Shown here in pieces: positions 1-64,000 of a stretch of DNA of 64,000 bases. The notes under the pieces are model-generated. The model ran no database searches. It saw only the letters and a list, made by a program, of their open reading frames with translations, and had not been told where the DNA came from. The position numbers and the translations under genes were made by a program. Origin of the DNA: Mangrovibacterium diazotrophicum (GTDB taxonomy: Bacteria; Bacteroidota; Bacteroidia; Bacteroidales; Prolixibacteraceae); NCBI RefSeq assembly GCF_003610535.1, contig NZ_RAPN01000001.1, positions 3,211,320 through 3,275,319 on the forward strand, in the 5' to 3' direction. How positions within the stretch are numbered: position 1 is the first letter of the stretch; each line of letters starts with the position of its first letter.

Positions 1-1978
1 CGACGACTCGATCATCATTGCCGAAAACATGCACAGGCACTTCAAGATGAAGAAACTGCCGTTCATACAGGCAGCATTACGCTCCATCGACGAGGTGGGT
101 AACCCAACCATCCTGGCAACTTTCACCGTAATTGCAGCTGTATTGCCGATGGTATTCGTAAGCGGTTTGATGGGGCCTTACATGAGCCCGATGCCGATTG
201 GCGCTTCCATCGCCATGATCTTCTCCCTTTTGGTCGCATTGACCATCACGCCGTACCTGGCTTATCGCCTGCTGAAGCACGATAAAGGTGAAGACAAGGA
301 ATTCCGCATGGAAGACTCGATGATTTACAAGATGTACAAGAAAACGATCAGCCCGATGCTGGAATCGCCGTTCAAGCGCTGGGGATTCATTATTGGCGTA
401 ACCGTGTTGTTGCTGGCTTCCATGACTTTGATTTATTTCAAAATGGTTGCTGTGAAAATGCTTCCGTTCGATAATAAAAATGAATTCCAGGTGGTGGTCG
501 ATATGCCGGAAGGCACGACACTGGAACGCACTGCCGCTGTTACAAAAGAGCTGGCTGCTTACATCGCTCTTCAGGACAACGTGCTGAATTACCAGACTTA
601 CGTTGGAACGGCTTCGCCGATGAACTTCAACGGCCTGGTGCGTCACTACGACCTGCGCCAGGGAGCCAATGTTGCCGACATCCAGGTGAACCTGACCGAT
701 AAAGGCGATCGCAAGGAACAGTCGCACGACATTGCCAAAGCCCTTCGCCCGGGATTACAGGCAATCGGTAAAAAATACAATGCCAATGTGAAAGTTGTGG
801 AAGTTCCTCCGGGCCCTCCGGTATTGTCTACCCTGGTAGCCGAAGTTTACGGGCCAGACATGGATACGCAAACGAAGATTGCCCAGGGTGTGAAAAAAAT
901 CTTCTCCGAAACAGCTGATGTTGTAGACATTGACTGGTATCCGGAAGACGACCAGGTTGAATACAAATTCAATGTACTGAAGGAAAAAGCCGCCTTGCTG
1001 GGACTGACCACACAACAGGTCACTCAAAGTTTGGCTATGGCACTGGGCGGACAGGAAGTATCGCAACTGTACCAGGAAAAAGAATACGAACAAACGGGCA
1101 TTAAACTACGCCTGGGCGAGAAAGACCGCTCGGGACTGAACGAACTGAAAAACATCAACATTATGAGCAGAACCGGCCAAATGGTGGCTCTGGGAGATGT
1201 GATTGAAGTTGACAAAGGCGTTCAGGACAAGAGCATCTACAGGAAAAATCAACGCCGCGTGGTTTACGTTACGGCCGATGTTGCCGGTAGCCTGGAAAGC
1301 CCCGTATATGCCATTCTCGACATGTCGGAAAAACTGAAAGGCATCCAGTTGCCTGAAGGTTATTCCCTGAGTGAGGAGTACACTGAACAACCCTTCACGC
1401 AAGATAACTACAGTGTAAAATGGGACGGCGAGTGGCAAATCACTTACGAAGTATTCCGAGACCTCGGTACCGCTTTCGCTGTTGTGCTGCTGGTCATCTA
1501 CATGCTGATCATCGGTTGGTTCCAAAACTTCAAAGTGCCGTTTGTCATGATGATTTCTATCCCGCTTTCGCTGGTTGGTATCCTGGTCGGCCACTGGCTG
1601 ATGGGCGCCTTCTTTACTGCGACATCCATGATTGGTTTGATCGCGCTCGCGGGGATCATGGTCCGAAACGCCATCCTGCTGATCGACTTTATCAACCTCC
1701 GGCTGGCCGATGGCGCACCGCTGAAAGACGCTGTAATTGAGGCCGGGGCTGTACGTACAACGCCAATCCTGCTGACTGCCGGAACAGTGGTCATCGGAGC
1801 CGTGGTGATTCTGTTCGACCCGATCTTCCAGGGATTAGCCATCTCACTCATGGGCGGCAGTATCGCGTCAACCTTCCTGACGCTGATCATCGTCCCATTG
1901 ATCTACTATATGACTGAAAAGAAAAAATACCCGGAAACGGAAGACACCAATAAAACGGAAAAAACGGAAGAACTATGA
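1..1978 (+). CDS. RND efflux transporter permease, C-terminal part (5' end outside window)
   Basis: Inner-membrane proton-driven efflux pump subunit of the AcrB/RND superfamily. The frame is open from base 2 and the first residues read DDSIIIAENMHRH, the conserved motif after TM4 of RND pumps, so the start lies upstream and about 659 residues are visible of the usual 1000-1050. The order seen is the TM5-6 region, a second periplasmic porter/docking part (about residues 150-480, with PGPPVLSTLVAEVYGPD), then the C-terminal TM bundle with GLIALAGIMVRNAILLIDF and a final amphipathic segment. The TGA stop overlaps the next start (ATGA at 1975-1978), which indicates translational coupling. The substrate cannot be read from this half; the membrane fusion and outer-membrane partners would be upstream, outside the window. 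Confidence 0.92.
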   Translation, partial: DDSIIIAENMHRHFKMKKLPFIQAALRSIDEVGNPTILATFTVIAAVLPMVFVSGLMGPYMSPMPIGASIAMIFSLLVALTITPYLAYRLLKHDKGEDKEFRMEDSMIYKMYKKTISPMLESPFKRWGFIIGVTVLLLASMTLIYFKMVAVKMLPFDNKNEFQVVVDMPEGTTLERTAAVTKELAAYIALQDNVLNYQTYVGTASPMNFNGLVRHYDLRQGANVADIQVNLTDKGDRKEQSHDIAKALRPGLQAIGKKYNANVKVVEVPPGPPVLSTLVAEVYGPDMDTQTKIAQGVKKIFSETADVVDIDWYPEDDQVEYKFNVLKEKAALLGLTTQQVTQSLAMALGGQEVSQLYQEKEYEQTGIKLRLGEKDRSGLNELKNINIMSRTGQMVALGDVIEVDKGVQDKSIYRKNQRRVVYVTADVAGSLESPVYAILDMSEKLKGIQLPEGYSLSEEYTEQPFTQDNYSVKWDGEWQITYEVFRDLGTAFAVVLLVIYMLIIGWFQNFKVPFVMMISIPLSLVGILVGHWLMGAFFTATSMIGLIALAGIMVRNAILLIDFINLRLADGAPLKDAVIEAGAVRTTPILLTAGTVVIGAVVILFDPIFQGLAISLMGGSIASTFLTLIIVPLIYYMTEKKKYPETEDTNKTEKTEEL

Positions 1979-2286
1979 TGAAGTTTGTCATTATTCAATG
2001 CGTGAAAGCGTACCGAGATGAGCTTGAACAAATTTTCAAGTCCATCCAGATCAACGCTTACAGCGAAATGGATGTAGAAGGCTTTATGAAAAACGCCGAC
2101 GGTACGTCCGATTACTCGAACTGGTTTGGATCGACCAAGAATCCATACAACTACATGATTTCGTTTAGCTTCCTGGCTGCCGACAAAGCAGAAGAGTTGC
2201 TGAAACGTGTTGATGATTTCAACAACAGCATTCAGGGCATGAGCCCGATCAATGCGTACATCGTTGGAGTTGAAAAATCAGTTTAG
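1975..2286 (+). CDS. Small PII-like/DUF3240-like protein coupled to RND pump
   Basis: 103-residue cytosolic protein of unknown function. Its start overlaps the stop of the RND gene by four bases, so the two are almost certainly translated together. The predicted beta-alpha-beta-beta-alpha-beta order (FVIIQCV, a helix around [16 protein letters not shown], a helix [25 protein letters not shown]) resembles the ferredoxin-like PII/DUF3240 proteins that often follow heavy-metal or multidrug RND genes. The PII T-loop nucleotide-binding signature is not visible. A regulatory or sensing role for the pump is inferred only from position and fold resemblance. Two consecutive ATGs (1975, 1978) are possible starts. 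Confidence 0.75.
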
Positions 2287-2387
2287 AACGAAAAAGAAAA
2301 CACTTGAAGGCGATTGGAGGCAATTGTCTCCCACTGCCTTCAACTACTTTCAATCGCATTCAAAAATTAGAAAAAAAAGAAAAAGAT

Positions 2388-2570
2388 ATGGTAGAACGAA
2401 TCATTCGCGCTGTAGCAGGCACATTTGTCCTAGTCAGCATTTTACTGGCGGTTTATGTGAACATCAACTGGTTGTTTTTTACAGGTTTTGTGGGGTTAAA
2501 CCTGTTGCAATCATCATTCACTAAATTTTGCCCGCTGGAGTACATTCTGAAGAAGTCAGGGGTGAAGTAA
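2388..2570 (+). CDS. YgaP-like/DUF2892 two-helix membrane protein
   Basis: 60-residue protein beginning [20 protein letters not shown]. It has two hydrophobic segments (about residues 8-26 and 29-44) followed by the [15 protein letters not shown] tail typical of the DUF2892 inner-membrane family, including the conserved Cys-Pro near the C-terminus. The chosen ATG is preceded by a purine-rich AGAAAAAGAT stretch; an in-frame upstream extension lacks family resemblance. It is the last gene of the RND transcription unit, about 100 bases after the PII-like gene. Members are often found beside rhodanese or metal/efflux genes; the biochemical role is unknown. Confidence 0.8.
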
Positions 2571-2592
2571 ATCACCGGTTTTTTGTTTTATT

Positions 2593-2631
2593 CTGAAAAG
2601 CAGGATCCAGATTTGGGTTCTGCTTTTTCAG
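2593..2631 (+). terminator. Hairpin after RND operon
   Basis: CTGAAAAGCAG at 2593-2603 pairs with CTGCTTTTTCAG at 2620-2631. The T-rich arm lies on the plus strand, as expected for the end of the RND/PII-like/DUF2892 unit. Confidence 0.5.
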
Positions 2632-2644
2632 TTTGGCTGTAAAA

Positions 2645-2680
2645 CAATTGAGGGCTTGACTCAAAGTCAAACCCTCAATA
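2645..2680 (-). terminator. Rho-independent terminator of polA
   Basis: ATTGAGGG (2647-2654) pairs with CCCTCAAT (2672-2679), and inner TTGACT pairs with AGTCAA. Read on the minus strand the stem is followed by TGTTTT. It lies 35 bases beyond the polA stop. Confidence 0.75.
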
Positions 2681-2713
2681 TTCGTAGATATTTTTCGAAA
2701 AAAATGTTCTCTT

Positions 2714-5506
2714 TTAGTGAGCTTCCAACCAGTTCTGTGCCGCATTCATTTCAACTTCGAGTGGCAAACCAACGTCAACGGCGTTTTCCATTTGCTCTTT
2801 CACGATTTGCTTCACCTGTTCCAACTCATTTTTCGGAACATCGAAGTTCAATTCATCATGCACCTGCAGCAACATTTTAGCTTCCAGCTTTTGCTTTTTC
2901 AACTCGTTCCAGATGTTGATCATGGCCAATTTGATGATGTCAGCAGCCGATCCCTGGATGGGCGCGTTAATGGCATTCCGTTCCGCTACCCCGCGTACCA
3001 CGGCATTGGCCGAATTAATGTCGTTCAGGTAGCGGCGACGCCCTTTGATCGTCTCCACATAACCTTTTTCGCGTGCCAGTTGAATACACTCGTCCATGTA
3101 TTCCTTCACCCGCGAGAAGTTCTCGAAATAGCCATCAATCAATTCTTTCGCCTCCGATCGGGAAATGTTCAGGCGCTCCGACAAACCGAACGCCGAAATA
3201 CCGTAAATGATCCCGAAGTTGGCGGTTTTCGCTTTCCGCCGCATGTCCGAAGTCACCTCTTCCAAGGGCACTTTGTAAATCTTGGCTGCAGTTGTAGCGT
3301 GAATATCCTGCTTGTTTCGAAAGGCCTCAATCATGTGTTCATCCTTGCTCAAAGCTGCCATAATGCGCAACTCAATTTGCGAGTAGTCGGCCGACAGGAA
3401 CAAGTGCTCATCATCCGATGCGGTGAAAGCCCGGCGAATTTCTCTGCCATTCTCATCACGAATCGGGATATTCTGAAGGTTCGGGTTTGTAGAACTCAAA
3501 CGGCCGGTGGCAGCAATAGTTTGGTTGTAGGTGGTGTGAATTTTCCCCGACTTTGCATCAACCAGTTGCGGCAAAGCTTCAACATAGGTTGAAAGCAGCT
3601 TCTTCAAACCCCGAAAATCGAGGATTTTCGATACAATCGGATGCTTGTCCACCAATTTGATCAGGACTTCCTCCGAAGTCGAATATTGCTTGGTTTTCGT
3701 CATTTTCGCCTTACTGTCGATTTTCAGCTTTTCGAACAGAATTGGCCCCAATTGTTTGGGTGAAGAAAGGTTGAAATCTTCACCAGCCAGCTCCTTGATC
3801 TCTGCTTCCAGGTCAATGATTTGTTTGCGCAGTAAATCCGCGTAATCATCCAGTGCTTTCGTATTCAGTGTCACCCCTTCCATCTCCATATCCGCGAGTA
3901 CGGGGATCAGTGGCATTTCAATTCTCTCAAAAACCGAACGAACACCTGTTTCATCCAGCTTGCTGTCTATGGCTAGTTTTAGTTGAAGGGTAAGATCAGC
4001 ATCCTCGCAGGCATAGTCACGCAGCTGCTCCACCGGAACATCGAGCATGGTTTTCTGGTTTTTTCCTTTCTTGCCTATCAACTCCTCGGTTTCCACTTTG
4101 CGATAATTCAGATAGGTTTCGCACAAATAATCCAGGTTGTGGCGCAACTCGGGCTGAATAAGGTAGTGAGCAATCATGGTATCATACAATGGCCCTTTCA
4201 CATCCATGCCGTATTGTTTCAACATCGAAATATCGTATTTGATATTCTGCCCGATCTTGCGAATATTCTCGTCTTCGAAAATCAAGCGGAATTCTTCCAG
4301 CACTTTCAGCGCTTCTTCCCGCTTCTTGGGCAGCGTCACACAAAAAGCCTCCCCTTTCCGAAACGCAAACGACAGACAAACCAAGTCCGCATTATTCGTG
4401 TCCAATCCGGTGGTCTCTGTGTCGAAACAGAATTCCTCCTGCACTGAAAGTTCTGCTTTCAGGCTGGCACGTTGCATGGCGTTTTCAACCAGATAGTATT
4501 CGTGGGGCGTATCATTAATGGTCGCGAAATTCGTCTCGACAATAGCTTCTTCTGCTGCTGCAGGAGCCTGCGCTGCTCCAAACAAAGTTCCCTGCTCAAA
4601 TGATGGCTCTGCCGCTTTCGCCGGTTCCATCTTTTGAACCATCGAGCGGAATTCCAATTCCGTAAAAATCTCCCTCAATTTGCCCCAATCCGGGTCATCC
4701 ATCGTCAGCTTGGCTTCGTCAAACTCAACCGGTACATCCTGAATGATAACCACCAATTTGCGCGACAAACGAACCTGCTCTTCATGTGTTTGCAGGTTTT
4801 CCTTTTGCTTGCCTTTCAGTTCGTCAATGTGCGCATATAAATTGTCAATCGAGCCGTACTGCCCGATCAGTTTCATCGCTGTTTTAGGACCAATTCCCGG
4901 GCAGCCCGGAATGTTGTCTGCGGTATCGCCCATCAAACCCAACACGTCGATGACTTGCTCGGGGCGTTCAACCTCGAAGTTTTCTTTCACCTCGTCGACA
5001 CCCCAAATCTCAACGTCGTTGCCAGCGCGGCCCGGTTTGTACATGAAGGTTTTCTCGGTAACCAGCTGCGCATAATCCTTGTCGGGGGTCATCATGTAGG
5101 TGGTGTAGCCGTTCTCGCCAGCCTTTTTCGCCAGCGTTCCGATGACGTCGTCCGCCTCAAAACCGGCTTTCTCAATAATCGGAATGTTATACCCTTCAAT
5201 AATCTTGCGCACCCAAGGAATCGATTTCCGAAGATCTTCGGGCATTTCATCACGAGTTGCCTTATAAGGTTCGTACATTTCGTGGCGAAAGGTCGGCGCA
5301 TGCACGTCGAATACCACGGCTACGTGCGTCGGCTTTTCTTTGCTCAGCAGCATTTCCAGGGTGTTGGTAAAGCCCAGCATCGCCGAGGTATTCAGCCCTT
5401 TGGAATTGAATCGAGGATTGCGAATAAATGCAAAGTACGAACGGTAAATAAGCGCGTAAGCATCGAGTAAAAACAAACGTTTATCCTGGCTTGCAGTATC
5501 TGACAT
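2714..5506 (-). CDS. polA: DNA polymerase I
   Basis: 930-residue repair and Okazaki-fragment polymerase. Domain order: 5'-3' FEN-type nuclease (residues 1-300, with FEADDVIGTLA and the GIGPKTA helix-hairpin-helix), 3'-5' proofreading exonuclease (about 340-520) with an intact DTE motif (D362), NIKYD and YACEDAD, then the polymerase domain with motif A DYSQIELR (D707), motif B RRKAKTANFGIIYG (about 755-768) and motif C HDE (883-885). All catalytic acids of the three activities are present, so unlike many Gram-positive homologues the proofreading site is not degenerate. ATG at 5506 (MSDTASQDKRLFLLDAYALI) is chosen: it matches the family N-terminus, while a 77-residue in-frame upstream extension looks non-coding. 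Confidence 0.98.
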   Translation of the reverse strand: MSDTASQDKRLFLLDAYALIYRSYFAFIRNPRFNSKGLNTSAMLGFTNTLEMLLSKEKPTHVAVVFDVHAPTFRHEMYEPYKATRDEMPEDLRKSIPWVRKIIEGYNIPIIEKAGFEADDVIGTLAKKAGENGYTTYMMTPDKDYAQLVTEKTFMYKPGRAGNDVEIWGVDEVKENFEVERPEQVIDVLGLMGDTADNIPGCPGIGPKTAMKLIGQYGSIDNLYAHIDELKGKQKENLQTHEEQVRLSRKLVVIIQDVPVEFDEAKLTMDDPDWGKLREIFTELEFRSMVQKMEPAKAAEPSFEQGTLFGAAQAPAAAEEAIVETNFATINDTPHEYYLVENAMQRASLKAELSVQEEFCFDTETTGLDTNNADLVCLSFAFRKGEAFCVTLPKKREEALKVLEEFRLIFEDENIRKIGQNIKYDISMLKQYGMDVKGPLYDTMIAHYLIQPELRHNLDYLCETYLNYRKVETEELIGKKGKNQKTMLDVPVEQLRDYACEDADLTLQLKLAIDSKLDETGVRSVFERIEMPLIPVLADMEMEGVTLNTKALDDYADLLRKQIIDLEAEIKELAGEDFNLSSPKQLGPILFEKLKIDSKAKMTKTKQYSTSEEVLIKLVDKHPIVSKILDFRGLKKLLSTYVEALPQLVDAKSGKIHTTYNQTIAATGRLSSTNPNLQNIPIRDENGREIRRAFTASDDEHLFLSADYSQIELRIMAALSKDEHMIEAFRNKQDIHATTAAKIYKVPLEEVTSDMRRKAKTANFGIIYGISAFGLSERLNISRSEAKELIDGYFENFSRVKEYMDECIQLAREKGYVETIKGRRRYLNDINSANAVVRGVAERNAINAPIQGSAADIIKLAMINIWNELKKQKLEAKMLLQVHDELNFDVPKNELEQVKQIVKEQMENAVDVGLPLEVEMNAAQNWLEAH

Positions 5507-5796
5507 GGTTGAATTTTTTATGTTGATCAAAGTTCGGAAATTGAAACAGAAAACACCTGATGATGTTTTCCGAAACTGATCCGCCCTATGAATAATGACC
5601 GAAATTAGGAACTTCCCGCCAATAAATAAAACGGAGGTCAATATTGGTTTTACCGGGCAAGGATGAAAATCGGGGAATAACCGGGTATCCCGGTTGTTGT
5701 CGAAGTTGTCGAAAGTTGTAGTCTTGTCAATTGACAACTAAGCAGCAACAACATTGCCCTTTGCGCCTCTGCGTCTTTGCGTGCATCGATATTCAC
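5507..5796. other. Intergenic region upstream of polA with palindromes
   Basis: No gene is seen. It holds two perfect inverted repeats: AACCGGG-TAT-CCCGGTT (5679-5695) and TTGTCAATTGACAA (5724-5737). It also has three near-copies of an 8-base unit (yTGCGyCT, 5761-5784). No clear promoter can be pinned to polA. Confidence 0.6.
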
Positions 5797-5825
5797 AAAA
5801 AAAGGCTGCCAAATTTGACAGCCTT
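5797..5825 (-). terminator. Rho-independent terminator of arsR-type gene
   Basis: On the minus strand AAGGCTGTC is followed by loop AAATTT and GGCAGCCTT, then a run of T (plus-strand A-run 5797-5803). It lies 26 bases downstream of the ArsR stop. Confidence 0.85.
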
Positions 5826-5850
5826 CAAAATGTATGTGTTTTGAAATATC

Positions 5851-6162
5851 TTATTCCCCGCAAGTGCAACGTTGCAGACAATCAACAATCTGACTCAAGG
5901 TATCGTGCTTGAGATAGTAAAAGGTATTTTTCCCCTCACGACGTGAGCAAAGTACCCCTTTGTCCTTCAAAATTCCCAAGTGATGCGAAGTCGTTGATTG
6001 TTCGATCCCCAGCAACTCATGAATCTCGGTTACGGTCAATTTCTTGCCCGCTTCCAAGTGCTTCAAAATCGCAATACGCATCGGATGGGCAATCGCTTTC
6101 AACATGTTTGCAGCCATATCCAGACGGTCTGCATCCAATTCTTGTATTTTCATTACAGCCAT
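5851..6162 (-). CDS. ArsR/SmtB-family winged-helix repressor
   Basis: 103-residue transcription regulator. The winged helix spans about residues 15-90: AIAHPMRIAILKHL is the classical ArsR helix, TVTEIHELLGIEQSTTSHHL the recognition HTH, and GVLCSRREGKNTFYYL the wing. Cysteines occur in the wing (GVLC) and in the tail (CLQRCTCGE), so a metal or thiol sensing site is possible, but the standard ELCVCDL alpha3 metal site is absent. It stands alone, divergent from the polyprenyl synthase gene, with its own terminator, so the target is not obvious. The start could also be the ATG three codons downstream. Confidence 0.9.
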   Translation of the reverse strand: MAVMKIQELDADRLDMAANMLKAIAHPMRIAILKHLEAGKKLTVTEIHELLGIEQSTTSHHLGILKDKGVLCSRREGKNTFYYLKHDTLSQIVDCLQRCTCGE

Positions 6163-6183
6163 ATCAAAATTCTATAACAGATG

Positions 6184-6191
6184 CAAATATA
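6184..6191 (-). promoter_or_regulatory. Putative -7 element of the arsR-type gene
   Basis: Reads TATATTTG on the minus strand, an exact TAnnTTTG Bacteroidota -7 box, 22 bases before the ATG. The surrounding AT-rich imperfect dyad (6184-6222) would suit autoregulation, but this is inference. The -33 box is not convincing. Confidence 0.45.
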
Positions 6192-6376
6192 TAAATATAT
6201 TATTTCTTCTAAAAGAATAAGTTAGCTTAAAAACTATTTTTAGAAAAATTTTAAATAGGATTAAGATAACATAAACAAAAATCGCTTAAAAGTACACAAT
6301 TTTCGTGCCTCTCAAAGAAATCAGCCGGAATCAGAAAGAAGAAAAGTCGAAAAAATCGAAAAACCGTTTAATTTAC

Positions 6377-6384
6377 TATTTTTG
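6377..6384 (+). promoter_or_regulatory. Putative -7 element of the polyprenyl synthase gene
   Basis: TATTTTTG matches TAnnTTTG and is followed by an unusually good Shine-Dalgarno-like GGAGG (6388-6392) 13 bases before the ATG at 6406. No clear -33 TTTG is seen. Confidence 0.35.
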
Positions 6385-6405
6385 ACCGGAGGAAAACAAA
6401 TAGGC

Positions 6406-7380
6406 ATGGGATCATTGGATATCATTAGAAAACCGATCGAAAAGGAACTGGACGAATTCGAGGATTACTTTAAGAATACAATTCAAAGTGATATTCCCCT
6501 GCTCTCGTTGATCATTCAATACGTCTTGCGCAAGAAGGGCAAGCAAATGCGTCCGATGTTTGTTTTCCTGGCCGCCAAAATGAATGGTGAGTTCAACGAA
6601 ACCTCCCACATGGCCGCCTCTTCCATCGAATTGCTGCATACAGCAACTTTGGTTCACGACGATGTGGTTGATGAATCGTACGAACGCCGTGGAAGCTTTT
6701 CAATCAATGCTTTGTGGAAAAACAAACTGGCTGTTTTGGTAGGCGACTACATCCTCGCAAAAGGCCTGTTGCTGAACATCGACAACGAAAATTACCGTTT
6801 CCTGCAACTCATCAGCCGCTCAGTGAAAGACATGAGCGAGGGCGAGATTCTGCAGATGCGCAAAAGCCGCAAGCTCGATATTGATTACGAGACTTATTTC
6901 GAAATTATTGAAAAGAAAACAGCCTCGTTGATTGCCACCAGCCTGGCTATTGGTGCCGCTTCGGTAACAGAAGATCAGTGCATCGTAGAGCGCATGTTCG
7001 AGATTGGTATTGATGTGGGCATCGCTTTCCAAATCAAAGACGATATTTTTGACTACCAGGCAAAAGGCATTCTCGGCAAACCAACCGGAAACGACATTAA
7101 AGAGAAAAAGATCACCATGCCGTTGCTTTACGTGCTGAGTAACTCGGACGAAAAAGAACGCCGCCGAATCCTGCATGAGGTAAAACGCAAGCACAAGAAC
7201 ACCGCCAAAGTTCAGGAGTTGGTGAAGCTGGTTGTCGACCGTGGCGGACTGGATTACGCCACCGAACAAATGAACATTTATCGCGACCGGGCCATTCAGA
7301 AAATCATGGAATTCCCCGAGACCGATGCTCGCACGGCCCTGATCGAACTGGTCAACTATGTGACTACCCGTAAAAAATAA
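6406..7380 (+). CDS. All-trans polyprenyl diphosphate synthase (octaprenyl-type)
   Basis: 324-residue prenyltransferase that elongates farnesyl diphosphate with isopentenyl diphosphate, probably for the menaquinone side chain. Both aspartate-rich motifs are present: the first as VHDDVVDES (about residue 85) and the second as IKDDIFDY (about 213), with the upstream GKQMRP substrate motif and the downstream GKPTGNDIKEKKITMPLL loop that follows the second motif in long-chain synthases. The start ATG at 6406 gives MGSLDIIRKPI; a TTG eight codons upstream is in frame but less likely. It is monocistronic here. The exact chain length cannot be read from sequence. Confidence 0.93.
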   Translation: MGSLDIIRKPIEKELDEFEDYFKNTIQSDIPLLSLIIQYVLRKKGKQMRPMFVFLAAKMNGEFNETSHMAASSIELLHTATLVHDDVVDESYERRGSFSINALWKNKLAVLVGDYILAKGLLLNIDNENYRFLQLISRSVKDMSEGEILQMRKSRKLDIDYETYFEIIEKKTASLIATSLAIGAASVTEDQCIVERMFEIGIDVGIAFQIKDDIFDYQAKGILGKPTGNDIKEKKITMPLLYVLSNSDEKERRRILHEVKRKHKNTAKVQELVKLVVDRGGLDYATEQMNIYRDRAIQKIMEFPETDARTALIELVNYVTTRKK

Positions 7381-7430
7381 GGGCACCACGCTAAGCGCAA
7401 TACCCCCATTTGTACACATCTCAAAATTGG

Positions 7431-8486
7431 TTATTCTATCCGTTTAACCCCGATTCCGGGTTCACCGTTCAATTGAATTTTTCCATCAACGATTTTCACG
7501 CCGTCAAACAGGTCGTTGCTGATTAACAAGTTACCATCCAGGTCTGCCCAATCCACTTTTGGTGATAACTGAGCTGCTGCCGACACGGCACAGGAAGTCT
7601 CCGTCATGCAACCAATCATTACTTTCATATCAAGTGCCCTTGCCAGCGTCAACATTTTATGAGCTTCACGCATACCGGTGCACTTCATCAGTTTGATGTT
7701 GATGCCGGAATAAACGCCTCGCAAGCGCTCCAAATCGGCCAACCGCTGAACACCTTCGTCAGCAATAATCGGTAGCGGGCTGTGCTGCGTGAGCCAGGCA
7801 ATATCGTCAACCTGGCCTTTGGGCATGGGTTGTTCAATGAACACCACCCCCTGTTCTTTTAACCAAAAAATTGACTCGAGTGCCTGAATCCGATTCTTCC
7901 ATCCCTGGTTAGCGTCAATACTCAACGGCACATCCACCATGGAGCGGATAGTTTCGATCATCTCTTTATCGCTGCTTCGTCCCAGCTTAATTTTCAAAAT
8001 CTTGAATCCCTCCGCCTCTCTCACCTTCTGCCGCAACACTTCGTCGGTATCAATGCCGATGGTCATCGAACTAATCGGGGCATCTTCGGCCGAAAATCCC
8101 CAAATGCGGTGCCAGGGCTGCTGCATCATTTTACCAACCAAGTCGTGCAAGGCAATGTCAATCGAGGCTTTTGCGGCGCAATTCCCGACGGCAACGCTGT
8201 CAACATAGCCAAGAATCTCGTCGAGCCGAAACGGGTCGTTAAACTGCCCCAGATCGACTGAATTCAGGAAGCGGGCGGCCGTCTCATAACTTTCACCCAA
8301 ATAAGGAGGCATCGCCGCCTCCCCATAACCAACCAAGCCGTCAAACTCAAGTTCAACGAGCATCGATGGCGTAACAGTCCGCGAACTTTCGGCCAGCGTA
8401 AATGCATGCCTCAACTGCAAGTCGTACGGTTTAAAACTCAACTTTAAACCGTTCCGCGGTCTTTTGCTTTGTTCTGTTTCGTTCAT
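7431..8486 (-). CDS. ycjG: L-Ala-D/L-Glu (dipeptide) epimerase
   Basis: 351-residue enolase-superfamily enzyme that epimerises L-Ala-D-Glu released from murein peptide to L-Ala-L-Glu, so normal peptidases can use it. The capping domain covers about residues 1-130 and the (beta/alpha)7-beta barrel the rest. Visible active-site residues are the KxK pair K165/K167 (LKIKLGR), metal ligands D191 (SIDANQG), E218 (IEQPMP) and D243 (ADEG), the second acid/base lysine in NIKLMK (K265-K268), and the C-terminal DLDG specificity motif. It is the last gene of a five-gene minus-strand series of murein enzymes, 20 bases after the NlpC/P60 gene, which supplies exactly its substrate class. Specificity for Ala-Glu is inferred from motif and context. 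Confidence 0.92.
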   Translation of the reverse strand: MNETEQSKRPRNGLKLSFKPYDLQLRHAFTLAESSRTVTPSMLVELEFDGLVGYGEAAMPPYLGESYETAARFLNSVDLGQFNDPFRLDEILGYVDSVAVGNCAAKASIDIALHDLVGKMMQQPWHRIWGFSAEDAPISSMTIGIDTDEVLRQKVREAEGFKILKIKLGRSSDKEMIETIRSMVDVPLSIDANQGWKNRIQALESIFWLKEQGVVFIEQPMPKGQVDDIAWLTQHSPLPIIADEGVQRLADLERLRGVYSGINIKLMKCTGMREAHKMLTLARALDMKVMIGCMTETSCAVSAAAQLSPKVDWADLDGNLLISNDLFDGVKIVDGKIQLNGEPGIGVKRIE

Positions 8487-8506
8487 TTTGTGTTGTCCCG
8501 CACCCG

Positions 8507-9700
8507 CTAGTTATACCAGGGGTGGTCTTTAATTTGGATAATTTGTCCGGTATTCAACGAGTTCAGAATGCGACGCGCTGCGACCAGTTGTCCTCGCCGG
8601 TCGGGGTCGTAATCGTCATCCTTCGGGTTGAAACTATTGATTTTCACTCGTCCGGAAGAGTGAATAAAATGATCGTTGCCAATATACAGCCCAACATGCG
8701 TGATGTGATCGGCACTTCGCCCGAAGAACAACAAATCGCCGGGTTGAAAATCGATGCTGTCAACAGAAAGAACTTCGCCGTAACGTGCTTGTTGGGAAGC
8801 GTCGCGGGCCAGCATTACGCCCTGCGAGAAATAGGCTGTCTTCACGAATCCCGAGCAGTCGATTCCTTTGGTTGAAGTTCCACCCCAAAGATACGGGCTG
8901 CCAAACAGCTTTTTCGCAGTCGCGATTACGTTCGCGGCTTCAGGCTGAATCGCCTCCCAATGAGTAATCGGCAAGCATTCTGTGGCTTTCACAAAACCGG
9001 CCCGTCCGTCGGGAAACTTGATTTGAAGAAAACCGTTGACGGATCCTTCACTTTGAACAATGCTCCCTAAAACCAAATCAGACACAGGTTCTGCATCCCC
9101 TTTAGGAGCAGCCAGAGCCCAGCCACTTATTTGGCTGAAAACATAGCGATCCGAAGCTTTCCATTCGGCCATTTGCGCTTCAGTGCAAGTTGCCACACCG
9201 CTCGAACTCGCCCAACCGATGTACGAATCCGGCGTTTGAATCCGGTACCATCCGCCTTTTTTGTCGAGCAACTTCACCGGTGTACCCATCAGTGTTTGCG
9301 ACACCATTTCGGCTGAATATTTCGGGGCCGAACGCATCGGGATAACCGATAATGTGACCAGCCCCCAGGTTTTATCGCCTAAAACCGTATCCGGCAGAAT
9401 ACGAACCGAATCGATTACCTGAACCTGCATCGAAGCAAGTGTATCGAGCAAAAAATCGTGCGCTTCTTTTACACTCGTTTCACCTTTTAAAACGACTTTC
9501 CCACTACTCGTCTCCTGAATGTCGACGTCTAAAACAGCCACTCGCTTATCGGGCACAAATCGCTTAGTAACGCTAGTTGCTAACGTGTCGTACGATTCCT
9601 GATTGCTCCCCGGCTTACAGGAGGCAACCACTAAACACAGCATACCGATGAACATGGATTGCCGCAGAAAACGGCCTCGATGGCAACATTTGTATTTCAT
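8507..9700 (-). CDS. NlpC/P60 murein endopeptidase lipoprotein with SH3 domains
   Basis: 397-residue cysteine peptidase expected to cut gamma-D-Glu-diaminopimelate bonds in muropeptides. The N-terminus carries a lipobox (LVVASC, lipidated Cys about residue 28), so it is probably anchored in the outer or inner membrane facing the periplasm. Two bacterial SH3-like domains follow (about 110-170 and 185-245), then the NlpC/P60 domain (255-380) with catalytic C282 in GIDCSGF, H335 in DHITHVG and H347. A start at an internal ATG (9655) would give a shorter signal. It sits between the phosphoesterase gene (30-base gap) and ycjG (20 bases) and would feed L-Ala-D-Glu to the epimerase. Confidence 0.92.
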   Translation of the reverse strand: MKYKCCHRGRFLRQSMFIGMLCLVVASCKPGSNQESYDTLATSVTKRFVPDKRVAVLDVDIQETSSGKVVLKGETSVKEAHDFLLDTLASMQVQVIDSVRILPDTVLGDKTWGLVTLSVIPMRSAPKYSAEMVSQTLMGTPVKLLDKKGGWYRIQTPDSYIGWASSSGVATCTEAQMAEWKASDRYVFSQISGWALAAPKGDAEPVSDLVLGSIVQSEGSVNGFLQIKFPDGRAGFVKATECLPITHWEAIQPEAANVIATAKKLFGSPYLWGGTSTKGIDCSGFVKTAYFSQGVMLARDASQQARYGEVLSVDSIDFQPGDLLFFGRSADHITHVGLYIGNDHFIHSSGRVKINSFNPKDDDYDPDRRGQLVAARRILNSLNTGQIIQIKDHPWYN

Positions 9701-9730
9701 TTTATTCTCGTTTTTTTGATTACTATCAAT

Positions 9731-11575
9731 TTAATTCACATACTTCAAACACACGATTTTTCCATCCAGCAACGAGACCAAAACCTCGTTGTTTCCAACA
9801 GGCAAGATGTAATTAACCAATGCATTCGAAACTTTGTATTTCCAGGCAACCTGATGTGTCGTTTTATCGATTGCACAAACAATGCCCTCGGTTGTAGGCA
9901 CGAACACCAATTCGCCGGATTCGGTGATTGGCGAAGGTGCAATCTCGTAGCCCAAACCAGCCTTGCTTTCCCAGGCTAGCTTTTGTTCGTCGCACAGGGT
10001 GTAAAAAGCATCGACATTTCCCTCGTGCATGTTTTTGATGTACACCAACTCCCCGTCATCCGAAATGCCAATCGACTCGCGGCAGGAATATGCTTTCGAA
10101 TCCCAGACTTCTGCCCCGGTTTGGGCATCCAGCGCCGTCATGTGCTGATCCGGCGCAACAATAAAGATTTTCCCGTTTGCCGCCACCGGCCAGACCGCAG
10201 CCGGCGACAACATCCGATTGGTATATTTCTCGCGATTCCACATGAGTTTTCCTGTTTGGGTATCCAACGCGTAAAACGAGTTGCCCCACGATCCGAAGTA
10301 GACTTTGCCGTCGTAAACCAGCGGCTTGCACTCAACAAAGTTACTCACCCCGCTGAATTCCCAATTGAGTTTCCCGGTTTTCAAACTGACGGACCGGAAA
10401 ATACCTTCGGAAGAGCCGATATAAACTGAATTTTGATCGGCTGACGGTGAAGCAACAATTGATTTTCCGGTCTCAAAACGCCAAAGCTCCTGCCCCGTTT
10501 TTAAGTCAATACAGTAGATGTTATTGTCGGTCGACGCACAAACGACTTTGTTTTCCGAGACTGCCGGTGTCGAATAGACTTTCCCGCCAGTTTGAAATTG
10601 CCAAACAGTTTTGCCGGTGTTTGTGTCGAGCGCCACAATTGCCCCTGCCACATTTCCGTAAACGGCAATATCGCCTACAACAGAAAGTCCGGTTCCTATA
10701 TCGCTCACATCCTGAAACTCCCAAACTTTCGACACGCCCGGATACTTTTCATTGACCGAATAATCGGGACGAGGGTATGTTTTCGTATCGGCTTCAAAAT
10801 GATGATTCACCAACGGTACTTTGCACCAAACGTCATTTGTCTTTACGCCCGGGGTTCGTTCGGCGTAAAACATCGTGTCCTGTTGGATCGTGACGATATT
10901 GTAGCCGCCAATCTCCCTTCTTGCCCGTAGGTTGGAGCGCCCCATCACGCCGGGAATGCCTTCAAAATCGTACAATTTATTGGCATGCCCGTGCCCCAAG
11001 AGGTCGGCTTGGATATTTCGCGATTTCAGCAGATCGATAATCTTGTACCAGTTCGACAAGGAATTGTCGAGCGGATAGTGGTTGACAAAAATGACCGGTT
11101 GCTCGGGATCTTGCATGTGGCTTAGAATTGAATCGAGGTAAACCAGTTGTTCGTGCGGAACAAGACCCGGAGCCATGCGCATGTTGGGGCCACTGGCTGT
11201 CCCGATAAACAAATAGCCGCCGGCTTCGAAACTAAACTCCTCGCAACCGAAAATACGAACAAAGCTGTTGTTTCCGCTTTCCGACCATTTGGAATCGTGA
11301 TTTCCCGGCACGATGTACCATGGCTTGTTCAATTTTGAAATGATTGCCTTTGCCGTGTTCAATTCTTCGTCGGAACCAAACTCTGTAATGTCGCCCGAAA
11401 GGATCACAAAATCGATGTCATCCTGCCCATTAATATCTTTAACCGTATTTTCCAGATCTTCAGCACCGGTTCCCGAACCAACGTGCGTATCAGTAACATG
11501 CGCAAACCGCAATGTTTGTGCAGAGAGTATTCCTATTTGAAAAGCGAGGATGAAAAGGAATATAATTTTTCTCAT
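9731..11575 (-). CDS. Secreted calcineurin-like phosphoesterase fused to PQQ-type beta-propeller
   Basis: 614-residue exported protein (signal peptide MRKIIFLFILAFQIGILSAQ). Residues 20-260 form a binuclear-metal phosphoesterase: HVTDTHVG, LSGDITE, VPGNHDS, VNHYPLD and GHGHANK are the five metal-binding blocks in order. Residues about 290-610 contain repeated G-x-x-x-W-x-F/Y blocks (TGKTVWQFQTGG, TGQELWRFETG, TGKLNWEFSG, TGKLMWNREK, TGAEVWDSKA), the signature of a PQQ-like or BamB-like propeller. The substrate is unknown. Its place between the amidase and NlpC/P60 genes suggests a cell-wall phospho-compound such as undecaprenyl-linked, teichoic or phosphorylated sugar material, but that is a guess. 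The domain pair is uncommon. Confidence 0.87.
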   Translation of the reverse strand: MRKIIFLFILAFQIGILSAQTLRFAHVTDTHVGSGTGAEDLENTVKDINGQDDIDFVILSGDITEFGSDEELNTAKAIISKLNKPWYIVPGNHDSKWSESGNNSFVRIFGCEEFSFEAGGYLFIGTASGPNMRMAPGLVPHEQLVYLDSILSHMQDPEQPVIFVNHYPLDNSLSNWYKIIDLLKSRNIQADLLGHGHANKLYDFEGIPGVMGRSNLRARREIGGYNIVTIQQDTMFYAERTPGVKTNDVWCKVPLVNHHFEADTKTYPRPDYSVNEKYPGVSKVWEFQDVSDIGTGLSVVGDIAVYGNVAGAIVALDTNTGKTVWQFQTGGKVYSTPAVSENKVVCASTDNNIYCIDLKTGQELWRFETGKSIVASPSADQNSVYIGSSEGIFRSVSLKTGKLNWEFSGVSNFVECKPLVYDGKVYFGSWGNSFYALDTQTGKLMWNREKYTNRMLSPAAVWPVAANGKIFIVAPDQHMTALDAQTGAEVWDSKAYSCRESIGISDDGELVYIKNMHEGNVDAFYTLCDEQKLAWESKAGLGYEIAPSPITESGELVFVPTTEGIVCAIDKTTHQVAWKYKVSNALVNYILPVGNNEVLVSLLDGKIVCLKYVN

Positions 11576-11613
11576 TTGGTTAATGAATTTGAAATACTTG
11601 CTAACCGTAAAAT

Positions 11614-12819
11614 CTACTTATTATCTTTTAGCCAGTCGATGATACCTTTACGAATTTTCTTCGCCGTTTTCTTTTGAAAGTGCGGATCGATGACCTGCTT
11701 TTCATCCGTTTCGTTGCTTAAAAAAGCCACTTCAACCAAGCAGTTTGGATATTCGGTAGGACCGCTCAAGGCAAAGTTGAAGTTGCCAACATTGCCGAAC
11801 TCATCCAGCCCCAGTTCCAACATTCGGTTTAAAATGGTTACCGAAAGAGGTTTAAATCCGATATAACGATAGTAAGTGCTCACCCCGCTTACCGATCGAT
11901 TGGAAGAGGAATTGTGGTGAATGCTGATCAGAAGATCCGGGTTTTGTTCCCGTAACATCAATGTACGATCTGTCATACTTAGTTCTTCATCACCATTTCG
12001 GGTCATAAATACGTTCGCTCCGCGGCGTTTCAAATACTTTTCGAGTTGTTTCGCCACCTGCAGATTGCAATCTTTTTCCTGAACACGAGTATAAACGCCA
12101 ACTGCACCTGTATTTGAGCCACCATGCCCGGCATCGATAGCGATCTTCAGATGCTTTAGTGCGGTGCGAGTCGGCTGCCGCTTGATCGAAATTTGTAAGG
12201 ATTTGTCTTTATAACCGATGGAATATCCCCAGATTTGCTGATGTTTTAGTTCGATGATCACTCGGAAAACATCGTCTTCCACCTGTTCACAATACGCATT
12301 TTTTATTTCGGTTGCCGACCGGCGTTGCGTAATCCAGTTTGTGTTGCTTGTCGCACCGTAAATATCCACAACGATCCGCGATGGGTTAATCATCTGAATA
12401 CTTTTATAGGGCAGTCTTTCGTCCAGTCGAATCGACACCAGGTCACTTTGTGCGTCTCCATCCACTTTCCAGGAAGACGTCAGGTGGTACGGAGTTTTTG
12501 GGTAGACCCCCGAAAGTTGAATATTTGCTTTCGGAATAAAAGCTTTGTGATTTTTTGAGAGTTGCACAATGTAGTCATCAGCCAGACTATCGACTACCTG
12601 CAAAACCACCGCGGTATCCAGGTAAGTCATCTTTGCACCACCGAGGCGGTCAGCTCCAGGTCCATATTCCAGGTAGGGCAAATCTCCGGTCGTTATTCCT
12701 TTCAGAAAAAGGCTATCATTGAGCGTTTGAAGACTGTCGGTCTGAGCATACAAACCTGAGAAACAGTAAATACCTAAAAGGAACAGGAACGTTTTTATTT
12801 GATATTCTTTCCGTGACAT
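11614..12819 (-). CDS. N-acetylmuramoyl-L-alanine amidase (Amidase_3)
   Basis: 401-residue zinc hydrolase that separates the stem peptide from MurNAc. A signal peptide (KTFLFLLGIYCFSGLYAQ) directs export. Residues about 80-190 form a beta-rich AMIN-like region (RIVVDIYG), and the Amidase_3 domain occupies about 205-400 with zinc ligands in IAIDAGHGG, the following conserved Glu in the RVQEKD region, SIHHNSS, and the catalytic Glu in LVEVAFLSNETDE. ATG at 12819 is preferred over a TTG three codons upstream. It is the second gene after namZ (73-base gap) in a muropeptide-processing operon, so it likely acts on imported or periplasmic fragments rather than in cell division, though the latter cannot be excluded. 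Confidence 0.92.
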   Translation of the reverse strand: MSRKEYQIKTFLFLLGIYCFSGLYAQTDSLQTLNDSLFLKGITTGDLPYLEYGPGADRLGGAKMTYLDTAVVLQVVDSLADDYIVQLSKNHKAFIPKANIQLSGVYPKTPYHLTSSWKVDGDAQSDLVSIRLDERLPYKSIQMINPSRIVVDIYGATSNTNWITQRRSATEIKNAYCEQVEDDVFRVIIELKHQQIWGYSIGYKDKSLQISIKRQPTRTALKHLKIAIDAGHGGSNTGAVGVYTRVQEKDCNLQVAKQLEKYLKRRGANVFMTRNGDEELSMTDRTLMLREQNPDLLISIHHNSSSNRSVSGVSTYYRYIGFKPLSVTILNRMLELGLDEFGNVGNFNFALSGPTEYPNCLVEVAFLSNETDEKQVIDPHFQKKTAKKIRKGIIDWLKDNK

Positions 12820-12892
12820 ATTATTCAACTAGTTTCAACTTTACAGCGAAAAAAAGCGGTGTAAAATTGCGTTCATCGACTGACTTAAAAAG

Positions 12893-14092
12893 CTAATTTT
12901 CATCGTATAAAAGATACTTCTTTCTCATCTGTTTATACTTATCCAAATCTTGCTGCCAACTGGCACGGATTTGCTCTTCACTCTGCCCCTCGATAATTTG
13001 CTTGCGCAACTGATCGGTGCCGGCCAAGGTGTCGAAAAACGAGATGAAAAAGTTCTCCTTGTCATCGCACTTGTTGTAAAAATCGATGACGTATTTGATT
13101 TCGAGTTGCCTTATCTCCTGGAGCTGGCTGAGCGCCACACCCGATAAATCGTAGCCGTAGCAGGTATCACCTTCAAACTTGGGATGAAGCGCCAGCACCG
13201 GGATCGATTTCGGAACATAGGAAAAATCGGTCGGCGTGTAGTAAGGCGCACCGAATTGCTGAAAGGGTTTGTAAGTTCCGCGGCCTTCATTCACATTGGC
13301 ACCCTCGAACAAACAAATTGAAGGATAAAGGTAAATCGACTTCATATCGGGCAAGTTGGGCGAAGGAAGTATCGGCAACTGGTACTTCGTCGCATGCGTG
13401 TAGTTTTCCACTTTCACCACCTCCAAATCGCATTGAATGCTGTCTTTCAGCCAGCCTTCGCCGTTAGCCATTTGCGCATATTCACCCACTGTAAGCCCGT
13501 GGATAACCGGGATCGGGTTCAGGCCCACAAAACTACCGAATTGAGAATCGAGCACTGGCCCATCAACGTAATAGCCCAGCGGGTTTGGACGGTCGAGAAC
13601 AATCACTTTAATCCCGTTTTCGGCACAAGCCTCCATGACTTTATTGAGTGTTGAGATGTAGGTGAAGAAACGCACACCAACATCCTGAATGTCGAAAACA
13701 ACAACATCGACGCCCTCAAGCATCTCGGGACCGGGTTTCCGATTCTTGCCGTAAAGCGAATAAACCGGAACACCCGTATCCGGGTCGGTTGTACCATCAA
13801 CATGCTTGCCACGCTCGACGGTTCCTTTATAACCGTGCTCGGGAGCGTAAATCGCCTTAATGTTGACACCTTTCCTGTAGAGGTAGTCGATCAGGTGAAC
13901 CGAGTCGACCATCGATGTTTGATTGACCACCAAGCCAACGTTTTTATTTTCCAAAAGCGGCAGGTAGATCTCAGAACGGTCAGCACCAACGATCACCGCG
14001 GGTTCTGACTGTTCAGTTGAATTGCTGCATCCGGTTGTTAAAATAGAAGCCAGAAGAATCAAACAGGAAATCAAACTCAGTTTCGCGTACAT
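12893..14092 (-). CDS. namZ: NamZ-family exo-beta-N-acetylmuramidase (DUF1343) lipoprotein
   Basis: 399-residue lipoprotein (lipobox ILTTGC) of the DUF1343 family, whose characterised Bacillus member NamZ/YbbC removes terminal MurNAc from the non-reducing end of peptide-free glycan. Family hallmarks are visible: IYAPEHGYKG, VVFDIQDVGVRFFTYIS, VLDRPNPLG, the SPNLPD segment and NEGRGTYKPFQQFGAPY. It is the first gene of the namZ-amidase-phosphoesterase-nlpC-ycjG series, and downstream of susCD-1 beyond a terminator, so some read-through is possible. With the NagZ homologue at 19619 it would allow sequential exolytic shortening of MurNAc-GlcNAc chains. The activity is by homology, not shown here. 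Confidence 0.88.
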   Translation of the reverse strand: MYAKLSLISCLILLASILTTGCSNSTEQSEPAVIVGADRSEIYLPLLENKNVGLVVNQTSMVDSVHLIDYLYRKGVNIKAIYAPEHGYKGTVERGKHVDGTTDPDTGVPVYSLYGKNRKPGPEMLEGVDVVVFDIQDVGVRFFTYISTLNKVMEACAENGIKVIVLDRPNPLGYYVDGPVLDSQFGSFVGLNPIPVIHGLTVGEYAQMANGEGWLKDSIQCDLEVVKVENYTHATKYQLPILPSPNLPDMKSIYLYPSICLFEGANVNEGRGTYKPFQQFGAPYYTPTDFSYVPKSIPVLALHPKFEGDTCYGYDLSGVALSQLQEIRQLEIKYVIDFYNKCDDKENFFISFFDTLAGTDQLRKQIIEGQSEEQIRASWQQDLDKYKQMRKKYLLYDEN

Positions 14093-14576
14093 GAATTGTC
14101 TTTTTAAATTGGTAATATTCTATTCTTAAAAATTAAAAATGAGAGAGGCTGCGGTGTCTCGGTGCTAGTTTGATTTTGAGGCATCCCGAAGAAAAACCTC
14201 ATCAAGTAAAACAGGAGCGAAGGAACATTTTGCTAAGATTGAACAGCCGCTTTTTTGCCGTTCCCAAACATACTAGTCATACGTTTTTCGAAAGATAATC
14301 TGCTGCGGAATTTGAACCCGACTCCGTTTCCGTACTCCTGAGATTTCACTCCCATAGTCACGTCCAACCTATATCGGAATTCGGGACCAAACATCATCAA
14401 GATCTTCCTCCAATACAACTATTGCACAGAACCCGGTTGCAGCACACCATCTACTGTCCCCCAACAGAATTTGTGGCTTTTCACCTGAACAGCGACTAAA
14501 AAAAGGAATGAATGGAAGATCCGCTCTGAAAAGAGCAGCTCAAATAAAAAGAATAACCCCCTTGACTAAATGATTT
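14093..14576. other. Intergenic region between susD-1 terminator and namZ
   Basis: No convincing gene. A 61-codon minus-strand reading frame (14233-14418) is arginine-rich, has no recognisable domain and was not called. A TATGTTTG box on the minus strand (14265-14272) is a weak candidate -7 element for the namZ operon, giving a leader of about 165 bases. No operator palindrome like those at the other units of the locus is seen. Confidence 0.4.
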
Positions 14577-14612
14577 AAAAAAAGGACAGTTCTCTTGCAG
14601 AGAACTGTCCTT
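14577..14612 (-). terminator. Strong rho-independent terminator of susCD-1
   Basis: AAGGACAGTTCTC (14582-14594) pairs perfectly with GAGAACTGTCCTT (14600-14612), five-base loop. On the minus strand it is followed by an unbroken T-run. It lies 11 bases beyond the susD-1 stop. Confidence 0.92.
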
Positions 14613-14622
14613 AACAATCTAA

Positions 14623-16194
14623 TTATTCTGCAGTATCCCACCAAACGGGTTCAGTCATATAAGTATTCTCGAAAACACCCAATGCCGTTACTTTGGCAGC
14701 ATTATAATATCGTTCGTAGTAAGCCATCTGGTAACGACGAATGTAATCCGTCTCGGTTGGGAAAGCGGTTTCATAAACAAATTCAGGACGCATAAAGCCT
14801 TTATAGACACCGGCATCCAGATCGTAGGTTCCCGCTGAACCGATACAATAGTCACAACGTCTCATATCAGTCCAAACTTCAGGACTATAAGTTAACGCGA
14901 TGTACTTCTGCATCATGATGTGGCTCAGGGTCAACTCAGTCGAACTTTGTGCCACTGCTTCACTCGCCAGGAAGGCAGCACTTTCAGTCGACGAAATTCC
15001 CATTTTATCCATGTTTGCCTGAATACCTGCTTTGTAAGCTGTTAACGCACTGGCTTTGTCTCCTTCGCGGAAATAAACTTCAGCCTCGATAAACTTCACT
15101 TCAGAGTAGGAAAGCAGGAAATATGGTGAATTTTGTTGTGTGTAGAACAACACATTGTCATCAGTCGAGCGAAGCCCAACATAGTTTACATCCGAAGCCA
15201 ATGGCTCAGAATCTACCTTTGTCAAATCAACACCGTAGGAATACTCTCCTGCATTGTCGCCACTTAAAATTTTCGGGATCAACAAGGCTGCACGAGGGTC
15301 TTCAACGCCGCTATTCCAGCTGTTTCCTGTTCCGTCAACTGTATTCAACAGGTAATCAATCCATAATTTACCGGGCTTGTAGCTGGCCGACATGTTTTGA
15401 TATTGAATAGAACGGCGAGCCGAAATATCGCTAATCTCATACGGATAGGAAGCATCATCGTCATTCGAACTAAAAGACATTGAAAGAGCTGACAGGATGC
15501 CGCTTGGATTATAAGACAACAGATCGGTACCCTCTGCTTTTTTAGACAGGTGACTCATCAAACGGGCTTTTACGCCGTATGCAAACTTGATCCATTTGTC
15601 TACATCACCGTTGTACATGATATCGCCGGCGGCTAAAGTTGGAGCATCTTCCGCTTGAGTCTTCTGCAAGTCAGCAATCGCTTCGTCGCACAATGGCAAC
15701 ACCTGGCTGTAAACGTACTCTGCATCATCATAATCCGGCTGAATGTTTCCTGCCAAACCATCCTGATAGGCCATGTAGCCGTAGGCATCAACCAAAGCGC
15801 CACAACCAAATGCCTCCAAAATTTTACCAACACCAACATAATGCCATGCACCCAAATCTTCTGCATCCTGCACCATTTCGTCGATGTTCACCCAAGCATA
15901 GCCGTACCAGCACTGCCAAACCCATGCGTCGGCATTATTCTGAAATTGCCAGTTTTCCAACTGGTAATAACGGGCACTAGGGCTGTAAATATATCCCATT
16001 TGCTGGGTCAGGGCGGCAACACGGGTTCCGTGACTGCCATAAAAGTCGAAAGTCTCCGTCAAAGCATAGGGCAGTCGCTGATCAGGAGAAGCTTCCTGCG
16101 CGCTGTTCGGGGACGTATTAATGTCCAGATCATAATCACAGGACGTGATTATCAATCCGAGTAATATGATTAAAGTTGTCGTTATCTTTTTCAT
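14623..16194 (-). CDS. SusD-like outer-membrane lipoprotein (SusD_2 type), pair 1
   Basis: 523-residue surface lipoprotein (signal MKKITTTLIILLGLIITSC, Cys lipidation) that forms the lid of a SusC/SusD import complex. The N-terminal DINTSPNSAQEASPDQRLPY and the later YFREGDKASALTAYKAGI and QKYIALTYSPEVWTDMRRCDY regions fit the SusD-like group 2 family with TPR-like helices. It follows susC-1 by 11 bases and ends with its own strong terminator. Within this murein locus the pair probably imports muropeptides or GlcNAc-MurNAc fragments. The ligand is inferred from neighbours; peptides or glycoprotein sugars are alternatives. Confidence 0.92.
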   Translation of the reverse strand: MKKITTTLIILLGLIITSCDYDLDINTSPNSAQEASPDQRLPYALTETFDFYGSHGTRVAALTQQMGYIYSPSARYYQLENWQFQNNADAWVWQCWYGYAWVNIDEMVQDAEDLGAWHYVGVGKILEAFGCGALVDAYGYMAYQDGLAGNIQPDYDDAEYVYSQVLPLCDEAIADLQKTQAEDAPTLAAGDIMYNGDVDKWIKFAYGVKARLMSHLSKKAEGTDLLSYNPSGILSALSMSFSSNDDDASYPYEISDISARRSIQYQNMSASYKPGKLWIDYLLNTVDGTGNSWNSGVEDPRAALLIPKILSGDNAGEYSYGVDLTKVDSEPLASDVNYVGLRSTDDNVLFYTQQNSPYFLLSYSEVKFIEAEVYFREGDKASALTAYKAGIQANMDKMGISSTESAAFLASEAVAQSSTELTLSHIMMQKYIALTYSPEVWTDMRRCDYCIGSAGTYDLDAGVYKGFMRPEFVYETAFPTETDYIRRYQMAYYERYYNAAKVTALGVFENTYMTEPVWWDTAE

Positions 16195-16205
16195 AGTTGA
16201 TTGCT

Positions 16206-19200
16206 TTAAAACTTAATATTTACACCAAATGCAACACTGGTTGTAGCTGGTACGCCTGCATAATCGATCGCTGTAGAACCGGCACCAACAACACCTGAAC
16301 CTCCGGCACTTACCTCAGGGTCCATTCCTTTATAGTTGGTAAATAACAACAAGTTAGTTCCCGACAGCGAAATATCTGCTGATTTAACAAATCCGAGTTT
16401 ATCACAGAAAGAACCCGGCAAAGAGTAGGTTAACGACGCAGAACGCAAACGGAACCAATTCACATCGGTAATAAAGTGAGAAGCATCCGCAACATACTCA
16501 TTCTGATAGTAGCTTTGATCCAATTCCACGGAGCTGGTTGCATCCTGGTAATCACCATTCGAATCAACCATTACACCACTGAATTGCCCTGTTGTACCAC
16601 GGTTTTCGGTTTCTTTACTTGTACCCGAGTAAACCATTGCATATTCGGTTGCATTGTAAACATCTCCGCCCTTGCGGATATCAATCAGGAATGAAAGATT
16701 CCAATTTTTAAAGGTGATACTGTTGTTGAAGCCAAGCAACAAATCCGGCTCGCGGTTACCAACGATATTGGTCGCATCTGTTGAAGTAATTGGCAAACCG
16801 GTATCAGAATCCAGGATTGTTTTTCCATTTTCATCCGCCGTCCAGCGCTGACCAGTCAAGCCAAGGAAGTCTCCTTCGCCGATTGATGCCGATTTGGCCG
16901 GTCCGATTTGCACGTCAGTTACGTAAAGCAGGGTAACACCTTCTGGAAGATCCGTTACCGTACCATCGTTGTGTGAAATATTCAACGAAGTATCCCAAGT
17001 CCAATCTTTCGATTTAACCGGTTTACCGGTCAAGGTAACTTCAACCCCTTTGTTGATAACCGTACCGAAGTTTACATACTGGAAGATGTAACCGGTTGCC
17101 ATACTCACACGAGGAGAGATGATCTGGTCCTTACTGCGTGTATCATAGTAGGTGAAATCAACTCCAAAACGACCTTTCAGGAAACGCATATCCAAACCTA
17201 ACTCAGTTGATTCGGTTGTTTCCGGTTTTAGGTTCGGGTTACCACCGGTGTAACTGTTCGAATATCCACCGCCAACTGTCGTTACAGGGTCATTCAGATA
17301 AGTAGCTGTTTGGTAAACCGGAGCATCCTTACCAACCTGTGACCAAGAAGCACGAAGTTTAGCAAATGAGAATTTATCTTTCAACTCATCCGAGAACAGT
17401 TCTGAGACAATAACACTACCACTTACAGATGGGTAGAAGAAAGAGCGGTTCTCAGCAGACAAAGTTGATGACCAGTCGTTACGACCGGTAACACTCAAAT
17501 ATGCAATGCCTTTGTAGTCGGCAGAAAACTCGCCAAAGAAGCTGTACAAACGTTTTGTTGAACGATAATTTGAATAGCTCTTATTGTCTTCATCAGCGTT
17601 ATTGATACTGAGGAAGTCGCTCAATAAACCAATCGCCTGCTGCTTGTTTCTGTAATAAGTTGTTTGCTCGTAGTTATGTCCGAGCAACAAACCAAGTGTG
17701 AAGTCATTTACTTTTTTGTTGGCTGATAAAGTTAAGTTCGATGTCAAAATGTTGTTTTCACGTTGAATCTCGCTAACGGAACCGTCAGTATAAGTGTCTG
17801 CTACAGCAGATCCCGGGTACAAAATACTGCGGGTATACATGTTATAATGGTCAACCCCCAAACGGTAAGTACCACTCAACCAATCTGTCGGATCAATTGT
17901 AACGTAACCTGAACCAATAAAACGGTGAACGTCGTCGGTTACCGGGTTGCGGTTTACTGTCCAATAAGGGTTGTCGACATCATCTACCGGTTCAACATTG
18001 TTTACCAAAGGAACACGGCTGCCACCTTCCAACCAATTCGACATGTTGTTATTCACCGGCCACAGGTAAAGGCTGATCATCGCACCATCGCCTGAAGATC
18101 CGTAAAGACCATCACCGGTCAATGTTTTGTTTGATTGAGAGTAAATGTAGTTTGTATTCATCCCAACCGTAAATATGCCTTTCGTTTGCTCACCGTTAAA
18201 ACGGAATGAGTTTTTAATGTAATTCGTAGTCGGCACGATACCGTTTTGGTCAGAGCGGTTCATGGAGATGAAAAAAGTCCCGTTTTCATTACCACCCGAT
18301 ACGCTACCGGTCACATCATAGGACCACGCTGTTTGGAAGAAATCTTCCATATTGTTGTATATCGAACCCGAAACAGGAGCACCCCAGGAACTGGCTGTTC
18401 CATCATCGGCGACACCGTTGTTACCCTGTCCGTACATTTTTTGATATTCAGGATATTTATTAGCCACATCCATGCGGAATTTAGAGCTCACGGTAACTTG
18501 TGGTACACCGGCCTTCCCTTTTTTAGTCGTGATGATTACAGCACCCGCAGCAGCTTTCAAACCATAAAGCGCTGCAGCAGCAGGACCTTTCAACACCGAG
18601 ATAGACTCGATATCGTCCGAGTTAAGGTCCAAACCACGGTTGGCCGAGTAAGTTGAAGTGGCACTCAAACCACCGGTACTCGAGTCGCCGCCAACAGCCG
18701 AGTTGTCGATTGGAATACCATCAACTACAAATAATGGCTGGTTGTCGCCCGTCAGCGAAGTACCCCCGCGAATAATAATCTGAGACGAAGATCCTGGCGC
18801 ACCGCCCGAGTTTGTTACGTTCACCCCGGCAATTTTACCATTCAATGAGTTTACCAGGTTGGGCTCTTTGACTTTCACCAGGTCAGCACCCTTCACCTCC
18901 TGGACTGCATAGCCCAAGGCTTTGGTTTCTTTTTTGATCCCCATGGCTGTTACAACCACTTCGTTCACCTCTTCAGTTGAAGCTTCGAGCTGAATTTGAA
19001 GGCTCGTTGAATTGCCAACGGCTACTTCCTGAGACTCCATCCCGATGAATGAAACCTGCAAAACAGCACCTGGCTTCACCGATAAAGTGAATTTACCACT
19101 CATGTCGGTCACTGTACCATTGGTCGTTCCCTTCTCCTGGATAGTCACTCCCGGAAGAGGATCCTTTGTCGTCTTTTCCTGAACGACTCCGGATATCGTT

Positions 19201-19268
19201 CGGTCTTGTGCTGTTGCCATGATGGCGATCCAACACGAAAGGAAGAGAAAAATTAATCGTTTTTTCAT
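16206..19268 (-). CDS. SusC/RagA-type TonB-dependent transporter, pair 1
   Basis: 1020-residue outer-membrane barrel. Start ATG at 19268 gives MKKRLIFLFLSCWIAIMATAQ, a standard signal peptide; an upstream ATG at 19301 would place eleven extra residues before it and was rejected. After the signal come a carboxypeptidase-regulatory domain (SGVVQEKTTKDPLPGVTI, about 25-100), the plug (about 115-230: LNGKIAGVNV, IIIRGGTSL, PLFVVDGIPIDN) and a 22-strand barrel ending in the YAGVPATTSVAFGVNIKF closing strand. No STN domain is present, so it is not expected to signal to a FecR. Expression is probably set by the GntR-type operator at 19481-19498 and the promoter at 19446-19475. Confidence 0.95.
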   Translation of the reverse strand: MKKRLIFLFLSCWIAIMATAQDRTISGVVQEKTTKDPLPGVTIQEKGTTNGTVTDMSGKFTLSVKPGAVLQVSFIGMESQEVAVGNSTSLQIQLEASTEEVNEVVVTAMGIKKETKALGYAVQEVKGADLVKVKEPNLVNSLNGKIAGVNVTNSGGAPGSSSQIIIRGGTSLTGDNQPLFVVDGIPIDNSAVGGDSSTGGLSATSTYSANRGLDLNSDDIESISVLKGPAAAALYGLKAAAGAVIITTKKGKAGVPQVTVSSKFRMDVANKYPEYQKMYGQGNNGVADDGTASSWGAPVSGSIYNNMEDFFQTAWSYDVTGSVSGGNENGTFFISMNRSDQNGIVPTTNYIKNSFRFNGEQTKGIFTVGMNTNYIYSQSNKTLTGDGLYGSSGDGAMISLYLWPVNNNMSNWLEGGSRVPLVNNVEPVDDVDNPYWTVNRNPVTDDVHRFIGSGYVTIDPTDWLSGTYRLGVDHYNMYTRSILYPGSAVADTYTDGSVSEIQRENNILTSNLTLSANKKVNDFTLGLLLGHNYEQTTYYRNKQQAIGLLSDFLSINNADEDNKSYSNYRSTKRLYSFFGEFSADYKGIAYLSVTGRNDWSSTLSAENRSFFYPSVSGSVIVSELFSDELKDKFSFAKLRASWSQVGKDAPVYQTATYLNDPVTTVGGGYSNSYTGGNPNLKPETTESTELGLDMRFLKGRFGVDFTYYDTRSKDQIISPRVSMATGYIFQYVNFGTVINKGVEVTLTGKPVKSKDWTWDTSLNISHNDGTVTDLPEGVTLLYVTDVQIGPAKSASIGEGDFLGLTGQRWTADENGKTILDSDTGLPITSTDATNIVGNREPDLLLGFNNSITFKNWNLSFLIDIRKGGDVYNATEYAMVYSGTSKETENRGTTGQFSGVMVDSNGDYQDATSSVELDQSYYQNEYVADASHFITDVNWFRLRSASLTYSLPGSFCDKLGFVKSADISLSGTNLLLFTNYKGMDPEVSAGGSGVVGAGSTAIDYAGVPATTSVAFGVNIKF

Positions 19269-19445
19269 GAGACACCTTTTTGTTTGGGTTAAGTAATACA
19301 TCCATTAACTATTCAAGTTTCTGGATTGAAAACTGCAAATATTGATTCGATCTATTTTGCTTCTTTTGAGTTTGGCTTTTGATCTTTTTGCTTCGTCGTA
19401 CGTTGTTTTACTATCGCAACGATTCACAAACACGCGTTCAACGAT

Positions 19446-19475
19446 CAAATTTAATTTTTCAAATCAATAAATCAA
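19446..19475 (-). promoter_or_regulatory. Promoter of susCD-1
   Basis: Minus-strand TAAATTTG (19446-19453) is an exact TAnnTTTG -7 box, with TTG (19473-19475) 19 bases upstream as a -33 box. Predicted start of transcription is about 170 bases before the susC-1 ATG. Confidence 0.6.
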
Positions 19476-19480
19476 GTACA

Positions 19481-19498
19481 TTGTAATATGTATTACAA
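19481..19498. promoter_or_regulatory. 18-bp palindromic operator, site 1 (susC-1)
   Basis: TTGTAATATGTATTACAA: 8-base perfect arms around TG. Read on the other strand it matches the sites at 28248, 32505 and 32814 (consensus TTGTAwkACATsTyACAA). It ends 27 bases upstream of the -7 box of susC-1. It is probably bound by the FadR-type GntR regulator encoded at 33839-34579. Confidence 0.75.
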
Positions 19499-19618
19499 AT
19501 TTTCTTAAAAATTTTAACACTCTTACGTCTTTTTCCCAATCGATTGAGTTAAAAACCTTACTAACTGAGTCCTATAGAGACTGCAAACACTTCTAAAATT
19601 AGCTGAAAATCACTTGTA

Positions 19619-22600
19619 TTACAAATCGCCGTTAATCTCGTCGTAAAACACTTGTAAAATATTTGTCCGCACATTCAACTTGCCCAGCAAATTATTGTCG
19701 CGCGTTGGGTACACCCGGTTACTCAGGAACACATAAACGAGTTTGTATTTGGGATCAGCCCAGATAAATGTACCCGTGAAACCGGAATGGCCGAAACTTT
19801 CGGGGCTGGCACCGGGGCAAGGATAGCTGTCTTCGGCATCAACCTCTTTGTTGTTCACCAATGGTTTGTCGAAACCTAGTCCGCGACGATTATTTTCTTC
19901 CGGAAACTGGTAGCGTGTGAATTCTTTCATCGTTGCCTCGCTCAAATATTGCCGGCCACCATAGCTTCCCATTTGCATGTACATTTGAACCATCTTCGCC
20001 AAATCATTGGCATTTGCGAACAAACCTGCATTACCCGAAACCCCGCCCATCACAGCAGCGGCTTCGTCGTGCACAGTACCTTGCACCAACTGTTTACGAT
20101 AAAGCGAATCGTATTCCGTGGGGATAATCTGGTCTTTACTATACTTTTCAAGCGGCTTGTAAGTCACATGGTAAGCCCCGAGCGGCTTGTAGTAGTTGTC
20201 ATCCAGAAACTCCACATAGGATTTCCCTGAAAGTTTTTCGGTCAACTCAGGGATCAACAGGAAGGTAATCCCGCTATACACATATTTTCCGGGAGGATTG
20301 ATGCTCGACAAGCGGATATCCCGATAGACTGTTTTCTTGAATTTATCTTTCAGGAATAGCCCCGGAGCAACTTCCAAACTATATCCGTCTTCGGATTGTG
20401 GCATGTACCACTTTTCAATTAACTGCTCTTTGTCCTTCATGGTCTCTTTCCAGTACTGGATGTAAGGGATCAAACCTGAGCGGTGAGCCAAAATCTCGCG
20501 CCATCCCAGATCCTCCTTGTTGGAGCGATGGAACAGGCCTTTTCTCCAATCCGTCCAGTAATCCGAGAACCGGTCATCCAGGTCAATCATCCCTTCATCT
20601 GTCAGTTTCAGAACAGCAGCTGTTGCTGCCGAGACTTTGGTCACTGAAGCCAGGTCGTACAAATCGTCTTCGGAAACCGGGATGCGCTTGTCGAAGGTAT
20701 GATAACCATATGTTTTACTGAAAATGACTTTTCCATCCTTCACAGCAAACACGCTGCAACCGGGCGTTGCTTGTTGTGCAATGGCGTCATTGGCAATCGA
20801 ATCGATCCGATGACTTAAACGGGCGCTGCTCATTCCAGCTTCCTCCGCAATGGTGTATTTCAAACGGCCCACGCCGTCCAGTTGAATGCCGTCGCCTGCA
20901 CGATAATAATTGCCAAGCGATACTGGCAATTTCCCTTTAGCACCAATCCCTCCAAAAATCAGTTGAGCCGACAGCTCCTGCACCAGTGTATCATTTTGGT
21001 AAGCCATAATCAGGCCTGCCGGAGCTTTAAAATCTTTCACTTCTGCCAATGCATAAGGGCTCGAAAAGAACACCTCAACTGCTTTCTTTTCGGTGCCCAA
21101 ATATTCCAGCAAAGCTTCTGTTTCGTCGGTCAGTCCGTAAGGCCTTTCAGGCTTTACCGCCTGCATATTACCCACCTGCATCGAATGGCGGCGCTTGGCT
21201 TCGTACAAATGAACACCCGCAACAACCAAATTATAGTCTTTCAGCCTTGTTTTTAATTCAGCCAGTTGCTCTGCAGTAAATCTTTCCGGTAAAAAGAAGT
21301 TCGTGGTCTTGGTGTACTTGCCTAACATCTTTTGGAAAGGCGTCTCCTCCGTTCTTCCAACCGCCACGCAAGCAACCGTCAAGGTATCTAATCCCTGAAG
21401 GGGTAAAATTTCGTTTTTATTTTCCAGTAAAGTGATGGATGCTTCAATCATCTTCCGTTTTGCCAGTTCTACCTCCGGACTGTTCAAATCGGCCATCAGG
21501 TTCTTCGCGCTCAGCGGAGAATAGTCTGCCAACCCGGCCCAGTATTTAGCTTTTAGCACACGATGGCACTTTTCGTCAATTTCAGCCCAAGTCAATTTGC
21601 CTTCCTTCAATGCCTTCTTGATTCCTTCCAAGGCAACTACAAAATCTTTCGGAAACTCAACAACATCGTTGCCTGCTTTCAACGCCAAAGCTTCCAGCTC
21701 GCCGGGTTCGCCAAATGCTTTGGCACCTCCCATGTTCATCGCGTCGGTTACCACCAGGCCATCAAAGGACCACTCGTCACGCAAAATTCCAGTAATAACT
21801 TTGGGCGATAAGCTGGACGGAATTCCATCGTGATCATCAAGATGCGGTACATGCAAATGCGCCGACATGATGCCGGTCACCCCTTGCTCAACCATATGTT
21901 TAAACGGGTAAAGCTCCACCGAATCCAACCGAGCGCGATCATAGGGAACCAACGGTAAAGTCAGATGCGAGTCGGCCTGTGTATCGCCGTGTCCGGGGAA
22001 GTGCTTTGCAACCGCAATAATGCCATTCTTCTGCAGGCCTTTCGCATAGGCAAGGCTCAATTCGGTCACTTCCTTGGGAGATTCACCGAAAGAGCGCATT
22101 CCAATAATCGGGTTCAGCGGCTGCGTGTTAATGTCGGCAACGGGTCCAAAGCTCACCTGAACACCCAGACGTTTCATTTGCTGCGCCATTTGGTTGGTGG
22201 CTTGTTCAACTAACTCCGGATCGTACGATGCCCCCATCATCATGTTGTACGGGAAGCTGGTTACGCCGTAAAGTCGCATCCCAACGCCCCACTCCGCGTC
22301 CATTGCAATCAACAGCGGTGTTTGAGCTACCGACTGGTACAAATTGGTCAACTGAACCTGTTTCTCCGGGTTTCCGGTAAAGAAGATTACCCCACCCAGG
22401 TTGTATTTTTTAACGAGGTCGGCAACCTTCATTTGCGCCTCGACTTTATCATCAGCATAAGCATTTATCCAAATCAATTGCGCAATGCGCTGATCGGGTG
22501 TTAGCGATTGAAATACAGAATCTACCCATTGCTCCTGCTCCGGGTTTTGCGTATTGAATTGCGCCAGACACTGCCCGGCTAGCGTAAATAATATTCCAAA

Positions 22601-22621
22601 CAGGAAGATCAGTTTCTTCAT
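19619..22621 (-). CDS. GH3 beta-N-acetylglucosaminidase (NagZ-type) fused to serine beta-lactamase-family hydrolase
   Basis: 1000-residue exported protein (signal MKKLIFLFGILFTLAGQCLA). Residues about 30-380 form a GH3 NagZ-type barrel: KHFPGHGDTQADSH (206-219, with the Asp/His general acid-base loop) and nucleophile D293 in VVTDAMNMGGA. A GH3 C-terminal alpha/beta sandwich (about 390-590) follows. Residues about 610-990 are a class-C beta-lactamase/DD-peptidase fold with SxxK (SVTK), a tyrosine motif (YSG) and HSG in place of KTG. NagZ releases GlcNAc from muropeptide ends; the second domain may be a murein peptide hydrolase or esterase. It follows the nagX-like gene by 57 bases. A half-operator TTGTATTACA overlaps its stop codon. 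Confidence 0.93.
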   Translation of the reverse strand: MKKLIFLFGILFTLAGQCLAQFNTQNPEQEQWVDSVFQSLTPDQRIAQLIWINAYADDKVEAQMKVADLVKKYNLGGVIFFTGNPEKQVQLTNLYQSVAQTPLLIAMDAEWGVGMRLYGVTSFPYNMMMGASYDPELVEQATNQMAQQMKRLGVQVSFGPVADINTQPLNPIIGMRSFGESPKEVTELSLAYAKGLQKNGIIAVAKHFPGHGDTQADSHLTLPLVPYDRARLDSVELYPFKHMVEQGVTGIMSAHLHVPHLDDHDGIPSSLSPKVITGILRDEWSFDGLVVTDAMNMGGAKAFGEPGELEALALKAGNDVVEFPKDFVVALEGIKKALKEGKLTWAEIDEKCHRVLKAKYWAGLADYSPLSAKNLMADLNSPEVELAKRKMIEASITLLENKNEILPLQGLDTLTVACVAVGRTEETPFQKMLGKYTKTTNFFLPERFTAEQLAELKTRLKDYNLVVAGVHLYEAKRRHSMQVGNMQAVKPERPYGLTDETEALLEYLGTEKKAVEVFFSSPYALAEVKDFKAPAGLIMAYQNDTLVQELSAQLIFGGIGAKGKLPVSLGNYYRAGDGIQLDGVGRLKYTIAEEAGMSSARLSHRIDSIANDAIAQQATPGCSVFAVKDGKVIFSKTYGYHTFDKRIPVSEDDLYDLASVTKVSAATAAVLKLTDEGMIDLDDRFSDYWTDWRKGLFHRSNKEDLGWREILAHRSGLIPYIQYWKETMKDKEQLIEKWYMPQSEDGYSLEVAPGLFLKDKFKKTVYRDIRLSSINPPGKYVYSGITFLLIPELTEKLSGKSYVEFLDDNYYKPLGAYHVTYKPLEKYSKDQIIPTEYDSLYRKQLVQGTVHDEAAAVMGGVSGNAGLFANANDLAKMVQMYMQMGSYGGRQYLSEATMKEFTRYQFPEENNRRGLGFDKPLVNNKEVDAEDSYPCPGASPESFGHSGFTGTFIWADPKYKLVYVFLSNRVYPTRDNNLLGKLNVRTNILQVFYDEINGDL

Positions 22622-22678
22622 AATGTCAATTTTAAAGCCTGCTCGTGTAAACAGACCGAACGTTGTAAGAATTGTTTG

Positions 22679-23788
22679 TTAGACTTTGATAAATATTTTG
22701 TTTCTATACATCACATAACCAATCAGCCAAAAAAGCACCACGTGCGCCAATGCGAACAACAACGAGCCGTTTATTGGTCCCGCCAACGGCTCGAAAACCT
22801 GCGTGTACAGCCAATTATAACCGTTTTGCACATCTCCTTCGGGCGTTTTCAACTTAATCAGCCGAAGCAACGAAATTGCCCAAAAGGTAGAAAGCGAAAA
22901 TATAAACAACGGGTTTTTACCGAAAACAACAAAGAAAGAAGTCCATTTTTCGTACGAACGGACGTCGATAATCCAGACTAATACGCCCAATACAAGTGAA
23001 GCCCATCCGCCGGCATAAATCACATACGAACTGGTCCACAGAGGTTTGTTAATCGGAAAATAAATCCCCCAAATCCAACCAATAGCAATCCCTGCTGCTC
23101 CCCACAAAATCAACATCAACGGAACTTGCGTCTTGGTTCGGCTCTTAATGAGCATCCCAGCCATGTATCCCAGCAAGGCTGTCGCGATAGCCGGGAAAGT
23201 ACTCAGCAACCCTTCCGGATCGAAACGAATGCCGAATCCTTTGTACATGTGATTTTCTCCCAGAATCGACATATCAAACGGAATTGTTGCGTTTCCCTCG
23301 AGGCTATATGGCTCGGACCCTCCGCCGAAATACAGAATTGCCCAATAAGCCAGCAAAATGGCAGCCGTAACCCAGGGCAAGGCTTTACGGCCAACTGTAA
23401 GAACAATCAACGACGATATCCCGTACACCACGGCAATCCGCTGCAATACGCCCATAATCCGGACATGCGAAAAGTCCTTCTGCCACTGCGGAAACGAATT
23501 AAAAAATAAGCCGATGGCAAAAATCAGCAGGGTTCTCCTGGAAAGTCGAATCAGCGACTCGCGATTTAAAACATTTCCATATTTCGAAAACGAAAAGAAC
23601 ATGGAAACGCCGACTACGAAAAGGAAAAATGGAAAAACCAGGTCGGTCGGGGTGCAACCGTTCCATTCCGAGTGTCGCAAAGGCGAGTAAATGTGCGCCC
23701 AACTTCCAGGGTTATTAACGGTAATCATTCCAACGATTGTTATCCCCCGAAGCACATCAAGTGCTAAATATCGCGTTGTTGTTTTCAT
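22679..23788 (-). CDS. nagX: NagX-like membrane acetyltransferase (heparan-alpha-glucosaminide N-acetyltransferase family)
   Basis: 369-residue polytopic protein with about ten hydrophobic segments. The N-terminus RYLALDVLRGITIVGMITVN and the FPFFLFVVGVSMFF block are signatures of the DUF5009/HGSNAT-like (NagX) family. The eukaryotic relative transfers acetyl groups across the lysosomal membrane to glucosamine; bacterial members occur beside GlcNAc and murein sugar genes and are thought to act on, or help take up, amino sugars. Here it lies between susCD-2 and the NagZ fusion, in line with handling GlcNAc or GlcN released in the periplasm. The exact reaction in bacteria is not established. 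Confidence 0.82.
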   Translation of the reverse strand: MKTTTRYLALDVLRGITIVGMITVNNPGSWAHIYSPLRHSEWNGCTPTDLVFPFFLFVVGVSMFFSFSKYGNVLNRESLIRLSRRTLLIFAIGLFFNSFPQWQKDFSHVRIMGVLQRIAVVYGISSLIVLTVGRKALPWVTAAILLAYWAILYFGGGSEPYSLEGNATIPFDMSILGENHMYKGFGIRFDPEGLLSTFPAIATALLGYMAGMLIKSRTKTQVPLMLILWGAAGIAIGWIWGIYFPINKPLWTSSYVIYAGGWASLVLGVLVWIIDVRSYEKWTSFFVVFGKNPLFIFSLSTFWAISLLRLIKLKTPEGDVQNGYNWLYTQVFEPLAGPINGSLLFALAHVVLFWLIGYVMYRNKIFIKV

Positions 23789-23842
23789 TCAATAAATTTA
23801 AACCTTACTCGTATCAATTCTTTCAATGCTCCAGAAGCCACG

Positions 23843-23873
23843 AAAGATGCCCGGGGAAAACCCAGGCATCTTT
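23843..23873. terminator. Hairpin between susD-2 and nagX-like gene
   Basis: AAAGATGCC (23843-23851) pairs with GGCATCTTT (23865-23873), and inner GGG with CCC, around an A-rich loop. The T-run on the minus strand is only three bases, so it may attenuate rather than stop transcription from susCD-2 into nagX and nagZ. Confidence 0.55.
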
Positions 23874-23904
23874 GAAAGACCTCTTTATGTAGCAAATCAT
23901 CTTT

Positions 23905-25236
23905 TTAAATTTCCGGATCCTCCGGGCAATTCGGATTATTATCCCGCTCCTCCTGCGGATAAGGATAGTAATTCCGGTTTCGTTCACTTGTTAGATCAGT
24001 TCCGGAAGTGATCACTAAATCGGGATGGAAACGTCGGCTATCTGCCAAACGCTGACCAGTAAAGAACAACTCGATACAGCGATTTTTGTAAATCTCCTCC
24101 AATAAATCGGCTTGAGACAGAGAACTCAAATAGTCTGTCTGATCCTCCAAACCCGCTTCTACACCATACACATCATTTGTTTTGGTGAGCACTTCATTCA
24201 GATAAGTAACGGCTTGCGTTAACTGACCAGAGCGCGCATACGCTTCTGAAATGTTCAACAAAACTTCACCCGGCAGGTAAACCGGTATTTCTGAACTGTA
24301 GGTCGAGAAGAAACCTTTAATTTGTTTCATTGTCGCTCCACCCAGCTCGGCCAACTCAACGGTATCCGGGGCCGCCAAATAGAAGTCGTAACGACCATCG
24401 CCATCTGCTGGAATGTAATCACCCTTCAACCCGAAATTATCTTTCGGAAACAGATAGGGAGAACCGTTCACTGCAAAATCATATACCGGGTTATAATTTT
24501 CGTTGTCATACGAAAAAGTTGAAGTCATTGTCAGGTCGATGCCCTGAGCAGTACTAATACAGCTGGTGTAATCACCCTGGTACAAATAAGCCCTGGACAA
24601 CAAAGCGTCGATGCAACTTTCCAAATCAATATTTCCCATCACATTTGAAATGAAATCGCTTGACAGGCCTGAAGCAACAGCACTTTTCGCTTCTGTTAGC
24701 AAGCTTACTATTTCAGCCATTCCGGCGTCGAAATCCGAGAATTCGGCATCGCCATCAGCGGAATTCATCAAGGGAGCTTCTTCAAAATTTTGATAGAGGT
24801 TACAAAGCGTCAAGGCTTTGAAGTATTTCGCGAAGGCCAGAATACCGTTTCGGGTTCCGTCTTCCATCGTGATACTTTCAACATTCCCGATCAAATCTTC
24901 CGCCTGGCCCTTGTCTTTTAAAAGTGCCGACCACAGACTACCAACACCCGTGTTGATGTTGGTCAGCGAGGTACTTCCGTAGGTCAAGTCCATCGGTGTT
25001 TGATAGGTACTGGTTGTACCGATCTCGCGCGTTGTCACACCGGGAACGTAAATGACATACCGGAGTGAAGTTACCGAGTAATGCGTGCGCAAGCCAACGC
25101 AAACCGCGTAAAAACCGGCAAGGCTGTTGTATGCGTTCTCTTCATTGGGCTGGTTGGGGTTCGAGAACTCCGTGTCGCATGCCGACAAACTGACAACCAA
25201 CAAACCCATCACTATATTTTTAAGTATTCTTTTCAT
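23905..25236 (-). CDS. SusD/RagB-family outer-membrane lipoprotein, pair 2
   Basis: 443-residue surface lipoprotein (signal MKRILKNIVMGLLVVSLSAC). Family features are the N-terminal DTEFSNPNQPNEENAYNSLAG helix, the TPR-like segments (LTQAVTYLNEVLTKTN) and the C-terminal EEIYKNRCIELFFTGQRLADSRRF motif of RagB/SusD proteins. It follows susC-2 by 14 bases. It is shorter than SusD of pair 1 and of a different subfamily, so the two import complexes probably bind different ligands, for example glycan chains versus peptides. The ligand is inferred from the murein-related neighbours only. Confidence 0.92.
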   Translation of the reverse strand: MKRILKNIVMGLLVVSLSACDTEFSNPNQPNEENAYNSLAGFYAVCVGLRTHYSVTSLRYVIYVPGVTTREIGTTSTYQTPMDLTYGSTSLTNINTGVGSLWSALLKDKGQAEDLIGNVESITMEDGTRNGILAFAKYFKALTLCNLYQNFEEAPLMNSADGDAEFSDFDAGMAEIVSLLTEAKSAVASGLSSDFISNVMGNIDLESCIDALLSRAYLYQGDYTSCISTAQGIDLTMTSTFSYDNENYNPVYDFAVNGSPYLFPKDNFGLKGDYIPADGDGRYDFYLAAPDTVELAELGGATMKQIKGFFSTYSSEIPVYLPGEVLLNISEAYARSGQLTQAVTYLNEVLTKTNDVYGVEAGLEDQTDYLSSLSQADLLEEIYKNRCIELFFTGQRLADSRRFHPDLVITSGTDLTSERNRNYYPYPQEERDNNPNCPEDPEI

Positions 25237-25250
25237 AGTTCTTCGGGATT

Positions 25251-28196
25251 TTAAAAGTTAACATTCACACCAAAAATGATGGTTCTCGGAATTGGCACGT
25301 TGGCCATATCGTTACCCCGTACCACATTCGACTGACCTTCCCGGTTAACTTCGGGGTCCATTCCGTAGTAATTGTCGAATGAGAACAAGTTCCGCCCTGT
25401 CAGACTCAACTTGATTGATTCGCACCAGTCAACAGCCGGCTTAATCCGGTAGCCTAACGACAGCTCGCGAAGCTTCACAAATGATCCATCTTCGATGAAC
25501 GAATCGTAAATACTATACTCAGCTACCCCCCAGCCTTTCGGACGATCGCCGCGCAACTCTTTGGCATAACCGTCACCACCAGCATAACGGTTCAAAATAC
25601 GTTTATCCCAGCTAATTACATCGTAACCTTGCACAGCATCAAACTGCACACGGAATGACCATTTTTTGTAACGCACTTCGTTGATCAACGAAGCAATGAA
25701 ATCAGGGTTTGGATCACCAATTACCTTTTTCAGGTTTTCACCTGTTGGCTGTCCGTTAGCGTCGCGCTCAGAAACAGGTTCATTATTTTCATAATGTCCT
25801 TTTTCACGCTGCGGAAGACCGTCGGCTGTCAGCAACAAACTACCATCGTCGTTACGTGCATAGTAGTAACCGTAGAAAACACCCAGCGGATAGCCGTTTT
25901 TCGCGGCCGATTCACCCCAGGCGTAAGTGATGATATCACCTTCAATTCCGTCAACCTTGTTTTTGTTTGTACTGAAGGTTGCGGTTAAATCCCAGTTCAA
26001 ATCTTTTTTCTGAATGACTGCAGCTTTTAGCAACAACTCGAAACCTTTATTGGTCATTGTTCCAACGTTCTCAACACGGTATTCAGCGCCGGTTGAAGGA
26101 GAAAGTGTGCGTTCAAGCAACAAGTCCTCGATATCTTGTTTGTAGTAAGTCATCTCCAGCCCCAATCTTCCGGAGAGGAATTCCAGATCCGTACCAACTT
26201 CAAACTCTGTTTGTCTTTCCGGCTTCACATCTTTATTACCTAAAGTTGAAGGTTTGATCAAACCGGTTGTTCCGTCAATCGAAACCGTGCTGTAGTTGGT
26301 GTAACGGTCATAAGCTTCAATCGCAGTCATATTACCCGCCTGCCCCCAGGAAGAACGCAGTTTGAAGGTATTGACAATATTGCCAAATGAACTTTCTTTC
26401 CAGAAGTCATTGTCAGAAACAACATACGATCCACTCACTTTAGGATAAGTCTGACGTCTTTCATCATCACCAAAAACCGATGATTCATCAACACGAATCG
26501 CTCCGGTCAGGAACAACTTATCCTTGTAGCCAAAAGTCTGTTGCAGATAATAGCCGCGGATCGACTTTTCAGCCATGTAATCATTTCTTCCGGTAACTGT
26601 ACCGGCGTTCGATGATTCAACTGCAGGAATCAGATTCTCGGCAGACAGTGAAAGGATCTGGTATTTTTCGTATTGCAAGCTATAACCTGCTGCTGTTGTC
26701 GACACAATGTCTTCGTTGATGTTAAACATGTAACGGGCATTCAGGTCATTGTTCAACTTCATCTCGTCCAGGCTTTCCTTTTGCGAAACCCCTTGCGGTG
26801 TTGTGTTGAAACCTACCGGCACATATAGTTTACCCAGCGAGTTTGAGTAGTCGTAACCAAAGGTATAATCCATGGAGAATCCTTTAAACGGATGCAATGC
26901 CAATTTGAAATCGGTAATCGCCCGCTTATTAATCTGTTGCGCGTCTACCAGGTCAATGGCTTCCTGAATGTTTGTGATCCATCCGAAACTTGGGTACACT
27001 CCATCAGTAGGACGCATGTCAACTGAGTTATCGGCAAACAACAAGCTGGTTAAAAGTCCGTAGTTGAAATCCTCGTTGTTGAACTGATTTTGGCTGGTGT
27101 TGTATGAAATACTTGTACCAACACTCATGTCCATCCACGAAGTCAGTTTATCATCAATCCGCAAACGAGCAGTTGTCCGTTTAAAATTCGTGCCGTTCAC
27201 AATACCTTCGTTATCGAAGTGTGATGCTGAAAAGAAGTATTTGGTATCGCCTTTGGCACGTGAAAGTGAAACGTAGTTTTTCGTACCAACTGCAGTGTGG
27301 AAAATCAAATCCTGGTAATTGTAGCGTTTAACCGGTGTTCCATCAGCATTGGTTGAAGTCGTTCCATCGCCATCCCAAATCAGGTTCACATCGTTATAGG
27401 GCAACGTTTTGCGCACTTCCGAAACGCTAAGTTGTGAATTTACATTGATATCCAAACGCTCCGAGCTTCCGCGTTTTGTCCAGATCTGAACAACCCCGTT
27501 ACTCGCACGAGAACCATAGATCGCTGCAGCGGCAGCACCTTTAATTACCTCAACGCGTTCAATATCCTGTGGTTCAATGTCAACCAAACGGTTTTGCGTA
27601 TAACCGCCGAGATTGATCAACTCACGCGATTCGTTGTTTACCACTACACCGTCAATGATGTACAGCGGGTCAGAACTACCCAATACCGTACTGGCACCGC
27701 GAAGACGAACAGAAATACCACCCGATGGATTACCCGAGTTCTGCATTACCTGCGCACCGGCTAATTTACCTGACAAAGCGCTCCCAACGCTGATAGCGCC
27801 CGATTCCTGAATATCAATCGCGGGAATCGTAGAAATGGCGTTACCCAGCTGTTTCTTTTTGGTCAGTGCACCGGCACCAGTCACAACAACCTCATCCAAG
27901 CCCAACGCGTCGGCTGCCATCGCAACATCCAACACGGCGCTTGCACCAACTTTAACCTCCTGGGTTTTCATACCGATGAATGAAAAGAGTAGTACATCAC
28001 CTTCAGCGACCTCAAGGCTGTACTTTCCATCAATATCACTAACAGTCCCTTTTGTGGTCCCTTTTACCGATATATTCACACCCGGCAACGTAGTACCATC
28101 AGAAGCAGATGTAACAACTCCGGAGACCATTTTCCCCTGAGCAAAGGCATTTATTAGAAATGCCAGTAAAAAAATAAGCAAGAAAGTTTTTTTCAT
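25251..28196 (-). CDS. SusC/RagA-type TonB-dependent transporter, pair 2
   Basis: 981-residue outer-membrane transporter. The ATG at 28196 gives the signal peptide MKKTFLLIFLLAFLINAFAQ; an earlier in-frame start adds 14 residues before it and is unlikely. Order: carboxypeptidase-regulatory domain (about 22-95), plug (about 105-225; ALSGKLAGAQVMQNSG, VRLRGASTVLG, LYIIDGVVV) and barrel ending IPRTIIFGVNVNF. No STN domain. The conserved FDNYYGMDPEVNREGQ segment near the end matches SusC-1 (FTNYKGMDPEVSAGG). Its upstream region carries the operator at 28248-28265. It heads the unit susC-2, susD-2, nagX, nagZ. Confidence 0.95.
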   Translation of the reverse strand: MKKTFLLIFLLAFLINAFAQGKMVSGVVTSASDGTTLPGVNISVKGTTKGTVSDIDGKYSLEVAEGDVLLFSFIGMKTQEVKVGASAVLDVAMAADALGLDEVVVTGAGALTKKKQLGNAISTIPAIDIQESGAISVGSALSGKLAGAQVMQNSGNPSGGISVRLRGASTVLGSSDPLYIIDGVVVNNESRELINLGGYTQNRLVDIEPQDIERVEVIKGAAAAAIYGSRASNGVVQIWTKRGSSERLDINVNSQLSVSEVRKTLPYNDVNLIWDGDGTTSTNADGTPVKRYNYQDLIFHTAVGTKNYVSLSRAKGDTKYFFSASHFDNEGIVNGTNFKRTTARLRIDDKLTSWMDMSVGTSISYNTSQNQFNNEDFNYGLLTSLLFADNSVDMRPTDGVYPSFGWITNIQEAIDLVDAQQINKRAITDFKLALHPFKGFSMDYTFGYDYSNSLGKLYVPVGFNTTPQGVSQKESLDEMKLNNDLNARYMFNINEDIVSTTAAGYSLQYEKYQILSLSAENLIPAVESSNAGTVTGRNDYMAEKSIRGYYLQQTFGYKDKLFLTGAIRVDESSVFGDDERRQTYPKVSGSYVVSDNDFWKESSFGNIVNTFKLRSSWGQAGNMTAIEAYDRYTNYSTVSIDGTTGLIKPSTLGNKDVKPERQTEFEVGTDLEFLSGRLGLEMTYYKQDIEDLLLERTLSPSTGAEYRVENVGTMTNKGFELLLKAAVIQKKDLNWDLTATFSTNKNKVDGIEGDIITYAWGESAAKNGYPLGVFYGYYYARNDDGSLLLTADGLPQREKGHYENNEPVSERDANGQPTGENLKKVIGDPNPDFIASLINEVRYKKWSFRVQFDAVQGYDVISWDKRILNRYAGGDGYAKELRGDRPKGWGVAEYSIYDSFIEDGSFVKLRELSLGYRIKPAVDWCESIKLSLTGRNLFSFDNYYGMDPEVNREGQSNVVRGNDMANVPIPRTIIFGVNVNF

Positions 28197-28247
28197 AGGA
28201 ATCTCGATTATAAGTTTAAGACTCTTCGTTTTTTTCAATATTACAAC

Positions 28248-28265
28248 TTGTATTACATCTTACAA
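28248..28265. promoter_or_regulatory. 18-bp palindromic operator, site 2 (susC-2)
   Basis: TTGTATTACATCTTACAA, an imperfect dyad sharing 16 of 18 bases with the site before murQ. It lies 52 bases before the susC-2 ATG, probably in the leader or at the promoter. No exact -7 box was found close to it. Confidence 0.7.
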
Positions 28266-28505
28266 CATGATAAAAACGAAGTCTTCACAAAAACAGAGTA
28301 TTCTTAAAAAATACTTAACACAGGCTTTTTGATAGCCCAATGCTGTTTAAACATAACGCAAAGACAGCCATGACAAACTTATTCGATCATTTTATCACTT
28401 TCGCAAAAACAACAAAAACAATAACAGCCCAAGACAAATAAATCTGGTATGACAAATTATATATAAATTTGAAGAATATTGACATCAAACGATAACTTTC
28501 TTTTT
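28266..28505. other. Divergent intergenic region between susC-2 and anmK
   Basis: AT-rich, no gene. It contains candidate -7 boxes for both directions: minus-strand TAAGTTTG (28374-28381) and plus-strand TAAATTTG (28464-28471, 35 bases before anmK). A half-site resembling the GntR operator (TGGTATGACA, 28445-28454) lies just upstream of the latter. Confidence 0.4.
28464..28471 (+). promoter_or_regulatory. Putative -7 element of anmK
   Basis: TAAATTTG is an exact TAnnTTTG box 34 bases before the anmK ATG. The -33 region is not recognisable. Confidence 0.4.
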
Positions 28506-29621
28506 ATGAGCAAACTTTACATTGGCATAATGTCGGGAACGAGCATGGATGGAATCGATGCAGTTCTGATCTCGTTTGAAAATGGCAAACTGAGCCATTT
28601 AGCTGACCACACGATGGCATTTCCAGAAGCGCTTCAAGCCGATCTTCACAAATTAATTGGATCATTCCAAACAAGCTTGAAAGATCTGGGCGAGATTGAT
28701 CACCGACTTGCTCTCTGTTACGCTCAAGCGGCCAACGAACTAATCGAAAAGGCCAAAGTAGCCGCAACTGACATTGAAGCTATTGGCTGCCACGGGCAAA
28801 CTGTTTTTCACTCGCCCGATACGCAGCACCCCTTCACCATGCAACTAGGCGACGGCAACCTGATTGCTGCCCGAACCGGCATTAAAATCATTACCGACTT
28901 CCGACGAATGGATATGGCGGTTGGCGGCGGTGGCGCTCCGCTAGCACCGGCTTTTCACCAATACTTTCTGAACGACCATTCGGAGAACCGCTGCATTTTA
29001 AACCTGGGGGGCATTGCCAATATTACCATACTGGACAACGACGACAACAAAGTTGTTGGTTTCGATACCGGCCCAGCCAACTGCCTGATGAATAGCTGGA
29101 TTAAAATGAAAAAAGGGGTGGAATATGACGACAATGGAGATTGGGCCAGATCGGGGAAAGTTATTCAGCCACTCCTTGACAAAATGCTAAAGGAACCGTA
29201 TTTCAGTCTTCCGGCACCGAAAAGTACTGGTCGGGAACTATTCAACCTGGACTGGTTGAACACCCAGATAAAAGATTTGCAACATTATAAAGATGGGGAC
29301 ATCCAGGCAACGCTTTTGGAGTTGACAGCAAAATCCATTGCAGACGCCATTCTTGTGACTGCTCCGCAAACAAGTGCAGTTTATGCGTGTGGCGGCGGAG
29401 TTTACAATCCCTACCTCCTGGAGCGGATCTCCGCAAATTTAGATGGTGTAAAAATCGGCACAACAGCCGAACTAGGCACTCACCCGCAATGGGTTGAAGC
29501 AATTGCCTTTGCCTGGCTGGCCATGCGCCGCATGACAAACCAACACGGCAACCTGCCTTCTGTTACGGGAGCCAAATCGAAAGTTTTATTGGGAACGATA
29601 TACGACCCGGCTACATTCTAG
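28506..29621 (+). CDS. anmK: Anhydro-N-acetylmuramic acid kinase
   Basis: 371-residue cytoplasmic kinase that opens 1,6-anhydro-MurNAc (from lytic transglycosylase products) and phosphorylates it to MurNAc-6-phosphate, the MurQ substrate. The ASKHA-fold family motifs are all present: GIMSGTSMDGIDAVL at the N-terminus, GCHGQTVFHSP, DFRRMDMAVGGGGAPLAP with the catalytic Asp, NLGGIANIT, GFDTGPANCLMNSWI and CGGGVYNPYLLERI. ATG at 28506 is preferred over a TTG nine codons upstream because the family begins at MSKLYIGIMSG. It is transcribed opposite to its neighbours, and its 3' end overlaps the SSS symporter gene by four bases in convergent orientation. Confidence 0.97.
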   Translation: MSKLYIGIMSGTSMDGIDAVLISFENGKLSHLADHTMAFPEALQADLHKLIGSFQTSLKDLGEIDHRLALCYAQAANELIEKAKVAATDIEAIGCHGQTVFHSPDTQHPFTMQLGDGNLIAARTGIKIITDFRRMDMAVGGGGAPLAPAFHQYFLNDHSENRCILNLGGIANITILDNDDNKVVGFDTGPANCLMNSWIKMKKGVEYDDNGDWARSGKVIQPLLDKMLKEPYFSLPAPKSTGRELFNLDWLNTQIKDLQHYKDGDIQATLLELTAKSIADAILVTAPQTSAVYACGGGVYNPYLLERISANLDGVKIGTTAELGTHPQWVEAIAFAWLAMRRMTNQHGNLPSVTGAKSKVLLGTIYDPATF

Positions 29622-31066
29622 TTTGCCGGGTTGTCTTTGCGGTTAACGATCAACAAGCCGAGAAACATGATTAGCCCATTCACCAGCAACAGCTCGAATC
29701 CGATTTTATAACCAAAGAGCCAAGCTTCGGAATTCACATTCAGGATGTAAGATAAAACCGGAGAAAGCAAACCAATCACCGGCACGTAGCGATCTATCAC
29801 TTGGCGCTTCGTCAGGATACCAAATGCAAACAAGCCCAACAACGGTCCGTAAGTGTATCCGGCGACACGAAATACAGCTGACACCACACTTTCGTTATTG
29901 ATAATGCGGAAGACAACAATCACCAGAAACATCAGCAATGAAAACCCAACGTGCACCAGCATTCGGGTCTGCTTACTTTTCGCACCAGCGGGGTCCAGGT
30001 TTAAAAAGTCAATACAAAACGAGGTTGTCAAAGCTGTCAAGGCCGAATCGGCGCTGGAGTAAGCAGCGGACAAAATTCCAAGCAAGAACAGCGCACCTGC
30101 AAGTGGCCCAAAGTATTTCATGGCCAGCAAGGGGAACAAATCGTCCGTGTGTTCAGGCAGGCTGATTCCTTTTTGCTGCGCGTAGTAATACAACAAAACA
30201 CCGAGCGATAGAAAGAAAATATTGGCAATAATGAAGGCAAAACTGAACCAGTAAATATTCTTCTGTGCGTCTTTGCGCGTCTTACAGGTGAGGTTTTTCT
30301 GCATCATGTTCTGATCCAAACCATTCATTGTCAACACGATACCAACACCGGCCAAAAATTGCTTGAAGAAGTTTGTTTCTGATTTCCAGTCCCAATCAAA
30401 AATGCGACTGTACGGGTGCTGGTCCACCACGGTGAACATGTCACCAAAGCCAAGGTTCATCTGCTTCAGAATCACCCAAATGGTAATGCCGATCGCTCCG
30501 AGGATAAAAAATGTTTGCAGCGAGTCGGTCCAAACAACGGTTTTAATACCCGCACGGTAAGTGTACACCCAGATCAAAAACAGGGTGATCAAGACCGTTA
30601 CACCAAAAGGAATACCCAGGTCGTTGAAGAACGCAAGCTGCAATACCCCGGCCGCCAGGTACAAACGAAAGGAAGCTCCGATTGTCTGTGAAACCAGAAA
30701 GAAAAAAGCACCTGTTTTGTACGAACGAACACCAAAGCGCTCGTCGAGGTAGGTATAAATGGAAACTAAATTCAACCGATAATAGAGCGGAATCAAGACG
30801 AGCGCGATAATCCAGTAACCGATGAAGTTCCCCATTAAAAACTGAAGGTAAGTCCAGGCCGAATTGCCGACCTCTCCCGGAACAGAAATAAAAGTCACCC
30901 CCGAAATTGTCGATCCGATCATCCCGAAAGCGACCAAATACCACGGCGAGCGCCTGTTACCGGTAAAGAAAGTCTCGCTGTCGGCATTACGCGAGGTAAA
31001 CCACGATACCCCCATTAAAACGGCAAAAAAGGCTAGAATTATGATCGCAATCAATAAAGTACTCAT
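29618..31066 (-). CDS. Sodium:solute symporter (SSS family)
   Basis: 482-residue inner-membrane transporter with about 13 predicted helices. The N-terminal FTGNRRSPWYLVAFGMIGSTISGVTFISVPG segment (helix 1 break and GxxxSAxxF-like region) is the SSS/SGLT signature. Members of this branch carry sialic acid, N-acetyl sugars, galactose or proline. Between anmK and the transglutaminase gene, and with murQ close by, the likely cargo is a murein sugar (MurNAc, anhydro-MurNAc or GlcNAc), a role filled by other permeases in AmpG/MurP/MurT systems. That cargo is inference. The transcript converges on anmK with a four-base overlap, so antisense interference is possible. Confidence 0.9.
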   Translation of the reverse strand: MSTLLIAIIILAFFAVLMGVSWFTSRNADSETFFTGNRRSPWYLVAFGMIGSTISGVTFISVPGEVGNSAWTYLQFLMGNFIGYWIIALVLIPLYYRLNLVSIYTYLDERFGVRSYKTGAFFFLVSQTIGASFRLYLAAGVLQLAFFNDLGIPFGVTVLITLFLIWVYTYRAGIKTVVWTDSLQTFFILGAIGITIWVILKQMNLGFGDMFTVVDQHPYSRIFDWDWKSETNFFKQFLAGVGIVLTMNGLDQNMMQKNLTCKTRKDAQKNIYWFSFAFIIANIFFLSLGVLLYYYAQQKGISLPEHTDDLFPLLAMKYFGPLAGALFLLGILSAAYSSADSALTALTTSFCIDFLNLDPAGAKSKQTRMLVHVGFSLLMFLVIVVFRIINNESVVSAVFRVAGYTYGPLLGLFAFGILTKRQVIDRYVPVIGLLSPVLSYILNVNSEAWLFGYKIGFELLLVNGLIMFLGLLIVNRKDNPAN

Positions 31067-31127
31067 CAGAATTTAATTGTTTGGTTAGAGCTTGCGCTAC
31101 AAATATGTAAAAGTTTGCTCAATAAGC

Positions 31128-32498
31128 TTATTGATAATCCACATCAATATCCCAGTTCCACTGGTTAAAATACAGGTTGCCCTCTTCCCATTCCACTTCA
31201 CCTCGTTGAAAATCGTAAGGTTCACTTCGCAAAAACTTCTTCGGCGGGTAAAGCTCCTGCGCGAAATCGTCATTCACAATCAAGCGATAAGCGTCAATGC
31301 CATGCACATAGAATTGACGAAGTTTTTCATCGTCGCTAGATTGAAGTTTGAAGGACTGATCCAAAGGCACCCAGCCAATTCCTTCGTAAAACACTTCGCA
31401 CCAATCGTGCAAATTCACATGCCCCGGATGCAGCATGAAACCGCTCTGCCACTTGACCGGAACGCCCTGCGAACGCGCCAGACTCATAAACAGGAAGGTC
31501 TGCATACCGCAGTCGCCATGCCGGTTCGATAAAACATACTCCGTAATGTTGGCCATCGTGCAGTACTCCAACGCACTGGCCCATGGAATCGAATCGTTGA
31601 TCCACTGGTAAATCCTTTCTACTTTCCGCAATGGATTCTTTTCTGCACCCACAATTCGACTCCCCAACGCTCTAATTTCATCAGAGAAAAGAATATGCGG
31701 CGGCCGTTCCTGCGTGTAGTGCATATAAACGGCACTGGTTGTATCATAAGGCAGCACATCCGAAGGCTCAATGTCGAAATACTGCGCTGATGTTTGAATA
31801 GCGTATTTCACGGAGAACACAGTCGGCTGGTTCTTCACGGTCTTCTGTTCCGCATAAAATGTACGCTGCAAATGCTCATTTGGTGCCAAAATGCTGTTAT
31901 CCGCCTCCGAAGAAAGCACTTTAAAATTCTTCTGCCTGGCAATGCCCTCGCGTGGTGCAGGCAACCAGCAGCGCAACACGGTGCCCTCGGGAACAACATC
32001 GGGCTTTACACTGATCGTATAGCTCACAACCAGATTCTGAGGCAACACCGGAGCATAAGTTTTGTCGCTGGCCGCAATCACCTTGGCAGTATGCTCCAGA
32101 CAAAACGAATCCAATGCTGAAACCTCCGGTGTGAACATAGCAGAATCGAAGATCAAAAGGCGTTGCAAATTGGCAACAGCGTTTTTAAAATAGCGCTTCT
32201 CTCCGCCAATTACCCGCATCTCAAGTTTCCCCGATTGCTCCCAATCCTGCATCTGCGAATCTGAAACAGCTCCATAGCGCTTCTCAATTTGTCTCCTCAC
32301 TTCCGGTTCAGTCAACGAAAAATCCAGCAGAATCCGATCATTGATCTCCTGAATCGAATCAGGATTCGACTCAAGAGCAACCTGCGATTCCACGATCGAA
32401 GAACTTAATGCTGTTCGGTTTACGTCGCGAAGCGAAGTGAAAGCAAAAAGCGAAATGACCGCAATTCCGGGTATTAGTAGGAGATATCGATTTTTCAT
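31128..32498 (-). CDS. Exported transglutaminase-like protein
   Basis: 456-residue protein with an N-terminal signal or anchor (NRYLLLIPGIAVISLFAFTS). The C-terminal half (about 300-410) carries the transglutaminase-like Cys-His-Asp triad: Cys in HGDCGMQTFLFMSLAR, His in HPGHVNLHDWCEVFYEG and the Asp in GWVPLDQSF. The N-terminal part (about 40-290) has no domain I recognise. Bacterial transglutaminase-like proteins are mostly proteases or amidases, so action on stem peptides is plausible in this locus. It probably forms one unit with the SSS symporter gene (61-base gap), driven from a promoter overlapped by the operator at 32505-32522. Confidence 0.82.
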   Translation of the reverse strand: MKNRYLLLIPGIAVISLFAFTSLRDVNRTALSSSIVESQVALESNPDSIQEINDRILLDFSLTEPEVRRQIEKRYGAVSDSQMQDWEQSGKLEMRVIGGEKRYFKNAVANLQRLLIFDSAMFTPEVSALDSFCLEHTAKVIAASDKTYAPVLPQNLVVSYTISVKPDVVPEGTVLRCWLPAPREGIARQKNFKVLSSEADNSILAPNEHLQRTFYAEQKTVKNQPTVFSVKYAIQTSAQYFDIEPSDVLPYDTTSAVYMHYTQERPPHILFSDEIRALGSRIVGAEKNPLRKVERIYQWINDSIPWASALEYCTMANITEYVLSNRHGDCGMQTFLFMSLARSQGVPVKWQSGFMLHPGHVNLHDWCEVFYEGIGWVPLDQSFKLQSSDDEKLRQFYVHGIDAYRLIVNDDFAQELYPPKKFLRSEPYDFQRGEVEWEEGNLYFNQWNWDIDVDYQ

Positions 32499-32504
32499 GC
32501 TAAC

Positions 32505-32522
32505 TTGTATGACATGTCACAA
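32505..32522. promoter_or_regulatory. 18-bp palindromic operator, site 3 (transglutaminase gene)
   Basis: TTGTATGACATGTCACAA, centred on ACATGT, starts seven bases before the ATG of the minus-strand gene and overlaps its -7 box (32520-32527). This placement fits repression by blocking the promoter. Confidence 0.72.
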
Positions 32523-32527
32523 ATATA
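32520..32527 (-). promoter_or_regulatory. Putative -7 element of transglutaminase/symporter unit
   Basis: TATATTTG on the minus strand is an exact TAnnTTTG box, giving a very short leader of about 15 bases. It shares three bases with operator site 3. Confidence 0.5.
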
Positions 32528-32813
32528 GCAATTCGAGAATATCAAATCATGACATTTGAAAGAAAGTCTCAAAAATTCAGAAATTACTAAAATAGAGTAA
32601 TCAGAAGCTCGAATCAAAAACCATATTGACACGATAAATCCTATATTTTACCATAAAGACTAATTCAACAGCTGAACCGACATATGAATGATAACAAAAC
32701 CACTAATTGGCAAGACAGTCGGAAAACGACAGAAAATCAATAAGCTTTTAGAAATCTAACCAGTGAATTTACCCGAGCCGAAAAACTGAAACGTTAAATA
32801 AACCTCAAAATAT
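32528..32813. other. AT-rich intergenic spacer in the divergent transglutaminase/murQ region
   Basis: No gene or RNA is recognisable. It separates the promoter of the transglutaminase unit from operator site 4 of murQ. Confidence 0.5.
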
Positions 32814-32831
32814 TTGTAATACATCTTACAT
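32814..32831. promoter_or_regulatory. 18-bp palindromic operator, site 4 (murQ)
   Basis: TTGTAATACATCTTACAT matches the other three sites. It ends 27 bases upstream of the murQ -7 box, exactly the same spacing as at susC-1. Confidence 0.72.
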
Positions 32832-32858
32832 GAACGAAATTTATTTGATCAATTGGTC

Positions 32859-32866
32859 TATATTTG
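32859..32866 (+). promoter_or_regulatory. Putative -7 element of murQ
   Basis: TATATTTG, an exact TAnnTTTG box. The -33 region (about 32836-32840) lacks TTTG, which would fit dependence on an activator. A 7-bp hairpin (ATTCAGG 32910-32916, CCTGAAT 32923-32929) lies in the leader of about 150 bases. Confidence 0.5.
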
Positions 32867-33021
32867 TACAAAGCATAAGAGATCTTTCAAATCATAATAT
32901 TGAAAAAAAATTCAGGGACAAACCTGAATCATTGACAAGCACAAAAAAGTATAAGTCAATAGTTTACCGAACTTTAAAAATTGAATTATAACCGGTGACC
33001 ACCGAAATACAGCCACTATTT

Positions 33022-33837
33022 ATGAGCATAAACAGCATAACAGAATCTGAATCACTGTACAACAATTTAGAGGAAATGTCTGTCAGACAGCTATTGGAAG
33101 GCATACATGAAGAAGACTGCAAAGTGCTACCGGCAGTTCAAAAAGCGATCCCGCAAATTGAGCAATTGGTTTCAAAAGTCGTGGACCGCGTCAAAAAAGG
33201 CGGACGACTGTTTTACATCGGTGCAGGTACCAGCGGACGACTGGGCATACTTGATGCTTCCGAGATCCCCCCAACCTACGGCGTCGGATACAATCTGGTT
33301 ATTGGGCTAATCGCAGGAGGTGATCAAGCCATCCGGAAAGCAGTAGAATCAGCTGAGGATAATCGCGAACTGGGATGGCAGGAACTGCAGGCTTTCAATA
33401 TCAGCGAGCATGATACTGTTGTTGGAATAGCAGCTTCCGGTCGTACTCCTTATGTGATCGGCGCCGTTGCAAAAGCTCGGGAAAATGGCATACTTACTGC
33501 ATGCATCACCAACAATCCGGGCAGTGAGTTAGCTGCTAATGTCGACATCCCCATCGAAGTAGTCGTGGGACCGGAGTTTGTTTCGGGTAGTACCCGCATG
33601 AAATCCGGTACGGCACAGAAACTCGTTCTGAATATGATCACCACAACCCTGATGATTAAGTTGGATCGCGTTAAAGGAAACCGGATGGTAAACATGCAAC
33701 TCACCAACCAGAAACTAGTGGAACGCGGCACCCGGATGATTATGGAAGAATTGGGTTTCGATGAGGAGAAAGCACGTCGCCTTCTACTGCTACACGGCTC
33801 TGTTCAGAAAGTTTTGGAAGCCAATAAAGCCGATTAA
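33022..33837 (+). CDS. murQ: N-acetylmuramic acid 6-phosphate etherase
   Basis: 271-residue cytoplasmic lyase that splits the lactyl ether of MurNAc-6-phosphate into GlcNAc-6-phosphate and D-lactate. The SIS fold is visible with FYIGAGTSGRLGILDASEI (catalytic Glu and phosphate-binding loop), IAGGDQAIRKAVESAEDN, the second phosphate loop GIAASGRTPYVIGA, and the family-specific SGSTRMKSGTAQKLVLNMI. ATG at 33022 (MSINSITESESLYNNLEEMS) matches relatives; a GTG nine codons upstream is the alternative. It receives MurNAc-6-P from AnmK and perhaps from a MurNAc kinase not seen here. It converges on the gntR gene with one base between stops. A GCCGATT/AATCGGC stem (33829-33846) spans the junction. 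Confidence 0.97.
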   Translation: MSINSITESESLYNNLEEMSVRQLLEGIHEEDCKVLPAVQKAIPQIEQLVSKVVDRVKKGGRLFYIGAGTSGRLGILDASEIPPTYGVGYNLVIGLIAGGDQAIRKAVESAEDNRELGWQELQAFNISEHDTVVGIAASGRTPYVIGAVAKARENGILTACITNNPGSELAANVDIPIEVVVGPEFVSGSTRMKSGTAQKLVLNMITTTLMIKLDRVKGNRMVNMQLTNQKLVERGTRMIMEELGFDEEKARRLLLLHGSVQKVLEANKAD

Positions 33838-33838
33838 A

Positions 33839-34579
33839 TCAATCGGCATTGCTACTTTTCAGGAACTTATTATAAACCTGCAGGTTGTGCTCCAAATGGA
33901 GTTGCATTTTCTCGTAAGCGCGGTCGGCATCTCTTTCGCCGATGGCATTCACAATCTCTTTGTGATAGCCTAGCGTGATTTCTTTTTCACCCTCTATATT
34001 GGCATAAATGTAATTCCGCATGCGGGGAAGCAAGTTGTGCACCGGCTCCATCGTCACAATCACAAAGGGGTTTCCTGTAGCACGCGCTACGGCCAGGTGA
34101 AATTTATTATCCAGATCCGACTCCATCTGTGTGTTATCCGGATCACAAATAGAAAACTCGGCCAAATTGCTTTGCAGGTTCTGAAGATCCTCTTCGGTGC
34201 GGTTTAAAGCAGCCATTTTCGCAATCTCCGGCTCGAACGCCATCCGAAGCTCAATAATCTGCGAAATAAGATTCACATCGAATTTTAAATCGTAGTAGAG
34301 GTTCAACGAGTCAATCGCATCCTTCATGTTGATCTTCTTAACGATCATCCCACTACCTTTGCGGATTTCGATCAAACCGCGGGCACTCAAACGGCGCAAA
34401 GCCTCACGCAGCGCTGTGCGGCTTACAGCGAACATTTCGCAAAGTTCCCGCTCCGACGGCAATTTAGAGCCAATCGGAAGCTTCTTCTCTCGGATCGCAC
34501 GTTCGATGTTTCGCTCAATTTTCTGACTTAACGTTTGTGTCGTCCCAATTTTTTGAAAGATGTCATTCATATCTGCCAT
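33839..34579 (-). CDS. GntR-family (FadR/FCD subgroup) transcription regulator
   Basis: 246-residue regulator. The N-terminal winged helix (about 18-85) reads IREKKLPIGSKLPSERELCEMFAVSRTALREALRRL and GLIEIRKGSGMIV. The C-terminal FCD helical domain (about 100-235) holds the ligand and metal pocket, with the Asp/His pattern seen around DLDNKFHLAVARATGN and the later HxxxxxAI-type segment (YHKEIVNAIGERD). It is the only DNA-binding regulator inside the murein locus, and the four 18-bp palindromes nearby have the size and TTGTA/TACAA ends common for FadR-type operators. A MurNAc-6-P or related sugar acid effector is plausible but unproven. No copy of the operator was found before its own gene. 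The start could be the ATG three codons later. Confidence 0.93.
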   Translation of the reverse strand: MADMNDIFQKIGTTQTLSQKIERNIERAIREKKLPIGSKLPSERELCEMFAVSRTALREALRRLSARGLIEIRKGSGMIVKKINMKDAIDSLNLYYDLKFDVNLISQIIELRMAFEPEIAKMAALNRTEEDLQNLQSNLAEFSICDPDNTQMESDLDNKFHLAVARATGNPFVIVTMEPVHNLLPRMRNYIYANIEGEKEITLGYHKEIVNAIGERDADRAYEKMQLHLEHNLQVYNKFLKSSNAD

Positions 34580-34710
34580 AACTGTACTCGGTCTACCTCT
34601 ATTAGCACAAATTAAAATAATTTTTCGTGTATTCGCTTCAATTCACCGGAATTAAGTTCTTTTTTGTACGAACTTGAAACAAAACGACCACCTGTCGCCG
34701 TTCGGACTAC

Positions 34711-34743
34711 AAAAAAGGTGTCAACTAATACAGCCAACACCTT
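34711..34743 (-). terminator. Terminator of the dtd-mazG-deoC unit
   Basis: Minus strand AAGGTGT (34737-34743) and ACACCTT (34715-34721) pair across a 15-base loop, followed by a T-run (plus-strand A-run 34711-34716). It lies 21 bases past the deoC stop. Confidence 0.75.
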
Positions 34744-34763
34744 CTAAAATCGTTCAGTCCGAA

Positions 34764-35591
34764 CTAAAAATATTTAATTTCTTCACCTAAAAAATCACTC
34801 AGCAAGCTATTGGCTAACCGACTTGCACCGATACGGAACAATTTCGGGTTCAACCATTCGTCACCCAAAATCTCTTTGACAATTTTCAGGTAAAGAATTG
34901 CATCGTTGGTTGTTGCGATACCTCCCGCCGGTTTAAAGCCAACCTGTTTTCCGGTTTTCATCCAGAATTCCTTGATCGCGTGACACATCACAATCGCCGC
35001 TTCAGGAGTGGCCGCCGGATTCATTTTACCGGTTGATGTTTTGATGAAATCGGCTCCGGCCTCCATGGCCAGCATCGAGGCATGATGAATTTTGTCGGTT
35101 TCAACCAAAGCCCCTGTTTCCAAAATAACCTTTAAATGAGCATCGCCGATTGCCTCTTTAATCGTGGCTACTTCTTCCTGGCAAACCAATTTATTGCTCT
35201 CAAGAAAAGCCCAAAGCGGAAGTACAATGTCAATCTCATCAGCGCCGTAATCCACCGCCATTTTAGCTTCCTTCACTTTTACATCAATAAAGGTCATGCT
35301 GCTCGGAAAACCGCCCGCAACGGCTGCAATGTTTACGCCTTCAACATTTAAAACCTCCTTCACGCTGCGAACCATATTCGGATACACGCAGATGGCTGCC
35401 ACATTCGACAAATTGGGGTAGTCGTTTGCAAAGTCATTCACCCGTTGCGTGAACGCCTTCACAGAGCTAACGGTATCGGTTGCATTTAGAGTTGTAAGAT
35501 CAATACAAGAGAATGCCAGTTGCTGCATCTCGCTGATGTTGTCTATGTCGGCTTTTGCTTTCAAAGCAGCCAATTCAGCCTGAATCGTCAT
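34764..35591 (-). CDS. deoC: Deoxyribose-phosphate aldolase
   Basis: 275-residue class I aldolase cleaving 2-deoxyribose-5-phosphate into acetaldehyde and glyceraldehyde-3-phosphate, in nucleoside salvage. TIM-barrel motifs are intact: the VKVILETGAL strand with the conserved Glu, the Schiff-base lysine in GADFIKTSTGK, and the second essential lysine in GFKPAGGI. It is slightly longer than typical 220-260 residue forms because of an N-terminal helix. It is the last gene after dtd and mazG (7-base gap), an order commonly seen in Bacteroidota. Confidence 0.96.
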   Translation of the reverse strand: MTIQAELAALKAKADIDNISEMQQLAFSCIDLTTLNATDTVSSVKAFTQRVNDFANDYPNLSNVAAICVYPNMVRSVKEVLNVEGVNIAAVAGGFPSSMTFIDVKVKEAKMAVDYGADEIDIVLPLWAFLESNKLVCQEEVATIKEAIGDAHLKVILETGALVETDKIHHASMLAMEAGADFIKTSTGKMNPAATPEAAIVMCHAIKEFWMKTGKQVGFKPAGGIATTNDAILYLKIVKEILGDEWLNPKLFRIGASRLANSLLSDFLGEEIKYF

Positions 35592-35598
35592 CGCTTTT

Positions 35599-35955
35599 CT
35601 ATTTAAGTTTCGAATTATTCTGATGGCGGTCTTTATCCCGCACGGTTTTCTTTTCCATACTTTTCAGGAAAGCCTCGTTCAGATCAACACCGGTTTGGTT
35701 TGCCAAGCAGATCAACACCCACAACACATCGGCCATCTCTTCACCTAAATCTTTCCCCAAGTCCGATTTTTTAAACGACTGATCGCCGTAAGTACGAGCC
35801 ATAATTCGCGCTAACTCTCCCACTTCTTCTGTCAGAATGGCTAAGTTGGTTAACTCGCTGAAATACCGAACGCCAATTGTCTGAATCCAGTGATCAACCA
35901 TTTCTTGCGCTTCCGGTATGCTAACCGGTTTCATTTGCTCTTTAATGCCCTCCAT
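35599..35955 (-). CDS. MazG-like nucleotide pyrophosphohydrolase
   Basis: 118-residue all-alpha NTP pyrophosphatase that hydrolyses (deoxy)nucleoside triphosphates to monophosphates. The metal-binding ExxxE/ExxD pattern is visible as TEEVGELARIM and GEEMADVLWVLICLAN. It is the single-domain short form rather than the 260-residue tandem MazG. It lies between dtd (45 bases) and deoC (7 bases). Substrate specificity cannot be read. Confidence 0.9.
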   Translation of the reverse strand: MEGIKEQMKPVSIPEAQEMVDHWIQTIGVRYFSELTNLAILTEEVGELARIMARTYGDQSFKKSDLGKDLGEEMADVLWVLICLANQTGVDLNEAFLKSMEKKTVRDKDRHQNNSKLK

Positions 35956-36000
35956 CTGTCGTTTGTTTATACGAAGTTAAGCAATCCTAGTTTAACCCGC

Positions 36001-36456
36001 TCAAAAATCCTTATTCTGCGAGTCGATAATGATGGTAACAGGTCCGTCATTTAAGAGGTTCACTTTCATGTCTGCACCAAACTCGCCGCTACCGACCGGT
36101 TTGCCCAACTTTGCGTCGATTGCCTTCAGGAATTTCTCATACATTGGGATGGCGATGTCGGGTTTCGACGCCCGAATGTACGAAGGACGATTGCCTTTCT
36201 TCGTGCTCGCATGAAGCGTGAACTGACTCACAACCAAGGCGTCGCCGTTAACTTCTTCCAGCGACTTATTCATCACGCCGCTCTCGTCATCAAATATCCT
36301 GAGTTGACAAATCTTCTTCACCAGCCAATCAATATCTTCATCCGTGTCTGCATCTTCAATACCTAAAAGAATCAACAAACCTTTCTCGATGGATGATTTT
36401 ACGGTGCCATTTATGGTCACTGACGCCGACGAAACACGTTGAACAACTACCCTCAT
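36001..36456 (-). CDS. dtd: D-aminoacyl-tRNA deacylase
   Basis: 151-residue chirality proofreading enzyme that removes D-amino acids (and glycine from tRNA-Ala) from tRNA. Both signature blocks are present: SQFTLHASTKKGNRPS, and NDGPVTIII with the cross-subunit Gly-cisPro motif. The start MRVVVQRVSSASVTINGTV is typical. It is the first gene of the dtd-mazG-deoC unit and divergent from the TonB-dependent receptor gene. Confidence 0.97.
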   Translation of the reverse strand: MRVVVQRVSSASVTINGTVKSSIEKGLLILLGIEDADTDEDIDWLVKKICQLRIFDDESGVMNKSLEEVNGDALVVSQFTLHASTKKGNRPSYIRASKPDIAIPMYEKFLKAIDAKLGKPVGSGEFGADMKVNLLNDGPVTIIIDSQNKDF

Positions 36457-36620
36457 CTATTTTTCTTTTGTCTATTTTATGTTTCAGTTCCGAACAAGAA
36501 ATAGCTTATTTTGTTTAAGCATCAAAAAGAAAATATAAACAGAACAAACCAGAATATTCGGGAAGAATGGCAAAGATAAAGATGTATCGAAAAGTTAGGA
36601 ATGTCTTTTCTCAAAATACA

Positions 36621-39011
36621 ATGAAAGTTAGGAAAAGTACGGGACTCTTTCTCGCGTTATTGCTGATCCCTTTTATTGGCTTCGCCCAAAACGGAAGTGT
36701 CGTCGGTCGGGTGTTTGACCAGTCCAGCAACCAGGAATTGCCGTTTGCGAATGTCGTCGTGTCTGGATCAACTACCGGAACAACAACCGACGAAAACGGA
36801 AACTTCCAGATTTCCGGACTTCAACCCGGATTTATCCGCATTCAGGTTTCGGTGATTGGCTACAAGAATACACTATCGCCCGAGATTGAAATTAGCAACG
36901 CGAAGACAGCCCATGTTGAAATTGCCATGGAACGGAGCAACACAGAGCTCGAGGAAGTTACCGTGTCAGCCTCGCCCTACCGGACAACCGAGGAAAGTCC
37001 CCTTTCCCTGAAAACCATCGCCCTCTCAGAAATTGAAAACAGCCCCGGTGCCAATCGCGATATCTCAAAAGTCATTCAGTCGTTTGCCGGGGTGCAGTCC
37101 ACGCCGAATTTCCGCAACGATATTATCATCCGAGGTGGTGGCCCTTCCGAAAGCCGCTTTTTTCTGGATGATGTGGAAGTACCGAACATCAACCATTTTG
37201 CCACCCAGGGTGCATCGGGCGGCGCAGTAGGCATTATCAATGCGGACCTCTTGCGTGAAGTAGAATATTACTCGGGCGCTTTCCCGGCCGACCGAGGTAA
37301 TGCGCTTAGTGGCGTGTTCGAATTCTCGCTGGTTGACGGCAACAGCGATAAATTCCGGGGCCAGACAACCCTGGGCGCGTCCGAAGTAAGTGGCACCATC
37401 GACGGGCCAATTGGCGACAAAACAAGCTACATTTTTTCTGTACGCCGATCCTATTTGCAATTACTTTTTAGCGCATTAGAACTTCCGTTTTTACCAACTT
37501 TTAACGACGTTCAGTTTAAAGTGAAAACCCGGATCGACCGGAAAAACGAGATCTCGATTATCGGTCTCGGCGCCTACGACATTACCAAACTGAACACCGG
37601 GATTGATGATCCGGATGAACAACAGCAATACATCTTGAGTAGTCTCCCTACGAACAAACAATGGACGTACACGATCGGTGCTGTTTACAAACGCTACAAC
37701 GATAACGGCTATCAAACCTTTGTTGTGAGCCGAAACCAGCTGAACAACCAAGCCGAAAAATACCTTGACAACGACGAAAGCTCGGAGGCCAACAAAACAT
37801 TGGATTACAATTCGCAGGAAGCTGAAAACAAAATCCGCTACGAGAATGCCATTCGTTCGGGCAGCGCTAAACTAAACTTCGGCGCCAACCTTGATTTTGT
37901 CCATTACACCAATCAGACAGTCCAAACCCGCTATTACGATGATGGCCCGCTGCTGGTCGACTACAACACAACGCTCGACTTTGTGAAATGGGGCCTGTTC
38001 GCGCAAGCCAGTCAAAGTCTGATTAATGATCGTCTGAGTCTGAGTCTCGGCATTCGCTTGGATGCTAACAGCTATTCGGCAGACATGCGTTCACCCTTCG
38101 ACCAGTTTTCGCCCCGGTTTTCAGCTTCGTGGAAACTGACCTCGGCGTGGAGCCTCAACCTTAACACCGGACGTTACTACCAACTGCCGCCCTACACGGC
38201 GATGGGCTACCGCGAAAACAATACCTTCGTCAACAAGCAAAACGGACTAAAATACATCCAGGCTGATCACTACATTGCCGGCGTTTCATTTCAACCCAAC
38301 AGCAATTTGTTTTTCAGCCTCGAAGGGTTTCGAAAAAATTACGCTGATTACCCGTTTTCTGTGAACGACTCAGTTAGCCTGGCTAACCTGGGAGCTGATT
38401 ACGGGGTGATTGGCAACGAGGAAGTCAGTTCGGTTTCCAAAGGCAGAGCTTACGGAATGGAACTGCAGGGTCGTTATTCAGCCCCCGGAAAATTTAACTT
38501 CAACCTCTCGTACACCTTGGTGCGAAGTGAATTTGAAAACAAAAGCGGGAAACTGGTTCCCTCGAGCTGGGACAGCCGCCATGTGCTGGTGCTAACTTCG
38601 ACCAAAAAGCTGAAACGAAACTGGCAAATCGGGGCACGTTGGCGCTATGTCGGCGGACTGCCCTACACGCCTTGGGACATAGACAAATCGAGCCTTGTGG
38701 AAGCCTGGAATGCGAATAACGGACCGTATTACGATACCGACAACTGGAACACCAAACGCTTCAAAGCCTTTCACCAGCTCGACCTGCGCATCGACAAAGC
38801 GTACTACCTCAACAAGCTGACGGCAAAATTCTACATCGATATTCAGAATTTCTACAACTTCAAAAATGTAAACCAGGATATTTTGGTTCGCGAACAGGAT
38901 GCCAACGGCGCGTATCTCACGACCGACGGGGGAACCCGCTATGTTTTGAAGCGCGTGAAAGACGAATCCGGCACGGTTTTACCAACAGTTGGGGTAATCC
39001 TTCAATTTTAA
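36621..39011 (+). CDS. TonB-dependent receptor with carboxypeptidase-regulatory domain
   Basis: About 796-residue outer-membrane receptor not paired with a SusD. The signal peptide MKVRKSTGLFLALLLIPFIGFAQ begins at ATG 36621; an in-frame ATG at 36567 would add 18 basic residues and is the alternative. A CarboxypepD_reg domain (about 25-105) precedes the plug (about 115-225; SKVIQSFAGVQS, IIIRGGGPSE, VPNINHF), then the barrel ending RVKDESGTVLPTVGVILQF. No STN domain. The GGGPSESRFFLDDVEVP plug motif is common in Bacteroidota receptors near housekeeping genes, whose ligands are mostly unknown. Confidence 0.93.
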   Translation: MKVRKSTGLFLALLLIPFIGFAQNGSVVGRVFDQSSNQELPFANVVVSGSTTGTTTDENGNFQISGLQPGFIRIQVSVIGYKNTLSPEIEISNAKTAHVEIAMERSNTELEEVTVSASPYRTTEESPLSLKTIALSEIENSPGANRDISKVIQSFAGVQSTPNFRNDIIIRGGGPSESRFFLDDVEVPNINHFATQGASGGAVGIINADLLREVEYYSGAFPADRGNALSGVFEFSLVDGNSDKFRGQTTLGASEVSGTIDGPIGDKTSYIFSVRRSYLQLLFSALELPFLPTFNDVQFKVKTRIDRKNEISIIGLGAYDITKLNTGIDDPDEQQQYILSSLPTNKQWTYTIGAVYKRYNDNGYQTFVVSRNQLNNQAEKYLDNDESSEANKTLDYNSQEAENKIRYENAIRSGSAKLNFGANLDFVHYTNQTVQTRYYDDGPLLVDYNTTLDFVKWGLFAQASQSLINDRLSLSLGIRLDANSYSADMRSPFDQFSPRFSASWKLTSAWSLNLNTGRYYQLPPYTAMGYRENNTFVNKQNGLKYIQADHYIAGVSFQPNSNLFFSLEGFRKNYADYPFSVNDSVSLANLGADYGVIGNEEVSSVSKGRAYGMELQGRYSAPGKFNFNLSYTLVRSEFENKSGKLVPSSWDSRHVLVLTSTKKLKRNWQIGARWRYVGGLPYTPWDIDKSSLVEAWNANNGPYYDTDNWNTKRFKAFHQLDLRIDKAYYLNKLTAKFYIDIQNFYNFKNVNQDILVREQDANGAYLTTDGGTRYVLKRVKDESGTVLPTVGVILQF

Positions 39012-39012
39012 A

Positions 39013-39045
39013 TTGAGCGGTTTTGCATAGCCTTGGCTATATTTG
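39013..39045 (+). promoter_or_regulatory. Putative promoter of lplA
   Basis: -7 box TATATTTG (39038-39045) with a possible TTG -33 (39013-39015) 22 bases upstream. It lies right after the receptor stop codon. Confidence 0.45.
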
Positions 39046-39096
39046 CACCAAAATTTGAAATCTGCACACCGCGGAAAATTGCTTTATTAGAACAGA

Positions 39097-40080
39097 ATGA
39101 CTGTACTTTGTTACCATTTGAATAATCCGGATCCGTATTTCAACCTCGCTACGGAAGAGTATTTGCTGAAAAACTACGAGGAAGATATTTTCATGCTTTG
39201 GAGCAGCGAAAGCTCGATTGTTGTGGGCAAGCACCAAAATGCGCTGGCCGAAATCAACCACCGGTATGTCAAAAAGAACAAGATCAAAGTAGCCCGTCGT
39301 CTTTCAGGTGGCGGAACGGTTTTTCACGACCCTGGAAACCTCAACTTCACCTTTATGAAAAAGGTTGAAAAGATTGAGGAAGTGAACTACAAACTATTTC
39401 TGGCGCCGGTAAAAGCAGCCCTCGAAAAATTGGGACTGGAGATTGGAAGTAGCAAACGCGACGATCTTTTGATTGACGGTAAAAAGATCTCAGGCAATGC
39501 CCAGCATGTGTTTCGCAAACGGGTTTTGCACCACGGTACACTTCTTTTTGATAGTCACTTGGCCAAGCTAAAAAGCGCGCTGAAAGTTGATCTTTCGCGC
39601 TTCGAGGACAAAGCCGTGCAATCAAACCGAAGCGTGGTAACCAACATTGCCGACTACCTGAAAAAACCGATGACCGTGGAGGCGTTTCGCAATTTCATGT
39701 TCGAAACCATCTCCACAAGTTTTGAAGGCTGTCAGTTTGCCGAACTCACCGAAGAAGACAAAGCGGCCATTCAAATTCTTCGCGACGAAAAATACTGTCA
39801 GTGGGAATGGATTTACGGCTATTCACCCAAATACATTTACCGCAACACCATCAACATAGATGGCGGCGAACTGAAAGTAACGCTGCGTATTGTAAAAGGC
39901 AAAATTGACCAATCAGAATGGGAAGGTCCCCTTTCAGACGAGTTGAAATTCAAGCTAACCGAACTGCTACGCGGTAAAAACCACGCCCACGAAACACTGA
40001 AACCAGCACTAAAAATGCTACAGCCCAATCTGGAACAGGAAGGACTAAAACCCAAAGAATTACTTCGCGGTTTACTTTAA
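39097..40080 (+). CDS. lplA: Lipoate-protein ligase A
   Basis: 327-residue enzyme that activates lipoate with ATP and attaches it to E2 and GcvH lipoyl domains. Visible motifs are ARRLSGGGTVFHDPGNLNF (the RRxxGGGxVxHD lipoyl-adenylate loop), DDLLIDGKKISGNAQ with the catalytic lysine region (KKISG), and HHGTLLFD. Length and the C-terminal accessory domain (about 245-327) agree with the full-length LplA type rather than octanoyltransferase LipB or LipM. It is followed by 213 non-coding bases. Confidence 0.95.
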   Translation: MTVLCYHLNNPDPYFNLATEEYLLKNYEEDIFMLWSSESSIVVGKHQNALAEINHRYVKKNKIKVARRLSGGGTVFHDPGNLNFTFMKKVEKIEEVNYKLFLAPVKAALEKLGLEIGSSKRDDLLIDGKKISGNAQHVFRKRVLHHGTLLFDSHLAKLKSALKVDLSRFEDKAVQSNRSVVTNIADYLKKPMTVEAFRNFMFETISTSFEGCQFAELTEEDKAAIQILRDEKYCQWEWIYGYSPKYIYRNTINIDGGELKVTLRIVKGKIDQSEWEGPLSDELKFKLTELLRGKNHAHETLKPALKMLQPNLEQEGLKPKELLRGLL

Positions 40081-40250
40081 TTGAAAACCAAACACAACAC
40101 ATTCTAATTCAACACAAAACAAAGATAAAATCATTTGACGCTGGAGATTTTGACGCCGATTGGTTAACACAAGGTTAAAGAATAACGCAAGATTCTTCGT
40201 TCAATATCCCCAATTCGTGAAAGTTTTTTATTTTCGCATCGATATATTTA

Positions 40251-40258
40251 TATATTTG
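40251..40258 (+). promoter_or_regulatory. Putative -7 element of the CoA-disulfide reductase-like gene
   Basis: TATATTTG, an exact TAnnTTTG box 35 bases before the ATG at 40294, with a T-rich stretch (TTTTTTATTTTCG) in the -33 position. Confidence 0.5.
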
Positions 40259-40293
40259 GACTATTCGATAAAATAAAGAAGGATAATAACAAT

Positions 40294-42297
40294 ATGGAAA
40301 AAATACTAATCATTGGAGGAGTCGCAGCCGGAGCAACGGCAGCAGCAAAAGCACGACGCTTATCGCCCGATGCACAAATCACGATGCTCGAAGCCGGCCC
40401 GGATATTTCGTTCGCCAATTGCGGACTGCCCTACTACATCGCCGGTGATATCGACAGCCGCTCGAAATTGATTCTTCAAAGCCCCGAGAGCTTCGACGAG
40501 CAATACCAGGTAAAAGTACACACCAATACACTGGTCAACGCGATCGACCGGGCGAATAAAAAGGTACAGACAACAGATAGCGTGAACGGATCGAAAAATA
40601 CTTTCGAATACACCAAACTCATCTTGGCACAGGGTGGCCGGCCAATCCAGCCGGAAATACCCGGAGCTACAGCCGACCATGTTTTCAGTCTGTGGACATT
40701 GGATGACATGGATAAAATCGACAATCACCTGAGCAATAAAGATCCGAAAACGGCAGTGGTCGTTGGTGGCGGTTTTATTGGCTTGGAGATGGTGGAAGCG
40801 CTCGTAAAACGAGGTTTGAAAGTGCATGTCGTCGAAAAGATGCCCCATGTAATGTCGATTATGGAAGCTGAAATCGCCGGATTTATTACCCGCGAGCTGA
40901 AAGCTTACGGCGTGGGTGTCCATACCGAAACGGCAGTGACGAAGATTAACGCAAATTCCGTTGAACTGGAGAATGGGCAAAAGTTGAATGCCGACATGGT
41001 TCTGCTTTCGATCGGCGTACGCCCAACATTGCAACTGGCAAAAGATGCCGGTTTGGAAATTGGTGAAGCAGGTGGCTTGCTGGTCAACAACAAGCTGCAA
41101 ACTTCCGACCCGGATATTTACGCTGCAGGCGACATGGTGGAAATTGAACACCGGGTAAGCGACAAGAAAGTGCGGATTCCGCTGGCTGGCCCTGCAAATC
41201 GCCAGGGACGTATTGCCGCTGAAAATGCTTTGGGAGGTCAGCACAGCTACAAAGGATCGATTGGCACATCGGTGGTGCGTGTTTTCGAAGCCGTTGCCGG
41301 AACCACTGGTTTATCGCTGAAACAAGCGCGTGCAGCCGGTATCGACGCCGACGCTGTTGTGGTACACAAAGAACACCACACCGCTTACTACCCGGGCGCC
41401 GAAACCGTGACCGTTTTACTGGTTTACGATAAAAACACGGGCGTTGTGCTTGGTGGCCAAACCGCCGGCTACAAAGGCGCCGACAAACGATTGGATGTAA
41501 TTGCAACCGCATGTGCCGCCAAACTGCCTGTTGCCGATATCGCCGATATCGATTTTGCCTATTCACCACCAATCGGCACAGCCAACGACGCCATGAACAT
41601 GGCTGCTTACGTTGCCGAAAACAAGATCTCGGGCTACGGACCGAGCCTTATGGTTTCGGAATTGGATGATTACCTCGAGGACAAAGAGCAGTTGATTGTT
41701 CTGGATATCCGCGATGTATTTGCGCATCAGAAAAGTAACATGAACGGAGCCTATCACATTCCGCTGGAAATGCTTCATCCGAACCTGGACCGGATACCAA
41801 CGAATATTCCGGTGCTGATTTACGATGAAACGGGGAAAAAAGGACACCAGGCTGTCCGGATGTTGATTGGCGCCGGTCACCCGGAAGTGAACAATATTTC
41901 AGGAGGACACACCTCATTGCAACGTCACGCTGCTGCTGTTGGCTTCAAAAACATCAACATGGTTGCGCTGCCAATTGAGAAGAAAACTATTGGCGAGAAA
42001 GCAGCTGAAACAGTGGAAACAAACAACGAGGTCAGTACAACTGAACTAAAACGACTGGTGATCGATGTCCGTACACCCGGCGAATTCCGCAGCGGTGCCT
42101 TCCCTGATGCCATCAACATCCCACTGGACGACCTGATGCAGGGCAAAGCCGATCTGGGAGAAGACACGAATCGCGAAATTATCGTTTACTGCGCCAGTGG
42201 AGCCCGTTCGGCCTATGCGAAACAGATTTTGCAAAGCCGTGGTTTCTCGAATGTGACCAACGGAGGCGGTATTTCAGCTATGATGTCGAGATATTAA
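40294..42297 (+). CDS. CoA-disulfide reductase-type FAD oxidoreductase with two C-terminal rhodanese domains
   Basis: 667-residue enzyme. Residues 1-445 are a FAD/NAD(P)H disulfide reductase: FAD motif IIGGVAAGATAAAKARRL, redox Cys43 in SFANCGLPYY as in CoA-disulfide reductase, NADH motif VVVGGGFIGLEMVEAL, and the second FAD motif IYAAGDMVE. Residues about 465-560 form a rhodanese fold without its cysteine (the active loop reads YDETGKKGHQ), and about 575-667 a second one with C633 in VYCASGARSAYAKQ. It probably reduces CoA persulfide, polysulfide or CoA disulfide in sulfur handling or redox defence. One rhodanese domain is usual in this family; two is less so. Confidence 0.9.
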   Translation: MEKILIIGGVAAGATAAAKARRLSPDAQITMLEAGPDISFANCGLPYYIAGDIDSRSKLILQSPESFDEQYQVKVHTNTLVNAIDRANKKVQTTDSVNGSKNTFEYTKLILAQGGRPIQPEIPGATADHVFSLWTLDDMDKIDNHLSNKDPKTAVVVGGGFIGLEMVEALVKRGLKVHVVEKMPHVMSIMEAEIAGFITRELKAYGVGVHTETAVTKINANSVELENGQKLNADMVLLSIGVRPTLQLAKDAGLEIGEAGGLLVNNKLQTSDPDIYAAGDMVEIEHRVSDKKVRIPLAGPANRQGRIAAENALGGQHSYKGSIGTSVVRVFEAVAGTTGLSLKQARAAGIDADAVVVHKEHHTAYYPGAETVTVLLVYDKNTGVVLGGQTAGYKGADKRLDVIATACAAKLPVADIADIDFAYSPPIGTANDAMNMAAYVAENKISGYGPSLMVSELDDYLEDKEQLIVLDIRDVFAHQKSNMNGAYHIPLEMLHPNLDRIPTNIPVLIYDETGKKGHQAVRMLIGAGHPEVNNISGGHTSLQRHAAAVGFKNINMVALPIEKKTIGEKAAETVETNNEVSTTELKRLVIDVRTPGEFRSGAFPDAINIPLDDLMQGKADLGEDTNREIIVYCASGARSAYAKQILQSRGFSNVTNGGGISAMMSRY

Positions 42298-42530
42298 AAT
42301 GGGGCTTTGCCCCAAACCCCACCCACTTTTTTGTCATAACACAAAAAAGTAGGCAAAAAAAGTCTAGGCTGATTTTTATCTTCAACCTCCATCTTTCTAA
42401 AAGCTAAGTTCGGCGGGTGATTTCCTCCTCACGTCGGAACTTCCCGTCTGCACTAAGCTTTTAGTTTGACTTCGGTTTCGATAAAAATAGGCCCGTCAGT
42501 CTCAACTATTTCGGGCGGTGTTTTTTAAAT
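42298..42530. repeat. Nested inverted-repeat element
   Basis: A chain of palindromes with no gene: GGGGC-TTT-GCCCC (42301-42313); ACTTTTTTGT/ACAAAAAAGT (42325-42334 / 42341-42350, perfect); an outer pair ATTTTTATC (42372-42380) / GATAAAAAT (42480-42488); an inner pair CTAAAAGCTAAG (42397-42408) / CTAAGCTTTTAG (42453-42464, one mismatch); a central GTGA/TCAC. It resembles the short intergenic repeats often seen in Bacteroidota genomes and possibly a non-autonomous mobile element. GCCCG/CGGGC (42491-42516) followed by a T-run at 42521 may terminate the upstream gene. Confidence 0.65.
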
Positions 42531-42548
42531 TACCGAAAGGACGATCTA

Positions 42549-43148
42549 TTAGTTTTGATACGTCATTCCGCTAGCACTGTCAATTAGTTGTTTGCCTGAA
42601 TTGAAATTTATATAGAAGAAATATATCGGGTGATTATTCTCAAACGAGTTCACTATCAATGAATCATTCGTAACACGATACTCTCCCGTGAATTCCTCGA
42701 CGGTTTTTCCTTCGCGTCCAAACTTCTTAAATCTGAATATCCCATTTACCAGAGATATTTCTGAGTAGCCAATTTTTTCATTCGAATGAAACTTATCGGG
42801 ATCTGAATTCTTAAAGTCTCGATAAAACCCTTCCACTTTCCTTTTTTCAGGATTTAGCCCAGAATACTGAATTTTGACTCGGTTACCGATTTGTTGTATC
42901 CCAAACCGCTTGCCAACTTTCTTAAAGCCATAGTAAGTTATACCATTGACAGAATAGGCATATTTTACACTTTGGATGTATCCGTCACCTTGTGTCGAAT
43001 AGCCTAGACTTAGGTCTACTACTTTGCCTGTTGTTACCTTGGTTTCTTCCCAAAAAATCGTTGGCAGCTCAAAATTGTTCCATGCCAAGTACGCAAAGAC
43101 AGAAATAAAAACTAATCCAAAAGCCCATGGGGTAGTACTTCTACTCAT
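42549..43148 (-). CDS. Membrane-anchored protein with DUF3592-like region, unknown function
   Basis: 199-residue protein. One N-terminal transmembrane helix (about 8-26, WAFGLVFISVFAYLAW) precedes a beta-rich part. The segment TTGKVVDLSL... VKYAYSVNGITYYGFKKVG... RVKIQYSGLNPEKRKV has the G-x-V...Y-x-Y-x-V-x-G-x-x-Y...V-x-Y pattern of DUF3592 proteins. The C-terminal half (REGKTVEEFTGEYRVTNDSL...) is not recognised. First of three neighbouring minus-strand unknowns with AT-richer sequence than the flanks, directly beside the inverted-repeat element, which suggests accessory DNA. Confidence 0.65.
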   Translation of the reverse strand: MSRSTTPWAFGLVFISVFAYLAWNNFELPTIFWEETKVTTGKVVDLSLGYSTQGDGYIQSVKYAYSVNGITYYGFKKVGKRFGIQQIGNRVKIQYSGLNPEKRKVEGFYRDFKNSDPDKFHSNEKIGYSEISLVNGIFRFKKFGREGKTVEEFTGEYRVTNDSLIVNSFENNHPIYFFYINFNSGKQLIDSASGMTYQN

Positions 43149-43163
43149 GTTGTAACGTGCAAT

Positions 43164-43580
43164 CTAGAAATTAATAAAATCTTTCCTCGAATAGGTCCCT
43201 GGCATTGCATGATCCCCGGGTTCAAAGTCGAAGTTTATATACTCGATGTTTTCAAATTCACTCAAATTATAAACGACGATCGCTAAATAGGAATCAGCTC
43301 CAGCTGTTCCGCTTTGCTGGGTTAAAAATTCTCCGTCACTAATTCTGACGTAAGCTGTGTCATTAGAAACTTTGCATAACTCGATCTGGATACTGGGATT
43401 TTCCCGATTAATCATCTGAACAATCTGGTCTGCTGACTGAGTTTTTTGGTTACTTCTTTCTTTCATATAGAAGCTTGACGATACTGTATCAAATTCAACC
43501 GTCCAGATATTACTTGATTGGAATTCTCGATGGCAACTTATAAACAAAATCACAAATAAAACATAGATCGTCTTTTTCAT
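43164..43580 (-). CDS. Small predicted lipoprotein, unknown function
   Basis: 138 residues. A short signal peptide with lipobox (YVLFVILFISC) is clear; the mature part has no domain I recognise. It is 15 bases upstream of the DUF3592-like gene on the same strand, so they are likely cotranscribed. AT-rich codons set it apart from the housekeeping neighbours. Confidence 0.6.
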   Translation of the reverse strand: MKKTIYVLFVILFISCHREFQSSNIWTVEFDTVSSSFYMKERSNQKTQSADQIVQMINRENPSIQIELCKVSNDTAYVRISDGEFLTQQSGTAGADSYLAIVVYNLSEFENIEYINFDFEPGDHAMPGTYSRKDFINF

Positions 43581-43692
43581 AGTGGTTCAGATATTGAAAG
43601 TATTTATGGGAAGCGATAGTCACGATGAGAAAAGAGTCAGATAACAAAATCAATTTACAAATACTTTTAAAAACTCGCGCACCACATGTCCC

Positions 43693-44328
43693 TTACAATA
43701 TTTGCAGTACAATCATCCCATAACGATATCTCCCGACTGCCAGAGTATTTGTGAAATTCTTGAACAATTGCGACCTGTTTATATCCTTGTTAAGCTCAAC
43801 TAGAATTCGAGTAACAGCCTGCAGACTAACATTTGTGGATACTACTGAAATCTGAAATTCAGGTTCCCAATAGTAATAGTTTCTCCGAATCTCAGGTGTT
43901 TTTATTTCGAATGTTACCGAACTTCCATCGCATCCAAACACATAATCTTCAATATCTCTACAGTCAGGCAAAGTTTCAAAATGATTTTCTTTAAAGGTTT
44001 CAAATAATCTTTGAGCAGTATCATCTGGGATTGTCAAACACTGACTAATTATTTTGCTTTTCTTCTCCTTGCGAGCAATTTTTTTCACGTAGCATATTAA
44101 TTTCCCTTTTACACCAGTTTCTCCATCTGAAACTAATTCCACGACCTGATAGTCGTCAAACCACAACCTAAAAATTTCGCTGCTAGTCGTTGAATCGCTC
44201 CTTTCAAGGTTTAAAATCTCAATATGAGTATCTATAAATTTTGTTGTCAATGAGTCTCTATTATTTTGTGCTTTAAGACTATTGGCAAAAAGAAACAAAA
44301 AGAAAATATGCAGGATTCTATGTTTCAT
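43693..44328 (-). CDS. Predicted secreted protein, unknown function
   Basis: 211 residues with a signal peptide (RILHIFFLFLFANSLKAQ). The mature part has no recognised domain; two conserved-looking cysteines (LPDCRDIEDYVFGCDG) could form a disulfide. First gene of the three-gene minus-strand cluster, 112 bases before the small lipoprotein gene. AT-rich. Confidence 0.6.
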   Translation of the reverse strand: MKHRILHIFFLFLFANSLKAQNNRDSLTTKFIDTHIEILNLERSDSTTSSEIFRLWFDDYQVVELVSDGETGVKGKLICYVKKIARKEKKSKIISQCLTIPDDTAQRLFETFKENHFETLPDCRDIEDYVFGCDGSSVTFEIKTPEIRRNYYYWEPEFQISVVSTNVSLQAVTRILVELNKDINRSQLFKNFTNTLAVGRYRYGMIVLQIL

Positions 44329-44660
44329 TCAAGATGTCGTAATTTCTCCGAAAACAGGCTAGGCTGTCGCGTCAGTTTGTTCTTCTTAAATCTATAATGC
44401 GGACCAGTCGGAAAACAGCTTCAATTTAACATTTTAAACAACAGAATTCAGTATTTCAGCGAAAATGATAACCAACCGAAGAAGATTTGGCAGTATCGAA
44501 GCACTTAACATTGGCTTCAGATTTCATTAAGGATTGATAACAATTCTTTGGTCAAATAAGCCGGCATGCTATAAAACACAAAAAGATCCGATTTGTTATA
44601 GATACCAGTTAACACACACACGACAAGATCGTTGTACCTGCCGTGTTAAAACAAGCAATT
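44329..44660. other. Intergenic region upstream of the pyruvate oxidase gene
   Basis: Divergent spacer with no gene or clear RNA. No exact TAnnTTTG box suitable for either flanking gene was seen. Confidence 0.4.
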
Positions 44661-46400
44661 ATGTCAAAAAATGTTTCAGACTTATTAGTCGAAATGCTGG
44701 TGAAAGCCGGCGTAAAACGTGTATATGCAGTAACAGGAGACAGTTTAAACCCCGTAAATGATGCCATTCGGAAAGACGGCCGTTTACAATGGATTCAGGT
44801 TCGCCACGAAGAAGTGGGTGCCTATGCCGCCTCGATGGAAGCCGAGTTGAACGGAATTGGATGTTGTATGGGTAGTAGCGGCCCGGGCCACGTTCACCTG
44901 GTTAATGGTTTGTACGATGCCAACCGCTCGGGAAACCCGGTGATTGCCATCGCCTCAACAGCCCCAACAAACAAGCTCGGAACCGATTATTTCCAGGAAA
45001 CCAACGTCATTAAATTGTTTGACGACTGCAGTAAATATTGTTTCATGGCCAATACCCCCGAACAAGCCATTCACGGCATGCAGGGGGCCATTCAACACGC
45101 GATATCCGAAAAAGGAGTGGGCGTTTTAGGATTGCCGGGCGACGTTGCATCGGCCAAAGTAAAATCGGTCCCTTCATCGGATCGTAACTACTTCCCGAAA
45201 CCAGTTGTAACGCCGGGAACCGAAGAGATAGACCAGCTGGCCAACGTCCTCAACTCGAATAAAAAAGTAATGCTTTACTGTGGTTACGGTGCCAAAGATG
45301 CCCAGGAAGAAGTATTGGAGCTTGCTAAAAGATTAAACGCACCAATCGGTTACAGTTTCCGTGGTAAAATTTTCTACGATAAAGACACCAACCCTTATGC
45401 CGTTGGTTTGAATGGTTTGCTCGGTACCAGATCGGGTTATGCGGCCATGCACGAAGCCGATGTACTGGTACTACTTGGAACAGACTTCCCCTACTCCGAC
45501 TTTTTACCCGATAAAAATACCATCGTTCAGATTGACGAAAAACCCGAACGGATTGGCCGACGGGCGAAAGTGGACTACGGTTATGCCGGCGACATTAAAG
45601 CCAGCCTGGAAGTGCTGCTCCCCTTGATTGAGCAGAAATACGACGACGCGTTCCTGAAAGAAATGCGGAAAATCACCCAGGACGTAGAGAAAAATTACCT
45701 CTCATACGTGGATGCCAAAGCGAAAGAAGAAGCTATCAACCCCGAGTTTGTTGCCTCCGTCATTGACAATGTGGCCACCGACGATGCCATTTTCACTGTT
45801 GATACCGGCATGTCGGCCGTGTGGGCGGCCCGCTACCTCAGCGGCAAGAAAAACCGTTACCTGACCGGCTCGTTCAACCACGGATCGATGGCTAACGCGA
45901 TGCCAATGGCCATTGGTGCCGGACTGGCCTACCCCGACCGACAGGTAGTGGCCCTTTGCGGCGACGGTGGCCTGAACATGTTGATGGGCGATTTGATGAC
46001 CATTAGCCAATACAAAATCCCGGTCAAACTGATTGTCTTTAACAACCGGTCGTTGGGCATGGTCAAATTGGAAATGGAAGTACAAGGACTCCCCGACTGG
46101 CAGACCGACAACGTCAACCCCGACTATGCACTTATTGCCAAAGCAATGAATATAAAATCATTTGCGGTGCACCAAACCGAAGACGTTGCCAAAACAATAA
46201 AAGAAGCCTTTGCCTACGATGGCCCGGCACTGGTTGAAGTGTTTACCGATCCCAACGCGCTGGCCATGCCTCCGAAAGTAACCTTTGAACAAGTTCGCGG
46301 ATTTGCCCTCACCATGGGAAAACTGATGCTGAACGGACGTGGTTCGGAAGTGCTGGAAAGCGCCAAAACAAATATGAAATACATCAAGGAGCTCTTTTGA
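44661..46400 (+). CDS. poxB: Thiamine-diphosphate pyruvate dehydrogenase (quinone)/pyruvate oxidase, PoxB-like
   Basis: 579-residue ThDP enzyme predicted to oxidise pyruvate to acetate and CO2 with electrons passed to menaquinone at the membrane. Order: PYR domain (1-180; catalytic Glu in VRHEEVGAYAAS), central FAD/Rossmann domain (190-340; VMLYCGYGAKDAQEE, GTDFPYSDFLP) and PP domain (350-530) with the ThDP motif GDGGLNMLMGDL...NN. The C-terminal about 45 residues correspond to the PoxB membrane-binding tail. ATG at 44661 (MSKNVSDLLVEML) is favoured over one six codons earlier. Acetolactate synthase was considered, but the central domain and the lack of a small subunit gene favour PoxB. Confidence 0.88.
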   Translation: MSKNVSDLLVEMLVKAGVKRVYAVTGDSLNPVNDAIRKDGRLQWIQVRHEEVGAYAASMEAELNGIGCCMGSSGPGHVHLVNGLYDANRSGNPVIAIASTAPTNKLGTDYFQETNVIKLFDDCSKYCFMANTPEQAIHGMQGAIQHAISEKGVGVLGLPGDVASAKVKSVPSSDRNYFPKPVVTPGTEEIDQLANVLNSNKKVMLYCGYGAKDAQEEVLELAKRLNAPIGYSFRGKIFYDKDTNPYAVGLNGLLGTRSGYAAMHEADVLVLLGTDFPYSDFLPDKNTIVQIDEKPERIGRRAKVDYGYAGDIKASLEVLLPLIEQKYDDAFLKEMRKITQDVEKNYLSYVDAKAKEEAINPEFVASVIDNVATDDAIFTVDTGMSAVWAARYLSGKKNRYLTGSFNHGSMANAMPMAIGAGLAYPDRQVVALCGDGGLNMLMGDLMTISQYKIPVKLIVFNNRSLGMVKLEMEVQGLPDWQTDNVNPDYALIAKAMNIKSFAVHQTEDVAKTIKEAFAYDGPALVEVFTDPNALAMPPKVTFEQVRGFALTMGKLMLNGRGSEVLESAKTNMKYIKELF

Positions 46401-46426
46401 TAAGAACTGAGATCGAGCTCCAAGCA

Positions 46427-46470
46427 AACAATTCAGCCGATACCTGCTAGGGTGTCGGCTGAATTGTTTT
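46427..46470 (+). terminator. Strong terminator after poxB
   Basis: AACAATTCAGCCGA (46427-46440) pairs with TCGGCTGAATTGTT (46455-46468), with the stem extended inward by ACC/GGT, followed by TT and an AT-rich stretch. It lies 27 bases past the stop. Confidence 0.88.
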
Positions 46471-46505
46471 ATAAATATTAAGTTACAACAGCTCTCCTGC
46501 CAAAC

Positions 46506-48608
46506 CTAATTCACAATCCCATCAATATACGGCCGCAAAGCGTCTCCCCAGATTTGGTATCCGGCATCGGTTGGATGGCAGAAATCACCGGCGATTTCCT
46601 TCGTCAAAATTCCCTCCGGAGTCAGCATTTGTGAACTAATATCCAGCAAGGTGATTTCATTCTCGGTGGCAAACTGCTGAAGGATTTTGTTCGTCTCATT
46701 GATCAACACCCGGCGTGGATTATCAGGCATTTCCTCGCGTGGCATAATCTGCATCAACACAATTTTGGCTCGTGCCACTTTCGACCGAACACGCATGCAA
46801 ACAGCTTTCACTCCTTCTGCAATCTCGGGAGCCGTGTTCATGCGCGCATTCTGCGTCTGGCTAGTATTGTTGGTGCCAATGTGTATCACAACCAGTTTAG
46901 GGTCGAGGCCGTCCAATTCACCATGATCCAGGCGCCACAGTACATTCTGCGTGCGATCCCAGCCAAAACCGAGGTTCAGCACCCGATGACCGCCGAAAGT
47001 TGCTTCCCACGAGTTCGGGCCATTCGGTTTGCGGGCCGCTCCGTCGGCATATTTCAGCGGCGGATACTGGCCTCCCCAGAAATGAGTGATGGAGTTTCCA
47101 ATCAACACAATCTCCGGATTCAGCGAATCTTTAACCGCCAGCACATCGTGATGACGCACCCACCAGTCGTAGCTGTCCTGTTCGAGTTTCGAAGCCGGGA
47201 TAATCGCTGTGTTTTGTGGCTTTTGATCGTCATGTGATTTATCGCCCATCAATTCCGAAAGCAGCGGCTCCATGGCCTGTGCCCAGGCTTCCGCTCCGGC
47301 CGGCGTTGGATGCAGCCAATCGCCCAGCATGTCGTGATTGATCGAGCCATCCATGTTCAGGAAAACGTGGTTGACATCGCAATAGAACACGTGCTTGTTA
47401 TCCGCCAAATGCGACACCAAATCGGAAGCGCGCTCCAGTATTCGGCGGTGCGATGTAGGGTTTGGTCCGCCGTAACATCCCGGGAAGCAGCGAAGCACGA
47501 TGATTTTCGCCTCGGGACATTTTTCGCGAAGCAGGCTCACGATCTTTTCAATTCCCCCTGCCAGCTGCCCCGCTGTATGGCGCGTCGGGTAATTCTTCTC
47601 ATCAATATTGTTGGTTCCGATCTCCAGCACAATCACTTTCGGCGACTGGTTCTCCAACTCGCCGTTTTCAATATTCCAGATAATATTTTCGGTACGATAG
47701 CCTGAAAAACCCAGGTTGACAGCATTGCGCGAACCGTAGTATTTTTTCCAAATCGGCTGGTACTCCGGTTTCTCAAAATTGTTGGTGATCGAGTTTCCAA
47801 CAAACAGTAAATCGTATTTGTGATTTTTGACCAGCGCGACCTTTTCAGCGTGGCGCTGTGGCGAATAACCTTCAACGGGAACCGCTGCCGGGTTTTCAGC
47901 TTCCCTCGGAAAAACCATTTCTCCGTTCAAAAAAGAAGTCAAAGCTTCGGCCAGCCCCTTGTCTTCAGCATCGCCAATTTCTTTCCAGAAGGCCACACCA
48001 TCGTATCCAATCCAGGTTTTGGTGTACTCACTGGCAGCTATCAACGCTGTTTGGTCCAAAACCAAAGTATCGGCAATGCACAACAAATTTGTTTTTGTGC
48101 CCAGCGGAGGATTCACGACCGGAAAGACAGTACCGAAAGTTGTCTCCTCAAAATTGGAAGGGTTAATCAGAATCAAATTGTCCGGGCGTTCGCTTTCGTT
48201 CAAATTGTTTTCCGCCAAAGCGACCAATTTCGCACCATCAGAACAACCAACCAAACTGGTGTAATCTGAGTTCAAATTGAGATTTGTACCCGCTTTAACC
48301 AGGCGAAAAGCTTTAATCACATCGGCTGTTTTCAGGCTGTCTCCTCGCAGGGTGGCAACCGCAAAACCCATTTGCTGAAATACCGACGAAACAGAAGAAT
48401 CATTCGCGTCATTACTTGGATAAAGCACAACAATCCCTTTCGTAGACTTCGAGTCCGAAATTTGAAGGTAGGGAACCTCGCTGGAAGCTGCATCAGCTTT
48501 ATTAAGAACCTTGCCGTCGAGATCAACAAACTGTTCTGTTTGCTGCTGACAACTGAGAATACTAATGGAAAAAAAGACAAAACAAAGTAGTTGGGTCACA
48601 AATTTCAT
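46506..48608 (-). CDS. Lipoprotein with alpha/beta-hydrolase-like and two SGNH/GDSL hydrolase domains
   Basis: 700-residue lipoprotein (signal ending FFSISILSC; ATG at 48608 chosen over one 12 codons upstream). Residues about 40-235 look like an alpha/beta-hydrolase or DeoI-like fold with the GCSDGAK nucleophile-elbow-like turn. Two SGNH domains follow: about 260-470 (LLFVGNSIT, GFSGYRT, LEIGTNN, DWLHPT) and about 480-700 (IVLIGNSIT, GFGWDRT, IHIGTNN, DFCHPT). Each has the Ser, Gly, Asn and Asp-x-x-His blocks of platelet-activating-factor-acetylhydrolase-like esterases. It probably deacetylates glycans at the cell surface. The 265-base gap upstream suggests its own promoter. Confidence 0.87.
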   Translation of the reverse strand: MKFVTQLLCFVFFSISILSCQQQTEQFVDLDGKVLNKADAASSEVPYLQISDSKSTKGIVVLYPSNDANDSSVSSVFQQMGFAVATLRGDSLKTADVIKAFRLVKAGTNLNLNSDYTSLVGCSDGAKLVALAENNLNESERPDNLILINPSNFEETTFGTVFPVVNPPLGTKTNLLCIADTLVLDQTALIAASEYTKTWIGYDGVAFWKEIGDAEDKGLAEALTSFLNGEMVFPREAENPAAVPVEGYSPQRHAEKVALVKNHKYDLLFVGNSITNNFEKPEYQPIWKKYYGSRNAVNLGFSGYRTENIIWNIENGELENQSPKVIVLEIGTNNIDEKNYPTRHTAGQLAGGIEKIVSLLREKCPEAKIIVLRCFPGCYGGPNPTSHRRILERASDLVSHLADNKHVFYCDVNHVFLNMDGSINHDMLGDWLHPTPAGAEAWAQAMEPLLSELMGDKSHDDQKPQNTAIIPASKLEQDSYDWWVRHHDVLAVKDSLNPEIVLIGNSITHFWGGQYPPLKYADGAARKPNGPNSWEATFGGHRVLNLGFGWDRTQNVLWRLDHGELDGLDPKLVVIHIGTNNTSQTQNARMNTAPEIAEGVKAVCMRVRSKVARAKIVLMQIMPREEMPDNPRRVLINETNKILQQFATENEITLLDISSQMLTPEGILTKEIAGDFCHPTDAGYQIWGDALRPYIDGIVN

Positions 48609-48873
48609 GGGTCTAAATTTTAATATATTAAGCCGCTCCATCAATCCGACATGTCTCGATGGAACGCTTCATTGTACAAATTCGAACGTGCATTCCTGGT
48701 TTCGGCACGCGATTTCCAAAATTATTGAAAAGCAAATAGAATGAAAGGAATAAGAAACGAAAGAATACCCTAATGCGCATTTTACGCCTAAAACAAGCTG
48801 TTTGAACATTCTTTATGCTAGCAAGCAGGAACGGATTTCCGCCCAATCATCCATTTTTTGAAACCGGTTCTAG

Positions 48874-51213
48874 CTACTTAATTATCAACGAAATCGTCTT
48901 TGAAACCATTTTCCCGGCATCGTCAGTTGCCAGTACCTGTACTTTAAATTGCCCGGCCACCGGACTTCCGGGCAGCTCGCGCTCATAAACCGGATCAACA
49001 GCAGCAAAGGCTTCCCACCACTGCACACAACGATTCTGATCACCACTATTTAGCATTGTTTCCGCAAATTCGCGGGGTATGCGGTTCCCGTTTTCATATT
49101 GCTTGGCCGGTGTATCGTCTGTCACAACTACCCGCTCGCCTTTCTTGGTTGTAATCTCAATCAAGCCCACCGAGTTCAAACCGGTGTATTGCTGAATGTC
49201 GATCGGCTTGGTAGAAACACTGATTGACTCCACATCATAGGGCGAAATGGAGCTCAAAAAGCTGGCACTGGTTCCCATTTTTTGACCATCCAACACGATC
49301 AGTGCACCATCCTGAAACATCAGTGAATTGTTTCCTCCCGGGAAAATGATTTTATCTCCATCAAGCGTATACGGCTTAATCATTTTAATCACGTCCAGCA
49401 GTGAGCCTCCCGATGCCAATTGCTTCTTGTAGGCATCATCTTTTGCCATTTCAGCCGTTCGTTGTGGTCTGATTTTTTGAAATAGTCCTGGATTGATTTT
49501 GTAAAACTCCGGCGAAAAGGATGGTTTCAAATCGAGGGCGTGAAGCGAAAAATAGTTCTTTACCTCAACGGGGAGAACTTTCTCCAAATGTGCCCGAGTG
49601 ACCCCTTCGGCTTGTTTTGCCAGTTTCTGCGAAGCCTGCACGTCACTCCAACGATTGTGTTTAATTTCATTCCCGATGAGCATATAGTTGACCGACATCT
49701 CATTTAACCGATCAGCATCAGCTAACTTATCAACACCGGCAAGTGTCGTTTCGAGCCACCCATTTACATTTAAACACCCAACAAACGAAGGCGCAGCGTC
49801 CGAAATCAGGACCTCAGGCACCACACTCACGTTGATAATTCCGGAAAGGACTTTTTCCGCCTCTCCCTTCAATTTGACTTTCAAACTATTGGGTGTATTT
49901 CTTTCAATCGAGCTCAAGGCCACGTCAGCCTCAACCTGAAGTTCGCTGTCGTTACCGATAAAAATTAACCGACTTCCCAGCTCTACCAACGATTGGTCGA
50001 GCACAACCAATTCGCATAAACCGCTCGGGAACCCTTCTTTGGAAATCTTCAATTTCTGCTCTCCTTCCACGCTCAGTTCCGTTCCCCAAATCAACCGACC
50101 ACCGGCATAGGCCGCCAGGATCATATCAGTCGCAGGCATCCCCGCCAACTGCACACTGCAGTTGATAAACTCTTCGTCCAAACGAGTTACAGCCAAAGCC
50201 GCACCTGTACTTTCAACCTTGGGTAAATCAAACAATTGACCTTGCCCTATACCGTCTGTTACCAGAAATTGGTATAGTTTTCCTTGCTCCGCCGAAAATG
50301 GGAAAACGCCATAGCCGGGAGTCAAGGTTTTTAACTGCATAATTGAACTGCTCTCCCCTTTTTCAACCAAAACACCTTTCACCGCCACCGGCTGTCCCAA
50401 TCGGTTGGTCACAGTAAAAGCAATTTTCTGGTTGGCGCCAGCCAAAAACTTACCTCCCTCAGCACTAAAGCGAACCGACAATTTCTCGCTTTCAACATGG
50501 AACGGAGACGAATAAACAACCGTCCTTCCGTCGCGCAAAATTAAATCCAGAGGTAGTTCAAACGGCTTGTCCGGAACGTCAATTTCGAGTTTTAAGATCC
50601 CGTTATCGTTGGTTTTTGCTTTGCCATCAACCACCAGATTGTCTCCATCCATCAACTCGTAACTCAACTTTCCGCCAAAAGGCTTTCCATCCATCTCGGT
50701 TACCCGGAATAACAAGCTGCTTTGCTTTCCCGGAGCCAATGTTTGCGGCTCCTCTTCAGCATTTACCAGCAGCGCACCCGAGTTGAAATCGTCGACAAAA
50801 ATCAACTTCATAAAAACGTCATCGGGTTGGGTGGTTGCACCGCTGTAGGCAACCAACACGTAACGACCGGGAGCAATGTCAGCCGGCAAATCGAAATCGC
50901 CACGACAAATGCCGCCAACCAACTTGTATTTGTCTTCGTTGATCACCTCCCCGTCTTCGTCAAAAAGACTGACCACAAGATTATCAGAGACAGAACCGAG
51001 TGCACTCAAGCCCAAATTTCGGACAAACGCACTGAACCAAACAATGTCGCCGCCTTTGTACAAATCGCGATCGGTTTGGACGAAAATATTTTCGGAGGGC
51101 TGGTTAGCAGAATGCTTATCCAGCATTTTTTGAATCTTGTCGAATACCTTGTTGTCCTGGGCCGAACCGGCGAACAAACAGAGACAGAATAAAAAGGTTA
51201 GCAGGTTTTTCAT
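48874..51213 (-). CDS. Exported MG2-type protein with TonB plug-like domain
   Basis: 779-residue secreted protein (signal MKNLLTFLFCLCLFAGSA; ATG 51213 chosen). Residues about 40-140 form a macroglobulin-like MG2 domain (FVQTDRDLYKGGDIVWFSAFVRN). More beta-sandwich repeats follow. Residues about 599-695 resemble the TonB receptor plug (LLDVIKMIKPY, ALIVLDGQKMGTSASFLSSISPYDVESISV, GLNSVGLIEITTKKG), but no barrel follows; the protein ends in a beta domain. Last of an ECF-FecR-STN protease operon, 10 bases after the preceding gene. Function unknown; it may act as a surface sensor, inhibitor or adhesin. Confidence 0.85.
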   Translation of the reverse strand: MKNLLTFLFCLCLFAGSAQDNKVFDKIQKMLDKHSANQPSENIFVQTDRDLYKGGDIVWFSAFVRNLGLSALGSVSDNLVVSLFDEDGEVINEDKYKLVGGICRGDFDLPADIAPGRYVLVAYSGATTQPDDVFMKLIFVDDFNSGALLVNAEEEPQTLAPGKQSSLLFRVTEMDGKPFGGKLSYELMDGDNLVVDGKAKTNDNGILKLEIDVPDKPFELPLDLILRDGRTVVYSSPFHVESEKLSVRFSAEGGKFLAGANQKIAFTVTNRLGQPVAVKGVLVEKGESSSIMQLKTLTPGYGVFPFSAEQGKLYQFLVTDGIGQGQLFDLPKVESTGAALAVTRLDEEFINCSVQLAGMPATDMILAAYAGGRLIWGTELSVEGEQKLKISKEGFPSGLCELVVLDQSLVELGSRLIFIGNDSELQVEADVALSSIERNTPNSLKVKLKGEAEKVLSGIINVSVVPEVLISDAAPSFVGCLNVNGWLETTLAGVDKLADADRLNEMSVNYMLIGNEIKHNRWSDVQASQKLAKQAEGVTRAHLEKVLPVEVKNYFSLHALDLKPSFSPEFYKINPGLFQKIRPQRTAEMAKDDAYKKQLASGGSLLDVIKMIKPYTLDGDKIIFPGGNNSLMFQDGALIVLDGQKMGTSASFLSSISPYDVESISVSTKPIDIQQYTGLNSVGLIEITTKKGERVVVTDDTPAKQYENGNRIPREFAETMLNSGDQNRCVQWWEAFAAVDPVYERELPGSPVAGQFKVQVLATDDAGKMVSKTISLIIK

Positions 51214-51223
51214 GTTGTTGGGT

Positions 51224-52753
51224 TTATTGGGTTTGATTGTTGCCACTTTCGACGCCCAGTGCTCGGATCGCTTTTCGCAAATCGTCGGTGGGTTGAATGA
51301 TATTGTAGCTCCCCCAAAACTCGGGGTCATAGTCGGAAATAATCTCCGTAAAAATATCGGAGCTGTTCAACTGCTCCTCTTTCGGGAATCGCCGCAAACG
51401 CGTGGGTTCGTGTTTCGTAATCAGCAAATCGGAAACGCTGTGAAACACCGAATTAACGTTATCCTCGCGGTTGCGAACCCGAAAACTCGCCGACGATTGC
51501 GCGCTGTTTAAATACCATAGTTCTCCGGTTTTTCGGTAGCTAACCTGGTAATGAAGGCCGAGCGCCCGCACAAAAAAACCTCTCGGCTTCTTGCGAATGA
51601 GCGTCTCCCGCGCCATGCGCATGCCGTATTTCGACAAACTAAATTCCGCATGAACCAAGGCAAAGTTTTCCTGATCGATAAACAGCTTCCCTTCGTAGGT
51701 CAAAAAGTCCTTTTTCCCATTGGGTGAAAAGTAGATCACATAAGTTGGCCGCCCCAGGTAATCAACCATGCTCCCGGCCTCGTATTTATAGTCCGTCCAA
51801 TAGGTTTGGTCCAGGAAACTGTCCATGGTCTTCACCACATCCAATTGATTGGTGTAATACGGGCCACCCTGCATCTTAAAATCGACCCACTGAAAGGCTT
51901 CTACGTCGGCGCTTTTTCGTCCTTTTATGAAGCGAATCCGATCATCACGAAACGGTATATTGTAGGGCGCTTTTAACACCTCGAGCACCGCTTCCGAGAC
52001 GTTGATGTATGCGTCATCCTGCGTTAAAACCTCCCTGTAAAAAGCTGTCATCAATCGGCTTTGTTTCGGGTAGTTTAAAGGAATATGATCAACCATCTGC
52101 TCCATCACCCACATCGGCTTAATCGCCCGAACCTTGATTTCTTTCAGGCGAATATTGATGGGATTCAGCGTGATCAGAAGGTTTTCTGCAGGCAACAACG
52201 TTGAATCGAGTAATTCGCGCTGGTAACCGAGACAAGAAACAACGATCATTTCATGCTGATACTTCGGCGGAATCTTCAATTCGAACTTGCCCTCCGTGTT
52301 TGTAATCGTTCCGAAAGCTTTATCCAAAATCGATACGCTGGCATAGGGAATTGGCTCGTTAAATTCGCGATCCATAATCAGTCCGCTGAAAATCTGGTAT
52401 TCCTCCGAATCGGGCACCAAATCAAAAGACGACTCCTCCAACCGGATCACAATTTGGTTTCCCAGTTCCTGAAAAGTGAATTCAGGCCCAAGCAAATCTG
52501 AAAGGATGAATTGCAGGCTTTTATTGACATAATTAGCGTCAATACTCTGCTCAGTGTCGACCAGTGTTGGATCGTAGGAGAAGTTAATGCCTGCCAGTTC
52601 CGAGATTCTTTCCAGAACCCGATCCAACGACTCACCTTCCTCCGAGAAACTAAACCGGCGATTTAAAAAAACAGCTTCGTTACCTTGTGCTGCACCCGAA
52701 AGCGCTAAACAACAAAAGATAAGGAAGCTGATTATTTGCCGGCATTTATGCAT
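51224..52753 (-). CDS. STN plus carboxypeptidase-regulatory domain exported protein
   Basis: 509-residue secreted protein (signal MHKCRQIISFLIFCCLALSGAAQ). An STN (secretin/TonB short N-terminal) domain covers about 30-105 (RVLERISELAGINFSYDPTLV), a CarboxypepD_reg beta-sandwich about 125-215 (SGLIMDREFNEPIPYASVSI), and an unclassified beta-rich part the rest (about 220-500). STN domains usually sit on TonB transducers and contact the FecR anti-sigma factor; here no barrel is attached. Its ATG shares one base with the stop of the preceding protease gene (TAATG), showing tight coupling. Confidence 0.87.
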   Translation of the reverse strand: MHKCRQIISFLIFCCLALSGAAQGNEAVFLNRRFSFSEEGESLDRVLERISELAGINFSYDPTLVDTEQSIDANYVNKSLQFILSDLLGPEFTFQELGNQIVIRLEESSFDLVPDSEEYQIFSGLIMDREFNEPIPYASVSILDKAFGTITNTEGKFELKIPPKYQHEMIVVSCLGYQRELLDSTLLPAENLLITLNPINIRLKEIKVRAIKPMWVMEQMVDHIPLNYPKQSRLMTAFYREVLTQDDAYINVSEAVLEVLKAPYNIPFRDDRIRFIKGRKSADVEAFQWVDFKMQGGPYYTNQLDVVKTMDSFLDQTYWTDYKYEAGSMVDYLGRPTYVIYFSPNGKKDFLTYEGKLFIDQENFALVHAEFSLSKYGMRMARETLIRKKPRGFFVRALGLHYQVSYRKTGELWYLNSAQSSASFRVRNREDNVNSVFHSVSDLLITKHEPTRLRRFPKEEQLNSSDIFTEIISDYDPEFWGSYNIIQPTDDLRKAIRALGVESGNNQTQ

Positions 52754-54318
52754 TAAAAAACTTTCTCCAAATAAAAGGTCGTTTCAATTTCCGCCCCGTC
52801 GCGAAGAACGGTCATGTCGATTTTCCGATCTTCTTTACTCATCAGGATCAAATTTATATCATTTAATGACAAACTTTTATGGTTAGCATGATTTAACGAT
52901 AAAATTTGATCATTTTCCTGCAGGCCTGCCCGCTCAGCCGGTGAACCTTCGCGCACCATATCGATGGTAAACACGGGCATTCCCGGGAACGGATTCGAAA
53001 TTTCCAAACCGCTCATGTTGTAGTTGAACTCGTCTTTCACCTTGCTGGTCGGTCTCAGTTTGATCTGGTTATTCGGGTAGTCGATGGTCACATAAAAGCG
53101 CCTAAGAATCTCGGCTCCGAGTGTTCCGTTACGGTCGTCGGTGATGATTTGGTCCACCAATTCTGCTTCGGGAAACGACACGATCGGCTCATAGAGGATG
53201 AGCGGTCCAACCCAAATGCCCCCGATTCGGCCCTTCTGTCCGAACAGGTCTCCATTCAGCCCTCTTCCCAGGAAAGTTTCGATGTGATTTTCGGGCAAAT
53301 TGATGCGGTCGTCCGATTTTGTCGACAACCAAATCGCATCGCTGGCACCTGTGTCCACCAATAATTTGACAGGAACATATTCATTTTTATCGGTCACAAT
53401 TGTGGTACGCACGTACGGCTTGTTATGCTCAAAGTGGATCGGCATCACAATGTCGCGGTTCACCACCCGATCCCGATAATACTCAGGTTTCGTCAGGGTC
53501 AATTTATGATTGTCGTAATCGATCTCGACGACGAAATCTTTCAGCAAGTCAAACCCAATGAGCCCATGAACCGGAATTCCCAAAATCTGTGAAATCTGAA
53601 AATCTTCGTCAATTACCATGTGCACTTCCTGGTTGAACGAAACCAGCCCCGAACCGATTTTCATGGTGTTATTGCCCGAGCGATAGGCCGTCATGCCTTC
53701 GCCTTCACCCAATCCGGCAATCGGAACCGGCTGCATGTAGTTCAGACTCAATTTATCGACAAACGGAAGCTCGGTAATAATCGGAAAACGAACGCCGGTA
53801 TCGAGGATAAAATTCAACGTGTCGGAATCGTTGATGATCACCGGAATGATGATCAGGTTACTGGCCGACTTAAAATCAACCGTCACCGTTTTTGTCCGCT
53901 TATTCACAAATTCGAACCGGTTTTTCCCCGGCTGAAACTTGACTTTCCGTTCGTAATCCAGGGTTTCTTTTAGCGGCACATAATCCCGCACGACAAGAAT
54001 GTTGTCTTCAATTTCGAAAATGAGGTAATAATCCTTCATCAATTTTCGAAGCAACTCACGAATGGGCACATTCGAAATATTCAGGCTCACTTCTTTTCCC
54101 TCAACCAGTTTTGAGTTGTAGGAATAGTCGAGGTTGAAGATTTCACAGATGCGTTGAATGACATTGGACAAGGGTTCTTTTTCAGCAACAATACTAATGT
54201 TCTGGTCCAATATCGATTTAGGTTGATCATTTTGGGCGAAAGCTGTAAACGAAGCGAACATCATCAGGACGGTCGCCAGCGCAGTAGCCAATCTCCCACT
54301 CCATCTTTTCGTTTTCAT
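52753..54318 (-). CDS. Exported STN-retropepsin-like aspartyl protease with PDZ domain
   Basis: 521-residue secreted protein (signal ending MFASFTAFAQ). Domains in order: STN (about 45-115; RICEIFNLDYSYNSKLVEG), two retropepsin-like folds (about 140-260 with FILDTGVRFP and about 295-410 with LLVDTGASDAIW; both keep the DTG catalytic motif), then a C-terminal PDZ (about 430-515; VREGSPAERAGLQENDQILSL). With one DTG from each half it could form a monomeric active site. It is 21 bases after the fecR-type gene. Site proteolysis of a partner, perhaps the anti-sigma factor, is a hypothesis. Confidence 0.88.
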   Translation of the reverse strand: MKTKRWSGRLATALATVLMMFASFTAFAQNDQPKSILDQNISIVAEKEPLSNVIQRICEIFNLDYSYNSKLVEGKEVSLNISNVPIRELLRKLMKDYYLIFEIEDNILVVRDYVPLKETLDYERKVKFQPGKNRFEFVNKRTKTVTVDFKSASNLIIIPVIINDSDTLNFILDTGVRFPIITELPFVDKLSLNYMQPVPIAGLGEGEGMTAYRSGNNTMKIGSGLVSFNQEVHMVIDEDFQISQILGIPVHGLIGFDLLKDFVVEIDYDNHKLTLTKPEYYRDRVVNRDIVMPIHFEHNKPYVRTTIVTDKNEYVPVKLLVDTGASDAIWLSTKSDDRINLPENHIETFLGRGLNGDLFGQKGRIGGIWVGPLILYEPIVSFPEAELVDQIITDDRNGTLGAEILRRFYVTIDYPNNQIKLRPTSKVKDEFNYNMSGLEISNPFPGMPVFTIDMVREGSPAERAGLQENDQILSLNHANHKSLSLNDINLILMSKEDRKIDMTVLRDGAEIETTFYLEKVF

Positions 54319-54339
54319 AGCTTTATTGGTTTTCTGTTT

Positions 54340-55341
54340 CTAATTTTTCTGCAAGAGGTATTCGTTTTCGTTGGTTTGCTGAATTTCGAGACCATGTGTC
54401 ATGGCGATCACCTCTAAAATAAACCGGACCGGCCGGTCATCGAATCGGGCAGTCAACAACAGCCGCTCCAGATCGGGATCAGCTGTTGAAATCTGCACAC
54501 GGTAAACTTTGTCTAATTGTTGTATGACGTCTTTGAGGCTTGTTTTATTGAAAGAAAATGAATGGGTTTTCCACGACAGGAAATTCACATCGGTATTTTG
54601 ACTCTTCTGAACCACCTGGTCATTCAAAGCCAGGACCCCTTTTTCGCCGGGAATGAGAACCACTTTCTCACCGGTTTCAGTCAGCTCGTTCGACGAAACC
54701 CGCACCCTACCGGTTTGTACAACTACCGATACTTCGCCATTTTGAGGATAGGCATTTACATTGAAGGAAGTTCCCAAGACCTGGATATCCGCTTTCCCGG
54801 CGTGGATGATGAATGGCTGTTCCGGATTGGGCTGCACTTCGAAAAAGCCCTCGCCGTCGAGCGTCACTTCCCGGTACTTTCCATTAAACTCATCCGGGTA
54901 AGTCAAGGTACTTCCGTAGTTCAGAGTCACCACCGAACCGTCGGCCAGTACAATTTCTGTAATGTCAGCATTTTGGCCTGAGGCGATTTCTTTTTGAGTA
55001 TTGAATCCGTTTCTTCCACTCATCCAATAGCCGGCACCGCCTAAAAAGAGCGCAATAGCTACAACCGCCGCAATCCGGCTCCAGAATTGGATCGTTTTCT
55101 TTGGCTTCAAGGTCGCGGCCTGATTCCTGGCCACATCAATTTTTGTGAAAGCTTCTTTTGCTGAAAATCGTTTTTGCTGAAAATAAAGGTCAACTTGACG
55201 AGCAGTCTCGCGGATGTCTTTCAATTCATCCTCATCCCAATCCGCAGCGAGCGATTCGGAATTTTCGGCAGTTGGTTCGTCAAACAAGTGCTTGGCCAAT
55301 GCTGCCCATTTTTCGTCGGTATTGTTTCGGTTTGTTTCCAT
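54340..55341 (-). CDS. FecR-family anti-sigma factor
   Basis: 333-residue inner-membrane protein. The N-terminal cytoplasmic part (about 1-85) would bind the sigma factor; one TM helix lies at about 89-108 (IAAVVAIALFLGGAGYWM); the periplasmic FecR domain (about 118-215; ITEIVLADGSVVTLNYGSTLTYP, GEGFFEVQPNPEQPFIIHAG) and the C-terminal DUF4974 domain (about 265-333; SLKDVIQQLDKVYRVQI) complete the standard order. It is 44 bases after the ECF sigma gene and 21 before the STN protease gene. Confidence 0.95.
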   Translation of the reverse strand: METNRNNTDEKWAALAKHLFDEPTAENSESLAADWDEDELKDIRETARQVDLYFQQKRFSAKEAFTKIDVARNQAATLKPKKTIQFWSRIAAVVAIALFLGGAGYWMSGRNGFNTQKEIASGQNADITEIVLADGSVVTLNYGSTLTYPDEFNGKYREVTLDGEGFFEVQPNPEQPFIIHAGKADIQVLGTSFNVNAYPQNGEVSVVVQTGRVRVSSNELTETGEKVVLIPGEKGVLALNDQVVQKSQNTDVNFLSWKTHSFSFNKTSLKDVIQQLDKVYRVQISTADPDLERLLLTARFDDRPVRFILEVIAMTHGLEIQQTNENEYLLQKN

Positions 55342-55385
55342 TTGCCCCTATGACAAGGAGCTACCCGAAACACCCTGAATGGAAA

Positions 55386-55964
55386 TCAAAAATATTTTTG
55401 AAAAATGCTGATTCCGATCAGCAGATGGCGGTATTCCTTCAGATCCTCGCGCAGTTGTTTCAGTGCGAGCCCCATTTGTGTTTCAACGGTTTTTACTGAA
55501 ACCTCCAGTTTTTCCGCTATTTCGCGATAAGTCAATCCCTCTTCCCGACTTAGTTTGAATATTTCTTTCCGTTTCGGTGGAAGTGCTTCAACACTCGCTT
55601 CAATTTTTTGCTGCAAATCAACCTCCAGAAAATATTGCCCAGGCTGAAGCTGCTCCTGTTCCGACCGAATCATCTCCAGGTATTTCTGCTCGACCTTCTG
55701 ATGATTGACCCAGTTAATCAACTGATTCTTGACTGCCCGAAACAAATAGCTTTTGACCGACGAATGCACCTGGATTTCTTTGCGTTTCACCCAAACCTGC
55801 ACAAAAACTTCCTGCACCAGCTCCTGGGTTTTCTGGTCATCGTGCAAAAACTGGAACGCGTACACACACAGCCCCGAATAGTACCGATTGAAAAGCTCAC
55901 TGAACGCTTTTTCATCGTCATGCAAAATTTTCGCGAATAGTTCCAGGTCAGTCTGTGTGTTCAT
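55386..55964 (-). CDS. ECF-type RNA polymerase sigma factor
   Basis: 192-residue sigma-70 family ECF factor. Region 2 (about 20-85) contains FSELFNRYYSGLCVYAFQFLHD and QELVQEVFVQVW; region 4 (about 125-175) contains LPPKRKEIFKLSREEGLTYREIAEKLEVSVKTVE. This is the Bacteroidota ECF-FecR (SigW/FecI-like) group. ATG at 55964 (MNTQTDLELF) is chosen; a TTG seven codons upstream is in frame. It is the first gene of the FecR/STN operon and divergent from the POT transporter gene; autoregulation through the operon promoter is expected from the family. Confidence 0.95.
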   Translation of the reverse strand: MNTQTDLELFAKILHDDEKAFSELFNRYYSGLCVYAFQFLHDDQKTQELVQEVFVQVWVKRKEIQVHSSVKSYLFRAVKNQLINWVNHQKVEQKYLEMIRSEQEQLQPGQYFLEVDLQQKIEASVEALPPKRKEIFKLSREEGLTYREIAEKLEVSVKTVETQMGLALKQLREDLKEYRHLLIGISIFQKYF

Positions 55965-56056
55965 TTTAGGGAAAATAGGGTGCAAATTTCAAAGATGGCT
56001 TAAAACCGACAAAACGAAGATGATGTTACTATATTTTTCAACATAAGCAAAGATTC

Positions 56057-56064
56057 TATATTTG
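56057..56064 (+). promoter_or_regulatory. Putative -7 element of the POT transporter gene
   Basis: TATATTTG, an exact TAnnTTTG box 25 bases before the ATG. TTTTTC at 56034-56039 occupies the -33 position. Confidence 0.5.
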
Positions 56065-56089
56065 CAATAATCCTGAAAATTCGAACACT

Positions 56090-57463
56090 ATGCAAAAATC
56101 ATCATCTTCAGCGCGGTTTAGCCGGGCATTTTGGGTAGCCAACTCGGTTGAGCTGCTCGAGCGACTGGCTTACTACGCCGTTTTCATCGTAATCACCATC
56201 TACCTATCCAACGTTTGGGGTTTCTCCGACATCGAAGCGGGCTGGATCAGTGGTATCTTTTCGGCTACCTTATACCTGCTACCAACCTTCCTCGGCGCTT
56301 ATGCTGATAAAATTGGCTTCCGGAATGCGATTATCATTGCTTTTTCTCTGTTAACAGCCGGATATGCGGGGCTGGGTATCCTTCCAACGTTGCTCGAAAG
56401 TGCCGGTTTGGTAAGCTACGGAATGGAAACAACTTTCAACGGACTCAACACAAGCGCGCTCCGTTGGACCATTGTCCCGGTTATGGTACTGATCGTGATC
56501 GGTGGCTCATTCATCAAATCGGTGATCTCGGGAACTGTCGCCCGCGAAACCACTTCCGAAACACGTGCCCGCGGCTATGCCATCTTCTATATGATGGTCA
56601 ACATCGGCGCTTTTATCGGTAAAACAGTGGTTGACCCGCTGCGCAAAAGCTTGGGCGATCAAGGGCTGGTTTACCTGAACTTCTTCTCGGCATCCATGAC
56701 TGCACTCGCATTAGTTGCGGTGTTCTTCCTGTATAAATCGGTTCAAACCGAAGGACAAGGCAAAACATTCCGCGAGCTGGGCCACGGGCTTGTCAAAGTA
56801 GTCAGCAATGTGAAGCTTGTAATCCTGATCCTGATCATCAGCGGCTTCTGGATGATTCAAGGACAGATGTACGCCACCATGCCGAAATACGTCATCCGCA
56901 TGATCGGACAGGACGCATCACCGGGCTGGTATGCTAACGTTAACCCGCTGGTGGTTTTCCTGTTAGTGAATTTGGTTACGACCATTATGAAAAAATATAC
57001 CGCTTTGCGCTCCATGACGATCGGAATGTTGATCATTCCACTATCCGCCCTGGTCATGTCGCTGGGCACGCAGGTGGGCAAAGAAGCGATCCTCGGGATG
57101 CACCCGGTTGCTTTTATGATGATCGTCGGAATAGCAATGCAGGCCATTGCTGAATGTTTCATCACTCCCCGTTACCTGGAGTATTTCTCACTGCAATCGC
57201 CCAAAGGAGAGGAAGGGCTTTACCTTGGATTTAGCCATCTACACTCCTTCGTTTCCTATTTATTCGCTTTCGGCTTGGGTGGATTCCTGCTGGATAAGTA
57301 TTGCCCTGATCCTCGTTTGTTCGATTCAACCGAAGCATACGGAGTGGCAACGCAGCACGCCCACTACATTTGGTTCGTTTTTGTCGGAATCGGTTTAATT
57401 TCGGCGATTGCACTGTTGATTTACGGTTACTTGGTGAAGCAAAAACCGGCGGCTTCAGTTTAA
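56090..57463 (+). CDS. POT/PTR-family proton-coupled oligopeptide transporter
   Basis: 457-residue MFS transporter with about 12 helices. The helix-1 signature ELLERLAYY corresponds to the ExxERFxYY proton/peptide motif of POT proteins (Phe replaced by Leu-Ala here). GGSFIKSVISGTVARE and the later QAIAECFITPRYLEYFSLQSPKGEEGLYLG (PTR2-like, split here by a few residues) support the assignment. It would import di- and tripeptides with protons. The long periplasmic loop between the two six-helix halves and the ILPTLL region agree with Bacteroidota peptide MFS proteins. Monocistronic, upstream of tRNA-Leu. Confidence 0.88.
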   Translation: MQKSSSSARFSRAFWVANSVELLERLAYYAVFIVITIYLSNVWGFSDIEAGWISGIFSATLYLLPTFLGAYADKIGFRNAIIIAFSLLTAGYAGLGILPTLLESAGLVSYGMETTFNGLNTSALRWTIVPVMVLIVIGGSFIKSVISGTVARETTSETRARGYAIFYMMVNIGAFIGKTVVDPLRKSLGDQGLVYLNFFSASMTALALVAVFFLYKSVQTEGQGKTFRELGHGLVKVVSNVKLVILILIISGFWMIQGQMYATMPKYVIRMIGQDASPGWYANVNPLVVFLLVNLVTTIMKKYTALRSMTIGMLIIPLSALVMSLGTQVGKEAILGMHPVAFMMIVGIAMQAIAECFITPRYLEYFSLQSPKGEEGLYLGFSHLHSFVSYLFAFGLGGFLLDKYCPDPRLFDSTEAYGVATQHAHYIWFVFVGIGLISAIALLIYGYLVKQKPAASV

Positions 57464-57607
57464 ACTCCCATAAAAATCGGTCAATGCGAAAATATTTTTC
57501 AAAAAAAGTTCAAACACAAAATGCGCACATACAACTGAAATACAACGACTTTTAAACACACCTGAAAAATCAGCTCATTGAATTTCAAAAGTTTTTTCTG
57601 AGAATGC

Positions 57608-57637
57608 TTTGAGCGAATAATATTTCCACTATTTTTG
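57608..57637 (+). promoter_or_regulatory. Promoter of tRNA-Leu
   Basis: -33 TTTG (57608-57611) and -7 TATTTTTG (57630-57637) separated by 18 bases, close to the Bacteroidota consensus. It lies about 57 bases before the tRNA. Confidence 0.6.
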
Positions 57638-57694
57638 CATCGCTAATTCAGCCACGGGTAAGTAATTCGAAAGAAAACCAAACCCAGACCACAC

Positions 57695-57778
57695 GCCCGG
57701 GTGGCGGAATTGGTAGACGCGCTGGACTCAAAATCCAGTGATAGCAATATCGTGCGGGTTCGATTCCCGCCCCGGGTA
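57695..57778 (+). tRNA. tRNA-Leu (anticodon CAA)
   Basis: 84-base class II tRNA. Acceptor GCCCGGG pairs with CCCGGGT (one G-T pair at the end), D arm with GGTAGAC, anticodon stem CTGGA/TCCAG with loop CTCAAAA (anticodon CAA, reads UUG), a variable arm of about 12 bases (TGATAGCAATATCG) and T arm GCGGG-TTCGATT-CCCGC. Discriminator base A. CCA is not encoded (the genome reads ACAG after the acceptor), as is common in Bacteroidota. Confidence 0.97.
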
Positions 57779-57783
57779 CAGAG

Positions 57784-57815
57784 CCCCAATCATCACTGAT
57801 GGTTGGGGTTTTTTG
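57784..57815 (+). terminator. Terminator after tRNA-Leu
   Basis: CCCCAA-T-CATC pairs with GATG-G-TTGGGG, followed by a T-run (57809-57814). Confidence 0.88.
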
Positions 57816-58229
57816 TTTTACATCCCCACCCCTTCGTCGACGAAATCCAAACCTTTGTCTACACAAAACCCATGAATTCAACCTCTTTGCTCACCCTAAA
57901 AACCATGTTTTATGTTTACAATATAACCTCCTAACACCTCCCAACTCAAATTACACATTGCAACTTACAAGCACAACTAAATCTCAGTCAAACCGTAGAA
58001 CAACACAAAGCATAGAACACTTACGGATTCTATATTCTTTTTTTATATTAAATTTGATATACTCTTAAAACAAACAACAAAGTAGCTCAACTAGCTCTCT
58101 CATTCTTACCGATTCATACCGTCCTTGATGGATATCGATTGATGAGAGAGCAATTGGTAATTGGTAATCGTTCCGCATAAAATCGGCGCGATATACGAAC
58201 GTTTAAGTTACCCCAAAAACAGAACTCCG
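57816..58229. other. AT-rich intergenic region with leader hairpin before the LytTR gene
   Basis: No gene recognised. A perfect 10-base inverted repeat GCTCTCTCAT (58094-58103) / ATGAGAGAGC (58142-58151), loop 38 bases, lies 79 bases before the LytTR start and could form a long leader hairpin or an operator pair. Confidence 0.5.
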
Positions 58230-58928
58230 ATGAAATGCAAGTGTATTATTGTTGAAGATAAACCACCCGCCCTCGAGACCATCAAAAACTACGCAAATTC
58301 CCTGGCTAACCTCGAAGTGGTCGGAACTTTTCAGAATGCCTTTCAGGCTATTGCTCTTCTCAACCAAGTAAAAATTGACTTGATGTTTCTCGACATCAAC
58401 ATCCTCATTCTATTAGGAACGAAGGTGCTCAGCTCTATTCTTCACCCTCCAAAAATCATTTTTACCTCCGAACACAAAGAGCTGGCAATTGAAGCATTCG
58501 AACTCGATGCCGTCGATTACCTGCTAAAACCGGTATCCTTCGAACGTTTCCTGAAAGCTGTCAACAAATTTTGCGACCTCGACCAGACGGATCAGACGAA
58601 TAAAAATCCCGATTTTCTATACTTCCGCTCCGACCGAAAAATGGTTAAAGTGTTTTTGAATGACGTTACTTACATTGAAAGCTTCAAAGATTATATTGTG
58701 ATTCATCGACTGAGTTTGCCCGCATTAAAAGTGAAATACCCAATTGGAAGTGTCGAAAACATGCTGCCGCAACGCAAGTTTCTGCGCATCCACCGCTCCT
58801 TCATTGTATCAATTTCTAAAGTCACAGCATTCACCAACAATGATGTGGAAATTGGCACAACCGAACTCCCCATCGGAAGGAGCTATCCGGAGGTTGCAAA
58901 ACGACTGACAGTTGACGGCGCCCTATAG
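58230..58928 (+). CDS. Orphan LytTR response regulator
   Basis: 232-residue response regulator. Receiver domain (about 1-120) has phospho-acceptor D55 (MFLDIN), T79 (IIFTSEH) and K100 (YLLKP). The acidic pocket reads E9-D10 (VEDKPPA), and the usual MP..G after D55 is replaced by ILILLGTK, so phosphorylation may be altered. The LytTR DNA-binding domain (about 135-230) reads VFLNDVTYIESFKDYIVIH...RKFLRIHRSFIVSISKVT. No histidine kinase is adjacent. The start ATG at 58230 (MKCKCIIVEDK) is chosen over an upstream ATG. Target genes are unknown. Confidence 0.9.
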   Translation: MKCKCIIVEDKPPALETIKNYANSLANLEVVGTFQNAFQAIALLNQVKIDLMFLDINILILLGTKVLSSILHPPKIIFTSEHKELAIEAFELDAVDYLLKPVSFERFLKAVNKFCDLDQTDQTNKNPDFLYFRSDRKMVKVFLNDVTYIESFKDYIVIHRLSLPALKVKYPIGSVENMLPQRKFLRIHRSFIVSISKVTAFTNNDVEIGTTELPIGRSYPEVAKRLTVDGAL

Positions 58929-58957
58929 ACAACAAACGACTTTTAAAAGAATAGAAC

Positions 58958-58994
58958 TGCCCGGCACCACACACAGGATGCCTTGTGCCGGGCA
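58958..58994. terminator. Long hairpin between convergent genes
   Basis: TGCCCGGCAC (58958-58967) pairs perfectly with GTGCCGGGCA (58985-58994), with further internal pairing (AGG/CCT). There is no long T-run. It probably serves as a bidirectional terminator for the LytTR and haloperoxidase-family genes. Confidence 0.6.
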
Positions 58995-59084
58995 ATTGCC
59001 GAATTTATTACTCACCGGCAATAGGCCAATCTGCTCATTGGCAAAACATGAACAGGTGCAATTATTAACCGCAAGAATAAACCG

Positions 59085-60440
59085 CTACTTAATCGGCCTC
59101 AAGTTATTCTGAAAAACATATGAAGCTATTTTTTCGCCCAATGCATTGCCTTCTTCAATATCGTGCCTGAAATTGTGCCCTCCATAGAGACGCGACAGCC
59201 CCATAATTTCTCCGACTTCAGCGATATCATTATAAGTTCGTTGCTCATTGGGAGCAGAATAACTGCCCACAACCACCGGCCCAACCGGCTTTCCCAAGAC
59301 TTCGCTAATTATAACAACACCTCCTCTTCCCGCTACAGCATAGGTTGACGGATAGGCAGGCAAAGGAGGAATAGCTCTGGCCGCTGTAACGGCGTTCCAA
59401 CCCGCATCTCCCTCCGTGTCTTCATTTCCGTCGTTATTCCCCTCACGAATGGCAGTAAATGGTCGCCAAAAGTTGTAGAAATAGAGCTCGTGAAATCCGC
59501 AAATAATGGCATCAATCTGAACCATATTAGTCAGTGCCAGCAAACGGGCTGCATCCCAACCGCCCAATCCCTCAGAGATTGCAACATAGCGCGCCACCCG
59601 GTTAATCATACTGGGCATATTGTCGGTGAAGAAAATAACATCGGCAGTTTGCTCTGCCGTACGCACCGCAGAAGTGTTGGAACCAATTGATTTGACTTCA
59701 TCATAATCAGCGGTGTATTCAGGTGAATTGATGGAATATGGCGCGGAAGCCGGGAACTGATTGCCGGCCATAACCCCAAAAGGCGACAGGTTACCCAAAG
59801 TAGCACCGTACACTGCGTTATCCGGCCAAACAGGAGGAAAGGCAACAGCATAAGGCATCGTTGAACGATATTCTCCAGGTATGGTTCCCTGCGGGTAACT
59901 GGAGAAGCTAAAACCGGTGTCGCTGGCACGTTTATCCTGCACAGCCAGTGCAGCGCTTTTACCAATCTCAATTCCTAAATCTTTAGACTCCGAATCGTCA
60001 ATTCCTTCCAAACAAGTCTGCAAAACAGAATCAGCTTTTGCTGTATATGACGTAAAAAGTGACACCAAAACATCATGAGCGGCCTGCGACACTGCTGCGT
60101 CTGAAATCGCAGCAACAGTCTTTTTAGTAACCTCTTTCGAGCCTGTGCCCGAATTGTCCAAAGCATACGTGTGAAACATCGGGTAAACATTATTCAGCGC
60201 ATCGTGCATCGCAATGGAAACCATCGCGTAGACTCTCGCCTCTGCCGGAGCAGGTAATTTGGTATCTATTGCGAGGCTGGTTGTCTCTGACCATTTCAGC
60301 ACCATATCGCCACTGTACGACTTCACGACCCCGTTTCCCAAAAAATCGGAGCTATCAACAAAATCGTTTTTCTTTTCACAAGCAACGATCGCTACACACA
60401 ACAAAAGCATGTAAGCCAAAACCTTGAAATTGCCTTTCAT
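59085..60440 (-). CDS. PAP2/vanadium-haloperoxidase family lipoprotein with altered active-site motifs
   Basis: 451-residue lipoprotein (MKGNFKVLAYMLLLCVAIVAC; ATG 60440 chosen over a 48-codon upstream extension). The all-helical body matches bacterial vanadium-dependent haloperoxidase relatives: PAPAEARVYAMVSIAMHDALNNVYP near residue 65, NFWRPFTAIREG, YPSTYAVAGRGG where PSGH is expected, and SRLYGGHNFRHDIEEG where YGGIHF is expected. The phosphate/vanadate-binding His of PSGH is missing and the last His is shifted by one, so classical catalysis is doubtful. Substrate unknown. It is convergent with the LytTR gene. Confidence 0.85.
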   Translation of the reverse strand: MKGNFKVLAYMLLLCVAIVACEKKNDFVDSSDFLGNGVVKSYSGDMVLKWSETTSLAIDTKLPAPAEARVYAMVSIAMHDALNNVYPMFHTYALDNSGTGSKEVTKKTVAAISDAAVSQAAHDVLVSLFTSYTAKADSVLQTCLEGIDDSESKDLGIEIGKSAALAVQDKRASDTGFSFSSYPQGTIPGEYRSTMPYAVAFPPVWPDNAVYGATLGNLSPFGVMAGNQFPASAPYSINSPEYTADYDEVKSIGSNTSAVRTAEQTADVIFFTDNMPSMINRVARYVAISEGLGGWDAARLLALTNMVQIDAIICGFHELYFYNFWRPFTAIREGNNDGNEDTEGDAGWNAVTAARAIPPLPAYPSTYAVAGRGGVVIISEVLGKPVGPVVVGSYSAPNEQRTYNDIAEVGEIMGLSRLYGGHNFRHDIEEGNALGEKIASYVFQNNLRPIK

Positions 60441-60667
60441 AATCGTAATTTTTAGAGTTTCTGATCTAAAATTACGATACACGAACTGGCGGTTTTCAGG
60501 ATGTCGCTCATGGTTGGGTTCCGGAAGACGAATTAACAAATTCAGTCGACGAAGGAATTTGCATCTCACTCCAAGGTCCCTCAAATATGATCCTTTGCAG
60601 ATTGAAAATCGAAGCCCCCATTTTTTGACCGCTCTGCAGAATGACTATGCTGCAACCAGCTTAAATC
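60441..60667. other. Spacer between the haloperoxidase-family gene and the large downstream gene
   Basis: No gene seen. It should contain the minus-strand promoter of the haloperoxidase-family gene, but no clear -7 box was found. Confidence 0.35.
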
Positions 60668-60725
60668 AAAAAAAAGATCGAACGAATTGAAATCGATAAA
60701 TTCAGATTCAAAAGCGTTCGATCTT
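60668..60725 (-). terminator. Terminator of the large beta/gamma-crystallin-like gene
   Basis: AAGATCGAACG (60674-60684) pairs perfectly with CGTTCGATCTT (60715-60725) over a 30-base loop. On the minus strand it is followed by a T-run (plus-strand A-run 60668-60675). Confidence 0.65.
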
Positions 60726-60756
60726 CGGATCAAGAGCCTACTACGGGTCCTCGAAT

Positions 60757-63700
60757 TTATGAGGCACCGCGCAGTTCGGCCAAGTCATCATCGAGCAGTC
60801 CCCTACCAATTTTAGCATTTAATGCAGTCGAAATTAGATCAATCGCAGCCAGAGAGACAGCGCCTTCCCCGCCCATCATCCGAATCGGGGATAACATGCC
60901 AGGCAGCGCCGCAAAAATTTCATTCACCTTTTCATCTTCCGGGTTATCGTCTTCGGGAACCTTATTCAGATGGCGCATAGTGAGTCCCAAGTCGACGCAC
61001 GAAAAAACCCAATAACAAAAGATTGAAATTTCGTCACGGCGTTTCATACGTTGTATTTTTGGTGGTTCTTTGGAACTGCTAGCAGCCTTTCCGATAGAAA
61101 ACATAACTAAAGCTACGTCGAGCCAATAAACAGCGGTTCGCCATCCCCACATCACCCGTTCACTGCGGAGCATTTCCTTTTCATCATTCTCCAATGCATC
61201 AAACTTGCTTCCTCTTAACTTATGCTTACAAAGATTGTAAGGCCGACCTCCCGGAAAACCCGGTGACGAGGGGAAGCTGGCCAGCCAACTAATTCCGCTC
61301 AACGCCAGACTGACGATTTCCAGCCCAAGACCTGCTGTTACCTCGTTTAACTTATCATCTTCGCCTTCGGCAAAAGCATCCAGAATACAGTTAATGACTC
61401 CGTTCATAACATCAACCGTAAGTGCTGCACGGCCCCAAACCTTCACCGATCGTATTCTTGCAGCGCTGGCTCGTTGATTCTCATCTTCGTTTGCGGCGGA
61501 ATCTTCACCAGTCGAATCAACGGAGATAGACAAGAGCAAGGTGCTTTGCACACTGAGGTTATCCCCATCCGAAGCAGCAAAATCGGGCAGTGGCTCTCCC
61601 TCGAAAGGTTTTTCTCCGGATATCAATTTAGAAATGGCTGTAAGCGGTATGGCGACAAGCAGCGATGTAAGATTAAGAATATTAAGCTTGCCTGCACCAA
61701 TGAGCTTGAATAAATCGGAAATGAAAGGAATCTTAATCTCGCCATTGAGTAAATTTTGAAAGAGCTGAACAGCTTCTTCGAGCACATTTAGAAAATCGCC
61801 CACCAGATCCCCTGCAATTTCCAACAGCTGAATAATGGAATCGCGGGCAGCTTCGATTAAAACAGCAAGGGCTAGTTGCGGCCGAAGCGGATTTTTAACA
61901 AGGGCGACAAGGGCATCTGCAAGTCCTCCAATGCCGATGGACAGTAAGTCGGTAATACTTTTGATACGTTCGAAAAAGACGCCCATGAAGTCGGCTAGTC
62001 CGCCGGCCCCCTTCTGCTCCGGTGCATCAGGTGCGGTTTGGGCACCTTTCTTTTTACTGCCACTCAACAACTTGGAAAAAAACCACTCCACCGATTCGGG
62101 TAAAACAGACCGACTGCTCTGAACTTCCGACGGTTCGACACCCAAAGCTTCCACCAGTTTATTCATACCATCTTCGACCGAATCCTGCAAACCATCCACA
62201 AAGTCGGCGACCGCGTCTTTGGCATTTTCAATACCATCTTTCATGGCAACGAAGCCCGAGTTTACAGCTTTGACCAGGTAGCGCTGGGTATCCAGGATAT
62301 CTTTCCAGGCGAAGAGGGCCCGTAAAAATTCAATCGCTTTTTCAATGGCACCCATAATTTTCTCGAACAATCCTTCGACAAATCCAGCGACTTTCTCCAC
62401 CGTGTCGAGCACAAAAGAAACGAGTTTCCCGCCTACATCAACAATAATGTTCATCGTATTTTTTGCTGCTGCCGAGGCTACGCCAGCCAGATCCTTCGCA
62501 AAGCCAATGGTGACCGATTTAGCTCCACTCACCGCACTCTTGATCGCCCTTCCGATTTTAAGCCGGGCGGCGGCGGCGCTCAAGGATTGAAGTTCATCAT
62601 CTGCTCCACTGCTCGCTTCTGCAAGTATTTTCAGGAAATCATCTTCTTTAACTGGTTCTTCCCAAATGGCTTTAGTGGCACTCACCGACGACATTATCAA
62701 CGGGTTGTTATTAGCCGGGGCTGAAGTTGTTTCGGCATCCGAAAATTTAATTGCCCAGGGCTTGGGCTCGGTAGCATCAGAAACCAGCCGACTCGCCGAT
62801 GTTTTGGCACTGAACTCGTTTTTATCTACTCCGTCGGCTTTGGTTACCGAAGGTGCGTTTTCAGGCACCACTGTTGCCATGACCCGAGAAATGGTGTTTT
62901 GGGCAGCAGCAATCTCGGTTTGAGTGAACGCATTTTGATCTACAAGCGGGTTACCCTCGGCGTCCTTGGCATTCCAAAGTTCATCGGGCTGCATGTTGGC
63001 AATTTTCCGATGCACTTCGCGATCGGGGAACAATACCACGCGCTCATTGGTCGCCATCGATTGGGTTTTAAACTTCAGGCCCGGGGTGCTCAGCCCTTCT
63101 GCCTCGGAGGTTATCATGATTCGCCCCATCGCGTTGGGCTTCACTTTTACCGAACTTACTTCATCAACTTCGTAGGTTTCGTCATCTATTTCAATAACAG
63201 TGAAGTCGGTAGCCGAAATTTCGACCTCTTCGTTCGTGCCCGGAGGAAAAGCAACAATGGTACGATAGGAGCTAAATTCCTCCAGCTCATTGTCCACCAT
63301 GCGGTAGTCCTGCCCAAGCACGGCGCTGTACGACTCAAACACATCTTCGGGTGCAAGCGTACGAAAAATGCGCAACGATGAAAGTCGGTCGTGCCCAATC
63401 TGTCCCTCCCCTAAGCTACTGCTGTTTTTCAAGTAATCCTCAATTTCATTTTCCCGATTCTTTTCATTGACTTTCAAATCCGGATTAGCAAACAAACTCA
63501 CTCCGGTACCCGGCCCCAGCCGAATTGACGAAGCCACATTATCCAGGTTCGGAAACACATTTAGGTTACGATACACACCCTCCAGGCCAGGTTCACCATC
63601 GTTTAAAATCCATGCCCGCCCATGGTAATAGGAATGTTCGTACAAGGCTACTTCTCCGGGCGACAGCTCCCCCACCTGCCCTTCAGTTTCGGCTATCTTC

Positions 63701-64000
63701 GATGCCCGGTAAAAAAGGCTTCGTTTTTCGGGCTTGGATGTCCAGACAAATAATTTATCCTCTTCGCGAAGCCGCAACCAGCGTTCATGTTTAAAATCAA
63801 CAATCGAGAAGAAACCTTCGTCACCGTCACTATCGTCGATAAGTAGCAACGAAGTGCGCTGCTTGTTGATCAAAAACTGACTGAAATACCCTTCAGGCTG
63901 ACCAGGCGACACCAACTGAATTTGTTGCAGCGAATCATTGAATTGAAACTGAAAAAGCTCGTTGACCGTTCGGCTGGAAGCTGTAGTTAGCAGGGCGCGG
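60757..64000 (-). CDS. Large protein with beta/gamma-crystallin-like domain, C-terminal part (5' end outside window)
   Basis: At least 1080 residues; the frame stays open to the window edge, so the start lies beyond it. Near the visible N-terminus (about 63480-63660) a Greek-key motif pair reads VALYEHSYYHGRAWILND ... NLDNVASSIRLGPG, the beta/gamma-crystallin pattern with a D/N-x-x-S-S calcium site. A preceding beta segment (SIVDFKHERWLRLREED) could be another carbohydrate-binding-like domain. The region about 61600-62600 is rich in long amphipathic and hydrophobic helices (KSVTIGFAKDLAGVASAAAK, SFVLDTVEKVAGFVEGLFEK), and the C-terminal part is largely helical with an acidic tail. No signal peptide can be assessed. 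I do not recognise the whole protein; toxin-, phage-tail- or adhesin-like roles are all open. Confidence 0.75.
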   Translation of the reverse strand, partial: RALLTTASSRTVNELFQFQFNDSLQQIQLVSPGQPEGYFSQFLINKQRTSLLLIDDSDGDEGFFSIVDFKHERWLRLREEDKLFVWTSKPEKRSLFYRASKIAETEGQVGELSPGEVALYEHSYYHGRAWILNDGEPGLEGVYRNLNVFPNLDNVASSIRLGPGTGVSLFANPDLKVNEKNRENEIEDYLKNSSSLGEGQIGHDRLSSLRIFRTLAPEDVFESYSAVLGQDYRMVDNELEEFSSYRTIVAFPPGTNEEVEISATDFTVIEIDDETYEVDEVSSVKVKPNAMGRIMITSEAEGLSTPGLKFKTQSMATNERVVLFPDREVHRKIANMQPDELWNAKDAEGNPLVDQNAFTQTEIAAAQNTISRVMATVVPENAPSVTKADGVDKNEFSAKTSASRLVSDATEPKPWAIKFSDAETTSAPANNNPLIMSSVSATKAIWEEPVKEDDFLKILAEASSGADDELQSLSAAAARLKIGRAIKSAVSGAKSVTIGFAKDLAGVASAAAKNTMNIIVDVGGKLVSFVLDTVEKVAGFVEGLFEKIMGAIEKAIEFLRALFAWKDILDTQRYLVKAVNSGFVAMKDGIENAKDAVADFVDGLQDSVEDGMNKLVEALGVEPSEVQSSRSVLPESVEWFFSKLLSGSKKKGAQTAPDAPEQKGAGGLADFMGVFFERIKSITDLLSIGIGGLADALVALVKNPLRPQLALAVLIEAARDSIIQLLEIAGDLVGDFLNVLEEAVQLFQNLLNGEIKIPFISDLFKLIGAGKLNILNLTSLLVAIPLTAISKLISGEKPFEGEPLPDFAASDGDNLSVQSTLLLSISVDSTGEDSAANEDENQRASAARIRSVKVWGRAALTVDVMNGVINCILDAFAEGEDDKLNEVTAGLGLEIVSLALSGISWLASFPSSPGFPGGRPYNLCKHKLRGSKFDALENDEKEMLRSERVMWGWRTAVYWLDVALVMFSIGKAASSSKEPPKIQRMKRRDEISIFCYWVFSCVDLGLTMRHLNKVPEDDNPEDEKVNEIFAALPGMLSPIRMMGGEGAVSLAAIDLISTALNAKIGRGLLDDDLAELRGAS

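What the first reader, a model, noticed from the sequence alone, without database searches (positions are those of the whole stretch)
7431..34579. Sixteen-gene peptidoglycan fragment uptake and recycling locus
Murein enzymes of several layers are contiguous: NamZ, a NagZ fusion, amidase, NlpC/P60, Ala-Glu epimerase, AnmK, MurQ, plus two SusCD pairs, an SSS symporter and one GntR regulator. It looks like a polysaccharide-utilization-type locus whose substrate is peptidoglycan. SusCD pairs inside a murein recycling cluster would mean outer-membrane import of muropeptides, not only internal recycling through an AmpG-type permease.
Basis: partly seen in the sequence, partly recalled or inferred. 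Interest (0 to 1): 0.85.

Follow-up and report, generated by a model that had tools for sequence, protein, structure and literature searches.

The report
Peptidoglycan scavenging locus with outer-membrane importers
A Bacteroidota bacterium carries a gene set that appears built to pull fragments of bacterial cell wall in through its outer membrane and dismantle them, with a shared DNA signal that seems to tie the importers to the wall-digesting enzymes.

Summary
The 16 genes are real and correctly identified. The genome is (by inference) a Mangrovibacterium, family Prolixibacteraceae. The locus is an accessory second set: the same genome also has a type-1 NagZ/NamZ pair and a separate AmpG-like/SpoIID/MurK locus of Tannerella type. 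Of 26 other type-2 NagZ loci fetched for NagZ alone, 17 have a SusC within 17 kb; 5 of the 9 without run into a contig end. At least four SusCD types take this place. An 18-bp palindrome marks the SusC1, SusC2/AnmK and Transglut/MurQ promoters; the only three sites in the genome with at most 1 mismatch are here. As a probe in two genomes of another genus it led to an unlinked GntR-NlpC-Epim-MurQ-MurK-AmpG-like locus, and it marks SusCD1 pairs that there sit away from murein genes. So SusCD and murein genes look like one regulon even when unlinked. Best reading: a peptidoglycan utilization locus. Against: the genus-mate's locus lacks NamZ, amidase, phosphoesterase and transglutaminase-like genes, and SusCD1 is unlinked in 7 of 11 genomes. 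SusD ligands, expression and regulator binding are not shown. New variant of a known kind.

The parts
7431..8486 (-). Epim: dipeptide (L-Ala-D/L-Glu type) epimerase, no signal peptide seen
   Evidence: (3iji, E 1.2e-148)
8507..9700 (-). NlpC/P60 with SH3 domains, lipobox, dipeptidyl-peptidase VI / YkfC type; Cys and His motifs present
9731..11575 (-). MPP-Bam: calcineurin-like phosphoesterase fused to BamB/PQQ-like propeller, N-terminus like a signal peptide
11614..12828 (-). Ami3: AMIN + Amidase_3 N-acetylmuramoyl-L-alanine amidase
12893..14092 (-). NamZ exo-beta-N-acetylmuramidase, lipobox
14582..14612 (-). hairpin with T tail just after SusD1 (14 pairs), likely terminator
   Evidence: longest stem listed; total sites not above shuffles
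14623..16194 (-). SusD1 (SusD-like_2), lipobox
16206..19301 (-). SusC1; closest solved relative BT2264
19481..19498 (.). box 1: 0 mismatches, SusC1 promoter region
19619..22621 (-). NagZ (GH3) fused to beta-lactamase/PBP4B-like domain; KHFPGHGDTQADSH and SVTK motifs present; type-2 clade (my label)
22679..23788 (-). NagX-like transmembrane acetyltransferase (HGSNAT_cat)
   Evidence: under the NagX equivalog cut-off
23905..25236 (-). SusD2, lipobox
25251..28238 (-). SusC2
28248..28265 (.). box 2, 1 mismatch, between SusC2 and AnmK
28479..29621 (+). AnmK anhydro-MurNAc kinase (only match in the genome)
29618..31066 (-). SSS-family symporter
31128..32498 (-). transglutaminase-like protein
32505..32522 (.). 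box 3, 3 mismatches, next to the transglutaminase-like gene
32814..32831 (.). box 4, 1 mismatch, upstream of MurQ
32995..33837 (+). MurQ MurNAc-6-phosphate etherase
33839..34579 (-). GntR (FCD/NanR-like) regulator, the likely reader of the boxes (inferred)

Best explanation
This is a peptidoglycan utilization locus: a PUL-type regulon that brings cell-wall fragments in through the outer membrane. SusCD1 and SusCD2 carry fragments into the periplasm; SusCD1 is tied to the stem-peptide enzymes and SusCD2 to the amino-sugar enzymes (inferred). In the periplasm the amidase frees stem peptides, NlpC/DPP VI cuts L-Ala-D-Glu off them, and NagZ and NamZ remove GlcNAc and MurNAc from the chain end. SSS and/or other permeases pass products inward (inferred). 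AnmK in the locus and a MurK-like kinase in the genome's AmpG-like locus phosphorylate the muramic sugars, MurQ yields GlcNAc-6-phosphate, and Epim makes L-Ala-L-Glu. A GntR regulator probably controls the set through the 18-bp box (inferred). Shown by sequence: gene identities, recurrence of SusCD with murein genes, the shared box, paralogy to a more widespread set. Inferred: ligands, direction of transport, enzyme order, regulation.
For: Murein-specific enzymes at sugar, amide and peptide level in one block. Of 26 other full-length type-2 NagZ loci fetched because of NagZ alone, 17 have a SusC within 17 kb (one, G492, only after the stretch was extended); 5 of the 9 without are cut by contig ends. 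SusD3: at least 1 murein gene within 15 kb for 24 of 28, at least 2 for 22 of 28 (2 of the 30 hits not counted). SusDx: 11 of 11 and 8 of 11. In another order, two Chryseosolibacter loci have SusCD3 at 67-68% beside NagZ, with NamZ, GHL10 and MurK near; 7 of 16 Hymenobacter loci have a SusD2-like gene next to or near NagX. Box: all 3 own-genome sites with at most 1 mismatch are in the locus. It precedes 24 of 41 SusC genes of such loci; shuffles mean 0.45, maximum 2. In G032 and G477, 5 of 9 and 6 of 9 genome-wide sites fall at murein or SusCD1 loci, including an unlinked GntR-NlpC-Epim-MurQ-MurK-AmpG-like block.
Against: The genus-mate G002 keeps both SusCD pairs, NagZ, NagX, AnmK, SSS, MurQ, NlpC, Epim and GntR in the locus but has no NamZ, amidase, phosphoesterase or transglutaminase-like gene there. 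SusD1 orthologs are away from murein genes in 7 of 11 genomes. 4 of 26 NagZ-chosen loci have no SusC although the contig continues, and so does G486. The window's NamZ-Ami3-MPP-NlpC-Epim stretch has no box of its own and lies behind a hairpin. No endo-muramidase in the block, so it needs pre-cut fragments. SusD1's modelled fold groups with BT2263 but equally with chitin-binding SusDs. SusCD2-like pairs follow NagX in Hymenobacter, which may mean GlcNAc or chitin. 19 of 40 box sites in five genomes lie elsewhere; the reversed-pattern control gives 13. No box at Chryseosolibacter or Hymenobacter SusC promoters in the 9 such loci scanned. AmpG-like assignment is below the family cut-off.
Confidence: 0.77

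Rival explanations
1. The SusCD pairs import chitin-derived or other GlcNAc-rich oligosaccharides (or glycopeptides); the murein enzymes are neighbours that share GlcNAc metabolism.
For: NagX and NagZ also fit GlcNAc-oligomer use; the characterised GH3-beta-lactamase fusion RmNag3 cuts acetyl-chitooligosaccharides (PMC6987092, passages). Chitin-binding SusDs are among the closest folds to SusD1. SusCD2-like pairs sit by NagX in Hymenobacter. The genus-mate's locus lacks NamZ and the amidase.
Against: No chitinase family was found in the block; NamZ, amidase, DPP VI, Epim, AnmK and MurQ are murein enzymes. SusCD3 stays with NamZ, NlpC, Epim or NagZ in most genomes examined. The box joins SusCD to MurQ and NlpC-Epim.
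Confidence: 0.14
2. Internal recycling cluster only; the SusCD pairs landed there by chance in a PUL-rich genome.
For: At least 56 SusC in 5.8 Mb, so two in 27 kb by accident is 3-11% (and arithmetic). 9 of 26 NagZ-chosen loci show no SusC, 4 of them uncut.
Against: SusCD recurs in this locus in several genera with at least four different pairs; 0 of the 55 other listed SusC of this genome lie within 10 kb of NamZ or NagZ-beta-lactamase; shared box, also on unlinked SusCD1.
Confidence: 0.05
3. The locus salvages the cell's own wall fragments lost to the medium, or responds to wall damage, instead of feeding on other bacteria (compatible with OM import, so not exclusive of the best explanation).
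For: Recycling enzymes are the same for own and foreign wall; a beta-lactamase-like domain is fused to NagZ.
Against: A type-1 NagZ/NamZ set and an AmpG-like/MurK set already exist in this genome, so a second, accessory set suggests a nutritional role; no direct test.
Confidence: 0.15

Closest known systems
Bacteroidota polysaccharide utilization loci (SusCD PULs)
   Same: Tandem SusC-SusD pairs with glycoside hydrolases and a regulator in one conserved block
   Different: Enzymes are murein-specific and include amidase, DPP VI and epimerase; the linked regulator is GntR-FCD with a palindromic box (other PUL regulator types recalled); the importer pair is exchanged between genera at one locus. 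A PUL survey found murein GH families GH23, 24, 25 and 73 under-represented in PULs but present in several predicted ones (PMC6499787, passages).
Tannerella forsythia muropeptide/MurNAc operon (xanthan lyase, two gtf, lytB, ampG, ybbC, murTKQ)
   Same: NamZ (ybbC) and MurQ; relatives of the window such as G010 merge such a set with the window-type genes
   Different: No SusC/SusD or TonB named in the texts (0 hits for susd and tonb in PMC5388701 and PMC7670621; passages). In the window genome the AmpG-like, SpoIID and MurK genes sit in a separate locus, and the window has AnmK, DPP VI and Epim.
B. subtilis NagZ/NamZ muropeptide rescue and YkfABC murein-peptide pathway (recalled)
   Same: NagZ closest to YbbD; DPP VI + epimerase pair as in YkfC/YkfB
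   Different: Gram-negative, with OM importers and a NagZ-beta-lactamase fusion
BT2261-2264 SusCD complex of B. thetaiotaomicron
   Same: Closest solved relative of SusC1, E 7e-115 against 4e-62 for the next; SusD1 fold in the same top group
   Different: Its neighbourhood was not examined; that it carries peptides is recalled, not from a call

Membership tests
Polysaccharide utilization locus (PUL) | adjacent SusC-SusD pair(s) | tested here: met
   two pairs
Polysaccharide utilization locus (PUL) | linked glycan-cleaving enzymes for one substrate | tested here: met
   NagZ (GH3), NamZ, amidase
Polysaccharide utilization locus (PUL) | conserved linkage of SusCD to those enzymes | tested here: met
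   exceptions: SusCD1 unlinked in 7 of 11, 4 uncut loci of 26 without SusC, NamZ and amidase absent in G002's locus
Polysaccharide utilization locus (PUL) | common regulation of SusCD and enzymes | tested here: inconclusive
   shared box; no expression data
Polysaccharide utilization locus (PUL) | SusD binds the substrate; SusC transports it | not testable with these tools
   needs binding and growth assays
Tannerella-type ampG/murTKQ muropeptide operon | AmpG, SpoIID and MurK in the same locus | tested here: not met
   in this genome their counterparts are at C1:4023453-4038279, about 0.8 Mb away
Tannerella-type ampG/murTKQ muropeptide operon | NamZ and MurQ present | tested here: met
YkfC/YkfB stem-peptide pathway | DPP VI-type NlpC/P60 adjacent to dipeptide epimerase | tested here: met
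   adjacent in G002, G470, G438 and others
YkfC/YkfB stem-peptide pathway | activity on murein stem peptides | not testable with these tools
   needs assay

The most novel reading that the evidence does not exclude
Peptidoglycan is imported in separate parts by dedicated SusCD importers: SusCD1 for stem peptides (next to DPP VI-epimerase in G002 and g18, near a gamma-glutamyltranspeptidase in 6 of 7 g11 genomes, SusC nearest to BT2264) and SusCD2/SusCD3 for the muramyl-glycan part. All are held in one GntR regulon that persists when the genes are scattered over the chromosome, with the importer as an exchangeable module.
Probability: 0.35. Interest if true: 0.82.

Novelty: new variant of a known kind. 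Interest (0 to 1): 0.68.

Why it matters
The Tannerella papers, as far as their passages were read, describe muropeptide transport at the inner membrane and name no outer-membrane importer. These loci name candidate importers, a candidate regulator and its operator, in environmental genera with cultured species (Mangrovibacterium lignilyticum, Maribellus luteus, Draconibacterium aestuarii, Chryseosolibacter; titles), so the question becomes directly testable. One PUL survey found classical murein hydrolase families under-represented in PULs; here the enzymes are exo-acting NagZ and NamZ, which that statement does not cover.

Tried and rejected

SusD1 in 393 genomes of the order: only the own genome at E <= 1e-60; that sample held few members of the family and not G002. 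SusD2: own and two others at E <= 1e-40, the two others on contigs with no murein gene in view. This speaks against any wide role of these exact pairs.

Type-1 NagZ loci in other Bacteroidota: 16 of 67 show a SusC/TBDR hit within the stretch, mainly Hymenobacter and Chryseosolibacter but also Spirosoma and Rhabdobacter; many stretches are short. Among the 13 type-2 loci of the same scan 5 show one, several being short contigs. The scan kept 80 of 582 relatives.

Selection: of 31 full-length type-2 loci, 21 have SusC, but 4 (G446, G458, G460, G482) were fetched because of SusD3 and G486 because it lacks it; the fair count is 17 of 26. The 7 short or cut NagZ loci that have SusCD are not used as evidence, since 6 of them were fetched for a SusD hit. 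9 of the 40 other full-length loci were not fetched around NagZ.

Box density at up to 3 mismatches: 58 sites in 835 kb around murein loci, several inside genes, and 7 in 197 kb of comparison DNA, 4 of those 7 at unlinked SusC1 promoters. The consensus was drawn from three of the four window sites, so the window count is partly circular; searches are out of sample, though relatives share descent. Of the 19 sites outside murein/SusCD1 loci, 7 were looked at (none beside a labelled murein gene) and 12 were not.

Sigma-70 promoter scan: not above shuffles. GGT beside the unlinked SusCD1: 6 of 7 genomes (split into two frames in G454, absent in G032); it lies on the far side of the box, so it is probably a separate unit.

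Papers: nine searches (top rows of the listings only) gave no paper describing SusCD import of peptidoglycan fragments. The library is open-access only, and the NamZ1/NamZ2 paper is not held. One metaproteome paper labels a Prolixibacteraceae susC-susC-susD-unk-GT51 set 'peptidoglycan' (PMC11653725, passages).
Full report
What is there. The 27 kb block 7431-34579 holds the sixteen genes claimed (families). From low to high coordinate: Epim, NlpC/P60, a metallophosphoesterase-BamB fusion, amidase, NamZ, SusD1, SusC1, NagZ-beta-lactamase, NagX-like, SusD2, SusC2 (all -), AnmK (+), SSS symporter and transglutaminase-like protein (-), MurQ (+), GntR (-). A simple pattern check (N-termini read by eye) fits a layered location: NamZ, NlpC and both SusD have lipoboxes; NagZ, amidase and the phosphoesterase have signal-like N-termini; Epim, AnmK, MurQ and GntR have none. 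Closest solved relatives: Epim 3iji (recalled as the B. theta dipeptide epimerase), NlpC dipeptidyl-peptidase VI (3pvq, 3npf), NamZ 4jja, NagZ the lipoprotein YbbD (3bmx), SusC1 BT2264.

Which organism. The genome (5.8 Mb, 10 contigs) is unnamed. Its genus-mate G002 has a contig of 818,098 bases with the same match as Mangrovibacterium lignilyticum NZ_WKLH01000003.1; by the same reasoning G455 is Maribellus luteus and G452 Draconibacterium aestuarii. So the window is from Mangrovibacterium, family Prolixibacteraceae, by inference. Genus codes g1, g11, g18 and so on are those of the tool; g11 holds both M. luteus and D. aestuarii.

It is a second set. NagZ-beta-lactamase falls into two groups (my labels). 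A type-1 gene, about 40-47% identical to the window's, is widespread in the family; in this genome it lies on contig C3 next to a second NamZ. The window's gene belongs to a type-2 group (52% or more, E = 0) found in 41 of 140 family genomes, own included. A third locus in this genome (C1:4023453-4038279) carries an AmpG-like permease (best model TIGR00901, 189 bits, under its 350-bit cut-off), SpoIID, DUF4922, GT2, GHL10, a second NagX and a MurK-like kinase (8oqw, 8ow9). This third locus resembles the T. forsythia operon.

Conservation of SusCD with murein genes. I fetched 31 of the 40 other full-length type-2 NagZ loci; 21 have a SusC within 17 kb. Five of the 31 were fetched for or against a SusD hit, so the fair count is 17 of 26 (G492 counted after extension). 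Of the nine without, five run into a contig end (G017, G022, G439, G496, G503) and four do not (G032, G034, G452, G502). In two of the 17 no intact adjacent SusD was called: G431 is cut, and G494's SusC is in pieces but followed by SusDx. The pair differs: SusCD1 in g1 and g18, SusCD2 in g1, SusCD3 in seven genera, and a fourth type, SusCDx, in five, besides a SusCD1-like pair at 48-49% / 31-32% in G439, G455 and G468. Asked the other way round, SusD3 has at least one murein gene within 15 kb in 24 of 28 cases and at least two in 22 of 28. The four without are two contigs of about 4 kb (G435, G489) and G004 and G523, which show only a GntR gene and, in G004, the phosphoesterase; of the 30 hits, G030 (old label; its pair is by NlpC, Epim and NagZ) and G434 (a fragment, not fetched) were left out. 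SusDx has 11 of 11 and 8 of 11; G010, the source of the query, is left out. SusD1 has 4 of 11, window included. None of the 55 other listed SusC genes of this genome is within 10 kb of NamZ or NagZ-beta-lactamase. Outside the family, two Chryseosolibacter species have SusCD3 at 67-68% identity beside a type-1 NagZ, with NamZ, GHL10 and MurK near. 7 of 16 Hymenobacter loci have a SusD2-like gene next to or near NagX. In one of them (L186) the order NagX-SusD2-SusC2-AnmK is that of the window, with AnmK in the other orientation.

A result against: the genus-mate's locus (G002, 72-89% identical in the locus genes apart from NlpC 65% and AnmK 63%) keeps both SusCD pairs, NagZ, NagX, AnmK, SSS, MurQ, NlpC, Epim and GntR, but has no NamZ, amidase, phosphoesterase or transglutaminase-like gene there; NlpC-Epim follow SusD1 directly. 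So the stable partners of SusCD1 and SusCD2 are NlpC-Epim, NagZ-NagX and AnmK, while the NamZ-amidase-phosphoesterase module comes and goes.

A shared promoter box. An 18-bp palindrome, TTGTAAKAYRTMTTACAA, lies upstream of SusC1 (exact), between SusC2 and AnmK (1 mismatch), by the transglutaminase-like gene (3) and upstream of MurQ (1), and nowhere else in the 64 kb at 3 mismatches or fewer; 60 shuffles of the locus give 0.08 on average. The consensus came from three of these sites. Out of sample: in five genomes, sites with at most 2 mismatches number 6, 9, 9, 9 and 7 (own, G002, G032, G477, G470; reversed-pattern control 4, 0, 1, 4, 4). 21 of these 40 fall in murein or SusCD1 loci: 3, 3, 5, 6 and 4. 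In G032 and G477 a cluster of three boxes led to a block I had not known: GntR, (transglutaminase-like in G477), NlpC, Epim, MurQ, MurK, xanthan-lyase-like, GT2, DUF4922, SpoIID, AmpG-like, with boxes before GntR, before NlpC-Epim and between MurK and the xanthan-lyase-like gene. The unlinked SusCD1 pairs of G032, G477 and G481 carry the box about 240 bp before SusC1. It aligns in 10 of 11 SusC1 promoters, G452 being the exception; flanks are diverged between genera but similar among most g11 genomes. Over 41 SusC genes of such loci, 24 have a box (at most 3 mismatches) in front; 20 shuffles of the same stretches give 0.45 on average and 2 at most; unlabelled operon heads in the same DNA have it in 12 of 115, some of them MurK genes not labelled in those loci. 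The g11 SusC3 genes without a box follow NagX-NagZ, whose promoter has two in G477, G456 and G481. No box with 2 or fewer mismatches lies in the own type-1 NagZ/NamZ or AmpG-like loci, nor at the Chryseosolibacter and Hymenobacter SusC promoters scanned. That GntR reads the box is inference from linkage and from the box before gntR.

How it probably works. No endo-muramidase is in the block, so soluble fragments released by other cells are the likely input (inference). SusCD carry them in. DPP VI enzymes need a free N-terminal L-Ala (recalled family knowledge), which the amidase provides; Epim then turns L-Ala-D-Glu into a usable dipeptide. NagZ and NamZ trim the sugar chain. AnmK is the genome's only match to its family, while MurNAc would need the MurK-like kinase of the other locus; both feed MurQ. 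NagX could re-acetylate glucosamine ends so that NagZ can act on N-deacetylated walls, and the phosphoesterase could cut teichoic-acid links; both are speculation. SusD1's modelled fold groups with BT2263 of the BT2261-2264 complex and with chitin-binding SusDs, so it does not decide between peptide and sugar ligands.

Against known systems. PULs are the kind; peptidoglycan as a PUL substrate is mentioned only in passing in what I read (PMC6499787 passages; PMC11653725 passages). The T. forsythia work shows muropeptide use, AmpG and MurTKQ, and names no outer-membrane importer in the passages read (PMC5388701, PMC7670621, PMC5790795, PMC10465942). I therefore call this a new variant of a known kind. 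Other papers were seen as passages only.

Noticed in passing
L035:2859-4787 (G002:C10:59859-61787): M. lignilyticum has an extra beta-lactamase-family gene (642 aa, 39% to NagZ-bla) between NagX and SusD2, not present in the window.
   Followed up: partly
window 9731-11575: Calcineurin-like phosphoesterase fused to a BamB/PQQ-like propeller; in the murein loci of g2, g8, g11, g18 and g21 at 59-84% identity but missing from the genus-mate G002's locus. Function unknown; a teichoic-acid role is a guess.
   Followed up: partly
L039:15098-17581 and similar genes in g8, g9, g11, g15, g18, g21: A GH9 plus polysaccharide-deacetylase fusion (about 825 aa) is a frequent member of relatives' murein loci, with a box in front in several, but absent in the window. 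GH9 in a murein locus is unexpected.
   Followed up: partly
G452:C68:40208-44361 and G032:C1:4805907-4812071: Reduced type-2 loci: only NagZ-NagX (G452) or MPP-NagZ-NagX (G032); in G032 other members lie at C1:4581902-4595806.
   Followed up: yes
G454:C1:2738366-2743720: SusC1 and the neighbouring GGT gene are each split into two frames in this genome (decay or sequencing error).
   Followed up: no
window 48874-55985: ECF sigma factor, FecR, a prc/PDZ-like protein, a CarboxypepD_reg protein and an MG2 protein in one row, outside the locus; purpose not examined.
   Followed up: no
L083:8791-10476 (G477:C22:38790-40475): A gamma-glutamyltranspeptidase gene precedes the unlinked SusCD1 pair in 6 of 7 g11 genomes, which fits a gamma-glutamyl-peptide theme.
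   Followed up: partly
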